64,000 bases of DNA from Sycon ciliatum (taxonomy: Eukaryota; Porifera; Calcarea; Leucosolenida; Sycettidae). The stretch is taken from contig NC_088651.1 of assembly GCF_964019385.1 (NCBI RefSeq), positions 5,934,373-5,998,372 of the forward strand, in the 5' to 3' direction. The notes beneath the pieces were generated by a model. It was not told the origin of the DNA and did no database searches. It saw only the letters and a program-made list of their open reading frames with translations. The position numbers and the translations under genes are program-made. Below are positions 1 to 64,000 of the stretch, piece by piece (the first letter of the stretch is position 1; each line of letters opens with the position of its first letter).

Positions 1-37
1 ATTTACCTATGCGTGGGACATTCACACCCAAACACAT

Positions 38-101
<64 letters not shown>

Positions 102-428
102 TCACACACACATTATCTATCTCTGTCTGTTATTCTCCTGCGTCTGTGTGTCTGTCTGTCTCTCCTGTTTTTCCTAATGTTTGTCCCTCTCTTTCTGTCT
201 TTCTGGGTCTGATCGTCTTTGTCTCTGTCTCTTTCTCTCTGAGTTCGTGTCTCTGTCTGTCGCTCTTTATGCGCATCCCTTACCTATGCGTGGGACATTC
301 ATACACCCACACACGCACACACACACACTCGTGCGCTCGATCATACAAGTACATGTAGTACTGCAGAAGTCACATCAGAGATATAATTAAAACTCTCTCT
401 CTCGGGTGCAGCGGCAACTTCCTTGACA

Positions 429-471
<43 letters not shown>

Positions 472-571
472 TGTGTCTGCCGCTGTGCTGTCATACAGAT
501 AGTGAAATTGTGTGGCACAGAACACGTACATGACTGTACCCACGCGTGGGACATTCACGCATGCATACACA

Positions 572-611
<40 letters not shown>

Positions 612-620
612 ACCTGCAGC
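1..620. repeat. Microsatellite cluster at left edge
   Basis: Long (CA)n runs lie at about 39-98 and 571-609, with a (CT)n/(CG)n run at about 430-470. The word TGCGTGGGACATTCA, or a one-base variant, recurs at about 10, 286 and 543, just before each CA-rich tract. This suggests a degraded tandem unit of roughly 260-275 bp. Open frames here encode only HTHT or SLSL low-complexity peptides and are not genes. Confidence 0.85.
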
Positions 621-1271
621 AAATAACATTTCATAGCTACAGGACCTTCAAAGAAAGTCATGGTGTCAAGAAGATATACAATGTCATGTAGAAGCATACT
701 GACCAACCACCACAATCTCAATCCCTTGACAAGACATGCAGAATCCCTGGATTTCTCTCAAAATCCCTGGATGGCACAAAAACAAGTGAAAAAGAGCTTT
801 TCCCGCCAAAAAAACGTTCGACTCTGCAGCTGTGCGTACAGCACAGATCGACCCTGTACTGTACTAGGCTGTAGTGCAGTTTGATCCAGGGAGTAGTACT
901 ACTCCCTGGTTTGATCAGTCGGCGCCCGCCTGTCACTTTGTCCGTGCAGATCTTGCATGGTCAGGTCTTCAAAGTGCTGTGCACAGTTCGAAGTGCGAAT
1001 GAGCACCGTACACATGGTACATACCTTTGAAAAAAGTTCAAAAAACCGGGACATTCGGGGAGAAACCATGGAGTTCTCAGGAAAATCCTGTATCAGACAA
1101 AACTTTGGTTTTTCCGGGAGTTTGCTTGAAATCCCCGGGACCCCGGGAAGAGTGTTGATTTTCCGGGATTTTCCCGGGAAAAACGGGAGGGTTGGCCAGT
1201 ATGTAGAAGGATAATTGTAAAACAGCTTACTGTCTAAAGCATTGGTAATATAAATTATCATATAATACATG
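621..1271. other. Gene-free stretch
   Basis: No convincing gene is visible. A perfect 24-bp palindrome (CCAGGGAGTAGT and its complement) lies at 886-909. A stretch rich in CCGGGA-type words follows at about 1045-1190. Confidence 0.5.
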
Positions 1272-1273
1272 TA

Positions 1274-1654
1274 CCGTAAAATCCCGCCAGAGCGCCCCTA
1301 TCTCCTCGACGCTTCAGGTGAGTAGGGGCGGATGGGCGAGTCCTACTTGCCGCATTCAGTGCTACGTGAAAAAGTACTCACACTACGAAAACTGTTCGTG
1401 CATCTCGTACAGCGACCAAAGGTCAAGAGCCAGGAGTCGTGCAGACCCGACAAAACGCAGGGTTTGTGCGATCCCTGGTCAGGAGGGTGGGCCCTGTTGC
1501 GTACATTTCCAACGGGGTCGAGCACGCGTCTGCAGTGCAGTACGGCATCACAGACTGCGACAGAGTCATACGAGGATACAATCAATCACGTCCCTGACAA
1601 GAAGTCAGGGAGGGGCGGATGGGAGAGACGGGGCGCTCTGGCGGGATTTTACGG
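1274..1654. mobile_element. Tc1/mariner-like MITE (381 bp, TA target site)
   Basis: The terminal inverted repeats start CCGTAAAATCCCGCCAGAGC and extend about 25 bp at each end. Both ends are flanked by TA (1272-1273 and 1655-1656), the target duplication of Tc1/mariner-type elements. No transposase is encoded, so it is a non-autonomous copy. Confidence 0.8.
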
Positions 1655-1656
1655 TA

Positions 1657-3178
1657 GTAGGGAAACTCCTAGAGAGTCAAACTATCGGATAAATTAATGG
1701 CAAGCGAGAGTCTCTACTTTTTAGAGTAGAGTGGGTGGGTACGCAGACCAGCGTAAGTCATCACAAATATTAATTGCTAATAAAGTGTAACCAATGCTGG
1801 TAATGGATCATGTGTGAGCGACCAAAGAGGCGTACATCACATGTCCTGTACCACTATAACCACACACAAACGTCCAGGAGAATTTCACGTACCGATGGAT
1901 CTATCATGCTGCCGGGATCCCTCATATATCTCATACTGTGGTACATAACCATCGGAGAATTGCAAGGACCTAAATACGGCAAGCAAATCAGGGACATTAG
2001 GTGCAAGACCCGTTGTTCTAGTTGTCTAGACTGCACTGTGTTCTTGAAAATACTGAGCCTCCACGTTGTATCTGCATGTGGCATCCGTTGATCTCATTTG
2101 AGTAGTAGTAGTAGTAGTAGTAGGCATGCACTGCATTACGTTTTGATGAAAGGTTCGATAGCTGCTGAATGGGTTTATCATTTGGCTTCCTGTGTGGGTA
2201 TTGTTTCTTTGGATTGGTTCGGAGCAATGTTCAGATGGTCCAGGCATCTGGCCAATTAATTATGGCAGTCCAAGCTAGTTGAATATCCGGATCACTTTCT
2301 CTCATCTGGTCTACACTCCATTCGCTTGCATCCATAAGCAATGCAAGCGCGTTGTCCATTGCACACTGTGACAGGCATGTAACTTCTGCATGCAATTCTG
2401 GGAGAGCGCACAGTGGCAGGACGAATATTCCCGTGAAGTTGCAACATGATCTGAGCATAATCGTAGGACATCAAGTCTTGTAACTACTTGTGACATGATC
2501 AATTCTGCTATGCTCTAATGCAGACTAGCAATAAGAGGCATTTGTCAGATACTAGTAACCATGAGGTGCTGAGACGATCTGCTATAAATACTCAAATAAT
2601 CTGTCATCTGCCTGCTCCAACTTGGCTGTCCTCCTGACAAGTGAAAACTGCTGGCGTCTTCAGGGCCATAAACACCATTATTGGCATTAATCCAACGCCT
2701 CCCTAGGCTAGGCCCTTGCTCCTCATCTCTGCAGCTTCTAACAATAGGTCTGGCACAACGAAAAACTAAACTTGATACTTGGAGCTCTTAGTTCAAGCTA
2801 CATTTTCAGAGTCAGGAAGTTTCAAATGGCAAGAAACCCAGCTTCTCTTCACCATTGGCATCACGAGCAATGACCATTGTCAGCCAGCAATGTTACTAGA
2901 GAAAATGCCAAAGGCGCTGGCGTGAACAGAAAGCTTTTCATGCAGCAACGTTTCTTTCTCAGCAAAAACAAATAAAAAGGAAAGGAACAAAAAAGGAGCA
3001 ACACCAGGGATTTGTCCATACCCGGTACCCAGGTGTGTAGTCCCTGGAAAGGCTCTCTCACAGATTCCAGTACAAAGGCCACGGACAAGTGTCCCACTGA
3101 GATGCGGTCGCTTGCCCGGACCGCTGGGACGCGGACACCTCCGAAGAGCAGCCTGTGACGTTTATTTTTTTATGAAAG
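1657..3178. other. Gene-free stretch
   Basis: No coding region is supported. A short (AGT)n run lies at about 2101-2122. A minus-strand frame at 2231-2458 vaguely resembles a retroelement pol linker but has no diagnostic motif. Confidence 0.4.
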
Positions 3179-3179
3179 A

Positions 3180-3500
3180 AAATCCGCAAAAATAGATAAG
3201 CTTGTCCCTTTTGCGATGCGATGCGATGCGACAAGCGATTTGGTGTACGATTTTGACCTTTTCTACAGCAAAGTAATTAGTTGTACAAAGGTGCAAGAGT
3301 TGCCTTGAAATTTTTACAAGTTGTGTCAAACCGCGCGAATATCATGGTGACGTACCCAAATCAGCAAAACTTTGTCGCATCGCTGACTTCTTCTGTGAAT
3401 GGTATTTCGCGAGTTCGCATCGCCCGCATCCATCGCAGATCGCGTCGCATCGCGTGTCGCATCGCAAAAAAGCTTCTGTGAATCCCGCTTTAGTCCTACC
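3180..3500. repeat. Inverted GATGCG-rich repeat, probable MITE
   Basis: TGCGATGCGATGCGATGCGA at about 3211-3231 is mirrored by complementary GCATCGC-rich sequence at about 3437-3466. AAGCTT lies outside each arm. The right side directly abuts the truncated 5' LTR at 3502, so it may mark what removed the rest of that LTR. Confidence 0.45.
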
Positions 3501-3501
3501 C

Positions 3502-3684
3502 CTTTTCCTGGCCAAAGTGCTGGTGATTTTGTGTTCTTGTGGTTCTTTTCTAGTTCTCTCTCCTTTTCCTACTTGCATTTTTCGTGATTCATACATTTCC
3601 ACCAAGAGGCTGCCGTTTGCGCTGGTGTGTTGTGTTGGGTGAAGAGGGGTGATAGAGAGACTAGATAGCTCCAGTTCTCCCACA
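3502..3684 (+). repeat. 5' LTR remnant (3'-most ~183 bp)
   Basis: It matches 9950-10132 over its whole length and ends in CCCACA just before the primer-binding site. Similarity stops abruptly at 3502, so the 5' portion of the LTR, expected to be about 550 bp, is absent. Confidence 0.9.
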
Positions 3685-3690
3685 ACTTTG

Positions 3691-3708
3691 TGGTGCCGAA
3701 ACCCGGGA
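3691..3708 (+). other. Primer-binding site, tRNA-Phe type
   Basis: TGGTGCCGAAACCCGGGA lies 6 nt after the LTR end. It is complementary to the 3' end of animal tRNA-Phe (ending in the sense of TCCCGGGTTTCGGCA plus CCA). It would prime minus-strand cDNA synthesis. The tRNA identity comes from memory of the conserved acceptor and T arms. Confidence 0.85.
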
Positions 3709-3858
3709 AAGAGCCGGGACAGAGCCGGGACAGAGCCGGGAAAGTGTTTTCGGAGTACGAGTGTCGTAGTGATTTATTTATTTTGTGAGACGAGAGTTCT
3801 TACTGTGAGTTCCTACTGTGAGTTTCTACTGTGTGTTCGTGGAATACTCGAGTGAATC

Positions 3859-6800
3859 ATGTCTACCAAGTATCTTGTCCAGCCGTTTTCTGGCAAGGAT
3901 GGTGAAGACCTAGAGGAATTCTGGGCAAAGTTTTTAGTTTTGGCCACTGCCAAGGAATGGTCCGACGAAGATGCACGCATGCAACATCTACCCTTATATT
4001 TGCAGGGCGATGCATTTCGAGTGTTTTCTCGTATGGCAGAGAGTGACAAAAGCAAACAAGCAGAGGTCAAGAAAGTTTTAGTGAGTGCGTTCAGTGTGAC
4101 GCCGTCCAGAGCGTATGATTTGTTCAAGCGCCGTTGTTTGCGTGTGGATGAAAGTGTCGACGCGTATGTGGCCGATTTGCAGCGTTATGCAGCGCTGTCG
4201 GGGCACAAACCGGGTGGTACCGCCAGCAAGAATCCGATCGTGATCGAGCAACTGATCGCTGGCCTACAGCCCGAATTTGGCCGCCAGCTGAGAATGTCAC
4301 TGGCTGGCCAAGAGCTGACGATACCTGCGTGTCTAGAGCGTGTGCGTGCGCTCAGAGCCAGTGAGACCGATGCTCGGTACACGAGCAGGTTCAGCCAGAG
4401 CGTTTCTGCTAGTGCCAGTACCAGTAGTTACAGTGGAGGTGTACACCGACCTCGCAGTACTGTTGACTGCTATAACTGTAATCAGCCTGGGCATGTCCAG
4501 CGTAACTGCCCAGAGTTCAAGAAGAAGCAGAAGCCCCGTTTCAGTGGACCAGTAGTGTGCCACTTTTGTGATCAGCCTGGTCATGCAAAGCCAGCGTGCC
4601 CTGAGAGAAGGAAGTGGCGAGAAGCCAAGGCAGCAGAACGTGTGGCAGCTGCTGGTACGTCGCATAGTAGCAGTGACAAGTGCCTGTGTGCGGTGTCTAC
4701 TGAAGCTGCCCCCTTGCCGAGGATCTATGTGGACGTGGAGTCGGCCAAGCCGGATGACTGGTGCCGTGGAGAGGCCATGCTGGACACCGGGTCGGCTCGC
4801 ACGCTAGTGTCGTCTGGCTTTATACGTGCGGCTAAGATGTGCAGCCAAGTGTCGGCGGTAAAGCAGGAGAAGCTCCTCGCCCTGGATGGCGAAGCCCTGC
4901 CGATTTCGGGGTCAATTTCACTAACGATTCGTCGTCTGGATGGACCCGTAAATTTGCCGCCTACCCGTGTTGTTGCGTTTGTAGTTCCTGAGCTGTCGGT
5001 TATTAATGCTGACCTGTTGCTGGGATCTGACCTTGTCCGTGCCATCGGTGGCGTCAGGTTGCAGTACTCTGAGTCAGGTGATCTGCGGTCCGTGTTGTTT
5101 GGTCCGTCGCCCGCCAGTGACCCTGAGCCTGTGTCGTCTGTCGTTAGTGATGCTCTGCAGTCGCCGGATCAGCACCCGTCTCGGCATGTTAGCGTGGTGC
5201 AAGACGGTGAGGACGTGACGCTATCTGTCGAGGATGGTCAGATAAAGTGGCTAGCAGCTGAGCAGTGTTGGCAGGCAGCATGGAGGTGGAAGGACGACAA
5301 GCCACCTACTGGACGCATCGGCAGCGGCATTGGGGAGTACCCCCGGAAACTTAGCGATGATCAGGAGAAGCTGTTCCAGCATGAAGTGGACTCCTGGATC
5401 GATAACGGATGGCTCATCGAGCATGATGAAGAGGTACACGGAGCTCCTGCTGCAATTCTACCATGGCTTGCGGTCAGCCAGGAGCACAAGCCTACTACAC
5501 CTGTTAGGCCTTGCCTCGACTACCGTGCGCTGAACCGTGCCCTCGTTTCTCAGCCCGGTATGGATGCCTCCGTGTGTGGCGAGAAGTTGTGTGAGTGGCG
5601 TACGCACGATGCCAACGAGTATGAGATGTTGGATATTCGAAAGGCCTATCTGCAAGTCCGTATGTCACCTGAGTTGCTACGGTATCAGTGCGTGAAATGG
5701 AGGGGAAAGCTGTACGTGATGACCCGCATGGCTTTCGGGCTAAGCGTTGCACCGAAGTTCATGGACGTGATAGTCAAGTGGTGCACGCGAGATCATGATG
5801 GTGTTGACAATTACGTTGACGATCTGTACGTCCCGAAACCGCAGACAAAGGCTGTTGCGGATACACTCGAGCGCTATGGCCTGCGCACGAAGCCAGCTGA
5901 GCCCGCCAGTTCCGCCCGAGTACTTGGACTTCAGCTGTTCACTGGCCAAGATGGTCAAACCCGTTGGAAGCGTCGAGACGGAGTGAGTCTCGAGTGTGGC
6001 AAGCTGACCAAGCGTGGTGTATTCTCGTGGTGCGGCCGACTGGTATCGCACTATCCCGTGTGCTCGTGGCTGCGACCTGCCTGCAGCTTTCTGAAGCGCC
6101 TAGCATGTCGTGATGGTGGTGGTTGGGATGATGACGTCCCCAATGATGTGGTAACCTGTTGTGCCGAACTAGCAAGTCGCGTCCAAGATGAGGATCCGGC
6201 CACAGGCGTGTGGAATGCGTCAGTAAACGAGCAGCAGCTCACCGTGTGGTGCGATGCGTCTGATGTCGCATATGGCATTGTTGCCGAAGTTGGTGGTGAA
6301 GTCATGGAGGACAAGTCTTGGCTTCGCGATGCCGACGAGAAGAAGCATATCAACATCGCAGAATTGGAAGCAGTAATCCGTGGGTTGTCGACGGCAGTCG
6401 AATGGAATGCCAGCAACATCCGTCTTGTCACTGATTCCAAGACCGTGTACGGCTGGGTGAAGTCGTGCCTGAACAATGAGCGGCGTGTCAAGGTGTCCGG
6501 TCTGAACGAAGTTTTGGTTCGCCGACGACTAAACATCATCGACGACATTGTCGCGACCGCGAAGCTGTCCGTCACCATTGAGTGGGTACCGTCCCAGCAG
6601 AACAAGGCTGACAAGCTGACGCGTGTCCCAGATTTGTTCATCCGCTGCTGGAAGAAATCAGCCAAGCCAGATGTAGTTGCTGCCGTCTCTGCACCCCCGA
6701 AGATTGTGAGTGCTATTGTTTTACAGGACATTCTTGATGCGCAGAAGTCTGATCCTGTTGTTGTTAGTGTGATTGAGTCTGTGCGTCATGGTCGTGAGAT

Positions 6801-8070
6801 TTCCGACCCGGTATTTAAGAAATTGAAGTCTCAGTTGTCTGTATCTGATGATGGTTACTTGTATCGTAGTGTGAAGGTACCGCCGAATGATGTGCGTGTT
6901 GTACCAGTTGTGTCTCAGTCATTGCAGCAGCGAGTGGTGTGTCGTGCCCATGCTGTGAGCGGTCATTCCAGTTGGGAGACCACATGGAAGCTGTTGCGTG
7001 CGAGTTGTTATTTTGCAAATATGGCTGTTGTTTGTCAGTCGTTGATTCAGTTGTGTGATGTGTGTGCTGCTGCTAATTCGAAGCGTGGGCCTGTTGCTGA
7101 GCCAACACGTCCGGTTATTCCATCTGGTCCATGGAATGTAGTACAGCTCGATACCCTGGAGTTGGGTCCGAATAGAAGCCACCGGTATCATTGTGTTCTT
7201 GTCTGTACCGATATGTTTACTAAGTGGGTCGAGGTTGTCCCATTGGTTCGCCATGATGGTCCGTCTGTAGCAGCTGCGTTTGTGGATGTATGTTCCCGCT
7301 GGGGTGCCCCAGCAGTTGTACGTTGTGACAATGGAACAGAATTTGTCAATCAGGTAGTTTCCTCTTTGTATGATGCATTTGGTGTAGAGGTGCGACATGG
7401 TGCAGTGCGTCATCCGCAGAGTCAAGGTGGTGTAGAGCGTTTTAACCAGACTTTGCTGACTTTAATTCGCAAGATTGTGCAGGAATCCGACGATTGGGTG
7501 TCTGCTTTGAATGTATTATTGTACTATTATCGTATTCGTCCCCACTCTGCGCTTGGTGTTTCCCCAAGTGAAGCCATGTGTGGCTGGGTCCCTCATGGCT
7601 TGATTGTGGACGATGAGCGTTGTGACATGTCCCCCAGTGCATGGGTGGATAGCTTGTGTAGTAAAGCGGCTGTTGTGCGAGACTACGTAGAAAGTGAGTT
7701 GTCCTCTGCTGATTTTGTTCAGCCTGTTGGGTGCATGAACCCCTACAGTGTTGGTTCCACGGTGATGTTGCGGCAAGGAGATCGCCGCCAGAAGCGAACA
7801 GCGCCGTATGAGTCCGGGTGGACAGTTGATAGTGTTGTGTCTCCATCAACTGTTGTAATTGTTCGAGACACTAATGGTCGACATTCTGTGAAGACTGTCA
7901 ATATTGATCTAATTAAGCCGTCAAGTGTGAGTGTGCCTGAGTATGATGATGCATGTGCTTCAAGTACTAGTGATTCTGATTCTGATGTGCCAGCCCAACC
8001 ACTTCAAGTTGGTGGTCATCGTCTTCGCAACCGTGCTGGTCTCGTTCCTCCTATTCGTTACCGTAGTTAA
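3859..8070 (+). CDS. Gag-Pol polyprotein of LTR retrotransposon
   Basis: This is a single 1403-residue frame with no stops or frameshifts. Domains in order: Gag-like helical region (1-190); two CCHC zinc knuckles near residues 204 (CYNCNQPGHVQRNC) and 234 (CHFCDQPGHAKPAC); aspartic protease with DTGSA near 307; reverse transcriptase with LDIRKAY near 592, FGLSVAP near 628 and YVDD near 652; RNase H with WCDASD near 798, the AELEAV Glu and the TDSK Asp; integrase with an HHCC zinc site near 1030-1072 and catalytic Asp (QLDTLEL), Asp (CDNGTEF) and Glu (GGVERFNQ) near 1099, 1157 and 1193. All catalytic residues are present. The order PR-RT-RH-INT fits Ty3/Gypsy; the exact clade is not determined, and YVDD rather than the more common YIDD is noteworthy. 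The start is the first ATG after the primer site. With its 5' LTR damaged, it probably lacks its own promoter. Confidence 0.95.
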   Translation: MSTKYLVQPFSGKDGEDLEEFWAKFLVLATAKEWSDEDARMQHLPLYLQGDAFRVFSRMAESDKSKQAEVKKVLVSAFSVTPSRAYDLFKRRCLRVDESVDAYVADLQRYAALSGHKPGGTASKNPIVIEQLIAGLQPEFGRQLRMSLAGQELTIPACLERVRALRASETDARYTSRFSQSVSASASTSSYSGGVHRPRSTVDCYNCNQPGHVQRNCPEFKKKQKPRFSGPVVCHFCDQPGHAKPACPERRKWREAKAAERVAAAGTSHSSSDKCLCAVSTEAAPLPRIYVDVESAKPDDWCRGEAMLDTGSARTLVSSGFIRAAKMCSQVSAVKQEKLLALDGEALPISGSISLTIRRLDGPVNLPPTRVVAFVVPELSVINADLLLGSDLVRAIGGVRLQYSESGDLRSVLFGPSPASDPEPVSSVVSDALQSPDQHPSRHVSVVQDGEDVTLSVEDGQIKWLAAEQCWQAAWRWKDDKPPTGRIGSGIGEYPRKLSDDQEKLFQHEVDSWIDNGWLIEHDEEVHGAPAAILPWLAVSQEHKPTTPVRPCLDYRALNRALVSQPGMDASVCGEKLCEWRTHDANEYEMLDIRKAYLQVRMSPELLRYQCVKWRGKLYVMTRMAFGLSVAPKFMDVIVKWCTRDHDGVDNYVDDLYVPKPQTKAVADTLERYGLRTKPAEPASSARVLGLQLFTGQDGQTRWKRRDGVSLECGKLTKRGVFSWCGRLVSHYPVCSWLRPACSFLKRLACRDGGGWDDDVPNDVVTCCAELASRVQDEDPATGVWNASVNEQQLTVWCDASDVAYGIVAEVGGEVMEDKSWLRDADEKKHINIAELEAVIRGLSTAVEWNASNIRLVTDSKTVYGWVKSCLNNERRVKVSGLNEVLVRRRLNIIDDIVATAKLSVTIEWVPSQQNKADKLTRVPDLFIRCWKKSAKPDVVAAVSAPPKIVSAIVLQDILDAQKSDPVVVSVIESVRHGREISDPVFKKLKSQLSVSDDGYLYRSVKVPPNDVRVVPVVSQSLQQRVVCRAHAVSGHSSWETTWKLLRASCYFANMAVVCQSLIQLCDVCAAANSKRGPVAEPTRPVIPSGPWNVVQLDTLELGPNRSHRYHCVLVCTDMFTKWVEVVPLVRHDGPSVAAAFVDVCSRWGAPAVVRCDNGTEFVNQVVSSLYDAFGVEVRHGAVRHPQSQGGVERFNQTLLTLIRKIVQESDDWVSALNVLLYYYRIRPHSALGVSPSEAMCGWVPHGLIVDDERCDMSPSAWVDSLCSKAAVVRDYVESELSSADFVQPVGCMNPYSVGSTVMLRQGDRRQKRTAPYESGWTVDSVVSPSTVVIVRDTNGRHSVKTVNIDLIKPSSVSVPEYDDACASSTSDSDSDVPAQPLQVGGHRLRNRAGLVPPIRYRS

Positions 8071-8089
8071 CTGTTGACGTGATGTCACC

Positions 8090-8100
8090 AGGGGGAGGTG
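8090..8100 (+). other. Polypurine tract
   Basis: AGGGGGAGGTG sits immediately before the TGACAA start of the 3' LTR and 20 nt after the pol stop. This is the expected plus-strand primer position. Confidence 0.75.
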
Positions 8101-8329
8101 TGACAATATGACAATGTGTGTAGTGTGACGATACAATGTGTGTGTAGACAAACATTACGATTATGTATTTGTTGTGGTGACATCTGTCATCAGTGTGTCA
8201 TGCCTCTTACCTCATTGTAGCTTCATCCGTAGTCCGCTTCAATTGTCCTTGTTCTATATTCTATTCTATTTCTTCTAGTGCTAGTCGTTTCACTTCTCAT
8301 CTTTCCTTGAAGTAGTATATTTGAATTGT

Positions 8330-9629
8330 AATAGACCCTTTGCACAATAACGGTCACGTGATCCGAGACGGGGCATCCTCTTCGATTTTTGTGCAGAGTA
8401 CCAGTTGTTGAGCATGGTGGAACACTGTATTTTTCCATTTTGGAGATGGAGGAGAGAGTGTCGAGTGGTTTGCCATCGATGGCTGTGGAACCCGCGGACG
8501 AACTGTCAAATGAAGATCGGTTGTGTAAGGAACTGAACAGTTTTCTGCTGAATGAGGGTGCGTATCTGTCTGGAAAAAGAAGGAGTTGTTGGAGCGGTAA
8601 GTTTTCCGCATTCAGTGGATATTTCGGATTACTGTAGATTGAAATTTATTTTTATTTTCTCTACCTTCTCTCCTCTGTCGATGTAGAGAACACTTCTCTA
8701 TGCAGAACCCTGATGCTCCTAGAACTAAGAAGGGCACCACTTCCTCGAGTGTACCTTCATCATGCCCAACATTTCATGCGTCCCAGTGGATGAGTGATGA
8801 ACCTCTGTTTCCCAGAGTGAGTGCCACACCATGCTTGCTCGTCTCCAACGCAGGGGCAAGTCGCCGACGACAGTGAAGAGGGAGCTGATGGAGTAGTACT
8901 AGTGAACAAGCCCGTGGATAGTGTCCATGAGTTTTACTTTGGTGGCTATGTGCATAATGTGAAAGTCTGTCATATCGTGCGCACAGCCACAGCTCGAACT
9001 CGGATGACTTTCTCCGCACACCTGAGCGATGAGGCCGCGTCTCTCTCCTCTTCAACAACAGCAGCTCGAGCAGCGCCAGCAAGCAGTCGATCTTCCAATA
9101 GCGAAGACAGGGATGGGTCATGCCTTTTTCTCAAGCTCCAGAGTCTCTTGGCAGGGCGTTCCATATCTTCGCAAAAGCAAGGATGAAAGTCGTCATGGAC
9201 AAAGTGTTCCGAGCACAACACTGTAAACGATATCGCAGCACTGCGGCCCTCGGTACCCGGCCCTCTTCTCGCCAGATAGCCAGGATTCCAGAGTGTGGAA
9301 TGCCAGCATCACCAGGGAACGCATGGAAAGACAAGTGGGTTCCTTAGACTAACGTTAGGGATGACGGTTGCTGCAAACAAGAACCCAACAGTGGTCCTTG
9401 GAAAGCATTTCGGGACTTCTTCCTTCAGAACTAGAAAAACTTGAAAATGAAAAAGGCTGGAGAGTACATACATGAACATCGCGTCGGGACCGTGAAAACA
9501 CAGCCTGTCACAGGAAACTTGATCACGTCCTGCAGCAAAACCATGCATGCTGGTTGCATGCCAAGTGTGCAGCGCGTGCACAGCATGCCCCGTCTCGACC
9601 CCTCTCGCTTATTGTGCAAAGGGTCTATT
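8330..9629. mobile_element. DNA transposon with THAP remnant nested in 3' LTR
   Basis: AATAGACCCTTTGCACAATA at 8330 is repeated in inverted orientation, ending at 9629. A second inverted block, GAGACGGGGC against GCCCCGTCTCG, lies just inside. The 1300-bp interior holds a degenerate THAP-like frame on the minus strand and no intact transposase. No clear target-site duplication could be read, so the superfamily is open (P-like, Kolobok or ISL2EU-like are candidates because they carry THAP domains). Confidence 0.75.
8970..9340 (-). pseudogene. Degenerate THAP-domain coding remnant
   Basis: Read on the minus strand, one frame gives LSFHAFPGD...IWREEG (about 9330-9220) and a second gives LCSEHFVHDDFHP (about 9218-9180), followed by a basic LRKRH stretch. 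These match the middle and end of a THAP zinc-binding DNA-binding domain (SFHxFP, then CSEHF...F). The two halves are in different frames, so the copy is broken. The N-terminal CxxC pair and the catalytic part are not recognisable. Confidence 0.6.
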
Positions 9630-10132
9630 GTTTTCCTGCAACGATCGTTCGTTGTGTTATTTATTTGTGTCTTGACTTCATTATTTATTTCGCCAGCGCC
9701 TGCAAGGCTGCATGCTAGATTCTGTGTTCACGCGTGACTAATGATGTCATCGCTATGCCTTTGCTTGCTGCGCGTAGTCTTGTTGTTTTCTTTGCTTCGT
9801 TCGAGTTGCTGTTGCTCGACTTCGTTTTCTGATCTATTTTCTGCATTCAATGGTGGCCGTGATGGCTGTCGCTGCAATAGCAGGTTCAGCCACGACGGGC
9901 CTCTATCGGTTGCTCTGTCGCCATGTTGGACGCCATGTTTTAGACGTGTCTTTTCCTGGCCAAAGTGCTGGTGATTTTGTGTTCTTGTGGTTCTTTTCTA
10001 GTTCTCTCTCCTTTTCCTACTTGCATTTTTCGTGATTCATACATTTCCACCAAGAGGCTGCCGTTTGCGCTGGTGTGTTGTGTTGGGTGAAGAGGGGTGA
10101 TAGAGAGACTAGATAGCTCCAGTTCTCCCACA

Positions 10133-13100
10133 CACCTGTCGCATCAAATGCCAAGATAACGACTGCACACAGCGGTGCTCTAAGGATGACAGCCATGAAG
10201 TCTCAAGCTCCAGCCCTCTGCAACACTACTGCCGGAATAGCCACAAGTGCAAGGTAGCATGCAACGAGCATGGGCCATGCAAAGTTGTCCCAGAAATAGA
10301 GAAAGAAAGCTTCATCAGCGAGAATCCCGATGTTCGGAAGATTGCTGGCAATGCATTCAGGCTATTCTGCAACATACCAGTTCTACCTGGACAAACCACA
10401 CATCATGGTGCGAAACACAGTTGTTGGCAGGAGCATGGATGTGACAAAACGTGTCCATTGTGTGGCTTCCACTGTGAAACAGCGGGATCTACAACGCATG
10501 ATCAGCATCTAGTATCACAGCACGGTGCTGTGCTGTCCAGCGCTCGGGCTAGTCTCCGCGATGGAAATGGATCTACTCCTTCACAACTGCCAGATGATAC
10601 AACCTGCCATACTGTCTGTGGTAGCCTTGAAGAAAGTCGCTCACACAGTCATGTTCCAGACTACGACCTGGTAGCAGCGCATTATAACAAAGGCAAAATC
10701 AAAGAAAGCTACAGGCGGGTGGGCAACAAGTGCAAAGTCACCCATGCCCTATTCTGGGATGTCCACAGCTTTGCCGACCCCAGTGTAGACCCAGCAAATG
10801 GTTTTGACAAGTGTCCCGCACCCTGCCCAAGAGATCGAGAGCACGGGGAAGATAAAGTGTATTGCACACAGCTTCTGTATCATCAGACAGTTCCACAATC
10901 TGGCATACCTGAGTTGCCTTGCTTTGCTGACAATGGTCATCACTTTCCATGCGACAATCATCTATGTAATGATCCTTGTGGACAGGCCGATCAATACGGT
11001 CCATGTGTGGAACACTGCATGCGGCCACTCAAGCACTCAAGAGGCCACGACTGCGAGAAGGAGCACAAATGTAACCAAGACTGCACGGGAACTGACTGCA
11101 GTCACAAATGTGAATTGAAAATGGGTCATGATGAGAAGGAGGTATGCCACTGTGGCATTGGAAAGTGCACTGCTAAATGCGATCACTGCGATGCTGACTG
11201 TGCAGCTGAAGATCATTTCCACCATCCTACTGGATCCACTGTTCATGACTGTGGTGCAACTCATATCTGCTCTGAATCCAAGCGTACTGGTCACAAAGAT
11301 GTCAAGTGCAACACTGGCGGAGGAAACTGCACCCTACCCTGGTTCAGTGAGCTGAATTTGGTCCAGAAAATAGCTTTGCTGAAGGATGGAACATTGCCAG
11401 CACTGAGGCTGCCCTGCAAACGCATAATTCCAACTGGCCAAGCGGAACACTGTGGAGAGCATGCACATCATGATGATGCTTCCCAATTGCAACATACCTG
11501 CAACGCCTTTTGTCCAAGTCCAACGTGCGGAGAGTGCTGCGATAAGCCGGTTCATGCTGACGATGAATTGCACAGCACAACACATGGAAAATACCTGTCT
11601 CTTCAGCCAGCAGGGTTACAGCGACATGGCCTTTCTCCTTGGAGAGTTGTGGACATGAAGAATGATTCCATGGTGTCACCAAAATCTCAGCAAACACTTG
11701 ACAGCCTACCATTTGTGACCACCTGCAGCACCGTGTGCTCCTCTCTGTTACGACAGCACCACCACTGCAAAGTCAGAGTGGATAAATCAGCAACAGAGAG
11801 CCTCGACGTTACCTTTACCGAGCGAGTCACCCACAGCCAGTTCTGGAAAGCAATCGGTTTTGTGGACCCATACTCTGAAGACGAGACTGCAGAATTCGAC
11901 CATTGTCATGCCCGGTGCCAGCATGAGGAGCATGGCGGCGATGCTGTGTTTTGTGAAGGAAGACAACTTCACGCTGGTCCCCTGGTGACAGGAGCTAACC
12001 CTGGTCTATTAACACAGAGTACTGCTGGACACACGTTCACGTGCTCTCATCCGTGCTCAGGACATTGCGTGTATAAGGAGGTATCGCGGAACTGCGGCAA
12101 GGATTGTGATGACCGGCGTGAGCATCATGCTGGCCCGTGCCTCTGCGCGGAAACAGCCCATAGGTGCAAAGAACGCTGTGAGGTCAATCGGCAATCAATA
12201 ACCACCACTGCCGGTAAACCCCTCTGCACTGGGGAGTGTGACGTGATACTAGACCGCAAGGATGGCGCTGCCCATAAGAATCATCGGTGTGATTCGCACG
12301 GTTGTGTTGCACTGTGCTCTGCTGCGGACTGTACGGAAACCTGCACTCTTGCTCATGATCATGTGCTTCACGAGGGACATGAAGAGCATGAATGTGGGGA
12401 TAGCCATCTCTGTTCTACACCTTGTCCGTTCTGTGGCGCACAGTGCGAGCTCCCACCACACGACGCCACAACTTTACACAGAGCAGCACATGGCGAAATC
12501 CGAATGGACGACAGACAGAAGCTGCAGACCTTTGCCACCGTGCGACAAACATCGTCCATACCTCTAGATGTTGCACAATCGTGCGGAGACGTTTGTCGCA
12601 AATCAGCCTGGGGTCATCTTCACATCTTGGCATGCACATCGGAAGCAAGACAAGCAGATTGCAGTGGTGACGGGTATCATATTGAATCAGAGCAGCTGCA
12701 TAAGAAAGAACTGCACTTCTGCACACATCGGTATTTTTGGGAGCGAGCGGCAGGATTTGAGCAGCCAGTGACAAACGATGGCTTTTCAAAGTGTGGAGAA
12801 CGGTGCCACGCCGGTCACTCAGCTCATTGTACCTTGGATGTCCTTCATAAGACCCTGCCTGACCGTGAAGAGTCACACGTGAGGGATGGACACCGGTTCT
12901 CTCATTGTGCGTCAAAATGCGATCGGCTGTGCGAATCAAGGAGCCATGGAACAATCATGTCCAGACCACGGACCTGTGACTTGATACGAGAACACAGTGG
13001 ACTGCATCTGTGCATGGATTGCGTTGGGCTACTTTGTCCTGAAAAATGCCCCCAATGTCATGAGAAGTGCATCAAGAAGGTCCTACATGGCGAGAGCTAT

Positions 13101-13394
13101 GGCCATTATGTCCTACATGGCGAGATCAAAGCTCCCAACACGGAGTTCAGAGTGTGTGAGAAGAGCTCGATGAAGCTGATCGACCGCTCTGGAAAAACCT
13201 GCGGGGAGATCTGTGTGGTTAAGGATGATCACTATCACATTCTTCAGGAGTGCAGCGGTTACGGTGGAGCAGACTGCAAAGCTACTGGCAGCGACAATCC
13301 TATAAAACACAGCAATGAGCTTTCCGCAGACTATACGGATCATGACCACTACTGGAAACTGCAAAAATTCTCTATAGCTGGCCTATTTTCATAG
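10133..13394 (+). pseudogene. 3' fragment of CARD/Cys-His giant gene, 5' part cut off by LTR element
   Basis: An open frame starts at the LTR junction (HTCRIKCQ...) and runs to TAG at 13392-13394, about 1085 codons. Its first ~330 nt align with 63671-64000 at roughly 92% identity by eye, in the same frame, so it is a paralogous copy of the far-right gene and shows what follows that gene beyond the window. It is packed with Cys and His: HxCxxxCxxxGxC units, CPLC/CPFC pairs, and four FW-type module landmarks near 10750, 11842, 12733 and 13347. The last is cut short and ends KFSIAGLFS. There is no ATG near the junction, and the frame closes at a stop at 10110-10112 within the LTR, so it is probably not translated by itself. 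The absence of internal stops suggests recent disruption or a spliced product. Confidence 0.85.
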
Positions 13395-13407
13395 TAAGTA
13401 CTGAAGT

Positions 13408-13413
13408 AATAAA
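13408..13413 (+). promoter_or_regulatory. Polyadenylation signal AATAAA
   Basis: AATAAA lies 14 nt after the stop of the Cys/His fragment. It supports 13394 as the natural end of the parent gene's coding sequence. Confidence 0.6.
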
Positions 13414-13414
13414 T

Positions 13415-14315
13415 ACAGTCGACTCCTGATATAACGAACACCATTGTATGGACTCGGATGGAGAGCCAAGGGTTAATTTATAAGAAAGAAAAAGGACCAA
13501 GGAACAAGCTACGCTATAATGTCCACTAACACCACCAGTTACTAGACAATCAGCTCATGCGATAACATTGCACGACACTGACCGACGGTACTGACGTTTT
13601 TATTTTTATTTTTTAAAGAGAACACAGACCTACAAATCATGTTGAAAGACAAAAAGTACATTGGACTGGGTAGGCGCTATCCACAATGCCAGTTAATAGC
13701 TGTGCTGATGAAATACACGGACTCTGTCGACCATGGGTCTCGGCGTCACAGTGCCATGTACCGTATTATCTATTATAAGCACGGTCCTTTTATTTTTTCA
13801 ATGTTACTCCGCCCCGTGCTATTAATGGAGACGTTCCTTTATTGGAGACTGTTCCATTATTATTTCAACTTCATTTCAGAGGCATTGTTGCCATGCCAAA
13901 TTCATGTCAGACACACACATTTCAGGGGTTTTTCGCCGGTACAGATAAGGAATTTACACAGTGTGCTTATAATGGAGACTGAGCATTTTATTTTTTGAAT
14001 GCCGCCCGAAGGTGTTCTATTATTGGAGACGTGCTATTATTGGAGACTGTGCACCAAGTGCACCCGCACGCCCAGCTTGGGCACTCGTGCACTCATGCAG
14101 CCAGACACAAGCGCACACATGCACGCACACGCCACTGGTGTACCCATGCTCTGACACGCAGACACCCGCACAACGTACCGCTCACTATGGCGTGCACAAA
14201 CATACAATAGACACATTGGGTTGGGGGTTGCCATGATTTCTTTTGGACAATTCAAATATTCAAGAATATGCTCTTTAATAATAATAATTGATTGAGTAAA
14301 GATGCATGCCTGAAA
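13415..14315. other. Gene-free stretch with dispersed repeat words
   Basis: No gene is seen. The words TATTGGAGAC or TAATGGAGAC recur at about 13824, 13842, 13971, 14021 and 14039. A related sequence is found inverted at about 40253-40370. This is probably a decayed repeat. Confidence 0.4.
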
Positions 14316-14319
14316 CTAG

Positions 14320-14760
14320 CATCCGCCCGCCAAGGGCGCCCAAATGGCCACCGCGGCCCGCCGCGGGCTAAACTAGCATACTGCCCACCGAGGGCGCCCA
14401 AATGGCTAAACTAGCCTACTGCCCACCGAGGGCGCGCAAATGGCCGCCGAGGCCAGCAAACCGCCCGCCGAGGGCTAAACTAGCATACTGCCCACCGAGG
14501 GCGCACACATGGCCGCCGAGGCCAGCAAACCGCCCGCCGAGGGGTAAACTAGTATACTGCCCACCGAGGGCGCTCAAATGGCCGCCGCGGCCAGCAAACC
14601 GCCCGTCGAGGGCTAAACCAGCAGACAACCCATCGAGGGTGCGCAAATTGCCACCGAGGCAAGCAAACTGCCCACCGTGGGCCGATATCATCTTGCCCGC
14701 CGAGGGCACACAAACGGCCACCGAGGCCAGCCAATCGCCCACCGAGGGCTCACACGACTG
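14320..14760. repeat. 69-bp GC-rich tandem repeat
   Basis: GCTAAACTAGC-type starts recur at 14405, 14474, 14543 and 14612, a 69-bp period (23 codons). Each unit contains ACTGCCCACCGAGGGCGC and CCGCCGAGG words. The outer copies are more diverged. A 159-codon frame through it is only the repeat read as PPRA-rich peptide. It lies immediately 3' of the tyrosine-recombinase frame and may belong to that element's terminus. Confidence 0.85.
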
Positions 14761-14974
14761 CCTGGCATCAGGCGTCACAACATACAGACATAATAGGAGG
14801 CCCGTTTGCCCCAAAAAAGATAGTAGTCCTAGAAACCATGGCATCCCGTTCCCCGCAACCCACAACGAGCTAGCTTTGTGACCACAGCTGCAGGTGCCGT
14901 GAATTCCTCACATTAATACCGCGCCCGTGCAGGCATACACACACTAGTTATCATGGCGAGCGCCGCTCAATAAC

Positions 14975-15904
14975 TTACAAGCTAGGCATCCCGGCTGCCT
15001 GCCGCACATAACGTTCGCATGCAGAGCTTCTCCAGCGGCTCGCCCGCTTTACTTGCCATTCACTTGCCCCACGCTGAGCCATGAGTGAAGCACCACCGAT
15101 ACGCATGGAGTGAGAGCTGACCTCGTTCGTCCTCAGGGCTAGCCGCAGAATCTTGGTCAGTTCCTCCCTGGTCAGAAACCGGCCAGACGCAAACACAAAC
15201 ACTGGCTCCGTCGCCTCTCTCTGACCCGCAAGGTCCAGATAGGCGGTCAGGGCACGCACAGGGCAGAAGTCGTCGCGTGTCTCGCGCAGCTGTACTTGGG
15301 CGCCGTCACCCAGCTGGGCTGTCTTCGTCACCCGCAAGCGGACGACTGCCGATGATGCCTGGACGCTGATCTGCTGCCAGGTTAGCGTGCGCGTGCTATC
15401 GACTCTTGTTGCATGCGGTGCCAGGAATTCACTCGCCCGCAGGAGGCCGTGGAACGCTGTCAAGACACTGGCCCAGATCATTGCGCGGTCCGACTCGCTG
15501 TAGTTGGACGGGAGTAGGAAATGCTGTAAGTCGGCCAGATCTTGCCCAGTGAGACCTCTCCGCGTCGTGGTTGCGGGACCCTGCCTCCTCTCAAGGCCCT
15601 TGAGAACTGCAGAAAGACGGACGGACTGCATACAAGTCACAGGAACACGCTTGCACAGCAAATGATACCGTACCGCTGACAAATACACACGCACAGTCGC
15701 CGCACACCTCGTACGAGACAGCTCGGTAGCAAATAATACGATATCCTCCTTAGAGGGTGCAAGGGGATTGACAATATGTTTAATGCAGTAATCATTGAAG
15801 GCATCAATGCCAGTGGAGAACGTTCTCGCTGAGCGTTCTGACACTGAACCTGCTACAAGGGCATCAGCCTCGAGGCCTAGAGCAGCACGGTCGGGCAGGG
15901 GCAT
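14975..15904 (-). CDS. Tyrosine recombinase of DIRS/Ngaro-like element
   Basis: This is a 309-residue frame and a phage-integrase-fold enzyme that would insert the element's circular DNA. Visible landmarks are an N-terminal SAM-like core-binding region (SxRTFSTGIDAFNDYC, ATVRVYLSAVRYH), the first catalytic Arg in GLLRASEF, the HSMRIGG box (H-x-x-R) near residue 268, and the nucleophilic Tyr in CERYVRQ near 300. The length and motif spacing suit the YR of DIRS-order elements. The frame is uninterrupted and shares 28 nt with the end of the RT frame. Confidence 0.88.
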   Translation of the reverse strand: MPLPDRAALGLEADALVAGSVSERSARTFSTGIDAFNDYCIKHIVNPLAPSKEDIVLFATELSRTRCAATVRVYLSAVRYHLLCKRVPVTCMQSVRLSAVLKGLERRQGPATTTRRGLTGQDLADLQHFLLPSNYSESDRAMIWASVLTAFHGLLRASEFLAPHATRVDSTRTLTWQQISVQASSAVVRLRVTKTAQLGDGAQVQLRETRDDFCPVRALTAYLDLAGQREATEPVFVFASGRFLTREELTKILRLALRTNEVSSHSMRIGGASLMAQRGASEWQVKRASRWRSSACERYVRQAAGMPSL

Positions 15905-17304
15905 GGCACTGGCGAAGCAGCCGCCGTTGGCGCCAGTTGACGGTAACGGGTCAGCTGCAAGCGAGAAAGAGCATCAGCAATGCCGTTATTAGTACCAGCA
16001 ATATGGCGGATATACAATATGAAATTGTGCCTAGCGACAACAGCTAACATAAAGCGGATCAACGCCATGGCCTGCTTGTTCCTACATGAACCATTCTTCC
16101 AAGCTCTAACTACCGCCTCGTTATCACAATGAAACAGCAGCTTCTTCCCTGCCCAGCACGGACCCCAAATGCAGCAAGCTAGGGCAATGGGAACCATTTC
16201 TCTAACCGGCATAATAACGCTTAGCTGAGGAGATTCAAACTCCTCCGGCCACTTCCCAAAAAAACAGTCGCCCTGGAAGTAGCCCCCGTAGCCCTCGCCG
16301 GAGGCATCTGTGAACAACTGGAGGTCAGGAGAACGGGACCAGGCCTGGTCGTGGAAGAAGGACTTCCCATTCCAGTCGGCCGCAAAGCGATGCCACCAGG
16401 CGATGTCGAGGCGCGCTTCCTCATCGATCGGGATCCGGGCAGACATGGAGGAAGCCGTTGTGCTGAGGTCAATGAGGCGCCGAATGAACGTGCGGCCCGG
16501 GGGGACCACCTTGGCGGCGAAGGACAGCGTGCCTATGAGGGACAGGAGCTCACGCTTGGAGCAGTCGGTGCGCTGGAGCCAAGTTGCCAGAGCTGTGTGG
16601 AGGGCGGACAACTTGTCCTGGGGGAGCCGAGTCGCCTGCTCCACACTGTCAACTTCGATCCCCAGCACAGTCATCACAGTCGTTGGAGGGACGACCTTGT
16701 CCTGGCCGGTAGCCACTGGAACGCCCAAGTTCTCAAACACGGTTAGCAGCGTCGCTTGTTGAATGGCTGCGGTAGATGACAATGGAGAGGGGCTAGGCGG
16801 GGCGACGCCGATGTAGTCGTCCAGATAATGCTCGAGGTCGGCCAGGGAATAGTTGTGCCGGAGTATCCAACATAGCGCATCTGCCAGCAGGTTGAAGAGA
16901 GCCGGGGAAGACCGCAGCCCGAATGGCAGGACCTTGTCGAAGTAATACAAATCATTGTACGGGAGACTGCTAGAGATATTCACACTAGGACCAGGAGTAG
17001 GCACACGAGAGCTATGGATAGTCACACCACTAGGTATAGGGGGAGACAGCCCGTCGACGACAGTCGACGCAGCCACAGGGGTAGGGAGGCTAGCACTAGT
17101 AGGCACACGTGTGGAACTACTACTACACACACCCGTACCTGTAGGAAACGACTCCTCCACCTGCACCGGAGGATCGGCAATGTTGGCAGGGGCAGCCGGG
17201 CGGGACGGACGGCGTGTCGACTCCGCCTGACCCGAGGCTACAGGGGCGACGGCTCTAACAGCCGCCTGGACAGATGTGGCGATCAAGGCCTGGAGGGTTG
17301 CCAT
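15877..17304 (-). pseudogene. RT-RNase H of DIRS/Ngaro-like element, internally deleted
   Basis: This is a 475-residue frame. The first ~120 residues are a Pro/Ser/Thr-rich Gag-like linker. The frame then joins abruptly to YYFDKVLPFGLRSSPALFN (RT motif B) and YLDDYIG (motif C). RNase H follows (FTDASGEGYGG, HCDNEAVV, GTNNGIADALSR). The fingers and RT motif A, with its catalytic Asp, are missing although the frame stays open. An in-frame internal deletion has therefore removed roughly a third of the expected RT, and the enzyme should be inactive. The downstream recombinase frame is intact. Confidence 0.82.
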
Positions 17305-17895
17305 TTGGCCAGGAGAAAACCCAGGCGCCGGAGCCGGCGTTGCCGGGGGAGCAGGGGGTGCTGCAGCAGCAGGAGAAGCTCGAGCGGGGGTGCTGCAGCG
17401 GCAGGAGGAGCTCGCGCAGCCATGCTGCGGGTCGCGACACGTCGGGTGCTCATATTAATCTCCGCAAGTAACGGAGAAAAGGGGAAACCTCGGAAGGAAG
17501 AAAAAACTTTGACTTGCAAAAAACTTTGACTTGACACAGAAACTGCAACTGCAAAGAATGCTCCTTCGCACAAAGACAGCTCAGCAAAACACGTCTCCAA
17601 ATAATTAGACGCCGGATCCACGATTGTCCATAAAATTTTGCCAGGCCATACACGGCGCACACGGCTTAACGAGGTGGTCACATGACACGCACTCGCAGCA
17701 CTCCACCACCAGCATGCGTGTGCATGGGCTAACTAGGCTTTGCTGCGCAAAGCCCACATTTTATAATGAGCCAACATAAGAAAGTGACTAAAGACAAAAA
17801 ATGAAATAAAAATATAAGACAAAACAAACAAGAAGGGAATAATAATACGAAGTAGTGGTTGCGACTTCGGCGATGATTTGTAAGAAAGGGTTTGC

Positions 17896-18412
17896 TCCCC
17901 ACCGGAGCTCGCGCTATTCCGCCGACTTTGCTTGACACTTGACTGACTCACGACTGCCATCCAGAGCACACGAGAAGTCCATCGAACCTTCGACTCAGCA
18001 AACCTGCAAGAAAGCACCACTCCCTGCTCAATACACAGTGTTTCGGGGAATTCACCCCTCATCAGTTGAGCTTGAGTAGGCTGAGGAAGATTGTGCCTGA
18101 AGAGCACCACTTATATAGTGCTCTCCAGGCACAAACATCACCAGGGATACAAACTTACAGAGACGCTCCGTTTCCAGCGCGACAAACACCTCGTGAGCAC
18201 CAGATAGCAGCGTGAGTCAGTGTCGCTCCTGATCAAGCTCAACTGATCAGGGGTGAATTCCCCGAAACACTGTGTATTGAGCAGGGAGTGGTGCTTTCTT
18301 GCAGGTTTGCCGAGTCGAAGGTTCAATGGACTTCTCGTGTGCTCTGGATGGCAGTCGTGAGTCAGTCAAGTGTCAAGTGAAGTCGGCGGAATAGCGCGAG
18401 CTTCGGTGGGGA
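17896..18412. mobile_element. Foldback element, ~180-bp inverted arms
   Basis: The left arm (17896-18073) and right arm (about 18232-18412) are near-perfect reverse complements around a ~158-bp spacer. The outer tip contains CCGGAGCTCGCGCTATTCCG. The same tip sequence recurs at 46831 and 49738. No coding capacity is present. Confidence 0.85.
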
Positions 18413-18539
18413 ATAATAATAGTGGAAAAAAGGGGGAGATTGAGAGATGTGTGGGTAGCTCTCGAGTGATACGGCAGGGTGAATCATCTAGACTAGAGTG
18501 GCTGGCAACTTCGTCGCAGGTGTGTGCAGCAGTGGCTTT

Positions 18540-20740
18540 CAGAGGTGGTCTGTAGCCCACAGACAGTCAGTGTGTAGCAAGTGCTTCCATGCAGCTGCCT
18601 TGAAGCGGTGCAGCCGTTGCAGGGACATTGGTGGCTGGAACAGGGAGGATGGCAGTTGATTCCACAAATTGATGTGGGCAAACGGGAAGGACCGCCTGAT
18701 GTACTCCGGTGAAGCTGGTGGTAGGGTATTGAGGAGCTGGTGAGGATGGGTCACCGCATGCGTGTGTCGGGTTCGTGGACGAACCACAGTGGGTGCAGCT
18801 GGTGGGACAATGTTGGTCAGCTGTTGTGGGCTTCCGATGCACTGAAGCTTGTACATGTAGCACAGCCCAGAGAGAGTGCGTCGTGCAGCATGACTCTGGA
18901 GGAGCACCTCTGGCCCTATGATGGCCATTGCCTTCCGCTGAATGCGGTCGAGCCTGACCAGATGGGTCGGGGCAGCAGACATCCAGACCAGTGGAGCATA
19001 CTCCAGCATAGGGCGCAGGCGCGTACGCAGGGTCACCTCTAGGGGGGTTTCCAACCGAATCCCAAACAATGAGTTTTAAGTTTTAACCCTTTCTAAAGAG
19101 CCCTAGGAAATTTTCAAAATTATGCATTTTTCGTGTTGTCTGGATCATAACTTCAGTTCTACTCACTCAATCTTCATTATCTTGGGCTTCCTGGAAGTGG
19201 AAAGGTACCAGGGAGAGAATGAGGTCGACCATGATAGCCAGGACACAGTACAGTCATGTAGATCTACATGTACATATCCACCGCTATAGCCATATAGGCT
19301 ATAGCGGTAGAGTGCAGCGACGGTGCGAAAATTGCCCCAAACAGGCCCAAACGCGTCCTGCTCCAGCGATTTCGTTTTTCTTGATCGCAGAGTTTCGATT
19401 TTTGCTGTGTACTCTTGAAAATATCACAAGTGAAGCCCCTGCAAATTTGAGGAAATCAGGAAATCAGCGCGACGAAAATCTCAAATTCCCGATACTCAAG
19501 TCGCACTGCGCGCTTTTGAAATTGCCGAGATCGCGGCTCAACTTACGAATGATTTATCTCACGATACATTGCTCGCAGCGCTTCGTAAATTGGTTCAACC
19601 GACAGCTGAGAGTTTTCTACTCGACCTGGATATTTGGATCGTTGGATTCGAGCGAGATTTGACTGAGTTACGATCTTTTGAGGTTTTGCATTCTTGCCAG
19701 ATTGATCATGCATCCTACCAAAAACTGCCCAAAAACGTTGCTCGTTTGGAACATTTGGGGGTTTCCGGGCAACGGGAACCCCCCGCCCCCCCCCCCCCCC
19801 CTGCGTACGCGCCTGGGGCGAATGAATCCTCGGTAGACACTCAGACGGCCATTGGTGTCAAGTATCCGCGCGGCTCAGCGCAAAAGCCCAAGACGTTGAC
19901 TTGCTCTCACCGCCATGCTGCTGATGTGCTGGCGCAACGAGAGCTTTGAGTCGAACAATATACCCAAAAGCTTCAGTATTGATGCCTGGGCAATGTCGAC
20001 ACCACCAAATGAGATGCCTGGAGTGGCTGGGTCCAAGGATTGTGTGCGCAGTAGCTGCTGTGACTTGGATGGCTCAAATGTCACCCGCCACCGCTCACCC
20101 AACTCTTGAAGGCCATGTAGGGCATCTTGTAAGGAGGCATTGTGGGGAGCAGCAGTTCCTGGTTGCAACAGGCTGTATAGCGTGGTGTCATCAGCAAAGG
20201 AGCTAAGGCGCGTTCCGGGGGTAAGACATTGGTCGATGTCGCTGACGTAGATAAGAAATAGTCGGCCCGAGGATACTTCCCTGAGGTACTCCCGCGGTGA
20301 TAGGCTGAGCAGATGAAGCTTGACCGCTGACCACAACTTTCAGTTGGCGGCTATGTAGGTAGTCCTGAAGCCAAGTCAGTAGTGTACCCCTGATGCCAGC
20401 CCGTTCTGCCTTGTACAGGAGACCGGTGTGCGACACACGATCGAATGCGCCAGCTATATCCACGGCTATCACTTGAGCAGATCCACCGTTTGCAACAGCC
20501 TGGACCCATTCGTTCTGCAGGGCTGTCAGGACATCAGCAGTTCCCCTGCCTCTACGGAATCCATACTGGCTGTCAGGAAGCAGTCGGTTCCGCTCAAGAT
20601 GGTTGACCACCTGCGAGTTGACGATGCCTTCCATTACCTTGGAGAGGATCGAGAGAAGAGACACTGTTCTACAACTATCTGGCTAAGAAGCTCTAGCACA
20701 TCTTGGATGCACACTCCAACAGCCTTCCAACTTGGCCCGG
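18540..20740 (-). pseudogene. Broken LINE reverse transcriptase (CR1/L2/Jockey-like)
   Basis: Three minus-strand blocks belong to one LINE ORF2. Block 20664-20255 has LPDSQYGFRRGRGT, AVDIAGAFDRVSH and GVPQGSILGP. A single-base frameshift near 20255 leads to block 20260-19875 (LFLIYVSDI, SFADDTTLYS, then the thumb). After a foreign stretch, block 19069-18540 encodes the C-terminal part (LRPMLEYAPLVWMS, RLDRIQRKAM, SFPFAHINLWNQLP). RT motifs A and C are intact, but the copy is dead because of the frameshift and the ~0.8-kb interruption. The endonuclease domain is not present in the window. The 3' tail ends in a short ATT repeat near 18413. Confidence 0.85.
19070..19874. other. Insertion splitting the LINE
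   Basis: These ~800 bp separate two LINE segments that are normally nearly contiguous. They contain a hairpin (CCGCTATAGCC and its complement, about 19280-19306) and a run of C at about 19787-19801. No gene or clear termini were recognised. Confidence 0.45.
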
Positions 20741-20951
20741 TTCTAAGGACATTATAGCGTAGCTTGTAGTTCCTTGGTCCTTTTTCTTTTTTTATGAACA
20801 CCATTGTGCAGGAGGATTAGTTCTTTATAGCCAAAGTTTGTTATAACCATGATGCACTTACACTTTACTTGTACAAGCAACACATCATGACTCGGGCATA
20901 TGGCACATGACTGTATGAGTGCACTTGGTTTTCATGCGGCCCTTCAAGATA

Positions 20952-21350
20952 CAGTGAAACCTGTCGAAGGCGACCACTGAAGGGACGAGAACTAGTGGTC
21001 GCCTTGGCCAGGTGGTCTTCTTATCCAGGTTCAGTGGGTCACGTGACCATATCCACTTCATAATACGTGTGATATATCATTTTGATCCGTGTATCACACT
21101 GCACACACCTATGCTACTCTACAATAGCACAACTCATGTGCCCGGGGTCCTCGAACCTGTCAAGTGTCGTGCTTGTACCATGTATATCTAGTACATATTC
21201 TACACAGTTCCTGCGCTGGTGTGTACATCTAACATGCATGGTGCAGCATGCAATGCGTACAGTTATTTACATGTACTACCACTAGCAGTGTACAACGTGG
21301 TCGCGGGTGGGTGGTCGTCGGTCGCGTTGAGCGAGTGGTCACCATATCCG
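20952..21350. mobile_element. Tigger-like MITE, copy A (right end truncated)
   Basis: It starts TA then CAGTGAAACCTGTC (20950-20965) and is collinear with 25458-26106. It contains GGTGGTCTTCTTATCCAGG and the later GTCGCGTTGAGCGAGTGG. It ends near 21350 without the matching inverted terminus. Confidence 0.75.
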
Positions 21351-22080
21351 GGCTGTTTTATTATAATTATTAAATAATTTTATTTTAAAAGTGCATGTTC
21401 TTATAAACGAGATTCTCTTATATTCGAGAATAAGAACATGTCCTTAAATGCGCGAGATTACGGTAATAGAAGTGAGATTGATTGAGTGAATGCTGTGCTT
21501 TGAGACTGCACTCCAGCAAGAGTGACAATCTTAGGTACATGGCCGAATCCTTCTCACTGTTATTGCAACGTGTTCTGTTCGTGCAGTTATGTCGTTGGCG
21601 ATTTCTCTGCCGGTTGTAGAGGCACACACTGTTGGATATCCTGCATCGGCTACTTATTGTGTGGCATAGTTGGGGGAGCGTAACCGTTCCTTTCGTCTTG
21701 TGCCAATTGTTCGTGTTTTGATTGGTGTGAACTTTCTCCTCCCTTTCCTGATCATGGGTGACAGTTTTTAAAGTGTCTTGACTGGTCGGCCTGTTCAAGG
21801 CCTCTCCTAGCCGCCTCCCATTGCTTTTGTGACAGTCTTAGACTCTACAAATGTACTTCGTAATGTGCTGCTCAAAAGGTCACTCAGCCGTTGTGGCGTC
21901 CCGCCAATGCTGCGTTCAAATTCACTGGTCCACTATTAGTACATCACGCTCTATCACGGGTAAAATATCCTTGTTGGTGGTGGAAAACATTTTTCGGGTA
22001 TCAAAGCAATGGATAAGGTAGCAGAGCGGAACAAAGCGCTGGGAAATATTTAGAATTTCCTGGACGTATTTACGGACTTA
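21351..22080. other. Gene-free stretch
   Basis: AT-rich at the start. An imperfect hairpin of TTCTTATAAACGAGATTCTC against TATTCGAGAATAAGAAC lies at about 21399-21437. No supported gene. Confidence 0.4.
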
Positions 22081-22094
22081 TTTACGGACTTATT

Positions 22095-22185
22095 CCCTTG
22101 CGCCTTGATCCTTGAAGTGTGGTGGCGTTCCTACGGATGCGGAAAGCCCGGCTTCCAGCCGAGGCTCACGCGAACCGTGAATTTT
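22095..22185 (+). mobile_element. SINE copy 3, strongly 5'-truncated (91 bp)
   Basis: It matches the 3' ends of the SINEs at 31747 and 48798 (GCGCCTTGATCCTTGAAG through CGGATGCGGAAA to CACGCGAACCG). It is flanked by a perfect 14-bp target-site duplication, TTTACGGACTTATT, at 22081-22094 and 22186-22199. Confidence 0.85.
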
Positions 22186-22199
22186 TTTACGGACTTATT

Positions 22200-24757
22200 T
22201 ATTTACTAAAGTATGTGACTCCACACAGGGTAAAGAAGTCTCCAGCAACGTAACTGTACTACGCGTGCCCCCCCCCCCTCCCCTCCCCTCACCATCACCA
22301 CCATACTTAAAGCACATGTGGCAGCAATGTCTGGTGCATGCTGTATGCATCTGCTCCCAAATCAGAGATTGTTTTCTTTCTGCTTCTTCTTCTTGTTGCC
22401 TGCATGCATACAGTGGCATATGAAGCTGTCTTTGGTTGCCAGGTCACATCTCACCTGTCCGGATATGATGCATACTCTACCAGCAAAGCTTGAGGCCAAG
22501 TGAGTCAGTCGTATGCCGGTGTCTTGTGGTTGCTATTATTGCGCTCAGCCTGGTGCAGACTGCACAGGGACTGCAACGAAAAGCTTGTGCACCGTGCACA
22601 TTGGACAAAGAATGCGACACCTGGATGCTTTTTATCCTAAACTTTTCCCTTTGCTTAAATCGTATTTTCCTATTTCGTTTTGTTTGGACATTCATGTGCC
22701 AAAGACTTTGCCTAGCACCATTCACCAGCTAACGATGCTCAGAGATGATGCACCTGTCACCCCAGGATGTGTGTTGAGCACTGTGGGGTCGTGCATCTTG
22801 TGCATAGCACTTCAAGACAATGGGCACAACCCCCCCCCCCCTTTCCCCCCATCCTCCCTCTCCCCTGCACATTTCCTTTAACAGTTCACAATGCATGTCG
22901 TATTATGGCGTTACTGCCATGGCTTGTCCGGTGCTGCATGCCCGCTTGCCCTCTCGTACTTAGCAATGACGAGTTGCTGTTGCCAGATCGGTATTTCTTC
23001 TTCCTGAGAGCAAGAGACACAATGCCGCACTATGGGTTGATGTATTTTTGTTTTCGTTTTCCTTATTTTTGTCCTTGTGGTGTATGAATTCCTTGCTAAC
23101 TATTGGCTTGGTCTCCTGTGAAAGCTACAGATACCAGCTGCAGTTCTATTACAGTGTAGTGCATTCCATTGCCTGCCCTTACTAACCACTGCCACACTAG
23201 TAGCCTTTTTGTCCAATATCCGGTGTTTCTCGTTCTGTTGTTCATTCCCCTCCCGACCCCTCTCCCCCCCCCTCTCCCCGACTCTCTCCCCTCCCCCTCC
23301 CCCCCCCACCCCTCTCCTCTGCCCCCCCCCCCCCCTCCCCCACCCACCCTCCCTACTTATCGCTATGGCTAGCATTGTTGCTGCCGAGTGCTGGCTGTGC
23401 ATGTGTGTCGTTATTCCCATTCGTAAAGCCTCGTCAGATGTATCCATGTGCATCCTTCAGAATGCGTCAACTGAAGTGATTTTTCTATTTCTTTCCCGCT
23501 TTCCTCCGACTCCCCCCGGGCCCCCCTCCCTTTTTCTTTTTTTGTTTCCTGGGCAAATTCATTTTTTTGGTAATTACCGAAGATATCGTTTCTTGCGCTG
23601 GGTGCAGTTTTGAATCATTCCTTTACAATAATGTTTTGTTTAGCTACCGATACACTCTCGTACTTTCATCAAATGTAGCGTAGAAAATACACAGCTAGTT
23701 TACATGCAATGGAGTTTCCACTGTACTTCTTAGAAGTTTTTTTCAATTTTTAGTTTAGTATGAACTCCCAGCACTAGACATGTACGTTACTCAAGTATTA
23801 CACCCCTGGCCAGCGAGTAATTTTTTATCTCATTGCAAGCAACTAGCGATTTGTGCACGAAATATGCTGTATTCTTTCTCTGTACCAGCATGTCATGATA
23901 CCTGGAGCTGCTGGCTGGAGCGATTCATTACGATTCTCAGCTCAGTGCACCTATATCTGCTGGGAATGATGTCTCTGTTTCTGTACGTGTATTCCTTTCA
24001 CAGATTGCCCATGTTGTTGTTAAATCATACACGTACATGTACTATTCTCTGCTATGCACCGGAAGCATCTTGTTCTCTTTGCCCGCGTTCATTCTGTGCA
24101 GTGTTCCGATGCCTTTCCAAGTTCTCTGCTGTCGCAACTCTAGTTTCGCCTTGCCTGCTGCATGACGCATGTGCCTGCTGCCTATACAGATCACACACAA
24201 TGGTGTAATACTAAATAAATGTTGTATGATGGAATGGATATTAATTTCTACTTGTGAACACGTCTCTGCGGACTCTGGGCTTTGGCCTGGCCTCATGACA
24301 GGTGATTGTGCCAGGTCACCAGGTCACCCCCGCCATACTATGTGGGACCGTGTAGCTAGCTGTATATGAGTCATGACTGTGCAATCAGCTCCAAGGCTGA
24401 CAAGGACAGCTACATGTCAGTAGGTGGCTGCATCCCAGCTGGGTGACGTTTTTGGGCATGGGTTACCATGGTGACTTCATTGGGCCTGGGTGACTCACAT
24501 GCATGGTACCTGGTTGACTGCACCTGGGTGACCTCAGACCTGGCCCTGGCCCCTGGGTGACTGCATTACGTCATGACGATTGTACAGTCATAACGTCATG
24601 TACACCGGAGGATGTACCCAGTGTCAGTGTGCTGACAGTGCTCAACACCGCAGCGGAAGCAGAGCATGATACAGAACAACAAGGACAATCAAGGCTTGTT
24701 TGCTGCTACATGTACGATTGTACAATTACATGTACATGACATAATTCATTGTGTATA
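22200..24757. other. Gene-free stretch with poly-C tracts
   Basis: No supported gene. Homopolymeric C runs and CCCCTCC-rich stretches occur at about 22267, 22831 and 23250-23350. ORFs through them are proline- or glycine-rich artefacts. Confidence 0.45.
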
Positions 24758-24882
24758 ATCATACACGGTCTGTCAGGCTTGATGGCTGAATCATGCCTGA
24801 GCTCCCAGCCCGAAGGTCGTAGCCCCGAGGGCTGGGAGCGAGGGCATGATTCAGCCATCAAGCCCGACAGACCATGTATGAT
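24758..24882. repeat. Inverted repeat / small hairpin element
   Basis: The outer arms 24758-24797 and 24843-24882 (GGCTTGATGGCTGAATCATG and its complement) are nearly perfect. An inner stem, GCTCCCAGCC / GGCTGGGAGC, lies within the loop. Related GGGCATGAT words occur at about 25311-25383. Confidence 0.75.
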
Positions 24883-25457
24883 TGGATTTCTTACTTGACC
24901 CATGCCGGCATGCGCACGCACGGAACGTAGCCCAAATATTGAAACAAGCCAAAGACTAGCACAGTCAGTTCGGCGAAAAGTCACTCTGCACTAGTCACAG
25001 CCAGAACACACGAAGTAACAAGAGTCAAGAAGACAAGCGACATTCCTTTCTACATGCACTTCCACTTCTTTCTTCAAAAGGTTTTGGATTGATTTACTTT
25101 TTATTTCATTTTCATTTAAATTAACTTGCCATATTTTGCGTGTGCATTTTTCCCTCTTCTTGTTCTTTTATTCCATGGCTGGTAGCCCTCATTCATAATA
25201 TTGGTTGACACCATGTCATCCATGAATTGAGAATAATAATAATAATAATAATAATAAAAACCCGCGCCTTGTCACATTATTGGCTACATCTCGTTGCCAC
25301 TTGACCACGGGCATGATTGTCAATCATACCTGAAGTGACGTCAGTGTTGCCAAGGGCAGCGGGCATGATGGCGGAATCATGTCCGCGGCGGGAAAGGTGG
25401 TGATTAGACAATTCCTAGGATACGGTCACGTGTCATGTAAGAATGTACAATCATGTA

Positions 25458-26106
25458 CAGTGAAACCTGTCTAAGGCGACCCCTCAAGGGACGAGAAAAA
25501 ATGGTCGCCGTGGTCAGGTGGTCTTCTTATCCAGGTTCAGTGGGTCACGTGACCATATCCACATGTGATACGTCATTTTGATCAGTGCATCACAGTGCAC
25601 ACACCTACAACCTTGTATGCTACTCTAGCACGACTCATGTGCCTGGGGTCCTCAGACCTGTCAAATGTTGTGCATGCACCATGTACATCTACACTTCCTG
25701 CACTGATGTGTAGATCTACCATGCCTGGTGCACCATGTAATGCATACATTTAATAATAATAATAATAATAATAACTTTATTAGGATGACCCAAAGGCTGA
25801 CCGCCTATCGTGGGGTCCGTCGCATTGAAGGATGATGGTACAAGAGAGTACAGATTGGGAAGGGGGGGGGGGCTAAGATGAACAGGGTAACGGCATGCCA
25901 GCGAGTTACCCTGTTCATTTTCATGTACATGTACATGACTAGCACTGTGCAACGCGGTCGCGAGTGGGTGGTCGCCAGTCGCGTTGAGCGAGTGGTCGCC
26001 TTATATCCAAGGTGTTTTGAATGTGAATGCGTCCGTGACAAGGAAAAGTGGTCGCCATGGTCGAGTGGTCGCCATATCCGAGTGGTCGCCATTACAGGTT
26101 TTACTG
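25458..26106. mobile_element. Tigger-like MITE, copy B, full length with nested LINE tail
   Basis: TIRs CAGTGAAACCTGTC (left) and ACAGGTTTTACTG (right) are flanked by TA at 25456-25457 and 26107-26108. It is the same family as copy A. Compared with copy A it carries an extra insert at about 25750-25920. Several GTGGTCGCC words repeat near the right end. Confidence 0.8.
25750..25870 (-). mobile_element. LINE 3' end with (ATT)n tail
   Basis: Read on the minus strand it has GGTCATCCTAATAAAGTTAT followed by an (ATT)n tail, typical of CR1/L2-type LINE 3' ends. It lies inside MITE copy B, so it inserted later. Confidence 0.55.
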
Positions 26107-26216
26107 TACTTCAAGTTTCATGCTCTCTTAGCTCTCTATCATCAGCCTGATCAGGCAACAGCCTACACAGGGCACATGTACATATATGTTCCGTGGGTAA
26201 CTGCATGATTGTACAT

Positions 26217-26306
26217 ATTGTTAGATTGACAGCATGAAACAAGGTGGAGGACACTGTGTTCGGAAACAGTGTCCTCCACCTTGTTTCATGCTGTCAATCT
26301 AACAAT
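26217..26306. repeat. Perfect 41-bp-arm hairpin
   Basis: Arms 26217-26257 and 26266-26306 are exact reverse complements (starting ATTGTTAGATTGACAGCATG) around an 8-nt loop. No gene. It could be a hairpin MITE or a hairpin RNA source. Confidence 0.85.
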
Positions 26307-26309
26307 GTG

Positions 26310-27400
26310 CGTGAAATAACAAGGTTTATCTACAGTTAGCCCTTTCCCTAAGGTGCTCTTTTAATTCGCACTTAGTGCTTTTCGCGTCCCTCAAAATATG
26401 CTGAAAAAGTGCTCTTTTTTCAGTGAAAACAGGCAAAAAGTGCTCTTTTTTCAGTGAAGCATAGCCATGATACATGTTCAGATATGATCCCAAGCTGAGA
26501 AACGAATACGCACTCTTCCATTTATTTATTTTTTTACGGGGTAACGGCCTCTTTTACGGGCAAAATAAAGTCATGTAGACGTGAAAAAATTGAGATACCA
26601 TGAAAGTTAAAATAGAATTTTATTCAAGTACAATACATTGGGAAACTCCAATTCTTCCATTTATGGGTTCACGAAAGGCAAAACAGGTAGTAAAGTTCAA
26701 AAAACCCACTTTTTACAGCATTGTGTACAAGCATCACCAACTTGTTGCCCCCAAAAAAGTGGCGTGCCAACAAGGCCCATCGTCGGCATCGAGCACTCGG
26801 AAACTGTGATCGTATGTATGAGCAAACAGATTTTAGCACTTTTTCAGCTAAAAAAGCTCAAAAAGGGCGATATTCACCAAAAAACGCAATAAAGGGCGAA
26901 AGAAACGGGCTTTTCCAAAAAGGGCAAAAAGGGCAAAAAACTACAGTCCATTTCAAAACTATACTAGATGCGCAGTGTTTTTGAAAATATTTCTGGCTGG
27001 AGCTTTTTGAGAAAAGTTTTCGGAATATTGCTCAGGTCCGCTCCACAATTACTCTCATAATAGTTTCTAAACGATTGGATAACAGACGCCCGCCCAATTT
27101 GGAAAAATGTATGCACAAATTGATCACAGATTTTATGTGGTATACATGTACTTAGAGACGGTTTTTGCCTAGGTAGATCTACGCGTCTATAGTTTTGAAA
27201 TAGACTGTAATACTAGTTTAGGACTAGTTTAGAACTAGTATTGGGTTATAATTAAAATACCATGGTTGTACATGACAGTGATGTACCTGTACTGGGGGGC
27301 TGGGTTTGAGTAAGCTGGGTTAAATAAAAATTTATGCCATCACTGCACCGGGAATTCTCGCTCCACATATACTGGCACACGCAGAGACATAATAATGTAG
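26310..27400. other. Gene-free stretch
   Basis: A decayed repeat rich in AAAAAGTGCTC and AAAGGGC words occurs at about 26350-26460 and 26860-26940. No supported gene. Confidence 0.4.
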
Positions 27401-27405
27401 ACAGC

Positions 27406-27472
27406 AATAGCGACAACACACAAAGTGAAGGGTAGTTGCCAACTACCCTTCACTTTGTGTGTTGTCGCTATT
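27406..27472. repeat. Hairpin with ~32-bp arms, 1-nt loop
   Basis: ACACACAAAGTGAAGGGTAG at the centre-left is mirrored by its complement. The arms extend to about 27406 and 27472 and meet at a single base (27439). Part of the outer right arm (AGCAGAAATAG) recurs at about 27604-27614. Confidence 0.75.
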
Positions 27473-28068
27473 TCTGCTATCCACTTCAACTAGTCCACTT
27501 CCACTAGTAGTTGGCCGCAGCCAGATGTGAACCGGATAACGAGTGAGGTATGGAAGCAAGGACTGAGAACAGGGTGTCTCAGATAGAATAGGCGTGCCAG
27601 TGGATAGCAGAAATAGGCCCTGATGCAGAACCACTTGGGACCGTCAGATTAAAATAATTAATTTTCCTGGACCGAGCCAGCCGGGAAAAAACCCTCGAGC
27701 CAACGGACGCAGTTGTGGGGGAGAAAACCGGGTGTACAATGTATGTCCCCAATGACGATTAGGCATCATGTAGGCATGGCAAGCACATCACAGCAAAAAG
27801 TGATGAAAAAGCAATGATAATAATTATGCACAGAAATGAAGGGTGGGAGGGCAGGGACACTGGTGAGACTCAAAACTGACTGAAGAAGTCAGGAAAAGAA
27901 GCGACAATAAAGAACACACCAGATGCCATATTTGCAACTAAAAATATTTCGCGAGAAATCATTTCTCGCCTAACTCGCTGCGCTCGGTTGGCGAGAAATA
28001 CGTCAAACTTGCGAGTTGCGCTGGTGGAGGACGGTTGGCGATTTGGGAGCTCTGGCTGATGAGGAAGC

Positions 28069-30420
28069 TTGGTGAATATTCTGGAGGACTGTTCATGGTA
28101 CGTTGCTTTTTATTATTCGCTTTGCAGTAAAGGACGCAACGCTACGGGCTTGGATGACAATATGTTTAGCCGACTGGTTTTCTCCGGGCGCATTCAAGCG
28201 GCCTCCCGTATGGTGCAGTCAGGCGGAGTGGGTCGGGTCCTGAGGATGGAGGATTGCGTGTCGGAGGAAAAGACAGTCCGAGACGTACTTCTAGAGAAGC
28301 GCCCTGATCCCCAATTGGCTGCGAAGGAAATTCTGCTGCCTGACGAGGCAGTTCCAGCGAATCCCATTTTATTCGATCGAATAACGTCACAACTCATAAA
28401 AACCACCAGCAGATCAATGAGCGGCTCTGCTGGTCCCTCCGGTGTAGACCCTGAGGGGTGGATCCGCATGCTGACATGTTATGGGTCGACGTCTAACAAT
28501 TTGTCCTCCGCGCTTGCTGCCTCCGCACGCGTCCTTTGCACTGAGGATATACCGGTAGACCCTTCGTGCACCGAGGCTCTTACCGAGGCTCGCCTAGTCC
28601 CTTTGGACAAATCCCCAGGGGTGAGACCTATAGCCGTTGGGGAGGGTTTCAGGCGCATTATGTGTCGGGAGGTCATGAAAATTATCGAGAGCGACGTTAG
28701 GGACACCAAAGCACCACGACAGCTTTGCGTTGGCGTGCCCTCTGGTTGCGAGGCCTCAGTGCATACCATGGATAGTCTGTTCAATCTTGACAGCACTGTC
28801 GCCATATTGCTTGTTGATGCCTCCAATGCATTTAACTCATTAAACAGAGAGGCAGCACTGCATAACATCCCCATTCTTTGCCCTGCTCTAGGCCAAGTCT
28901 TCAAGAACACGTACAAAAGTCCCTCCCGCCTGTTTGTCACAGGTGGCGGCGAGATTCTTTCACGCGAGGGAACATGCCAAGGGGACCCTTGAGCAATGGC
29001 GATCTATGCGGTAGCGATCATGCCTCTCATTATCTATCCACTTAATGTCCCAACACAACACAGATCTGGTATGCGGACGATGATTCGGCTGCTGGTACTG
29101 TGAGCAATGTATTCGACTATTGGTCCACACTTAGTGAAATCGGACCAGAATATGGATACTACCCCAATGCATCAAAGACCGTCCTTCTTGTAAAGGAGGC
29201 ACGTGCTGATGAGGCCCGCCGTATCTTTTCTGGCACAGGAATTAGCATCATGACAGAGGGCTGCAGATACCTTGGAGGCTCGCTGGGATCGGATGAATTC
29301 CGCGAATCATTCATCCGGGAGAGGGTTGACAAGCGGGCTGCAGAGGTCGATCGCCTTGCGGAGCTTGCTGTCACCCAGCCCCATGCGGCATATACTGTAC
29401 TCGTGCGCAGCATAATTTCTCGTTGGCGATACTGTCTAAGGGCGGTCAGCTGTGAGGCTACACAGTTCGCGAAGCTGGATCAGGCCATTCGGGAAAAATT
29501 GTTGCCCGCAGTCTCCGACATGATTTTGCGAGATGATGACCTGCTGCGGTGTTTGATTTCACTGCCTTGTCGAATGGGTGGGTTAGGTATCCCCAAGATC
29601 TCAGATTCTTGCGGGGTCGCGCACATAGATAGCGAGCACACGGTGCGTCCCATTGTCGAATTGTGTGTGCCTCAATTACAGGAACAGCCTGCAGCATCAT
29701 CTAGGTCTCAAAGCCTTGATGTTGCATCGCCTCCTGCCAAATCGTCGGCGGCTTCTCCCAACACGCAATCATACGGTGTTGGAGAGGATGCAGGTGAGGA
29801 GGATGGTGATGATTGGCCGCCCCCACGACCTCCTGTGACAGCGCCATCTCACGGAGCTCGCAGCCTCATCAGCAATGCAGTCATGGAGTGTCGCAGGCGC
29901 CTGCAGAATACCCGCAAGAACAGAGTTCGTCGAGAACAACAGGCTCTCAACAACATCAAGGACAGTTTGTCTGAAAGCCAACGGTTTCTGGTAAACATTT
30001 GCAGTGGCGCCAGCAAAGGAGTCTCATCCTGGCTCACGTCACCGCCAGGAGTTGCCAATGGTACGGTATTGAATCGCTCGGATTTCAGAGACGCTATCGC
30101 CATTCGTTACGGCTTGCAGCTGGATGGCCTATCCCCAAATTGTGTGTGCGGCAAGGCAATGACGGTGGACCATGCGATGACCTGCCCTTGCGGAGGGTAT
30201 CCATCCGCCAGACACAATGAGCTCCGGGATCTCCTAGCAGATGTAATGCATGAAGTTGTTCAAGACGTGGAGGTCGAGCCGAAGTTCCTTCCATATCAGG
30301 AGGAGCAGCTCCAGGGGGTGACGGCGAATCGCTCCGTTGAGGCTCGTGTTGATATACGGGCTCGTGGTTTTTGGACGCGGGAGCAGGAGGCCTTCCGGGT
30401 GACTAGGGCCAGCCTGCTGT
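28069..30420 (+). pseudogene. Non-LTR retrotransposon RT with restriction-like endonuclease
   Basis: RT motifs read in order in two frames: ARLVPLDKSPGVRPIAVGEG, LLVDASNAFNSLNR (motif A) and EGTCQGDP (motif B region). A TGA follows at 28990-28992 where Leu is expected. After a frameshift near 29050 come WYADDDSAAG (motif C) and ASKTVLLV. The C-terminal part has a CVCGKAMTVDHAMTC zinc knuckle followed by RHN (about 30140-30220). It then has ARVDIRARGFW, a PD-(D/E)xK-like endonuclease signature of R2/CRE-type LINEs. The copy loses frame near 30400. These elements cleave target DNA and prime reverse transcription at the nick. This copy is dead. Confidence 0.8.
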
Positions 30421-30700
30421 GTAGTAGTTGCTTTGACTCTTACTCCATGGTTTCACGCGTTTGGCCCGACCGATCCCCTTATTATTGTCTGGGTTCGAGC
30501 AAGGGGGCAACTCTGCAGTCGCGTGGGATCCTGCTGCACACACGCGACCAACCTCACCGCGGCTGTGCGTGACTTCTCGCATGCGAAGTGCAGGGCATGC
30601 GAAATCTACATGCAGCAAGCCTGTCTACAAAAAATGTCACAAGGACTTTGGATTTGAGCTTTTTTGTTTTGTTCAGACGTCTTCCTTTTTACGACTTCAG

Positions 30701-31560
30701 GATGCCTTCTCAGGATCATTGCTGCGTTCCTCACTGTCAGAGCAGGAGGACGAAGCAAACAAGTCATTTCACTCCTTCCCTCGTGTGGAGCCACAGCGGA
30801 TCCAGGCTATTCCCCGTGAGGAAGGACGTAGTTTTAGGGTCGCTCTGAATATTCGGGTTGCAGCGACCATTTCGATCCCGAAATCGAAATCGTTTTGCCC
30901 AGCTCTACTAGGGCAGGATGAGTCCAGGAAACCAAACAGCTGTCCTACCAGGTTTGCTTTTCGCAAGACAGTGGAGTCTGGACGCCCTGCTTCCCAGGTT
31001 CGCAAAACAGCATTTGCTGAGCCTAGTGCAGTTCCGAGCCCTGTAATGGAAGGGCAGCATCTGCATCACGAGCTCCCCATGCTCACAAACCAGTATTTTG
31101 CTGAGAGGCAACAGCACTTTGAGTTGGAAAGGAACCTGGCTCAGTGCAGTTTGGTCCTGTAATGGAAGTGCAGCATCTGCATCAGGAGCTGGCAGCAAGT
31201 AGAGCTCGTTTACAGAGTCTCGAGGCCTCGAGGAGCAGTTGGGCGATGTGAGGACTGGGGTGAAGAAAGCCGAAAAACAGCTGCTTACGTACGATAACAT
31301 AAAGGAAGACTCTGAGCCGCTCCAGTTTCTGACTGGTTTGCCTTCAGGTGTTTGGACCGCTCTGTGGGACTTCCTTGAGCCTAGCCCAGAAAATGCTCTG
31401 TGCCGCGCCAGATCTGCGAAGACAGAAGCTGAGGGACGGCAGATACAGTTGGAGGTGGCCGTAAATCGCCAATGAGCATGTAATGGAGCATCAGCTGCTA
31501 TTGGCATTGATGTGTCTACGCCTGCGCCGAATGGAACAGAAGCTCGCATGCATATTTGGC
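30701..31560 (+). pseudogene. THAP plus DDE_4-type transposase remnant
   Basis: MPSQDHCCVPHCQSRR (from 30701) continues after a frameshift as KSFHSFPRVEPQRIQAIPRE, matching the first two thirds of a THAP domain. A glutamine/leucine-rich coiled coil follows (about 31050-31230). The frame then gives SEPLQFLTGLPSGVWTALWD (about 31311-31370), the helical stretch that precedes DDE_4 transposase domains. Catalytic residues were not found. It is probably a dead ISL2EU/Harbinger-related element. A SINE inserted just downstream. Confidence 0.55.
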
Positions 31561-31746
31561 GCAAGTACATCATCCATTTCACGGTATATAACTAGCTGAG
31601 CTGGAAAGATTTCTTGTTCCTCCGTTTGGGCATGATCCCGATCTGGGCGAGCTGGCCCGATGTTCAGTCATGAATGCCATGTACCGCAAGACATTCTGCA
31701 TTGTGGATGAAACTGTTCTATTTAGCCATGCACTTAGGGTTCTCGC

Positions 31747-31960
31747 CACACAGTTAATTGGGAACTCGTGGCCTGGCACGAGGAAAACATGGATGCAGTG
31801 AATGGGATTTTCGGTCTTTGACCACTTGCTGGTGAGCTGATCTACTCACCTCCCACCGCTTTAGGAGCTGCATCTGCGCCTTGATCCTTGAAGGGTGGTG
31901 GCGTTCCTACGGATGCGGAAAGCCCGGCTTCCAGCTGAGTCTCACGCGAACCTTTTTTTT
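31747..31960 (+). mobile_element. SINE copy 2, 5'-truncated (214 bp)
   Basis: It starts in CACAGTTAATTGGGAACTCG and is collinear with the 3' two thirds of the SINE at 48798. A 13-bp target-site duplication, TTAGGGTTCTCGC, flanks it at 31734-31746 and 31961-31973. It ends in a T-run. Confidence 0.88.
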
Positions 31961-31974
31961 TTAGGGTTCTCGCA

Positions 31975-32520
31975 CCGGCACGGCACGACAAAACCCAACA
32001 GATCCTTGCGCTCTTATTTTCTCCCATGGTAACATTGCTGGTCACAACACCCGGTAGCCAGTCGTAGATGCAACCAAATCAACCAAGTTCTCTTACTCGT
32101 TTTTTTTCAATGCTGAAACCAAAGGTATACCATTATTTGCATCGAATGCAGTGATGATTTCAATACTGTCTGCCAGTACAACGCATTACCAGACTGGCAT
32201 ATAATCATGATGATATTATACATTTCACTATCATTGCTTTCTTAGATCTCCAATCATCAATATCAGACCCGAAACTCTTTTATCTTATATCATCATTAGT
32301 ATCCTCCTCTAACGACGAGCGCGAAGGAATGAAACAGCTGTCTAGAAGCATAAACAGTATCTGTCAACGGAAGTGTCCCTGCTGTGCTGGTGTGTTTATG
32401 CTTCGTGCATTAGTTCGGCCAAGAGCGCATGATGGTGACGGGTTGAGAATGTTGTCAAGTGGAGTATGGTCGAAAGCTCTGTCGCAATATATGTTGGACT
32501 CAGTAGAGCGTCCAGCCCCT
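31975..32520. other. Gene-free stretch
   Basis: No gene or repeat was recognised. Confidence 0.4.
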
Positions 32521-32534
32521 ATATGATGTCCAAC

Positions 32535-32770
32535 CCCTATATGGAGTCCATTGGTCCAAAATCCACTGTACAGAGTCCAAACTTGGAATCAACTGTGAGC
32601 TCAAAGTTTAGATGGACATCACTCCCTGTATAGAGTCCAGCCAATTGGCTTCACCCCTATATAGAGTCCATTGGTCCAAAATCAACTGTATGGAGTCCAA
32701 ACTATAAAATCAACTATAAGGAGTCTTTATGTGGACAACACTCCCTGTATAAAGTCCAGCCAATTAGGCA
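32535..32770. repeat. ~118-bp tandem duplication
   Basis: Two diverged copies (about 32535-32652 and 32653-32770) share CCCCTATATGGAGTCCATTG, TGGTCCAAAATC and CACTCCCTGTATAGAGTCCA. No coding content. Confidence 0.7.
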
Positions 32771-33004
32771 TCCCCTATCGAGTTCGAAATTAGACATAGG
32801 ATCTGCTGTAAGCAGTGAATATTAACCAGAAAACGGCCTTCCCCTTTAATCCTTTACATCATTCACTTCTCAAGATGAAAAATAAGTATTGAGGCGCCAC
32901 TGCAGCCACTTCATTACATGAAAAACCCTACGAACACCATCCTCAAATCAAGTGGTCTCTTCGCAGACGCTGCAAATTACAATATCCCAATCATGTAGTG
33001 TTGC

Positions 33005-33137
33005 CAAATTATTGTGCACGCACACACATACATGCACCCACCCACACAACGCCAAGAAAATACCAAGAAAAAACCAAGAATCGAAAGAGAATAATGGAGA
33101 GCCAAGGATTAATTATTTGTTTTCAAATTATTGTGAG

Positions 33138-33181
<44 letters not shown>

Positions 33182-33220
33182 TATACAACGCCAAGCCGGA
33201 AACACCAAGAAAAGAGTAGA
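33005..33220. repeat. Duplicated ~120-bp unit with (CA)n
   Basis: CAAATTATTGTG...CAACGCCAAG occurs twice (starts at about 33005 and 33124). The second copy has an expanded (CA)n run at about 33147-33177. Confidence 0.6.
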
Positions 33221-33649
33221 GACACAATACACACGCAACTCCAACAGCCATGCAAACGTCCACCCATTTACACGTATTAAGTCAAGAGGGATAACAAATA
33301 ATTATACGAAACGAATGCATACGTGGGCGGATGCACGCACGTTTACATACATGTAGTAGTGTAAGAGAGTAACATAGTGCAGTAGTCAGCATAATACTAG
33401 CACATGCTGAGAGTGAAATAGCAAGCTTCACCATTGCTCATGGCCATGCAAATGTTCTGCAGCACTCAGTTCCGCAAGCTTCTGAAGATCAGCACACCTG
33501 CAACAAATAGATAGCACAAGGATACGCTTATTACCGTAATGATGCATGGGAGCACACAACTACCAAGTTCTCAACGAATGTGATGCTCAATGAAAATCCA
33601 TCCACACAAAGACCTGTGAACAGGTGACGGTGGGGACAATAATCTATTA

Positions 33650-34315
33650 GGCGCCGGTCACACATGCATGGCGCTTTTGCGACACCACCAAAGCTGCACC
33701 ACAAAAGTTGGGATATCCCCAGATCACCATGGATACTGCGCCTGGCGCCACTGGCGCCACGGCGGCAACCTCAAAAGCGCCACAACCAAAAAATTGGTGG
33801 CGAAACACAAAAGCGGTAGTGCAACTTTTGCGGCGTTGTCGTTGTTGGATCTCTTGGATCTTGGAAAAATTAGTTTTTCATCTCTCGTCATGAAGTGGAC
33901 TGCTGACCAAGAGCAACTGCTCCTCTCCCTCTATTTCGAGGTCAACCATCCGACATGGGACTCGACTCAGGCGTCCACCGATGCTCAAGGAGCTTCCGCA
34001 AGATTCAAACGAAGAGAAATTGAACAACATGAATATTGAGGCAATCTCCATAGCTCTCCGCAGTCGCTGGTCACGACGTAGTCGGCGATTCTGGGCGTTT
34101 CTGCGATCCATACCAGCGCAGGAAAGGAATTTTGAGGCTACAGTCTTTTTCAGAGAAAATTTTTACGACACCTGTGGAGACCCGTGAAGCTGCGTGCGTA
34201 CCAAAGCCTTTGCATGTGTGACCGCCGGCAGAAAAGAGCCGCAAAAGCGCCCACTGCCAGGGTGTCGGAGGCAGCCGCAAAAGCGGTGTCGCCGCCTGCA
34301 TGTGTGACCGGCGCC
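33650..34315 (+). mobile_element. PIF/Harbinger deletion derivative (666 bp, TTA target site)
   Basis: TIRs GGCGCCGGTCACACATGC at both ends are flanked by TTA (33647-33649 and 34316-34318). TWA target sites and such termini are Harbinger hallmarks. The interior encodes MKWTADQEQLLLSLYFE (about 33890), a Myb/SANT-like start. It also encodes RSRRFWAFLRSIPAQERNF (about 34077-34133), like the N terminus of Harbinger transposase. Catalytic regions are deleted. Confidence 0.82.
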
Positions 34316-34319
34316 TTAG

Positions 34320-36328
34320 TAATACGAGGAATAAGATCGTTTGTGCACACTCAAGACGCACAGACACACCACCATACATGTAGTGTACACAGTGTTTCAC
34401 TTCACTGCAACTAAATTGAAATGAGATGATTTAAACAATCTGTACAGCGTTGCAGTCAGTCAGTCTTCCCCAAGATGGAAATGCAATGATTTGTTGTCAC
34501 GAGGCAGTTTCACTGACACAATGTAATGTTTGTGACATCAAAACGGTTACTTCATGGAATACGAGTACATGTATTAGCTTGAGAAGCTTTTTCTTGTCAT
34601 CGGCATACAAGAAATCCTCCTCCTCCTACTAGTACTACTACTACTACACTGGCACTGCGTTTGTGGATCCCATTGTATTTGACATCATACTGGAGCCTAG
34701 TAGAGGAAGAGTGTCGTGGAGTTCACATACATGTAAATATCACAGGGATAAAAATACATTTCTCATGTGTTGTGAATAAAACCGTTCTCAAGTAGTAGCT
34801 GGTTGCGGATTCTACTAGCTATGACATGTTTAATGGAAGAGCAAGTGTTCTGGCAAAATACACTGTGATCCGGATCTGGTTTGAGATTGGGTGCCAGCTC
34901 CCAAATGGCCAGTATTGATAATGCTTTCCAGTTTGTATAGAAACTAAAACTTCTTCCGTACATCATGTACATGTAGATTGCACTTGAAACTGACAGTGAC
35001 ACGCTCAAATCAAAGTTTTTGAGTGTGTTGTAGCATGTGCGTGCAAGGTGTGCGAGGGGTACTGTGAACGAATTCAATGTCACATTGTGAAGCAGGGCAA
35101 GTAGGGCTACATGTACATGTACATGTTCTAGTACTACATTAGTAACTACTAAACGGTGTTTTATTGAACGCACAAAGCAATGATGATACTTGTAAATGCA
35201 TGCAAGAAGACAATGAGAGCAAAGAATTCAAGAATTGAACAAAAGTTAAACAGCAAAATTGACGGATATGAATGTGAATGGCAACAGGAAAAGGGGAAAG
35301 AAAAGAAGAAGAAAAAACTACAAACCTTGGCTTTGGTAACATTTTCACCACAATACGAAATGATAAAAAGAAAAAACTATGCCCTCTACTCTAGAACACA
35401 CGGTACAGCAGTAGTACTATAACTACTACGAGTGACTCCATGCATTGCTGAACCCACACTGCTCACACACTGCTCACGCCGATTTTCGGTCGACGTGCCT
35501 TTCCACAAAGTACAAATAATAATTTTAAAAGAATATTAAATTAAAAATTATCAAATTTCGAAGTACAGTCACACTTCATGTTTTTCGGCCTAGGCTATGG
35601 CTAGCTACTACTAGTGCGTAGTGGTGGTACATATCGTAGTACTAGTAGCTAGCTACCTATGCATGGCGTGGCTTGTTACTTGAACTAAAATACTTGCCAG
35701 GGATAGGCCATAGGGTCGTGGGATGTGCTCAGTGACTAGTCATTGTAATTTGTACAGTTTTAGTACAGTACTGACAGAGTCACAGAGGACGTCTTTAGTT
35801 TAGCTTTGTTCTCACAAGTAATAATAGTTATGGTACGGGAGCAGGGAAATGGACCGGGAAATCCCCGGGACGGTATGCAAGAGTTGTGGTCTCTTGGCAG
35901 ACTTGGAAGTAGAACTACGAATCGACGTGCCAGAGCGCCCAGAAGTGGCTAGTTTTTACATGACATTGTACTGACGCGGTGCGATGCCAACAAGACGATA
36001 CACGAGCGCATGTGGCCCGCAGTATAGCAGATCAAACTGACAAGACATCTCTGGCAAGGGCTGATTCCGCGATGGCTTTCCTGCGCTCACTAACATTTCA
36101 GTTTCAGTGTAAGTCTTTGTGACCTACGCGTATACGGCCCTTGCAGCACCTGTCCACAGGCACAGGGGAAAGGCACAGGCGCACAGGGAACATGTAACTG
36201 GTTCAGCATCACGTGCATTGAAAACACTGCCTCGGAGACAAGTATTGAAGTAAGCCTCTCTAGCGGGACTGTACGGTCGGCCGCTGCGAGTACAATCATG
36301 TTACAGACTGTACATGTTTTTTTGGTAG
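34320..36328. other. Gene-free stretch
   Basis: No supported gene. It contains short TACATGTA clusters (about 35109-35125) and CTAGTAG-type words. Confidence 0.4.
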
Positions 36329-36330
36329 TA

Positions 36331-36525
36331 CAGTCAACTTCGGTTATATAAGGACATTCGGCGGGGCATCAAAAAGGTGTCCTTATTCGCGAAGTGTCGT
36401 TATACCCGAAGTCTCATTATTATTATGTACTACATGTGGGATGGGACTTTGATCTGGGCATGGTAATTCTGTCGTTATTCGCGAATTGTCGTTATATCCG
36501 CAGTCGTTATTAGCGAAGTTGACTG
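36331..36525 (+). mobile_element. Tigger-like MITE CAGTCAACTTCG, copy 1
   Basis: TIRs CAGTCAACTTCG and CGAAGTTGACTG are flanked by TA. The interior has TTCGGCGGGGCATC and TTATTCGCGAAGTGTCGTTA. Copies also lie at 47000 (inverted) and 53296. Confidence 0.85.
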
Positions 36526-36529
36526 TACA

Positions 36530-37600
36530 ATAATCATGTACTGTATACATGTAGATCTACCTCTCTTGTCTTGTGCTTGAGTCTTGGGCTCGTAGGCGAA
36601 ACCTTGCCATCGTGATTGTGACGGTGGACAGATTTACCGTCCCTCTCATATTCAGACAGAACACGACTCGGGCTGCATCCGGAAACACATTCCTTGCTGT
36701 AGTGTAGACGTTGCCCGACCTTGTCCTTTGTGATCGATTTGCGCACGGCTCTCTTCCGCCACGTTTGATGTACTAGTAGGCGATAACGGCCGTCGTGACA
36801 CGGAGCAAGGCCGTCCACTAGCGTCCTTTGCACTAGCGTCCAGTGTTCTTTCTCCAAGCACCACTTTCGTGTCCGTCTTCCACGAGGTGAGTTTCTTTTC
36901 GCCCCTCCTTCAACTCTTACTGTAGTCGGCAAATATGTTTGGACTATGTTGCATAAGTGCCGCACTGCCCTTGCTTACCGTGACACACGTTTGTGTTACC
37001 CCTATTCCTCTGTTTGCGGCGCTACCTTCTTTGTCCTGAACATTCTCCCAAATCTCAGACTGTCTTGTTTGGGCGGCAAGGTCGCTCGTACAACAACAGC
37101 ATTGATCTTATCTTCGGACCTTGTTCAGGCTCTCGAACTCAAGTTTGGCTATGCTTGTGTGCTCACAGAACTGGACAGGACGATTCAACACACAAGGCCA
37201 CAAAATGTGATGAGATGAGGGTTCCGGTGGTCGTGGATTTTATAAAATTTGAATGCAAATGAGAGAGGCCTCCGCGAATCCGGCTCAGTAGAGTGCTCTT
37301 TGCAATTTATTTCGCCGCTGAATCCGTGGATCAAACAGGCACTGCGCTAACCGGGCTGCTGGAATTCTAGCACGTCGTTACGTGAATCGTATCGACCGAC
37401 AGAGAGAACACCGACGGTCCGTCACGAACAGCTACGAAGCCGGGCAACCGCGTTCCACTACAGTGAACAGCGAGCACAGCTTTGCGGCGTCTCTTCCGTG
37501 TTTCTTTCCGGAGGAATTCGGTGAGTGTGTTTGTAATTTACGTATCTTGACTAGTTTGAGGGAAAGACACAAACGGGAAAAGTCTGAAGAAAAAATTGAC
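36530..37600. other. Gene-free stretch
   Basis: No supported gene. Short frames show no recognisable domain. Confidence 0.4.
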
Positions 37601-37601
37601 T

Positions 37602-37677
37602 GTCACCACCAGGAATCGAACCAGTGACCCTCGCTTGTAGCTAGTGATGCTCTAACCACTGACCTAGGCTATGGTGC
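37602..37677 (-). tRNA. tRNA-like sequence (pseudogene or SINE head)
   Basis: On the minus strand there is a box-A-like TAGCCTAGGTCAGTGG and a perfect box B, GGTTCGATTCC. The D and T arms and most of an acceptor stem can be folded, and a T-run follows. The anticodon loop lacks U33 and the acceptor is mismatched at its end, so it is not a functional tRNA. Confidence 0.5.
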
Positions 37678-37717
37678 AGTCGTCATCCCAGCAGAATTTA
37701 CGTACGTAATTACATAC

Positions 37718-38734
37718 CAGGGGCGTCGGAAGCAGTTTAACATAATCATTGGTGCGGCGAAAGTGTGAGAGGGGGTCCGGGGTCCGCCCCCGGGAATTCT
37801 TTTGAAAATTGGGCCTAAAAGGCCATATTTGAATGCTACAGGATAATATGAGAAGTAAGAATAATATTTGAACTCGGATGGTGAACCAATATAGTTAGGA
37901 TGAAGAAAGGAAAAGGACAAAATGTGACGAGTTCTGACAAACTGTCCACCACAACGTAACCAGATCTTATACAGTCAGCAAGTGAGACAAAATAGCACAA
38001 CACTGACAAGGAGTAGTGAGACATTCGGCGACCTGACACCTAGCTCCAACACTTCTCCAAGGCGCAAACCAACAACCTTCCAACTTGGAAGGCTCAGGTT
38101 CGGAAAGGTCCAAGAGGGGAAGGAAAGCGCAACGAAGAAGAGCATAAGCTACGCATCACGGCAACAAAGAATGCCGAAAGTTACTGGATGATGACGAAAC
38201 TAGTAAGACTATTGGACAGACCGGCCTTACTACAACTCGACGACGCAAAGCAACAGACCACCCAACTTGGGAGGCTCAAGTTTATGTAATAAACATGGAA
38301 GGTCTTACTAGTTTCGTCATCATCCAGTAACTTTTGGCACTCTTTGTTACCGTGATGCGTAGCTCATGCTCTTCTTCGTTGCGCTTTCTTTCCCCTCTTG
38401 GACCTTTCCAAACCTGAGTCTTCCAAGTTGGAAGGTTGTTGGTTTGCGCCTTGGAGAAGTGTTGGAGCTAGGTGTCAGGTCGCCGAATGTCTCACTACTC
38501 CTTGTCAGCTTTGTGCCATTTTGTCTCACTTGCTGACTGTATAAGATCTGGTTACGTTGGTGGACAGTTTGTCATAACTCGTAACATTTTGTCCTTTTCC
38601 TTTCTTCATCCTAAGAATAATATTATTTATCATTTTGTTACTTCTGCCCGTACAATTACAAGATACCAGTTCCCGTCTAAAAAAAATCGAAAATTATTGG
38701 TGCGGCACCTGCCGCACCGGTTCCGACGCCCCTG
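37718..38734. mobile_element. 1-kb foldback/TIR element, CATAC duplication
   Basis: Ends CAGGGGCGTCGGAA and TTCCGACGCCCCTG are flanked by CATAC at 37713-37717 and 38735-38739. Long subterminal arms (about 37885-38212 and 38297-38620, ~325 bp each) are near-perfect reverse complements around ~85 bp. No transposase is encoded. The CAGGG terminus recalls hAT, but the 5-bp duplication does not fit hAT's 8 bp. Confidence 0.85.
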
Positions 38735-38739
38735 CATAC

Positions 38740-39990
38740 TAGTAAAGGCGCAGCGCCATCCCGCACAGTCCGTGGCATGAGTTACTAAGCGCTGCAGATG
38801 AAGAAAACCCCAAAGTGATAGCTCTGCTGCTGCTACACGCGGTCTCCGCCTGTGTGCCAAACAAATCTTCCATCAGAATTTCACTATGGCTGAACGGGAT
38901 ACCACAATGTAACTGTTGAGTATCAAGATGTGCTAAGCAGAGAGTGCGATAACATCTACACGTAGATTGTGTTCAGATCAATGAAGATGACATCATCATA
39001 CTAGTGTGAGTCAGCCTGCAGTACACGCGGAGAACGAAACGTGCTGGGCTTGAGCCGATTGAAATGCCACCAAACGCCCATATCCAACAGACCCTAGTCG
39101 ATTTGTTATGCCAGATACAGCAGACCAGGTGGGCATCACCAAATCACACCTCTTGTGATCTGGAAATGTTTGTAATGGGTGGAGAATCGCTAAAGCAAGC
39201 CGGCGTGAAGGGTTGAGCTATAGAAGACAAACTTACTTGTACTTACGCAAATATGAAATTGAAATCGACTTCAATCGCATACCGTTTCAGGTGCAGATTA
39301 GCCTGCACTTGCAGATCGAGAACTAAAACTAGCGTAAACGTTTCAAGGTTTACAGAACAGAATTCGTCAGAATTCATCAGTGACTCATGCTGGTGAGGGG
39401 AGCAGAAGAAAATGAAGTAACTCGCACTCGCGCATGAAAAACAACATGGAAGACGTCGGCGTGAGAATCAGTGAGTAAGTACAAAGTCAATACTTCCTGT
39501 ATAAGTACAACTTTTTGTTAGATCACTCCACCAGCAGGTTCGGTATGTACTAGATTTCGTTGTTGGTCGAGGTCTGTCACCCTGAACGTTGGGAAAAAAA
39601 ACTTTACTTTGGTGCCAACTTTAGTTATTTCGTGTCCCCTACCGAATATAACGAAAGTTAATTCCAAAACGAAACTTTGTACTTATACCGTATTAGAATG
39701 AGGCCTGTCTCGTTGTCCAGGAAACGACCAATCAGGGACATTCCCGCCAAGGCCCTCCCTGCCATGCACTAACCTGTAATGACCAATGGACAGTATGTAG
39801 AATGTCACAGTGAAGACAAAGAGTATGTTATAGAGGTTGGACGTGTGCATGTCCACTATGTTTGTATATTAGTGCTGATTTGCGCCCGTATGTGCACAGG
39901 TACTGGCCAGGCCTGCCCCCCCCCCCCCCGGCCTTCAACGGCAAAGGGTTCTCAGCAGTAACCTTGCTATCCCTCTTAATCTATCTATCT
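38740..39990. other. Gene-free stretch upstream of the CARD gene
   Basis: No supported exon. An ATG followed by a GTGAGT-like donor at 39446-39471 was considered as a first exon but is out of phase with the next exon found. Confidence 0.35.
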
Positions 39991-39991
39991 T

Positions 39992-40092
<101 letters not shown>

Positions 40093-40612
40093 CGTTTAGT
40101 TCCTGGGTGGTCTACCTGATCAAGATGGTCTCCCAGTGGCACATTCCTGGCTGAGTGTCGAGCCGTTTGCTCACATTCACGCCTAGATATGGCTAGCAAG
40201 TACAGGGTAAGATAGACAATCCTCATCTGCTGTCACTTCACGCATACTAGTACCGTATTTTCCCCATTAAACGTACACGTCTCCAATACTAGTATGTCTT
40301 CAATTGCAGTACATGTTGAGTGTAGATCAAAAATGTAAAAGGACACGTCTCTAATAACAGTACATGCTCCCCCCCCCCCCCCCCCACCACCATTAGTTTG
40401 ACCAATCAGCCGAGGAAATTTCTGGTATTGCGCATTTAAATGCACATGGCTATTATTGTCCCATAAAAAGTATCTGCTACGAAGGCCATACGAAGAACCT
40501 GTGTTCGAAATGTTATTCAATACCTACCAAATTGTCTGGTGCTGCTGTTACTGCTGTTGCTGCTGCTGTTACTACTGCTGCTCCTGCTGTTGTTTGATTG
40601 CTTCTTGCCCAG

Positions 40613-40789
40613 CCGACTCATGGAGCCACCGCAGCTGCAGCCACACACTACAGCCCCGGACGTCAGCAAAGTGCTAGAGATGTATATGGCACTGGCCCCG
40701 CTAGTGGAGAGGATGCGGGGGAGCTTGACGTTACGCTGCTGCTTTCAGACACTGGCTTTCTTCGCCGCTACCCAAACCTATGGAGAGAG
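40613..40789 (+). CDS. CARD giant gene, first recognised exon (helix before CARD1)
   Basis: The acceptor follows TTCTTGCCCAG and the donor is GTGAGT at 40790. The chosen frame ends ELDVTLLLSDTGFLRRYPNL then WRE, which aligns with the exon at 46349 (DVNKVLEDPVFLERYDDL then WNE). This homology selects the frame over the competing MEPPQLQ frame. It ends in phase 0, matching the CARD1 exon. No in-frame ATG is seen, so the true start lies further upstream or the left splice site differs. The final 22 residues are probably the first helix or lead-in of a CARD module. Confidence 0.6.
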
Positions 40790-41557
40790 GTGAGTAGCGT
40801 TGGATGACTGTGTCAGGGTCGTCGGCCACACTACAATAACTACGGTATTGACTGGACTTCTCTTTGTCCCGGATACCCTGTGAATGACGAAAAGCACTGA
40901 TCTGGGCTCTAAATTTCGAAATTTTCCAGAGGAGCCACCCCAACCCCACGAGTAAATTGTACTTCAGGTGGCTGACCCTACCACACAGAAATACCTTCCG
41001 ACGCCCGTGTGTGTAAATGTAAATTTGACTGAATGCTGTCATGTGACTTGAGATTAGGAAAATCAGATCCCATCTGAACCGACTGACTGAAAGTACTCGA
41101 GGTACAGGAAAACTCCTCTTATCCGGATGCCCCTCTGATCCGGGCACATCCATCTACCGGGCACTTTTCTGACCGCTCTCGAGTCACAAAAAATGGTTTT
41201 CCAGTTTGAAAGTGCCTCAAGAACTATTGACTGGTGTAAAGCCATTCTACTTACATGTAGAGTTGGTCTGCAAATTTTCGGTATGTTTAAATTTCTGCCT
41301 CCCAGGGCTCAAACACATTTCGGCCGCATTACAATTTCGGCCTGTGCTGCTGCTGCCTGTACGCACTGTCACACTGAACCCTGCAAAGGAAAATTTCAGC
41401 CGCGACAAGTTTTTGGCCAAAAATGCCAAGGCCGAAAATAGCCGAAAATAAATTTGCTGGGGGAGGGGAAAAGACCCAAGTGCCATTAGTATGTGTGGCA
41501 CGTGTTGTGAGCTGTCTTTGGAGTGAAAAACTTGTCAGCACCTTCTATATCCGGCCT

Positions 41558-41630
41558 AGCCCCGTAGCTCAGATGGTTAGAGCATTGCTCATAACAAGCA
41601 ATGTCCCGGGTTCGAGTCCTAGTGGGTCTG
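41558..41630 (+). tRNA. tRNA-like sequence with Pol III signals (pseudogene/SINE)
   Basis: AGCCCCG pairs with TGGGTCT as an acceptor stem. Box A TAGCTCAGATGG, box B GGTTCGAGTCC, a perfect anticodon stem TTGCT/AGCAA and a T7 terminator are present. The loop CATAACA has A instead of U33 (anticodon position TAA) and the T stem has a mismatch, so it is likely a pseudogene. It lies in the intron between the 40613 exon and CARD1. Confidence 0.6.
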
Positions 41631-42527
41631 GCATTTTTTTCTCTTTTCAGGCAGTCCACTGCCCCGGCTGATCCTTTGAAAATGATATGTTTTAGAATTG
41701 CGATCAACAGAACGAGCTGAACCGTCATTTCACAAAGGCTGTATTGTATCAAAAACGAGTGGATGCGAAGCTGAGTTACGGGCAATCCCTGGTCATGGGT
41801 AGTTCTCGGTCCAAACCTGCCTGGATAAGGGCAGTTCTACTGTACTTATGGGGGGGGGGGAAGTGGCAATGCAGGCTCAACCGAATCACATGTCGAACTG
41901 TGTGTATGTGCTGCATTGACTAAGCGGGAGGGTGACACTGGCTTACATCGGCCTCACAGGCAAAGCCACGTGGGCGGATATCCACGGCAGTATTGCATGC
42001 GTGTGGTATGTGGTGTGTGGTGTGTGGTGTGTGGTGAAGTTCAAGTCACATCTCCTCTTAATCCTACCCACCCTGTGACCAGCATCTTACTCTCATGTTT
42101 TCTTGAACTTCTTCCATACATTTCCTATCATTTCACCCAAAGTATCTCTCTCTTCAGGGTGTTTGGAGTATGGAAGTAAGTGTGCTAAAAAAAGAAAGAA
42201 AAAAGTTCTGTGCCTACCTCTCTAGAACAGCAAAAACACTACTGGAGTAATTTTGCACCCCTCCATCGCAAAGACATCCACTCTTGCTGCCCCATCCTTT
42301 GCCTTATTTTCTCCTCTTCCCTCTCTTCAGTGTCCTCTTTATAGGCACGCAGACTGACACTCACCCACACAGAGACCCTGAGGTCACCTTGGGCGGGTGT
42401 GTTTCCCACGTGCTTGTTATTGAGTTTGAGTCTAGCAGGGTACTTCAGTTACACTGTGTTCTAATTCCATGTTCTATATCTTGTACACCTTGTATATCTT
42501 GTGCTACATCTTGTGTGCATCCTTTAG

Positions 42528-42795
42528 GCTGATGTTCTGTGCAAGACTAAGCTTGCTGAAAACCTAAGGGTGAAAGACATGATCAACTATTTTCAGGAAT
42601 GGCTGTCTCCAAGAGATCTTCAAAGCCTTGCAGAAGGCACAGACTTTGGCAAGAGTGAGACGCTGATAGAGATATTGGAGAGAGGCCACAACGCTACCTT
42701 TGTACCCTTCTTTGAGCAACTCTGGGAGCACCAGCAAACTCTCCCAGTTGTTCAGGAGATCAAATCTCAGCTCATAGAGTTGTACAGAAAGCGTG
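42528..42795 (+). CDS. CARD giant gene, CARD1 exon
   Basis: The acceptor is CATCCTTTAG and the donor GTAAGC. The exon has 268 nt, phase 0 to 1. It encodes ADVLCKTKLAENLRVKDMIN, then YFQEWLSPRDLQSLAEG, LIEILERGHNATFVPFFEQL and WEHQQTLPVVQEIK. This is the CARD pattern of amphipathic helices: an LSxxDLxxL turn, then a LLxxLxxxGxxxFxxFxxxL helix pair. CARDs bind other CARDs to assemble signalling complexes. It is paralogous to the other three CARD exons of this gene. Reading past the donor into the intron gives only low-complexity peptide. Confidence 0.82.
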
Positions 42796-43246
42796 GTAAG
42801 CCGCGATTGCTTCCGCCTGGATTTGCTTGCTTTGTGTCAGTTGTGAAACAAGGAGATCGAAATGCTTGGAGTGCATCTGAAGGCAAAAAATATTTGTATG
42901 CCTCTAGAATAGACTGGTATAACCCCCCCCCCCCCTCTCCCCCCCTCCCCCCTTCATTGGCAGTACCTGTGTTGTTCATCAGGTCATAAACCCCCTTCTA
43001 TTGGCAGTGCCTGGGTCACGGTCACTTCCAACTCTTCATTAATGTGTTGGATGCATAGAGAGTTCTACAAGGGAATTTCAAATTACAGACAATCAGTGTT
43101 CGGACAAGGGTATGATACTTTATGTATTCTTCAATGGTCAGGCCTAGGGGAATCTTGGAATGTTTGCTGAAAGGAAACTGGGGATTTTTAGTGAACAATT
43201 TTCTTGGTGTGCTGATTGTAAAGTGTGCTATTGGAGTGACTAAGTA

Positions 43247-44166
43247 CAGTCTACTCGCGATAAGTCACGCACAGTGTCCTGGAATGGAAAATGCGCGACT
43301 TACCGCGAGTGCGCGACTTACATTATGCACCACGTCATGCATATGTACAGCCGTCATTTTTTCTTCTGCATAATTATGGACATGTGTGCTGAACACGCGT
43401 ACAAGCACTGAGCTGCATGCGCACGGTACACTTACTGTCTGTAGTGTACACTGACTGTACACTGCTGTACACGAGACGTAGATCTACCACAGCGTGAAGC
43501 CATGATCGATATGAAGGCATGATCGAGAAAGACAAGTAACGACGTTCCGTTACTTTTGCCGTTTTGGTAGGGATTTGACAAGACGCACTTCTGTTTCCGT
43601 CGTGTAAACACTTCGTTTCCCTTTGCTTGACGATGCCTTCTCATAAGAAAACGAAAAAACAGCGAACAGTGGCTGATCGACTGCGTTTGGTTCGTCTCTA
43701 TCGTGAGAGTGGAAAAATCTCCGCTCGAAAATTTGCGAAGTTGAACAATGTTCCGGATGCGATGTTCCGCGGCTGGCTGAGGGATGCTGAAGCTGGCAAA
43801 CTCGCCGATGCTAATCCGTCTGGTCCACAGGGAGTCCGCAACAGAAGTTTCCAGTTCGGGAAAATTGAGGAGCGGCTAGTGAAGTATATTTTGCTTCAAA
43901 GGGAGAAGTTTGTGACTGACAAACTTGGATTGTCGTGGGTGATCCTGAGGGAGAAGGCTCTCATACAATATGCAAATAATAATTATATTCTTACCTTTAC
44001 AGTATTCAAGCTCCATCATTGAAAACCACATCATTCGCAAATATTCACGAAATCCACAAAATCCCGAAAAATAAAAAATTCTTGAGATGGATGTCCTGGA
44101 TGAAAAAGTGCGTGACTTATCGCGAGTGCGTGACTTAAAAGTGAGTGACTTATCGCGAGTAGACTG
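43247..44166 (+). mobile_element. pogo/Tigger element (920 bp), intronic
   Basis: The TIR CAGTCTACTCGCGATAAGTC is near-identical and inverted at both ends, and TA flanks each side (43245-43246 and 44167-44168). A subterminal repeat of GTGCGTGACTTA and GCGCGACTTAC motifs is present. It encodes one short frame and lacks the DDE domain. Confidence 0.88.
43633..44022 (+). CDS. CENP-B/pogo-type DNA-binding protein, truncated transposase
   Basis: Starting at the ATG, MPSHKKTKKQRTVADRLRLV leads into a psq-like helix-turn-helix: ESGKISARKFAKLNNVP then MFRGWLRDAE. The start of the CENP-B HTH follows (KIEERLVKYILLQREKF...LGLSW). This N-terminal pair of DNA-binding domains normally precedes a DDE domain in pogo transposases. 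Here the frame diverges into unrelated residues (NNNYILTF) and stops, giving about 130 residues and no catalytic domain. It is either a deletion product or a binding-only protein able to recognise the element's ends. It has no link to the surrounding CARD gene beyond intronic location. Confidence 0.75.
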   Translation: MPSHKKTKKQRTVADRLRLVRLYRESGKISARKFAKLNNVPDAMFRGWLRDAEAGKLADANPSGPQGVRNRSFQFGKIEERLVKYILLQREKFVTDKLGLSWVILREKALIQYANNNYILTFTVFKLHH

Positions 44167-44285
44167 TAAGTGTATCAATTTGTGTGTGCATGTGTGTGCA
44201 ATGTGCATGCATGAAGGCATGCATGCGTGAGTACATTTGTATGTTTGGGCATAAATTCATGTGTTTGCATTGTGTGTGTATGTGT

Positions 44286-44289
44286 GTAT

Positions 44290-44345
<56 letters not shown>
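44286..44345. repeat. (GT)n microsatellite
   Basis: About 60 bp of mostly pure GT repeats, with variant TGTATG units continuing to about 44415. Confidence 0.95.
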
Positions 44346-44349
<4 letters not shown>

Positions 44350-44481
44350 ACACGTGTGTGTGTGTGTGTTTATGTGAGTGTACATGTGTGTGTATGTATG
44401 TGTATGTGTATGGCCATGTTTATGCGTGTGCCTGTGTGCCTACATGTACACGTACGGTGGTGCATTACCTGCTGGATGCAG

Positions 44482-44503
44482 TGGAGGAACAGAATCCCAT
44501 CAG
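44482..44503 (+). CDS. Candidate 22-nt linker exon after CARD1
   Basis: The acceptor is TGGATGCAG and the donor GTGAGT at 44504. The length gives phase 1 to 2, matching the CARD1 exon end. It also matches the 1 to 2 phase of the linkers after CARD2 and CARD3. It would encode VEEQNPI. Very short, so support is weak. A further phase 2 to 0 exon would still be needed before 46349. Confidence 0.3.
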
Positions 44504-44921
44504 GTGAGTTATTATCTGGTGACAAGGGCAGGAGGGCACTCGATCTGAGTAGGGGGCACCCCGTCCCCCCGGGGCACCCCCCCCCCCACACTACCCGGAT
44601 TGAGCGCCCTCGTGTGAAAAAGTGGCACTCCCCCCCCCCCCCCTACTCATTTGTTGATTTTTTTAGTTTTTCAGGCCATTCAACAAAAATGCAGTCGATA
44701 GTCACTAACAGAGCATTCGTAAAGGCATACTTATCTGGGGTGAAATCGGGGTACGTTGCATTTTGGATGGCAAGACAATTTTGGAAAGTGGAAAAATGTT
44801 GTACGAGGTAGCTGTTTCCCTTGCCCCTCCCCCCCCCCCTCCCCCCTCCCCCTCCCCCCCTCCCCCCCTCCCCCACCTAATATTTTTACCTGGCTAGAAA
44901 CCAGTTACCTGAAGTACTCCT

Positions 44922-45112
44922 ACATCTTCACGACAATCTCCAAACGGTCTCTGCGCTACACCAATCACTAACGGAAAAAAGAGGATGATAATCATTTGAA
45001 TTTTCGACCAAGTCCCATCTTCAGGATCTTCCTGAAAATTCGAATGATTATCTCTTTTTTCTTTTAGTGATTGGTGTAGCCCAGAGACCGTTTGGGAGAG
45101 TGTCGTGAAGAT
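44922..45112. repeat. Inverted repeat with ~78-bp arms
   Basis: CATCTTCACGACAATCTCCA...ACACCAATCACTA (from 44922) is mirrored by TAGTGATTGGTGTAG...TGTCGTGAAGATG (to 45112). The loop at about 45001-45032 itself contains GATCTTCCTGAAAATTCG. It is intronic. Confidence 0.75.
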
Positions 45113-46348
45113 GTATGGGTATAGTGGATGGCTACAGTGGAGTCTTCGTATTTTGAGAAATAGAACCCTGAAGAGCATTTTTTTACGTGAAACTCATTGT
45201 TTTCTTCACTCCACTTATCCAGGCTATCTAATCTTGTTCTTAAATTTCCTCTCCCTTTCCATCGCCATCATAACATTGGGCATGACTGCCCGTTTGACTT
45301 GCGATGTAGAATAGAAACAAGTACAATACGGAATACAAGCAGGGGAGTCGGGCACGGTACGGTCACTACAGTATTGACCGTACCACTCTTTGCCCCAGGT
45401 ACCCCGTGAATCAATAAAATCATGCACTTAGTTGGGCTCTGAATTTCCAAAAAAATTGGTTTTGCTGTTTCTTTATGTGCACAGCCATGGTGGAGAGCAG
45501 TGGTACTATTTTGCCATTGTAAGTTGTTTACTTTGATTTCTTGTTTGGTTTGTTTGAAGTTTTATTACTTTTACATCGCAAACCCACCGGTCATTGATTC
45601 CTAATATCATGATGGCGATGGAATAAGATATGAAGTGTGGCTCAAAACAGCACGAGCTATACTCAAGATACTGAGACAGTTTCCAAACATTTAGGGCTGC
45701 AACGGGTAGGGGTTTGACCGGGTAACGAGTCCGGGTATTTTTTATCCGGGTAGCACGGTTATCATATCAGGTGTTTTTTGACATAGTTTGTACAGTGAGT
45801 GTGCACTTTTGCTACATAGAAAGTGTACAGTAGCAAGTCACCATGCTATTTACACGCACCGTTGCAAAAACACCGTACTCCAACTACCCGATCGGGTTCT
45901 CAGGAGCAAATTACTACCCTACTACCCGATCAAATTACGGGTAGCACGGGTACCCTACTACTCATTGTCACCCCTACAAAAAATAGCCGTGACACCCTGG
46001 CAAGACATGCACCAGCCACTCCACACCACATAACTGCAAATTGATTGCCGTTGTGCTACGGAAGCAATTTTAGAATTGCCTTTTGCAAGGTTGTATGGTC
46101 ATAAAGTTTGTGCCGAGTGCCAAATCCCTGTACATACTTGGACATATAGTATTGATACTCTCCAGAATAACTGTGGACTGCAGTCAAAGCAGAATATTTA
46201 TTCAGTGAATAATTTTATCCAAGTCTGAAGAATGGCACTCATCGGCACAATAGCTTTACGCAGGGAGGGTAAAACCTATCGGAACAAAATATTTGTAGCG
46301 TGCCCGACTTTTTCCCCTCTTCTTTTCGTGGTCTTGTGGTTCTCCTAG

Positions 46349-46411
46349 GATGTCAACAAGGTTCTGGAAGACCCAGTTTTTCTGGAACGCTACGATGACC
46401 TTTGGAACGAG
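46349..46411 (+). CDS. CARD giant gene, helix exon before CARD2
   Basis: The acceptor is GTTCTCCTAG and the donor GTGAGA. It has 63 nt, phase 0 to 0, and encodes DVNKVLEDPVFLERYDDL then WNE. It aligns residue for residue with the end of the exon at 40613, which shows that the helix exon plus CARD exon pair was duplicated as a unit. Confidence 0.72.
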
Positions 46412-46610
46412 GTGAGATATGCTGCAGAATCCAGACACCGAGTTTGGCCTGGGAAATGATTATCATGATAATGTTGTATGCTGTGCTAGCATGCTCTTGT
46501 GGCTTGACTACAACAGATTCAAGTCTAACGCCCCCCCCCCTCCCATGGCCTACTCTGCTCGGGTAATAGGCCAGGGGAATATGTTTGCACCTGCAATGCT
46601 AATACCCCCC

Positions 46611-46745
46611 AATGCGTTGGACTGGTCTGTCCGAAGAGATCTAAAGATTGTTGAACTTGCCATCAGCAACGCCCAGAACCAAGTTCATGACCGCCAACAA
46701 TGGCGAGGAACTGTCAACAGATGCATTAACTCATGCTTCGGGTGA
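46611..46745 (+). pseudogene. LINE reverse-transcriptase C-terminal remnant
   Basis: ALDWSVRRDLKIVELAISNA followed by VHDRQQWRGTVNRC matches the tail of many LINE ORF2 proteins (DL...A.DR.KWR..V). Only about 45 codons remain. It lies in the intron before CARD2. Confidence 0.55.
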
Positions 46746-46830
46746 TATGCAAAACGGTGTATTATTTATAAATTTCGGAGTAGTGTGACATGATTGGCAG
46801 TATCCATGGCAGCATGGACGTACATGTAGG

Positions 46831-46945
46831 AGAAGTGTTTGCTCCCCACACTAGAGCTCGTGCTTTCCGCCGACTTGACTTGGCACTTGGCTGACTCTCG
46901 ATTGCGATCCAGAGCACACGAGAAGTCAATCAAGCCTTCCACTCA
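46831..46945 (+). mobile_element. Half arm of the CCGACTT foldback family
   Basis: It matches the left arm at 17885-18000 with about 85-90% identity by eye (TTTGCTCCCCAC, GAGCTCGTGCTTTCCGCCGA, CCAGAGCACACGAGAAGTC). The complementary arm is absent. Confidence 0.65.
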
Positions 46946-46999
46946 TATAGTACCAGGGGCGCAGCTGGTCCCCCTTCCAGGGGGGTGCCCAGCCGCATA

Positions 47000-47196
47000 C
47001 AATCAACTTCGCTAATAACGCTAATAACGACTGAGGATATTACGACAATTCGCGAATAATGACAGAATGTCCATGCCCAGAGCAAAGTCCCTTCTACCTG
47101 TAATGCATGTAATGAGACTTCGTGTATAACGACACTTCGCGAATAAGGACACTTTTCTGATGCCCCGCCGAGTGTCGTTATACGCAAAGTTGACGG
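47000..47196 (-). mobile_element. Tigger-like MITE CAGTCAACTTCG, copy 2 (inverted)
   Basis: It has diverged TIRs (CAATCAACTTCG and CAAAGTTGACGG) with TA on both sides. The interior is the reverse complement of the copy at 36331. Confidence 0.8.
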
Positions 47197-47781
47197 TATG
47201 TACATGTACCTATCCGTTTGCAAGGGTGATCACATTGCTTACAGTTACATGGGGTGGCTCCTGACCGAGAAATGAATTGAGAAAATAGTGAATTTGCAGC
47301 GAAGAGACCACTTGCTTTGAGGATGGTGTGCGTAGAGTTTTCATTTCAGTACATTGCTTACAAACAAACAAAAAACGCTGCGTCCCTTGTGACGTCGTAA
47401 TGAAGTGAATTGTGCCGTAGTGGTTACATATCCGCTTGAAAGCTTTTCTCATCCCCATTTTTTAGATCCAACTTCTTTCACAAGGAAAAAGACTTGAAAG
47501 CCAAAGCCTTTAGAGCTTGAAGAGTTGCATCCTTTTCTGACTGACAACTACGACTGAATCGAAAAACCACCAGCACTCTTCTTCTTCGACCACCCTTTTC
47601 TCGAACTGATCGAATGCATTCGGGTCGCCACTTCAAGACCGATCCAGTCCTATTCTGCCCAGACTAGACACCTCTAGCCCTTGGCTCTTTATTTTCGCCT
47701 GACCATTGGTCCTGCAGTTGCCGGACCTGCCAGACTGGTCGCTACGGCCGTGGATAGTATGAACGTGTTGATGATTACAGT

Positions 47782-48044
47782 ACTGTCAGGCGCCGAAAAA
47801 CAGCCAGGCTAGAATTTCACCAATTAGAACGGCCTAGGCTGGATTTTTTGCAGATAAGAACGGAAACCGTAATGTACACTATAATGTACACTCAGACGTA
47901 TAACTCTGCATAAACATGTACATGTAAAAGTGTACCATCGAATAAGAACGAAACTGCTGTGTTCGCTAAAAATAAGAATGGGCTAGGCTCGAACCCTGCC
48001 TCCCCCCCCCCCCCCCCCCCCCCAGTTCTTCGGCGCCCGACAGT
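47782..48044. mobile_element. MITE with ACTGTCAGGCGCCGAA ends
   Basis: ACTGTCAGGCGCCGAA at the left and TTCGGCGCCCGACAGT at the right are inverted. A poly-C run of ~22 lies near the right end. It sits only 66 bp before the CARD2 acceptor. No clear target duplication was read. Confidence 0.65.
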
Positions 48045-48110
48045 CCTGTATGTATGGTTGTTGTACACGTTCTTGCTGTGTCTTTACGCTCCACCATCGT
48101 GTTACTGCAG

Positions 48111-48402
48111 GTGGCCAGGAAGCATATGCAAAGTCAAGATCACATGCAAGAGTTGTGCAAGGTTATCAATGCTGCCGACTTGCTCAACCTTGTCAGCTCA
48201 CAGCATCTCTTGGAGGAGCACACGATACGGGAACTGGAAACGAAGCAGGGAGACGACTTAAACCGTGACTTACTACTTCGGCTGCAGGAAGGTGGCAATG
48301 AAACGTTCGTGCCGTTCTTCCAGCATCTGTGGAGCGAGAGCAAGGATGTTGACGTTGTGCAGCGGATGCATCGGCAGATACTGCACTTGCTGCATACCTC
48401 CG
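48111..48402 (+). CDS. CARD giant gene, CARD2 exon
   Basis: The acceptor is GTGTTACTGCAG and the donor GTGAGT. It has 292 nt, phase 0 to 1. It encodes VARKHMQSQDHMQELCKVIN, ADLLNLVSSQHLLEEHTIRE, LLLRLQEGGNETFVPFFQHL and WSESKDVDVVQRMH. This is the clearest CARD of the four: Leu-rich helix, LVxxxLLEExxxxEL, then LLxxLxxGGNETFxxFFxxL. It is closely similar to CARD1 in the ATFVPFFEQLW / ETFVPFFQHLW stretch. Confidence 0.87.
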
Positions 48403-48472
48403 GTGAGTATTTAGATAGTCTATCTTCACATTGCTGGTTTTCCTTCCTCTCATCCCGACACATGTACAGGCA

Positions 48473-48487
48473 CACACACACACACAC

Positions 48488-48524
<37 letters not shown>

Positions 48525-48559
48525 CACATGTACACACTAATGCACACATACTCACGCAT

Positions 48560-48596
<37 letters not shown>
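48473..48596. repeat. (CA)n microsatellite
   Basis: Two long CA runs are separated by CATGCACATGTACACACTAA-type sequence, 70 bp downstream of the CARD2 donor. Confidence 0.95.
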
Positions 48597-48597
<1 letters not shown>

Positions 48598-48797
48598 CTG
48601 TAGCTGCTACTACAATAAAACTCCCCTTATCTGGGCAGCTTGTGTCCGATCCCTGCCTGTAACTTGTAATTTCCCGTAGCTCACAACATGCATGAACGTG
48701 CGTTTACTGCATTCAAGTAAACGGTTTGTATGCCAATCAATAGTTTTGGGGGTATTTTTGTGTTGAGAACCCAATTTATTGTAATTCTAGATGGGCC

Positions 48798-49124
48798 GCA
48801 GGCAGGCATAGTGGGATGGTCTAAGACCATGATTGAGAAGCAGAGGGCACCAGGTTCAAGTCCTGCTTGGCACCGGAAGGATTTTTTCCAGCCGTGCTGC
48901 GACCCACAGTTAATTGGGAACTCGTGGCCTGGCATGAGGGAAGCATGGATGCAGCGAATGAGATTTTCGGTCTTTGACCACTTTGCTGGTGGGTCTGATC
49001 TACTCACCTCCCGCCGCTTTAGGAGCTGCATCTGCACCTTGATCTTTGAGGGTTGTGGCGTCCCAGCGGATGCGGAAAATTCGGCCTCCGGGCGAGTCTC
49101 ATGCTAACCGCGAATCTTTCTTTT
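48798..49124 (+). mobile_element. tRNA-derived SINE, longest copy (327 bp)
   Basis: A tRNA-like head contains CACCAGGTTCAAGTCCTGC (box B) after a GATGGTCTAAGACC box-A-like segment. The body (GTTAATTGGGAACTCGTGGC...GGAGCTGCATCTGCACC) ends in a T-rich tail. It is flanked by 14-bp target duplications, ATTCTAGATGGGCC (48784-48797) and ATTCTAGATGGGTC (49125-49138). It is collinear with the shorter copies at 31747 and 22095. Confidence 0.9.
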
Positions 49125-49138
49125 ATTCTAGATGGGTC

Positions 49139-49470
49139 GGGAAGGTGCCCGGATTAGGGACATGCCCGGATTAGGGACGTGCCCGGATTAAGGACGTGCC
49201 CGGATTAGGGACGTGCCCGGATTAGGGACGTGCCCGGATTAGGGACATGCCCAGATTTGGGACGTGCCCGGATTAGGGACGTGCCCGGATTAGGGACGTG
49301 CCCGGATTAGGGACATGCCTGGATTATGGACATGCCCGGATTAGGGACATGCCCGGATTAGGGACGTGCCCGGATTAGGGACGTGCCCGGATTAGGAACG
49401 TGCCCGGATTAGGGACGTGCCCGGATTAGGGACGTGCCCGGATTAGGGACGTGCCCGGATTAGGACGTCC
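49139..49470. repeat. 17-bp minisatellite
   Basis: About 19 tandem copies of GACGTGCCCGGATTAGG, with A/G and occasional other variants. It directly follows the SINE's right target duplication. Intronic. Confidence 0.93.
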
Positions 49471-49623
49471 GTGATTAGGCGAGTTTTGCTGTACTTCTTT
49501 TAGACTAGTGCTGAGAGGTTTTCCTTTATTTGATAACAAACTAGGTGAAGTGAATAACAATTCAGATTACTCAGATATAACCGAAAGCAGAGGAAGCAAT
49601 GGTGACACTTCTTGTCCAGTGAA

Positions 49624-49626
<3 letters not shown>

Positions 49627-49673
<47 letters not shown>
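49627..49673. repeat. (TTA)n microsatellite
   Basis: About 15 uninterrupted ATT units. Confidence 0.95.
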
Positions 49674-49737
49674 CGCTTGTTCGCGTTGACATTACCAAGC
49701 AAGCTTGGCTAGTCTTCGCATAAGCCAAATGAACAAA

Positions 49738-49870
49738 AGAAAGGGTTTGCTCCCCACACCGGAGCTCGCGCTATTCCGCCGACTTTAAGTAAAGTCGGCG
49801 GAATAGCGCGAGCTCCGGTGTGGGGAGCAAACCCTTTCTTACAAATCATCGCCGAAGTCGCAACCACTAC
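49738..49870. mobile_element. Snap-back hairpin of the CCGACTT foldback family
   Basis: Arms 49740-49789 and 49794-49843 are perfect complements (AAAGGGTTTGCTCCCCACAC...GCCGACTTTA). The sequence to its right, ACAAATCATCGCCGAAGTCG, equals the reverse complement of that flanking the foldback element at 17896. This shows a shared parental element. Confidence 0.8.
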
Positions 49871-50314
49871 TTCGAACAAAAGAATAGGAAAATAAAATCA
49901 GAAAACAAGAGGATCAAGGCAATTTAGGAATAAAAATCCACACACGCAAACACCATCCAAATAGCACTTGAAGCCAATCCATCTAAATGTTCAGACGAGA
50001 GGAAAACCAGACAATGCAACCAAAGAAAACGAGTGATTTAACCGTCACATGCCCAAAACAATATTATTATAATGGAATTAAAATGCTGCACTAAATATAC
50101 AGACAGTACAGCCTTTGGAGACTTATATCTTCTCTTTCGAGGATACAAAGGCGCTCTGGTATTTTTGCAGAGGAATGGTGGGTCTTTCCTGGTTCTTTTG
50201 AGACCAAAATGGTGCAAACTCATAGGGTTAATATTGCCATATGTGTGGCCATTGAATATTCTGTTTGTGGGTGTGTGTGGTGTCTGTGTGCTTGTTATCT
50301 GTACGTGAGTTTGT

Positions 50315-50333
50315 GCGTGTGTGTGTGTGTGTT

Positions 50334-50387
<54 letters not shown>

Positions 50388-50395
50388 TGCTTGTG
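50315..50395. repeat. (GT)n microsatellite
   Basis: GT repeats with GTTTGT and GCGAGT interruptions. Confidence 0.93.
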
Positions 50396-50410
50396 CTTAT
50401 GACAACTCAG

Positions 50411-50447
50411 GCAACAAAAAGCCACCGGACTCTCAGGGCACATCCGT
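50411..50447 (+). CDS. Candidate 37-nt linker exon after CARD2
   Basis: The acceptor is GACAACTCAG and the donor a perfect GTAAGT. It has 37 nt, phase 1 to 2. With the CARD2 end it reads GNKKPPDSQGTS plus a split Val. Phase matches both neighbours and the equivalent exon after CARD3. Confidence 0.45.
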
Positions 50448-51076
50448 GTAAGTTCCCATGGTGTATTTCTTTTCCTTCTTCCTTCACCATGAGTTACACT
50501 TTCCAACGGCTGTAAGAGAGTTGGAAAGCACGTGTCTTTGTGCGTAGCCATGACAATCATGGTGGTTGAGTAGGGAGTCTGCGCAAAGCAGACACAGCCC
50601 AACATGGTAGTCACTTCGCAGTGGCTTACTTCCCCGACAGGATCAGAACTTCGCCATTGCCAGCCACTGGCTATGCAACTCTGTTGTTGTTTGCTGTGTT
50701 GTACAAGCGGAGCACAAAGACTTGTTATGATCTTGGTGAACTTTAATTAATACCATCACCCTGTCCTAACACATACCTCGGTATGAGTGTTTATCAACGT
50801 TGTTGTGTATACTTATTGGCTAGATAGTTGAATACCTGCATGTCCGCTGACCTGTCTTTTGATCTCCATCTTTCTGCCTGTGTGTCCGGCCATCTGTCCG
50901 GCCATCCGTCTGTCTGTCCATTGCTGTGTCCATTTTACGTCCGTCTGTACATCCATCCGCCCGTCCATCTATCTGTCTGTCTGTCCATCCATGCGTCCAT
51001 TTTTTTCGTCCGTCCATCTGCCCGTTCGCCTACCCGTCCATCCGTCTGTCTGTATGCCTTCTGGTGCGATCTGTAG

Positions 51077-51098
51077 ATCAACGTTTGAGTTGTGGAAG
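51077..51098 (+). CDS. Candidate 22-nt linker exon before CARD3
   Basis: The acceptor is GATCTGTAG and the donor GTAAGT. Phase 2 to 0, encoding STFELWK. It ends in a x-L-W-K/R/N-type helix end like the exons at 40613 and 46349. In phase with both neighbours. Confidence 0.45.
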
Positions 51099-51099
51099 G

Positions 51100-52320
51100 T
51101 AAGTTATGATGATATTATGATGATAATTATATGTATGGTCAGTTGTGACCATGAACATTACATCATTACCCGTATGGATTATACCATGAGTACTAGGGGT
51201 ATGCCGCCGAATATTTTCACGAGTGTGTTATCACAAGTGAAAATATAAGTGACACGGTATACACAGAGTACTGATGGTATAATCCATTTATCCCATGGTA
51301 CTGCCTGAAATAGAGCGTGACCAACAGTAGAATTTGTAAAAACCTCCCTTATTTACTCTTGGCGTGACCCGTGTGCACCGCGCGGGGGATATTTTTGAAC
51401 TGAGTGAACCAAGCGGGCTATATTTTTGAACTGAGTGAACCAAGCTGGCTATATTTTTGACCCCTATGGGGAATGTTGCTGCTTCTTTCCCGCTCAAATC
51501 GGATGCTGATTGGCTGGAACCATGGTTTTCTTCTGTGCCATCGGATAAATAACTTGTATTTCATGCAGCGCGGTGAATGTGGATAATTGAAATATTGTCT
51601 TCTCCCCTGCCATACCTCTAATACTTCTCTTTCTCTTTGTTTCTCTGGCCCGTGCCTCTTTGCCTCCCCTTCTCTTTGTTTCCCCATTTCATTACCCAGT
51701 ATCTGGCTGTTTCTCATCTGAGAAAAAAACCTTACAAAAATAATGAGAATGTGAACGTCCATCTCCAGAATCGATGGCTGCAAAGCCACAGCAAAACCCA
51801 TGGAAAATAGTGCCGAGATAAAATCAGGCTAGTAATGAGTTTACAGTGCTCCGATACTGATCGCTACTATCTAGCTGAAAGGATAGAAGACAAGTCAGAA
51901 ACATGTGAAAGAGAAGAAAAATAAAACGTGTGTGTTCATAACCAGCCAGCATCGAACTCTCGGCCACTCTCTGTAACTCTCTCTCTGCATCTTTCTCCCT
52001 CTGTGTCTGTCTCCACCTCTATATCAGCCTCTATTTCTCTCTCAGCCTGTCCAGGCTCTCTCTCTATCTCTCTTTTTCTATCACCCTCCTTTTTCCCCTA
52101 GCTTCAGGCACAAGGTCATTATGCCTGTAAATATCTCAGTGTTTATGGTTCATATCACATTTTTGTCCTAGAGCTGAAGACTTTTTAGCTACCGAATGTT
52201 CCGGAGTATAGGCCACACTGGCGTGTAAGCAATACAGCCATCTACCTTGTTATTTCGTGGTTCATTTTCCCACCGTAGTATAAGACTTTTCCGGGGTGAG
52301 TTATGAGTATTTGAAGTGTG
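51100..52320. other. Intron, no further feature
   Basis: No exon-like open frame with splice sites was recognised. A degenerate CCGTCCATC/TCTGTC repeat lies just before it (about 50845-51060). Confidence 0.4.
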
Positions 52321-52328
52321 ACTTCTAC

Positions 52329-52490
52329 TCTGGAAAACCCGGTAATACTCTGGAAAACCCGGTAATACTCTGGAAAACCCGGTAATACTCTGGAAAACCC
52401 GGTAATACTCTGGAAAACCCGGTAATACTCCGGAAAACATGGTAATACTCTGGAAAATCCGGTAATACTCCGGAAAACATGGTAATACTT
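52329..52490. repeat. 20-bp minisatellite, 8 copies
   Basis: TCTGGAAAACCCGGTAATAC is repeated in tandem. The first five copies are exact and the last three vary (CGGAAAACATGG). It lies 44 bp upstream of the CARD3 acceptor. Confidence 0.95.
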
Positions 52491-52533
52491 TATTATATCA
52501 GAGGAACCCTGTGTTGTTTGTTACTGTTAACAG

Positions 52534-52813
52534 GTCGTCAAAAAAGAAGAAGAAGATCTCAGTAAGCTGATGGCATCCGAGTGGAAGCGCCTGCTGCAAA
52601 AAATGCGCTTTGACCTTGAAATCTCCATCGAGGAACGCAACGAGATTGAGTCTCAACAGACCGACTTTGCTAGGTTCAAAGCGCTGCTCAGAGTCTACGG
52701 TCGCAAAGGAGAGGAAAGCTTTGCAGTGTTCTTGGACGCTCTAAATGAACTGGATTTGATGTCCAAGGCAAACACACTCCGTCAACTGGCGAAAGATGAA
52801 TTCAGTCTACCCG
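52534..52813 (+). CDS. CARD giant gene, CARD3 exon
   Basis: The acceptor is TTACTGTTAACAG and the donor GTGAGT. It has 280 nt, phase 0 to 1. It encodes VVKKEEEDLSKLMASEWKRL, then LEISIEERNEIESQQTDFAR, ALLRVYGRKGEESFAVFLDA and LNELDLMSKANTLRQLA. It fits the CARD helix pattern (ISxEExxxIE, LLRxxxRKGxESFxxFLxAL). The N terminus is a short acidic/basic helix rather than part of the fold. Confidence 0.83.
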
Positions 52814-53295
52814 GTGAGTATACGGCTTTTGCCTTGCTGCTAGGCAGATTTTCCGGGTGAAGTGTATCATGCCTGCCAATGTTTGCAAACCTGACATCGG
52901 GACAATCACATACCTAGCTATGACCATGTCTACAAGTGTAGCTGTGAGGCATGTGAAAAATACACTTTTGGGTGCCTATTACCACCCTTGATACTGGGAC
53001 GGTCGCGGCCAAAAACGGGCTTGTTGGCAGGCATGGTGTATGTTTCCCAGCTTCTTTTTTGCAATACGTTTGAGAATGTGGTTGGATTTGTGTCATATGC
53101 CGATGCTTGTGTCTGGGTGCCTCTCGTACTGTGTGACGGGCATTGACAGCAGCTGTTGTGACTTGTTGATTGTGGCGCGCGGGCATAGGCCGCAATGACC
53201 TGATGGCCGTATGATATGCTCCATTACGATACCCATCTCTCAGCTAACAGCGGCCAGTCAATGAAGCTTTTGCTGCTCTGGTTCCTCAATGTATA

Positions 53296-53482
53296 CAGTC
53301 AACTTCGCGTATAACGACACTCGGCGGGGTATCAGAAAAGTGTCCTTATTCGCGAAGTGTCCTTATACTCGAAGTCCCATCATATGTATTACAGTTGGAT
53401 GGGACTTTGCTCTGGGCTGACTGGGCATGTCAATTCTGTCGTTATTCGCGAATTGTCGTTATATCTGCAGCGAAGTTGAGTG
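53296..53482 (+). mobile_element. Tigger-like MITE CAGTCAACTTCG, copy 3
   Basis: CAGTCAACTTCGCG at the left and CGAAGTTGAGTG at the right, with TA on both sides. Same orientation and interior as the copy at 36331. Confidence 0.83.
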
Positions 53483-53707
53483 TATTCTCCATTGCATGTA
53501 TGTACATTCAAGTGGTCTAGTAATGTGTCATTGACCCCCCCCCCCCCCCCACATACTTCCTGTATGAGCTTTTGCAATACCTTGTGGGAGTAACACTTCC
53601 GAGCAGCGCCCGTCAATCCCAGCTGAGACTGCTGGGTCCACTGGTTTTGCTTCAAATCGGCTGGCACTCTTCTAAGCATGGTATTGACCCGAGGAATATG
53701 AAGGCAT

Positions 53708-53709
<2 letters not shown>

Positions 53710-53765
<56 letters not shown>
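53710..53765. repeat. (GT)n microsatellite
   Basis: About 27 GT units, 60 bp upstream of the exon at 53825. Confidence 0.95.
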
Positions 53766-53767
<2 letters not shown>

Positions 53768-53824
53768 CGTGCGTGCATGCGCGTGTGCATGTGTGCGTGT
53801 GTGTGCATCCACGGACTTCTGCAG

Positions 53825-53870
53825 ACGGCTACCTGGAGAAATTGGACACTAGAATGAAGCGCAACAGAAA
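53825..53870 (+). CDS. CARD giant gene, linker exon after CARD3
   Basis: The acceptor is GACTTCTGCAG and the donor GTAAGT. It has 46 nt, phase 1 to 2. It reads [15 protein letters not shown] and then half of a Lys codon. It joins the CARD3 end (CCC G) and the next exon (GGCC...) without frame conflict. Confidence 0.6.
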
Positions 53871-54298
53871 GTAAGTCTTCTCTGAGTTAGCCTAGTTAGT
53901 CATATGACCTTCAGTTGTGCTCGGTGAAATATGACCCAATGTGCATTGCTGGTGACGCCCTGGACCAGTTCCGAATACATCCCTGTGTTTGTACATGTGT
54001 ACGTCCAGCCGCATTCGTACCACTTCCAGTGTGTCAAGGGCCGTGCAAGTTGAGGACGGCAAACGTGCACTCTGGGTCGGATTTTATCGAGCACAACTGT
54101 ACACGTGAACTATGTGCAGGAATGCTATGTCAGTTGAAGCAATGTAGGCTCCGGGATTATTTATTCGGCTACGTTCGTTGACTTAGAACGAGCGTGTGCA
54201 GCACGTAACATCAGTCTGCCCTGAAACTTATCGGCAACGAAAAATGTTGAGCTGGCCAATTCAGCAAGCTACACGCGGACTCCTTTGTGATAAAAGCA

Positions 54299-54393
54299 GT
54301 GTGTGTGTGTGTGTGTGTGTGTGTTTGTGTGTGTGCGTGTGTGTGTGTGTGTGCGTGTTTGTGTGTGCGTGTGCGTGTGTGTGTGTGTGCGTG

Positions 54394-54431
<38 letters not shown>

Positions 54432-54475
54432 TGTGTGTGCGTGTGTATGTGCGTATGTGTGTGTTTGTGTTTGCA
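54299..54475. repeat. Compound (GT)n repeat
   Basis: About 175 bp of GT repeats with regularly spaced GC and TT interruptions, 33 bp before the next exon's acceptor region. Confidence 0.95.
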
Positions 54476-54507
54476 CATGTGATCTGCTTGTCTGTGTGTA
54501 CTATCAG

Positions 54508-54544
54508 GGCCCGTCAAGATCCGGGGAAAGAGATGTATCGGAAG
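54508..54544 (+). CDS. CARD giant gene, linker exon before CARD4
   Basis: The acceptor is GTACTATCAG and the donor GTAAGC. It has 37 nt, phase 2 to 0, encoding ARQDPGKEMYRK. Together with the exon at 53825 it bridges CARD3 and CARD4 in frame. Confidence 0.6.
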
Positions 54545-54898
54545 GTAAGCAGGGGTGTAGCATAGCCCTTTTCAGTCCGATTTGGAAGGTCATGTGACAT
54601 GACATAGTGTGCACAAGTCACCCTATTTTCATTGTTGCAGCCAAGTATACTGACTCAGCAAGCTCCTTTTATTTGGAAGTTTTGCGGCAAACTGCACTCA
54701 GAAACGAGTCTGACTCAGCAGGCTATACATCATTCACCTTTGATGTTGAACTACATATACTATCGGCTGCTTCTTAGGAACGATTTGCTGGAGGCTCGGA
54801 CTTTGAGACTTGCAAACAAACATGCTTCTTTTCCTTGAGTGGCAGGGAACAGCAAGTGGGTACAAAGACAGCACAGTCTAGTCTGTCACTTCACACCA

Positions 54899-54958
54899 GG
54901 GTTCAGGGTCCAGGGTTCAGGGTTCAGGGTCCAGGGTTCAGGGTTCAGGGTCCAGGGA
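54899..54958. repeat. (GGGTTCA/GGGTCCA)n short tandem repeat
   Basis: Heptamers GGGTTCA and GGGTCCA alternate with a 21-bp higher-order period. It looks telomere-like but is too short and variant to be telomeric. Confidence 0.85.
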
Positions 54959-55440
54959 GTAGTAAAACAATTTGTCTCCTTAGCCAAGGCGTACCCAGAT
55001 TCTACATGAAAGGCAGGAGATTTCTCTGGTGTGTGTGTGTGTGGGGGGGGGGGGGGAGTATATCAGTATCTTATTGTGTCCGTACCCGAAGGACACTCTC
55101 GTCGGCCGCTAACACCCGGTAAACCCTAGCGGCAGATGGAGCGCCTACCAGTGGGGGTTGCTGTTGATTCTTATCTTACTTCGCAAGGCCAGAGTGAGGG
55201 GAGACGTTTCACAACCACTGGCACAAGTGCCGAGAAATCCCATAAGCCACATGAGGGGGGGGGGGGGTGCTTCATGGGTGGGTGGGGGGGGGGGGGGGGC
55301 TTCATGAATATTCCTCCAAAACGTGTGTTGATATGTTTGAAATTATTCATTCCCGATTTTGGGCTCGTGACACATTACTACTGCTATTCTTGAGCATCAT
55401 GGACCTCCTATCTATTTGCAATGCGAATACTTTTGCCCAG

Positions 55441-55711
55441 ATCATCTACCCGAACCTGCACGACTTGAGTCAATGCATGACGGTGAGAGATTTCCTCACC
55501 GACCTCAGAACCAAGGACGTGGTCAGCTCCAGTCAGAAAACCGACATTGAAGAGAGAGGAAAGGACCCAGTCGATCAGGCTGGCTACCTGCTGGACTTGA
55601 TGCAGCACAAGTCGGAAACGCAGCAGAAGGACTTCCTGTATATTCTGTACAAGCAACCCGGAAAGGTCAAGGACATTGCTAAGGACCTGCTACAGCAGCA
55701 TTTCGAAGGGG
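55441..55711 (+). CDS. CARD giant gene, CARD4 exon
   Basis: The acceptor is CTTTTGCCCAG and the donor GTATGT. It has 271 nt, phase 0 to 1. It encodes IIYPNLHDLSQCMTVRDFLT, LRTKDVVSSSQKTDIEERGK, AGYLLDLMQHKSETQQKDFL and VKDIAKDLLQQHFEG. It fits a CARD (L-x-x-x-DVVSxxxxxDIE, LLDLMxxK...KDFLxxL), more diverged than CARD2. An upstream ATG (55398) in the same frame could give an alternative start, but the phase-0 acceptor fits the pattern of the other CARD exons. Its last base joins the terminal exon to give GVGKSQK. Confidence 0.8.
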
Positions 55712-56942
55712 GTATGTACATGTACATAGCATTAGAACTTTTTTAAATTAATTTTATGGATCTGTGTGTCTGGCTGTGTGTCTGGCTGTGTGTGTGTGTG
55801 TGTTTGTCTGTATGTGTCTCTCTTTCTGTCTGTATGTCTGTCTGTCTGTCTGTCTGTCTGCCGGCCTGCTTCACTCGTTCTTCCTATTCTCCTACTTGCC
55901 CTGTCTTTTTCTTCTTTTCTCTTATTCGGGTACGCGAACAAACTTCGAATATGCAATGGTGATAAGATGTCATTGCATCATTCCTCCAATGGGAGTTGGA
56001 TGTACCGGTACGCCTTGCTTCTTCTTCTTAGTGGTGCTCCTCCTGCGGAAATGTTCACGTCGAACTGACTCTGCTGTGAGCCACGAGAGGGCTTGAAAGC
56101 CCAGGAGCCCTCGCTATGCTTTTTTTGTATTTTACCTAGGTCATCATGACTATGTGCTATTCGAACGTATAGAAATGATTTGCAATACAAAACCTTGTGC
56201 CGGATAGTGGTTTTGCAAAGACTTTTCTATCAGTTCGAATAATACATGGCCTACATTGAAGGTATAACAAAAGCATATTGAGGGCTCCTGGGATTTCAAG
56301 CGTTCTTGCTCCTATTTTTTTTCGGTAAAGATTTGCATTATCATTGTCTGTACCGGCCGAGCATTAGCGTGCATAGCGAAATTTCTGCCTCCTTTTATCC
56401 CTGCGTGGATCACTATTAGTGCTTGGCTCCGAAACCTCTGCTGGTTGCCTTCTGAACACAGTCAAAACTAAACTGAAAAGCAGGGTACAAGAGCGAGGGG
56501 TTACAGCTTCTTATGACAAAGCAGTGCAGCCCAGCCACCTCTGTCTGTGCACCAATCCAAGTTACCTCACTTTTTTTTAGCCCCTCGTTTTGTGCCTCGG
56601 TTCCGTGTTTCTTCTGGTCAAGTTTTGTCTTTGCTAAATATCCCGGGTCTCTTGATTAAGCTGTCACAGTGAGTGAATGAGTTCCACACAGGGACGAAAG
56701 GAGATACTGTGGCTCGACAATGTCAGTTGTCTGATAAATTGACTAAGGACATGAAACTAACAGGTCCATGCCACCCTTTTCTCTCCACCCAACCAGTTTT
56801 CGAGCCGTGAATGGCATCTTTGTATGTATCAGTAGAGCTGACAGTGTGCGGTATGTGGAGTGCGTCCGACACTCAGTGAATTCCAGCCTGTATGTTTATA
56901 CATTTTGTCTGTCTTTGCGTGCGTTGCTTGTTCCCTCTGCAG
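55712..56942. other. Intron before the terminal exon
   Basis: TGTC/TGTG-rich simple sequence at about 55770-55865. Nothing else was recognised. The acceptor TTCCCTCTGCAG ends it at 56942. Confidence 0.55.
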
Positions 56943-59900
56943 TTGGCAAGAGTCAGAAAACTGCCAAGCGACTGTGGTACTCGACGGCACTGGGCAAAGA
57001 GGAGCACGCCATCAAGCTGGACTTCACTAGGCCGGTACCTGCCATCGTGGAAACGCCACCGATACTAGTGGACCGGGATGCCATCAGGTACTTGCGCATT
57101 GCCCTGGAGAAGGTCGGCAAGTGTACCAGCAAGCTAGGAGGGCAAGCTGTCGATGGGCAGCAGCCAGCAGACGGCGACGGCACTGCATCCGCAATGAAGT
57201 ACACGAACCTGAAGGTGCTGGTCATGGCCGGGAACCGAGAATGCATCGAAGGCATCCTGCATGGCCACCAAATTGCCGACGGCAAATCTCTGGCACACCT
57301 GGTCGACGTGGAGCCAGGATCCAGCGTCCTGTGCTTTGTGGACAACGTCACGGACGCGACGGGAGAAGCGTACCTTGTCCTTAACCTGCACGAGCATGAG
57401 CCCATCCGCACGGCTTGTCAACTTCTCAACCTGACGATGGATGCGTCCGACTCTGTTCTACTGGCATTCACTGATCACGACTGGCCATGGGATCGAGACA
57501 CAGCGGGAATGCAACGCTCCATGAGCGGCACCAGGATCGTGTTCAAGGAGAAGTTCGGAAACCTGAAACGGCATCCCAAGCAACTCGACCCGAACAACCC
57601 TCTCAAGCTTCTTCGAACCAAGTATGCTTGGTACGGCTGCAAAGGATCGCTTGCCTGGCAAACACGGCGGCTTGCAATAGCTGTCACGCAGCCCTACCAG
57701 ACGGTACAGTTTCCAAGTGAAAACGACGCGCGCAAGGAAGAAGCCATCAGGAGCTGCTTCAACGTCACCGACAGCAGACAATCAAACACCCCACGCACTG
57801 CCACTGCCACTGCAACTCCTGGCACGACCGACATGGGGAACGTACCGATCATTGAAGGTCCTATCATCCAGCCAATGGATAGAGTTGACCTTCGCAAGCT
57901 ACCGCGCCAGCCAATGGTCCAGTTTGACCAGCTGTTCATCAATATGGCCCTGGGCCCAAGCCTCTCCGTCCTCTCAACCGTCTCACTCGACTCCGATGAC
58001 CCACTGCCCCAGGATGCAAGCAGCCATGGTGACACCTCATCTGCAATCTGTCGTCAGTGCTTTGCATCCAATCCTGTTCCGGTCGAGCAGCGAGCCAAGT
58101 TTGTGGACGTTGTGCACAATTTGATCGAAGTGAGTCCACTGGCGAGCGAGCTACGTCACCGCAGTGACCCGACGTATGTTACAACCGTATTGACCGACGA
58201 CGAACTCAGTGCGATGACTATTGCCAACATGTGCTCCGGCGGAATGATGGCCGCTAGCATACCGGGTGATGCCAAGGTCGCTGCCATTAAACCGGGATGC
58301 GGCAGGAGACCGGAGGTGGAGCAGCGGAAACATGCTCGACTGCTTCTCTCCACGCGCCTTCTCAACATGAGGGTGCACAACTTTTTCTGCTTCGAAGGCT
58401 TGCATCTGCTCTCTCAAACCAAGGAACCTTTCCAGGACGCAGCCATGTCGCTCCTCTTACCAGCAGTAGCACTAAGCAATGTCTTCATCGTCTGCTCTGA
58501 CAATCCAGTGGGTGCAGTCAAACGGCTTGTCGCGGTTATCAAGGAGATGAAAGAGCATATGAAATCGCTCTGGGTTGATCCGAAGGAGAAGGAGTCCAAG
58601 CTAGACCCTCAGAAAATCGACAGCGGCCTGTTTACGGGCCGTCTCCTCGTACTGTCCACGTCTCAGCAAAGCAACAACGACAATGGATCCCAGAGACGCT
58701 GTCACCTTGACCGAGAGGATAAAGACACTCTCAGCGAGTTCTTCGGAGATTATGATGAGCGGCATTACGACGGAGTTCAGCTTGAAGCAGCGCAGCGGGC
58801 GGCGTGCGTTCGACAGTTTGCGGCGGAACGTATCACGGCTCACCTCGGCGAGCTTTCGACGCCGTGCTTCAAATCAGCCGGTTTCCACGACTCGCTGTGT
58901 TTGATGCTGGGCGCTGCTGCCGCTGCTTGTACTAGCTTCACATCGCTGAAGCTCAGCCAAGTCCATCACCGTGAAACCATAGAGTTTTTTGAGCTCTTGT
59001 TCACCGCGCTAAGAAGCGGAGAGTGGAATGGCAAACCTTGCAACGGTGGCACCCAAGAGTTAAAAATCGACGGAGAGGTCGTGGAGCCGTACCATCGACC
59101 GCAGAAGTACAAGTGGTCCATGGATTCCGGCTTACCCCTCGATTTCAAAGTGGATGTGGATAGTGCCGAGATAGACAAGTGCCTCGACGGCGTCGAAAAG
59201 CTGCTGAGCGATGCTGCCCGTGACATGATCAACACTCTGCGTGTTGATATCGCAAGAGCCGTACTGAAGTCTGAAGAAGACTGGTGGTCTCGAGGCCCGG
59301 CCGCTCTCCACACTCAGACCAAGACAGCGCTGGACATCCTCTGCAAACGCCGGCAAAGAGCTGTGAAGGCACCGTCCCACGCTCACAGGCAGGAACTGAA
59401 GGGAACCGTCGACCTTGAAGCAGAAACCAAATCCTGTTTCAGCTTCTTTGAGTCAATCTGGGAGCCTTGCGACCAGCCATGCTCCTACAAGCCCTGTCAC
59501 CTGCTTTGTCTGCAGCCGCGTGGTCATCGCGACAAGCATGACTGTCTGTTTGATCACGGCAAGCAAGACAAGCATTACTGCGGCAGACCTTGCACGTATT
59601 GTCGGGAGAAGAAGACCAGGGAAGGCGAGCCCGGCCAGTGTATGGCGGGAGCAGGTCACGACAGCCGTCGTTGCCAGTGCTGGCAAGAAGGAGATAACGT
59701 GCCTGCACAGCACAAGTGTGAGGAGCTGTGCAAGTACCAGGATGCCTGGGTTCACACGCATGGTAGTCGCGCGCAGGTGAGGAACTCAATTTGCCACAAG
59801 GATGCTCTGCATGACGAACCCAGCAGGGACGGCGAACATATTGGCGATGACCAGGCCGAACACAAATGCTCCGCTGAAAGACACACCTGTGCGCAGCAGT

Positions 59901-62900
59901 GCCAACTTCGACTGACTTCTCGAGCACGGTGCGAGAAATACTGCCTGCACGACATCGACAAGGGGCAAGGCCATGACCTACACACGTGTGGTGCCACAGA
60001 TCACAAGTGTCCAGACGTATGTCAAGCTGAAGGTGTGTGTGCTATAGCCAGCAACTCGGAGCCAGAGTTAGACCTCAACATCTGCAGAGACGAGGAGCAG
60101 CGAATCGGTGTGAACGGCTATAAGATGTTCTGCGGCTCGACACTGGACGCCATGACCCTGACGCACAACGGCAATCACCAGTGTTGCAAGGAACAGAAAG
60201 ATCACACGTGTACAGAGATCTGCCCACTGTGCAGCATGGTGTGTCATCTCGGCTGGGACCACGCGGGTCCGCACGATATGAAGCACGGAGAGATCCGGAA
60301 CAGTTGCTTTGCCAGGGTGCGTAATGGCCGAACGCATGAGTTGGTGTCCCATGATACACCGCCAAGATGCGATCAGCTCTGCCCTGGCAAGGACTACATG
60401 CGGGGTCACGAACACATCTTGTCCAAGGATATTGTGTCATTGCTGGCCAAACGTTCCGGCGCATTTGACACCTCTGCCTCTGGCCATAGGCCATTCTTTC
60501 CACGCCAGGAACAAGACGGGGACAACCACAAGGTTGTGAATCACACATTCTTCTGGAAGAGGCTGAATATCGTTGATCCGAATGCGGGCAGTGTCGGCTT
60601 TGACCGTTGCCCTATGCAATGCCCAAGACATCCTGCGACCAGTGCACCCTACTGCACAGGCTCTCTGTGGCATGAAGCGTTTGATGAGAAACACGAGCCA
60701 GACGACAAAGGTTACACAGGAAAGGCAGTGAGGGAAGAGATCGACGGCGTCGAGCGAAAACAAAGCCGCGGCAACGAGCACGACGTATACATAGGCCACC
60801 ATTTCCCGTGCAGCGGAGAGCCGGATCATACGTGTAACGGACTCTGCACTCTACCCGAGAAACTGGAGAAATGCATGCGCGGCACGGAGCGTTCACGGTG
60901 TTCCAAGCCTGTGGGTCACCACGGTGTGTGCTCGTGTCAGACTGCTGAAAAGCACGTCTGTGGCATCCCGTGCCCAGCTACTTTGGAGTCCGGTCTTTGT
61001 GGAGAGCCTTGTGTACGGCGCGTCGAGGAGCATAACTCTGAAGATCAACCTGATCATGAGCTGCACTGGTGTGGTATTGATAGGTGCTGCATGAAATGTG
61101 CCTGTGGTGAGAACTGCTGCAAAAGCGGTAAGCCCCTTGATCACTTGCACGGTGGTGAAGATAAGCCAATACCTCATCATTGCGGCATTCGTCACGAGTG
61201 CCGGGAGCTTTGCGAGGAGGATGGCATCTGCATGCTTGCATCCGATCCTACTACTATAGACCCTGAGAAACACAAGCGGCAATCCAGTGATGGAAATGGG
61301 TATCGTTTGCTGTGCGACATCAAGAAGCCCGTCGGAGAGATAGAGCACGAGGAGAAGCACTCCTGTCGCAACACGCACACCTGCACTGTCCAGTGTCCGG
61401 GCTGCCACCGCTACTGCACACGAGATATCAATCACGAAGGCAATCACCGGCTCGATGAACATGGCCCGTACCGGAATCAGTCTTATGTTGTTCGCAACGG
61501 AGTCAACGATGAAGTTGCGGTCGTTGGTGAACGGACCTGTGGGCAGCTGTGCAAGGAAGCAGGGCGTGGCCATACTCACTGCAAGTTGGGACGCACAAAG
61601 CAGAGACATTCTGCATTCTGGGAGTCGTTTGGATTTGACTCTCCGTGCCCGGAAGACCGTGATTTCCTGGATGGCTGTCCGGTCAAGTGCAATGCAAAGG
61701 AACGACACCGACCTAAGGCCAACGTCTACTGCCAAGGGAAACTATTCCATGAGCCGAGTGATAAACCGGAGCTGGACTACGCGACCGCCGCCACATCTCT
61801 GATGTACACCGGACTGCAAATCTATGGAGTTGACGAGAATGGGCGGGAGCTGTGCGGCCACTGGTTTGCCTGCTCCACCAAGCACAAGTGTGCAGAGGCA
61901 TGCTTCCGCTGCTCCCGTGACGAAAATCAGAGCGAGAAAAGCGCGAGGGACGTGGCCTGTCGGTTCTACCGCCACGATCACGAGTCCCGGTGCAGGTGTC
62001 GCAAAGAGCACCACCAATGCCGCGTGGAATGTGAAGCTCCTGGCTGCAAGGTGTTGTGTACGCAAGATGACTACTATGAGCATGCGGACCATAAATGTGA
62101 TGCTACTGGATGTGAGAACAGGTGTGAAATTGGTAATTGCACGGCGGATTGCAATGCACCTGACCATGTTCACTCCACAAAGAACAAAGGGCTACACCAT
62201 TGTAATCAGCCGCACTCGTGTGCCAAGTACTGTGAAGTGGATGGTGTGTGCCATGTCACAACTATCCACGGGAAAGCACCAGAGGATAGCCGGGAACTTG
62301 TCTCCGGTTTAAGCAACACCACCGGATTTCAACTGAAGTGTGTGAAGCCGTTACCAGCCGGGAAGAAATTGCACGCAGGGAAACATGAGTGTTCCGCCGA
62401 ATCTCATACCTGCAAGGAGCAATGCCCACTGTGCAAACGTCACTGTGAACTACACGCTGGACACCACAAGAGCGGTTCTCTTCATCAGGTCCAGCACGGG
62501 ACAATCGTGACAGCCGTGAAGCTCTCGGTCGGGCTTGACGACGAGATCCACATTGAAGGAGGTGTAACATGCCAAGATATGTGCGAGAAAGGAGGACGAG
62601 GCCACTTACACATCGGAAGTGCTTACATGACTTTAAAGAAAAGCTTCAGCACTCATGCAAAATTCTGGCATGATATGAAGTTCAAAGACCCAGCTTCTCC
62701 AGAGCAGCAGAAGCAGTATGGTCTTTGCAGAAAGCCGTGTATCTTGCCGCACAGCAGTTATCCTCCATACTGTGCCTACGACGTGAACCACCTATACCCA
62801 ACTACCGATACTGCCAACCGATCGTCGGTATTTCATCACTGTAAGCAGCAACACATTTGCAACCAGCCCTGTGAGGCACTGGGAGTCTGTTTTATTCTCT

Positions 62901-64000
62901 CACCGGGTGGTCACGAACAGCCTCTGAACGTCACCGCAACCGCATTTCCCAACGGCTTCAGGAACTCATTCTGCAAGATTCCCATACCACCCCGTCTTCA
63001 AATGCATGACAAGTCCCACCACTGTGGTGTTGTCCACCACTGTAATAAGTCCTGCAGCATGTGTGGACACTGCTGTTCACTTCCATACGATCACACTGGC
63101 ACTGCCTGCTCCGTGACTCACGGTAGCATCAAGCTGGACGTTCTTGCCAAGATCGCCTTACTGGACAAGGATGGAAGAGAAGTGCAACTGCCAGATGCTG
63201 CAATCACCTGTAACAAGCTATGTAAGATTGCTGGGCCATCTCATTCTCATCTCATCTACGACGTGGATGCTGCCAGCAGCACCTCCACCTCATGTACCAA
63301 GGCAAGCCAAGTGTCTCATAGGACCTTCTGGGACAACCTGTCATTATTGGATCCATATCCTGAAGGGGAGTCGCGCCTATTCAACGCCTGCCCAAAAGTG
63401 TGTACCCTGCCTGGCCACGACGGCATTGAAAACAGGCGGTGCCTTGGTGAAATCCATCATCAACTCTACAACCCGGAGGCCGAGCCAGAACGAGGTTTCA
63501 CTGCTGAAGAGCGGCATGGACAGTTACAAGGCCATCGGTTCGAATGCGAAGAGCACGTCTGCGGTGACAAGTGTGAACTGTTTCAAGATGGACAACGGTG
63601 TGAAGGCACCTGCACTCTACTGGAAGGCCATGACAAGAGTGCGCAGCCCTGCAAGTGCAAATCAGCACACACCTGTCGCATCAAATGCCAAGATACCGAC
63701 TGCACACAGCGTTGCTCTAAGGATGACAACCATGAAGTCTCAAGCTCCAGCCCTCTGCAACACTACTGCCGGAATAGCCACAAGTGCAAGGTAGCATGCA
63801 ACGAGCATGGGCCATGCAAAGTTGTCCCAGAAGTAGAGAAAGAAAGCTTCATCGGCGAGAATTCCAACGCTGAGAAGATTGCTGGCAATGCATTCAAGCT
63901 TTTTTGCAACATACCAGTGCCACCTGGACAAGCCAAACATCCTGGTGTGAAACACAGCTGTCAACAGGCGCACGGATGTGACAAAACATGTCCATTGTGT
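56943..64000 (+). CDS. CARD giant gene, 7-kb terminal exon: central domain plus Cys/His array (partial)
   Basis: It is open in one frame for 2352 codons to the window edge, phase 1 from CARD4. Residues about 1-840 (56943-59460) hold a globular region with an AT-repeat linker near 57790. It includes VHNFFCFEGLHLL followed by PAVALSNVFIVCSDNP and RLLVLSTSQ, faintly like the switch and core strands of VLIG/GBP-type GTPases. No GxxxxGK[ST] P-loop is visible, so nucleotide binding is doubtful. From WEPCDQPCSYKPCHLLC (59461) onward the protein is Cys/His-rich. It has repeated HxCxxxCxxxGxC units resembling NF-X1 zinc fingers, CPLC...C with GHxGxHxxxHG, and TCGQLC...GRGHTHC. FW...F.DP...CP..C landmarks lie near 60550, 61616, 62663 and 63324. 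The paralogue at 10133-13394 suggests ~978 more codons beyond 64000. Function is inferred only: a metal-binding effector or scaffold coupled to CARD signalling. Confidence 0.88.

Follow-up and report, generated by a model that had tools for sequence, protein, structure and literature searches.

The window, a stretch of 64,000 nucleotides from the calcareous sponge Sycon ciliatum, an early-branching animal, contains a large gene whose last exon runs beyond the window end to a stop codon at position 66925. In genome coordinates the gene covers C10:5974561–6001297. The gene model was built from GT-AG sites with the RefSeq paralogue P0001 as guide. It comprises 14 exons separated by GT-AG introns and encodes 3849 amino acids without an in-frame stop. 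The predicted protein consists of four CARD-type domains, a core (residues 523–1362, 840 amino acids) and a Cys/His region (residues 1363–3849, 2487 amino acids). The features are as follows (positions in the window, strand in brackets).

40189–40206 (+): exon 1 with the start codon (MASKYR; the P0001 start is MASNHR)
40613–40789 (+): exon 2, N-terminal linker and CARD1 helix 1 (tblastn with P0001, gene model)
42528–42795 (+): exon 3, remainder of CARD1 (CARD_2 12.8 bits, below the cut-off of 28.2; gene model, profile comparison)
44482–44503 (+): exon 4, micro-exon (VEEQNPI; gene model)
45485–45518 (+): exon 5, micro-exon (SHGGEQWYYFAI; tblastn with P0001, gene model)
46349–46411 (+): exon 6, CARD2 helix 1 (tblastn with P0001, gene model)
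48111–48402 (+): exon 7, remainder of CARD2 (CARD 14.3 bits, below the cut-off of 23.9; profile comparison)
50411–50447 (+): exon 8, micro-exon (tblastn with P0001, gene model)
51077–51098 (+): exon 9, micro-exon (STFELWK; gene model)
52534–52813 (+): exon 10, CARD3 (Pfam CARD 24.8 bits, cut-off 23.9, E 2.2e-5)
53825–53870 (+): exon 11, micro-exon (tblastn with P0001, gene model; P0001 gene locus)
54508–54544 (+): exon 12, micro-exon (tblastn with P0001, gene model)
55441–55711 (+): exon 13, CARD4 (Pfam CARD 24.2 bits, cut-off 23.9, E 3.3e-5); precedes the big exon in paralogues too
56943–64000 (+): exon 14, part inside the window, continuing to the stop codon at 66925
56945–59461 (+): core, residues 524–1362, with the G-domain position (no P-loop) and a GTPase-stalk-like part
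58376–58486 (+): degenerate G3-like stretch HNFFCFEGL...SNVF, residues 1001–1037 (weak)
59462–64000 (+): Cys/His array from residue 1363 on; eight FW-anchored modules overall, the last ones beyond the window
10113–13394 (+): 3′ part of the Cys/His exon of an upstream paralogue; some 16 kb of other DNA, containing retroelement-like ORFs, separates it from the 5′ part

Eleven of the 14 exons were matched in order by P0001 in tblastn; exons 1, 4 and 9 are too short for this search and were placed separately. Reading exon 2 in its own ATG frame was dropped in favour of the frame that agrees with P0001 and reads on into exon 3. All seven exon starts proposed in a sequence-only reading of this DNA (40613, 42528, 46349, 48111, 52534, 55441 and 56943) are also exon starts in the model, which adds the start exon at 40189–40206 and six micro-exons of 22–46 nt each (starting at 44482, 45485, 50411, 51077, 53825 and 54508) that this reading had missed. 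Its size estimates of about 3700 residues in total, about 840 for the centre and about 2500 for the Cys/His repeats compare with 3849, 840 and 2487 in the model.

The family is small and occupies six places in the genome of Sycon ciliatum, a sponge kept as a laboratory species. RefSeq lists two uncharacterized Sycon ciliatum members, LOC135824572 and LOC135825335 (P0001 and P0002), for which no function is named. P0001 has the same architecture as the gene model (3532 of 3852 columns identical); P0002 ends early and has no CARDs beyond CARD1 and CARD2. The gene of P0001 lies about 100 kb away, and there CARD3, a micro-exon, CARD4 and the big exon follow each other in the order of the gene model. 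A full-length big exon is present in three other copies, with core identities of 94%, 40% and 33%. The older paralogue D is 47% identical over residues 881–3836, and a CARD4-like exon lies 1.5 kb upstream of its big exon (tblastn E 3.6e-15), the only CARD exon found in about 10 kb upstream. Paralogue E showed no CARD within about 9.4 kb upstream, and the upstream copy in the window lacks CARD3 and CARD4; hence the number of CARDs varies between copies. Compared with this upstream copy, which is itself interrupted, dN/dS was 0.34 for the core and 0.46–0.51 for the array, and cysteine was kept at 214 of 216 positions, histidine at 193 of 204 and other array residues at 1732 of 1968. Core and array thus appear to be under purifying selection.

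Among the joining exons, six are micro-exons, which would suit two adjacent genes, one with the CARDs and one with the Cys/His region, wrongly fused in the model. Yet a single open frame runs through all 14 exons, the RefSeq model of P0001 makes the same joins, the exon order is conserved in the P0001 gene and a CARD4-like exon precedes the big exon of D. We therefore rejected the two-gene arrangement, which is very improbable. The in-order match of P0001, the exon order of the paralogue, the CARD4-like exon of D and the dN/dS values confirm, at the sequence level, that the CARD exons and exon 14 form a single gene by more than chance, as had been proposed from splice sites and phase and as the layout of the RefSeq paralogue indicates. 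The gene might also be a functionless copy, decaying or carried by a transposon, given the retroelement-like ORFs around it and the interrupted copy upstream. Set against this are 3849 stop-free codons, GT-AG introns, the constraint on Cys and His and the three further full-length copies described above, so that we consider such decay highly unlikely.

Pfam, named as a check in the sequence-only reading, recovered CARD above cut-off in the CARD3 and CARD4 exons; CARD1 and CARD2 stayed below it, and zf-NF-X1 gave no match. CARD3 and CARD4 both pass the cut-off of the CARD family (PF00619; 24.8 and 24.2 against 23.9 bits). CARD1 (CARD_2, 12.8 against 28.2 bits) and CARD2 (CARD, 14.3 against 23.9 bits), each searched as an exon without helix 1, remained below it. 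In hhalign comparisons with eight CARD exons of the same genome, CARD3/4 scored 95.7% and CARD1/2 75.5% (E 2.4e-5). With AF2, CARD2 lacking helix 1 was modelled as all helical at a pLDDT of 55.5, too poor to judge, and the model gave no weighty death-fold match. By sequence, the identity of CARD3 and CARD4 is firm and that of CARD1 and CARD2 probable, which leaves the earlier claim of four CARDs secure for two domains and less so for the other two. Up to E 10, Pfam matches in P0001 comprised only CARD and a sub-threshold ARID; the NACHT/NB-ARC, helicase or caspase domains of NLRs, APAF1, RIG-I-like proteins and caspases are absent from these matches. Candidate partners, both read by eye, occur elsewhere in the genome: CARD exons on C4 lie close to an exon of caspase type, and the CARD array on C1 includes one ORF of NB-ARC type.

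The array is made up of eight copies of a Cys/His module of about 200–360 amino acids, each with an FW anchor, and judged from its Cys/His content it probably binds zinc. It had been described as NF-X1-like. With NF-X1 proteins it has tandem Cys/His-rich repeats in common, but it differs in the length of its module and in the FW anchor. No zf-NF-X1 match was obtained up to E 1 in the window pieces, and none was listed for P0001 and P0002 up to E 10, a range in which HMMER filtering removes most matches beyond about 0.1. NF-X1 identity was therefore rejected at the Pfam level; the module is instead of the FW type that stands beside VWA domains in metagenomic proteins.

This FW module is shared with the metagenomic proteins P0003–P0009, which are probably of protist origin (profile E 3.3e-9 and BLASTP E 3e-17 for P0003). 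Their VWA domain is C-terminal and exceeds the Pfam cut-off in five of the six relatives of P0003 tested (P0004–P0009), P0003 itself having the start of a VWA only. The sponge protein, in contrast, has no C-terminal VWA: the frames of the gene model, D and E end directly after the last FW motif, and Pfam found no VWA in P0001. The metagenomic proteins for their part gave no Pfam CARD match. P0009 shares the stalk-to-array junction with the sponge protein and has a GBP-like G3 region with the motif DFEGLG, its record lacking the P-loop part. A further relative lies in the same genome (C4:9830000–9839089) and combines B-box/RING, a GBP/URGCP-like GTPase, Cys/His and a VWA-like end, the last below the Pfam cut-off. 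Its stalk and Cys/His module are homologous to those of the CARD-bearing gene (E 1.3e-26 against P0001), but it has an intact P-loop (GKQSTGKS), DFEGLG, and RING and B-box in place of the CARDs. The G domain reaches 28.2 bits for Pfam GBP (cut-off 21.1) and matches GBP5 in PDB with E 3.5e-8. With no Cys/His included, G3 and stalk of the C4 protein match those of P0009 at E 4.7e-17. Cys/His module and stalk are thus common to the CARD-bearing protein and a GTPase-Cys/His-VWA-like protein of the same sponge, and the module recurs in metagenomic Cys/His-VWA proteins. No description of this family came up in searches of open-licence papers.

The core gave no Pfam or PDB match and falls into no GTPase family of Pfam, and a plain alignment of 395 residues to P0009 was at chance level (96 of 500 shuffles as good). 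Against a profile of C4 and P0009, hhalign yielded 97.4% (E 1.5e-11, 229 columns). The stalk alone (43 columns) was matched by none of 150 shuffles. These comparisons show homology between the part of the core behind the G position and the stalk of GBP/URGCP-like GTPase-Cys/His-VWA proteins. The ‘central region’ of the sequence-only reading is therefore not isolated, its second part having a relative within the same genome. For the part ahead of the stalk, the alignment to the C4/P0009 G domain was equalled by 57 of 150 shuffles, and the P-loop GxxxxGK[ST] is absent from all three proteins searched (gene model, D and E). Together with the missing Pfam and PDB matches, this would fit a domain other than a decayed GTPase, a possibility we consider less likely than not. 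On the other side, the region precedes the homologous stalk as the G domain does in C4 and P0009, and the G3-like FEGL window is in register, weakly, as second match against P0009 and against the C4 and P0009 profile (6 of 150 shuffles as good). We infer that the core contains a GTPase of the GBP/URGCP type that has decayed and lost the usual GTP binding and hydrolysis; the CARD-bearing protein is probably nucleotide-dead.

Zebrafish Gbp3 and Gbp4 already combine a CARD with a GBP-type GTPase, and Gbp4 has a role in the inflammasome (PMC4932187). Because of these proteins the sponge architecture, earlier taken to be unlike the standard CARD architectures, is less isolated. In the zebrafish proteins the GTPase is active and needed and the CARD is C-terminal, and the passages on them in PMC4932187 mention no Cys/His array; the sponge protein, compared with Gbp4 as described there, lacks the P-loop and carries its CARDs at the N terminus.

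We lean towards the view that this CARD-bearing relative of the GTPase-Cys/His-VWA family is an inflammasome- or apoptosome-like cytosolic scaffold. The array, probably zinc-bound, would be the recognition or assembly part, standing in place of LRR, WD or helicase domains, and the core would contain a decayed GBP/URGCP-type GTPase. Engagement of the array would cluster the CARDs and nucleate CARD–CARD filaments. These filaments may in turn switch on CARD caspases, CARD-NB-ARC (APAF1-like) proteins or both, which also seem to be encoded in this genome. The sensing part of such a scaffold would be the Cys/His array. The earlier suggestion of an innate-immune or cell-death scaffold is plausible, function being inferred. 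The CARD-bearing branch lacks both P-loop and VWA, and its CARD number varies between copies; an enzyme-less, CARD-rich decoy or brake could soak up CARD partners or compete with an active GTPase relative. Tandem CARDs usually favour activation, and the protein has four, which makes this alternative unlikely. We likewise give little weight to a mainly ubiquitin-related or structural protein, in which the array would serve as an E3-like or cytoskeletal scaffold and the CARDs for localisation: the C4 relative has RING and B-box along with the same module, but P0001, searched for the CARD branch, gave no Pfam RING or B-box match.

Taking the scaffold reading further, we tentatively suggest that calcareous sponges may have derived a multi-CARD sensor without catalytic activity from an ancient GTPase-Cys/His-VWA protein of eukaryotes. 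In it, eight modules would sense and four CARDs would seed a signalling filament, and it would represent a class of its own, so far undescribed, among inflammasome- or apoptosome-like receptors. If true, this would add a layout from an early animal lineage to the small set of receptors using CARDs and would tie CARD signalling to the GTPase-Cys/His-VWA family. In that case sponges would have passed from cell-autonomous GTPase immunity to CARD signalling independently, in parallel with the CARD-GBPs of fish, and the question whether GBP-like GTPase immunity and CARD signalling have been joined more than once becomes testable.

The focal gene of the calcareous sponge Sycon ciliatum (assembly 538 Mb; window C10:5934373-5998372) joins known parts, namely CARD domains and a relative of GTPase-Cys/His-VWA proteins, in an apparently new combination. 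Protein searches, whose sensitivity is restricted by their reliance on a length window and shared 5-mers, did not find this combination in other organisms, and a search of open-licence literature returned no description of it. The gene family itself is already present in RefSeq as uncharacterized. With residues 1-1500 of the window part of the big exon (exon 14, from 56943), 6266 candidates were scored and two proteins reached E <= 0.001, both from Sycon ciliatum.

Splice-aware assembly of the focal gene, allowing only GT-AG sites and guided by the RefSeq paralogue P0001, yielded 14 exons encoding 3849 aa with 0 in-frame stops. In the last exon the frame stays open beyond the end of the window, with the stop codon at 66925. 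P0001 (3846 aa) gave 11 collinear tblastn pieces from 40610 to 66919, and the two proteins share the same residue in 3532 of 3852 aligned columns. Because GT-AG introns and likeness to P0001 both guided the model, neither is independent evidence for it; independent support comes from the intact frame across 14 exons and from the other gene copies. All seven exon starts proposed in the sequence-only reading agreed exactly with the model (7/7). Six of the other exons are 22-46 nt in length, a hint that the RefSeq model may be transcript-backed. Intron 2 contains a tRNA-Leu(TAA)-like sequence (41557-41632), perhaps a tRNA-derived repeat, and intron 3 an open frame of helix-turn-helix, transposase-like appearance (43633-44020). 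A tandem repeat with a 20-base unit lies at about 52340-52490, immediately 5' of exon 10.

CARD3 (24.8 bits) and CARD4 (24.2 bits) exceed the Pfam cut-off of 23.9, and CARD1 and CARD2 fall below it. The latter two share 31% identity and a two-exon layout with helix 1 on a separate exon. When compared with a profile built from eight Pfam-CARD exons of this genome, CARD3/4 scored 95.7% (E 8.6e-9) and CARD1/2 75.5% (E 2.4e-5), both being single-comparison E-values. A structure model of CARD2 lacking helix 1 was entirely helical but of low confidence (pLDDT 55.5) and gave no notable match to a death fold.

The Cys/His array had been read as zf-NF-X1-like; this was not borne out, as neither the window pieces nor P0001 gave a Pfam zf-NF-X1 match. 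Its repeat unit, the FW module, spans about 200-360 aa as delimited by eight FW anchors.

FW anchors in the focal protein
Residues 1723, 2078, 2427, 2648, 2969, 3330, 3628, 3831

A two-module profile search retrieved the metagenomic protein P0003 as the sole protein up to E 1 (E 3.3e-9, 1991 candidates; BLASTP 27% over 324 positions, E 3e-17). The C-terminal end of P0003 reads like the start of a VWA domain, and a search from this end (570 candidates) found six more proteins with E-values from 9.9e-28 to 1.7e-3, P0009 being the weakest. VWA_2 is matched in all six, above the cut-off (27) in five and with 22.9 bits in the sixth. From the look of the proteins, P0003-P0009 probably come from protists. 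Querying the sponge genome with the array brought up 45 matches, among them giant frames on C1, C9 and C4 that lie outside the focal gene family. A giant frame with the FW module, at C1:23613500-23620499, has a core that by eye is still more diverged.

The giant gene at C4:9830000-9839089 (C4 gene) encodes a Q-rich part, B-boxes, a RING, an intact GBP/URGCP-like GTPase, an FW Cys/His module and a VWA-like end. B-box and RING are above the Pfam cut-off and VWA_2 is below it (19.4 vs 27). The G domain carries GKQSTGKS and DFEGLGSMER, scores above the cut-off for GBP (28.2 bits vs 21.1) and below it for URGCP_GTPase (40.2 bits vs 55), and matches GBP5/GBP1 structures (GBP5 E 3.5e-8). The C4 protein matches P0001 via the array (E 1.3e-26). 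P0009 has a DFEGLGTFER stretch N-terminal to its array, for which GBP5 is the top relevant hit in the PDB (E 0.12 within 461 aa, 0.013 as 110 aa; neither significant alone). C4 and P0009 match over G3 and stalk with the Cys/His part excluded (E 4.7e-17, 211 columns, 25%). A second frame of similar size to the C4 gene, with an array match, lies at C4:9759347.

The core, 840 aa between CARDs and array, showed no match outside Sycon in sequence searches when used alone. A five-sequence core profile matched C4 alone with 96.1% (E 3.7e-9, 85 columns, mostly junction) and C4 plus P0009 with 97.4% (E 1.5e-11, 229 columns, from the post-G-domain stalk to the first Cys/His). The stalk without Cys/His (43 columns) scored better than 150/150 shuffles, whereas for the core part before it 57/150 shuffles were equally good; an FEGL window within that part matched weakly (6/150 equally good). 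At the sequence level, kinship of the core to C4/P0009 is thus shown from the stalk onward. The part preceding the stalk may, on the simplest reading, hold a decayed G domain. A P-loop was absent in 3/3 family members checked.

The core query (818 aa) gave eight matches at six places in the genome.

Places matched by the core query
Focal gene itself
P0001 gene, minus strand, 94% identity
Upstream copy, 91% identity; array broken by about 16 kb, 3' part at window 10131-13391
D, older paralogue on C10, identity over the core 40-41%; open frame of 3515 aa
Fragment, 41% identity
E, paralogue on C1, identity 33% and 28% (two matches); open frame of 3436 aa

In both D and E the big exon is full length and, as in the focal gene, ends after the last FW motif. 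A CARD4-like exon lies 5' of the D big exon (C10:5732865-5733134; 41.8%, E 3.6e-15, 4.3e-15 in a repeat comparison); no further CARD was found within about 10 kb upstream of D, and none within about 9.4 kb upstream of E. In the P0001 gene the big exon is preceded by CARD3, a micro-exon and CARD4, in the order of the focal gene (the stretch examined excludes its CARD1/2 exons). The upstream copy is without CARD3 and CARD4 by tblastn. Its 5' part is a 2435-aa protein in RefSeq, and its split of about 16 kb holds retroelement-like ORFs; open frames resembling reverse transcriptase and recombinase pieces occur at window 28063-30572 and 14975-17454. Between focal gene and upstream copy, dN/dS was 0.337 for the core, 0.461 for the 5' part and 0.514 for the 3' part of the array, likely upper values for a working gene because the copy is broken. 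In the array, 214/216 Cys, 193/204 His and 1732/1968 other residues are kept.

With the parts of the focal protein and their kinship established, a mechanism can be proposed in which the Cys/His array would bind zinc and serve as a sensor or assembly part, GTP hydrolysis would have been lost from the core, as the missing P-loop suggests, and the output would be a CARD filament. Zebrafish Gbp4 provides a working precedent for a CARD joined to a GBP-type protein; its GTPase, however, is active and needed (PMC4932187). The sponge genome contains 82 Pfam CARD matches, 57 of them on C1 at 11.2-12.9 Mb, where the one neighbourhood read holds, by eye, an APAF1-like, NB-ARC-type ORF. At C4:39.03-39.06 Mb, CARD exons lie close to what appears by eye to be a caspase-like exon. 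CARD partners of the focal protein are likely encoded in the same genome.
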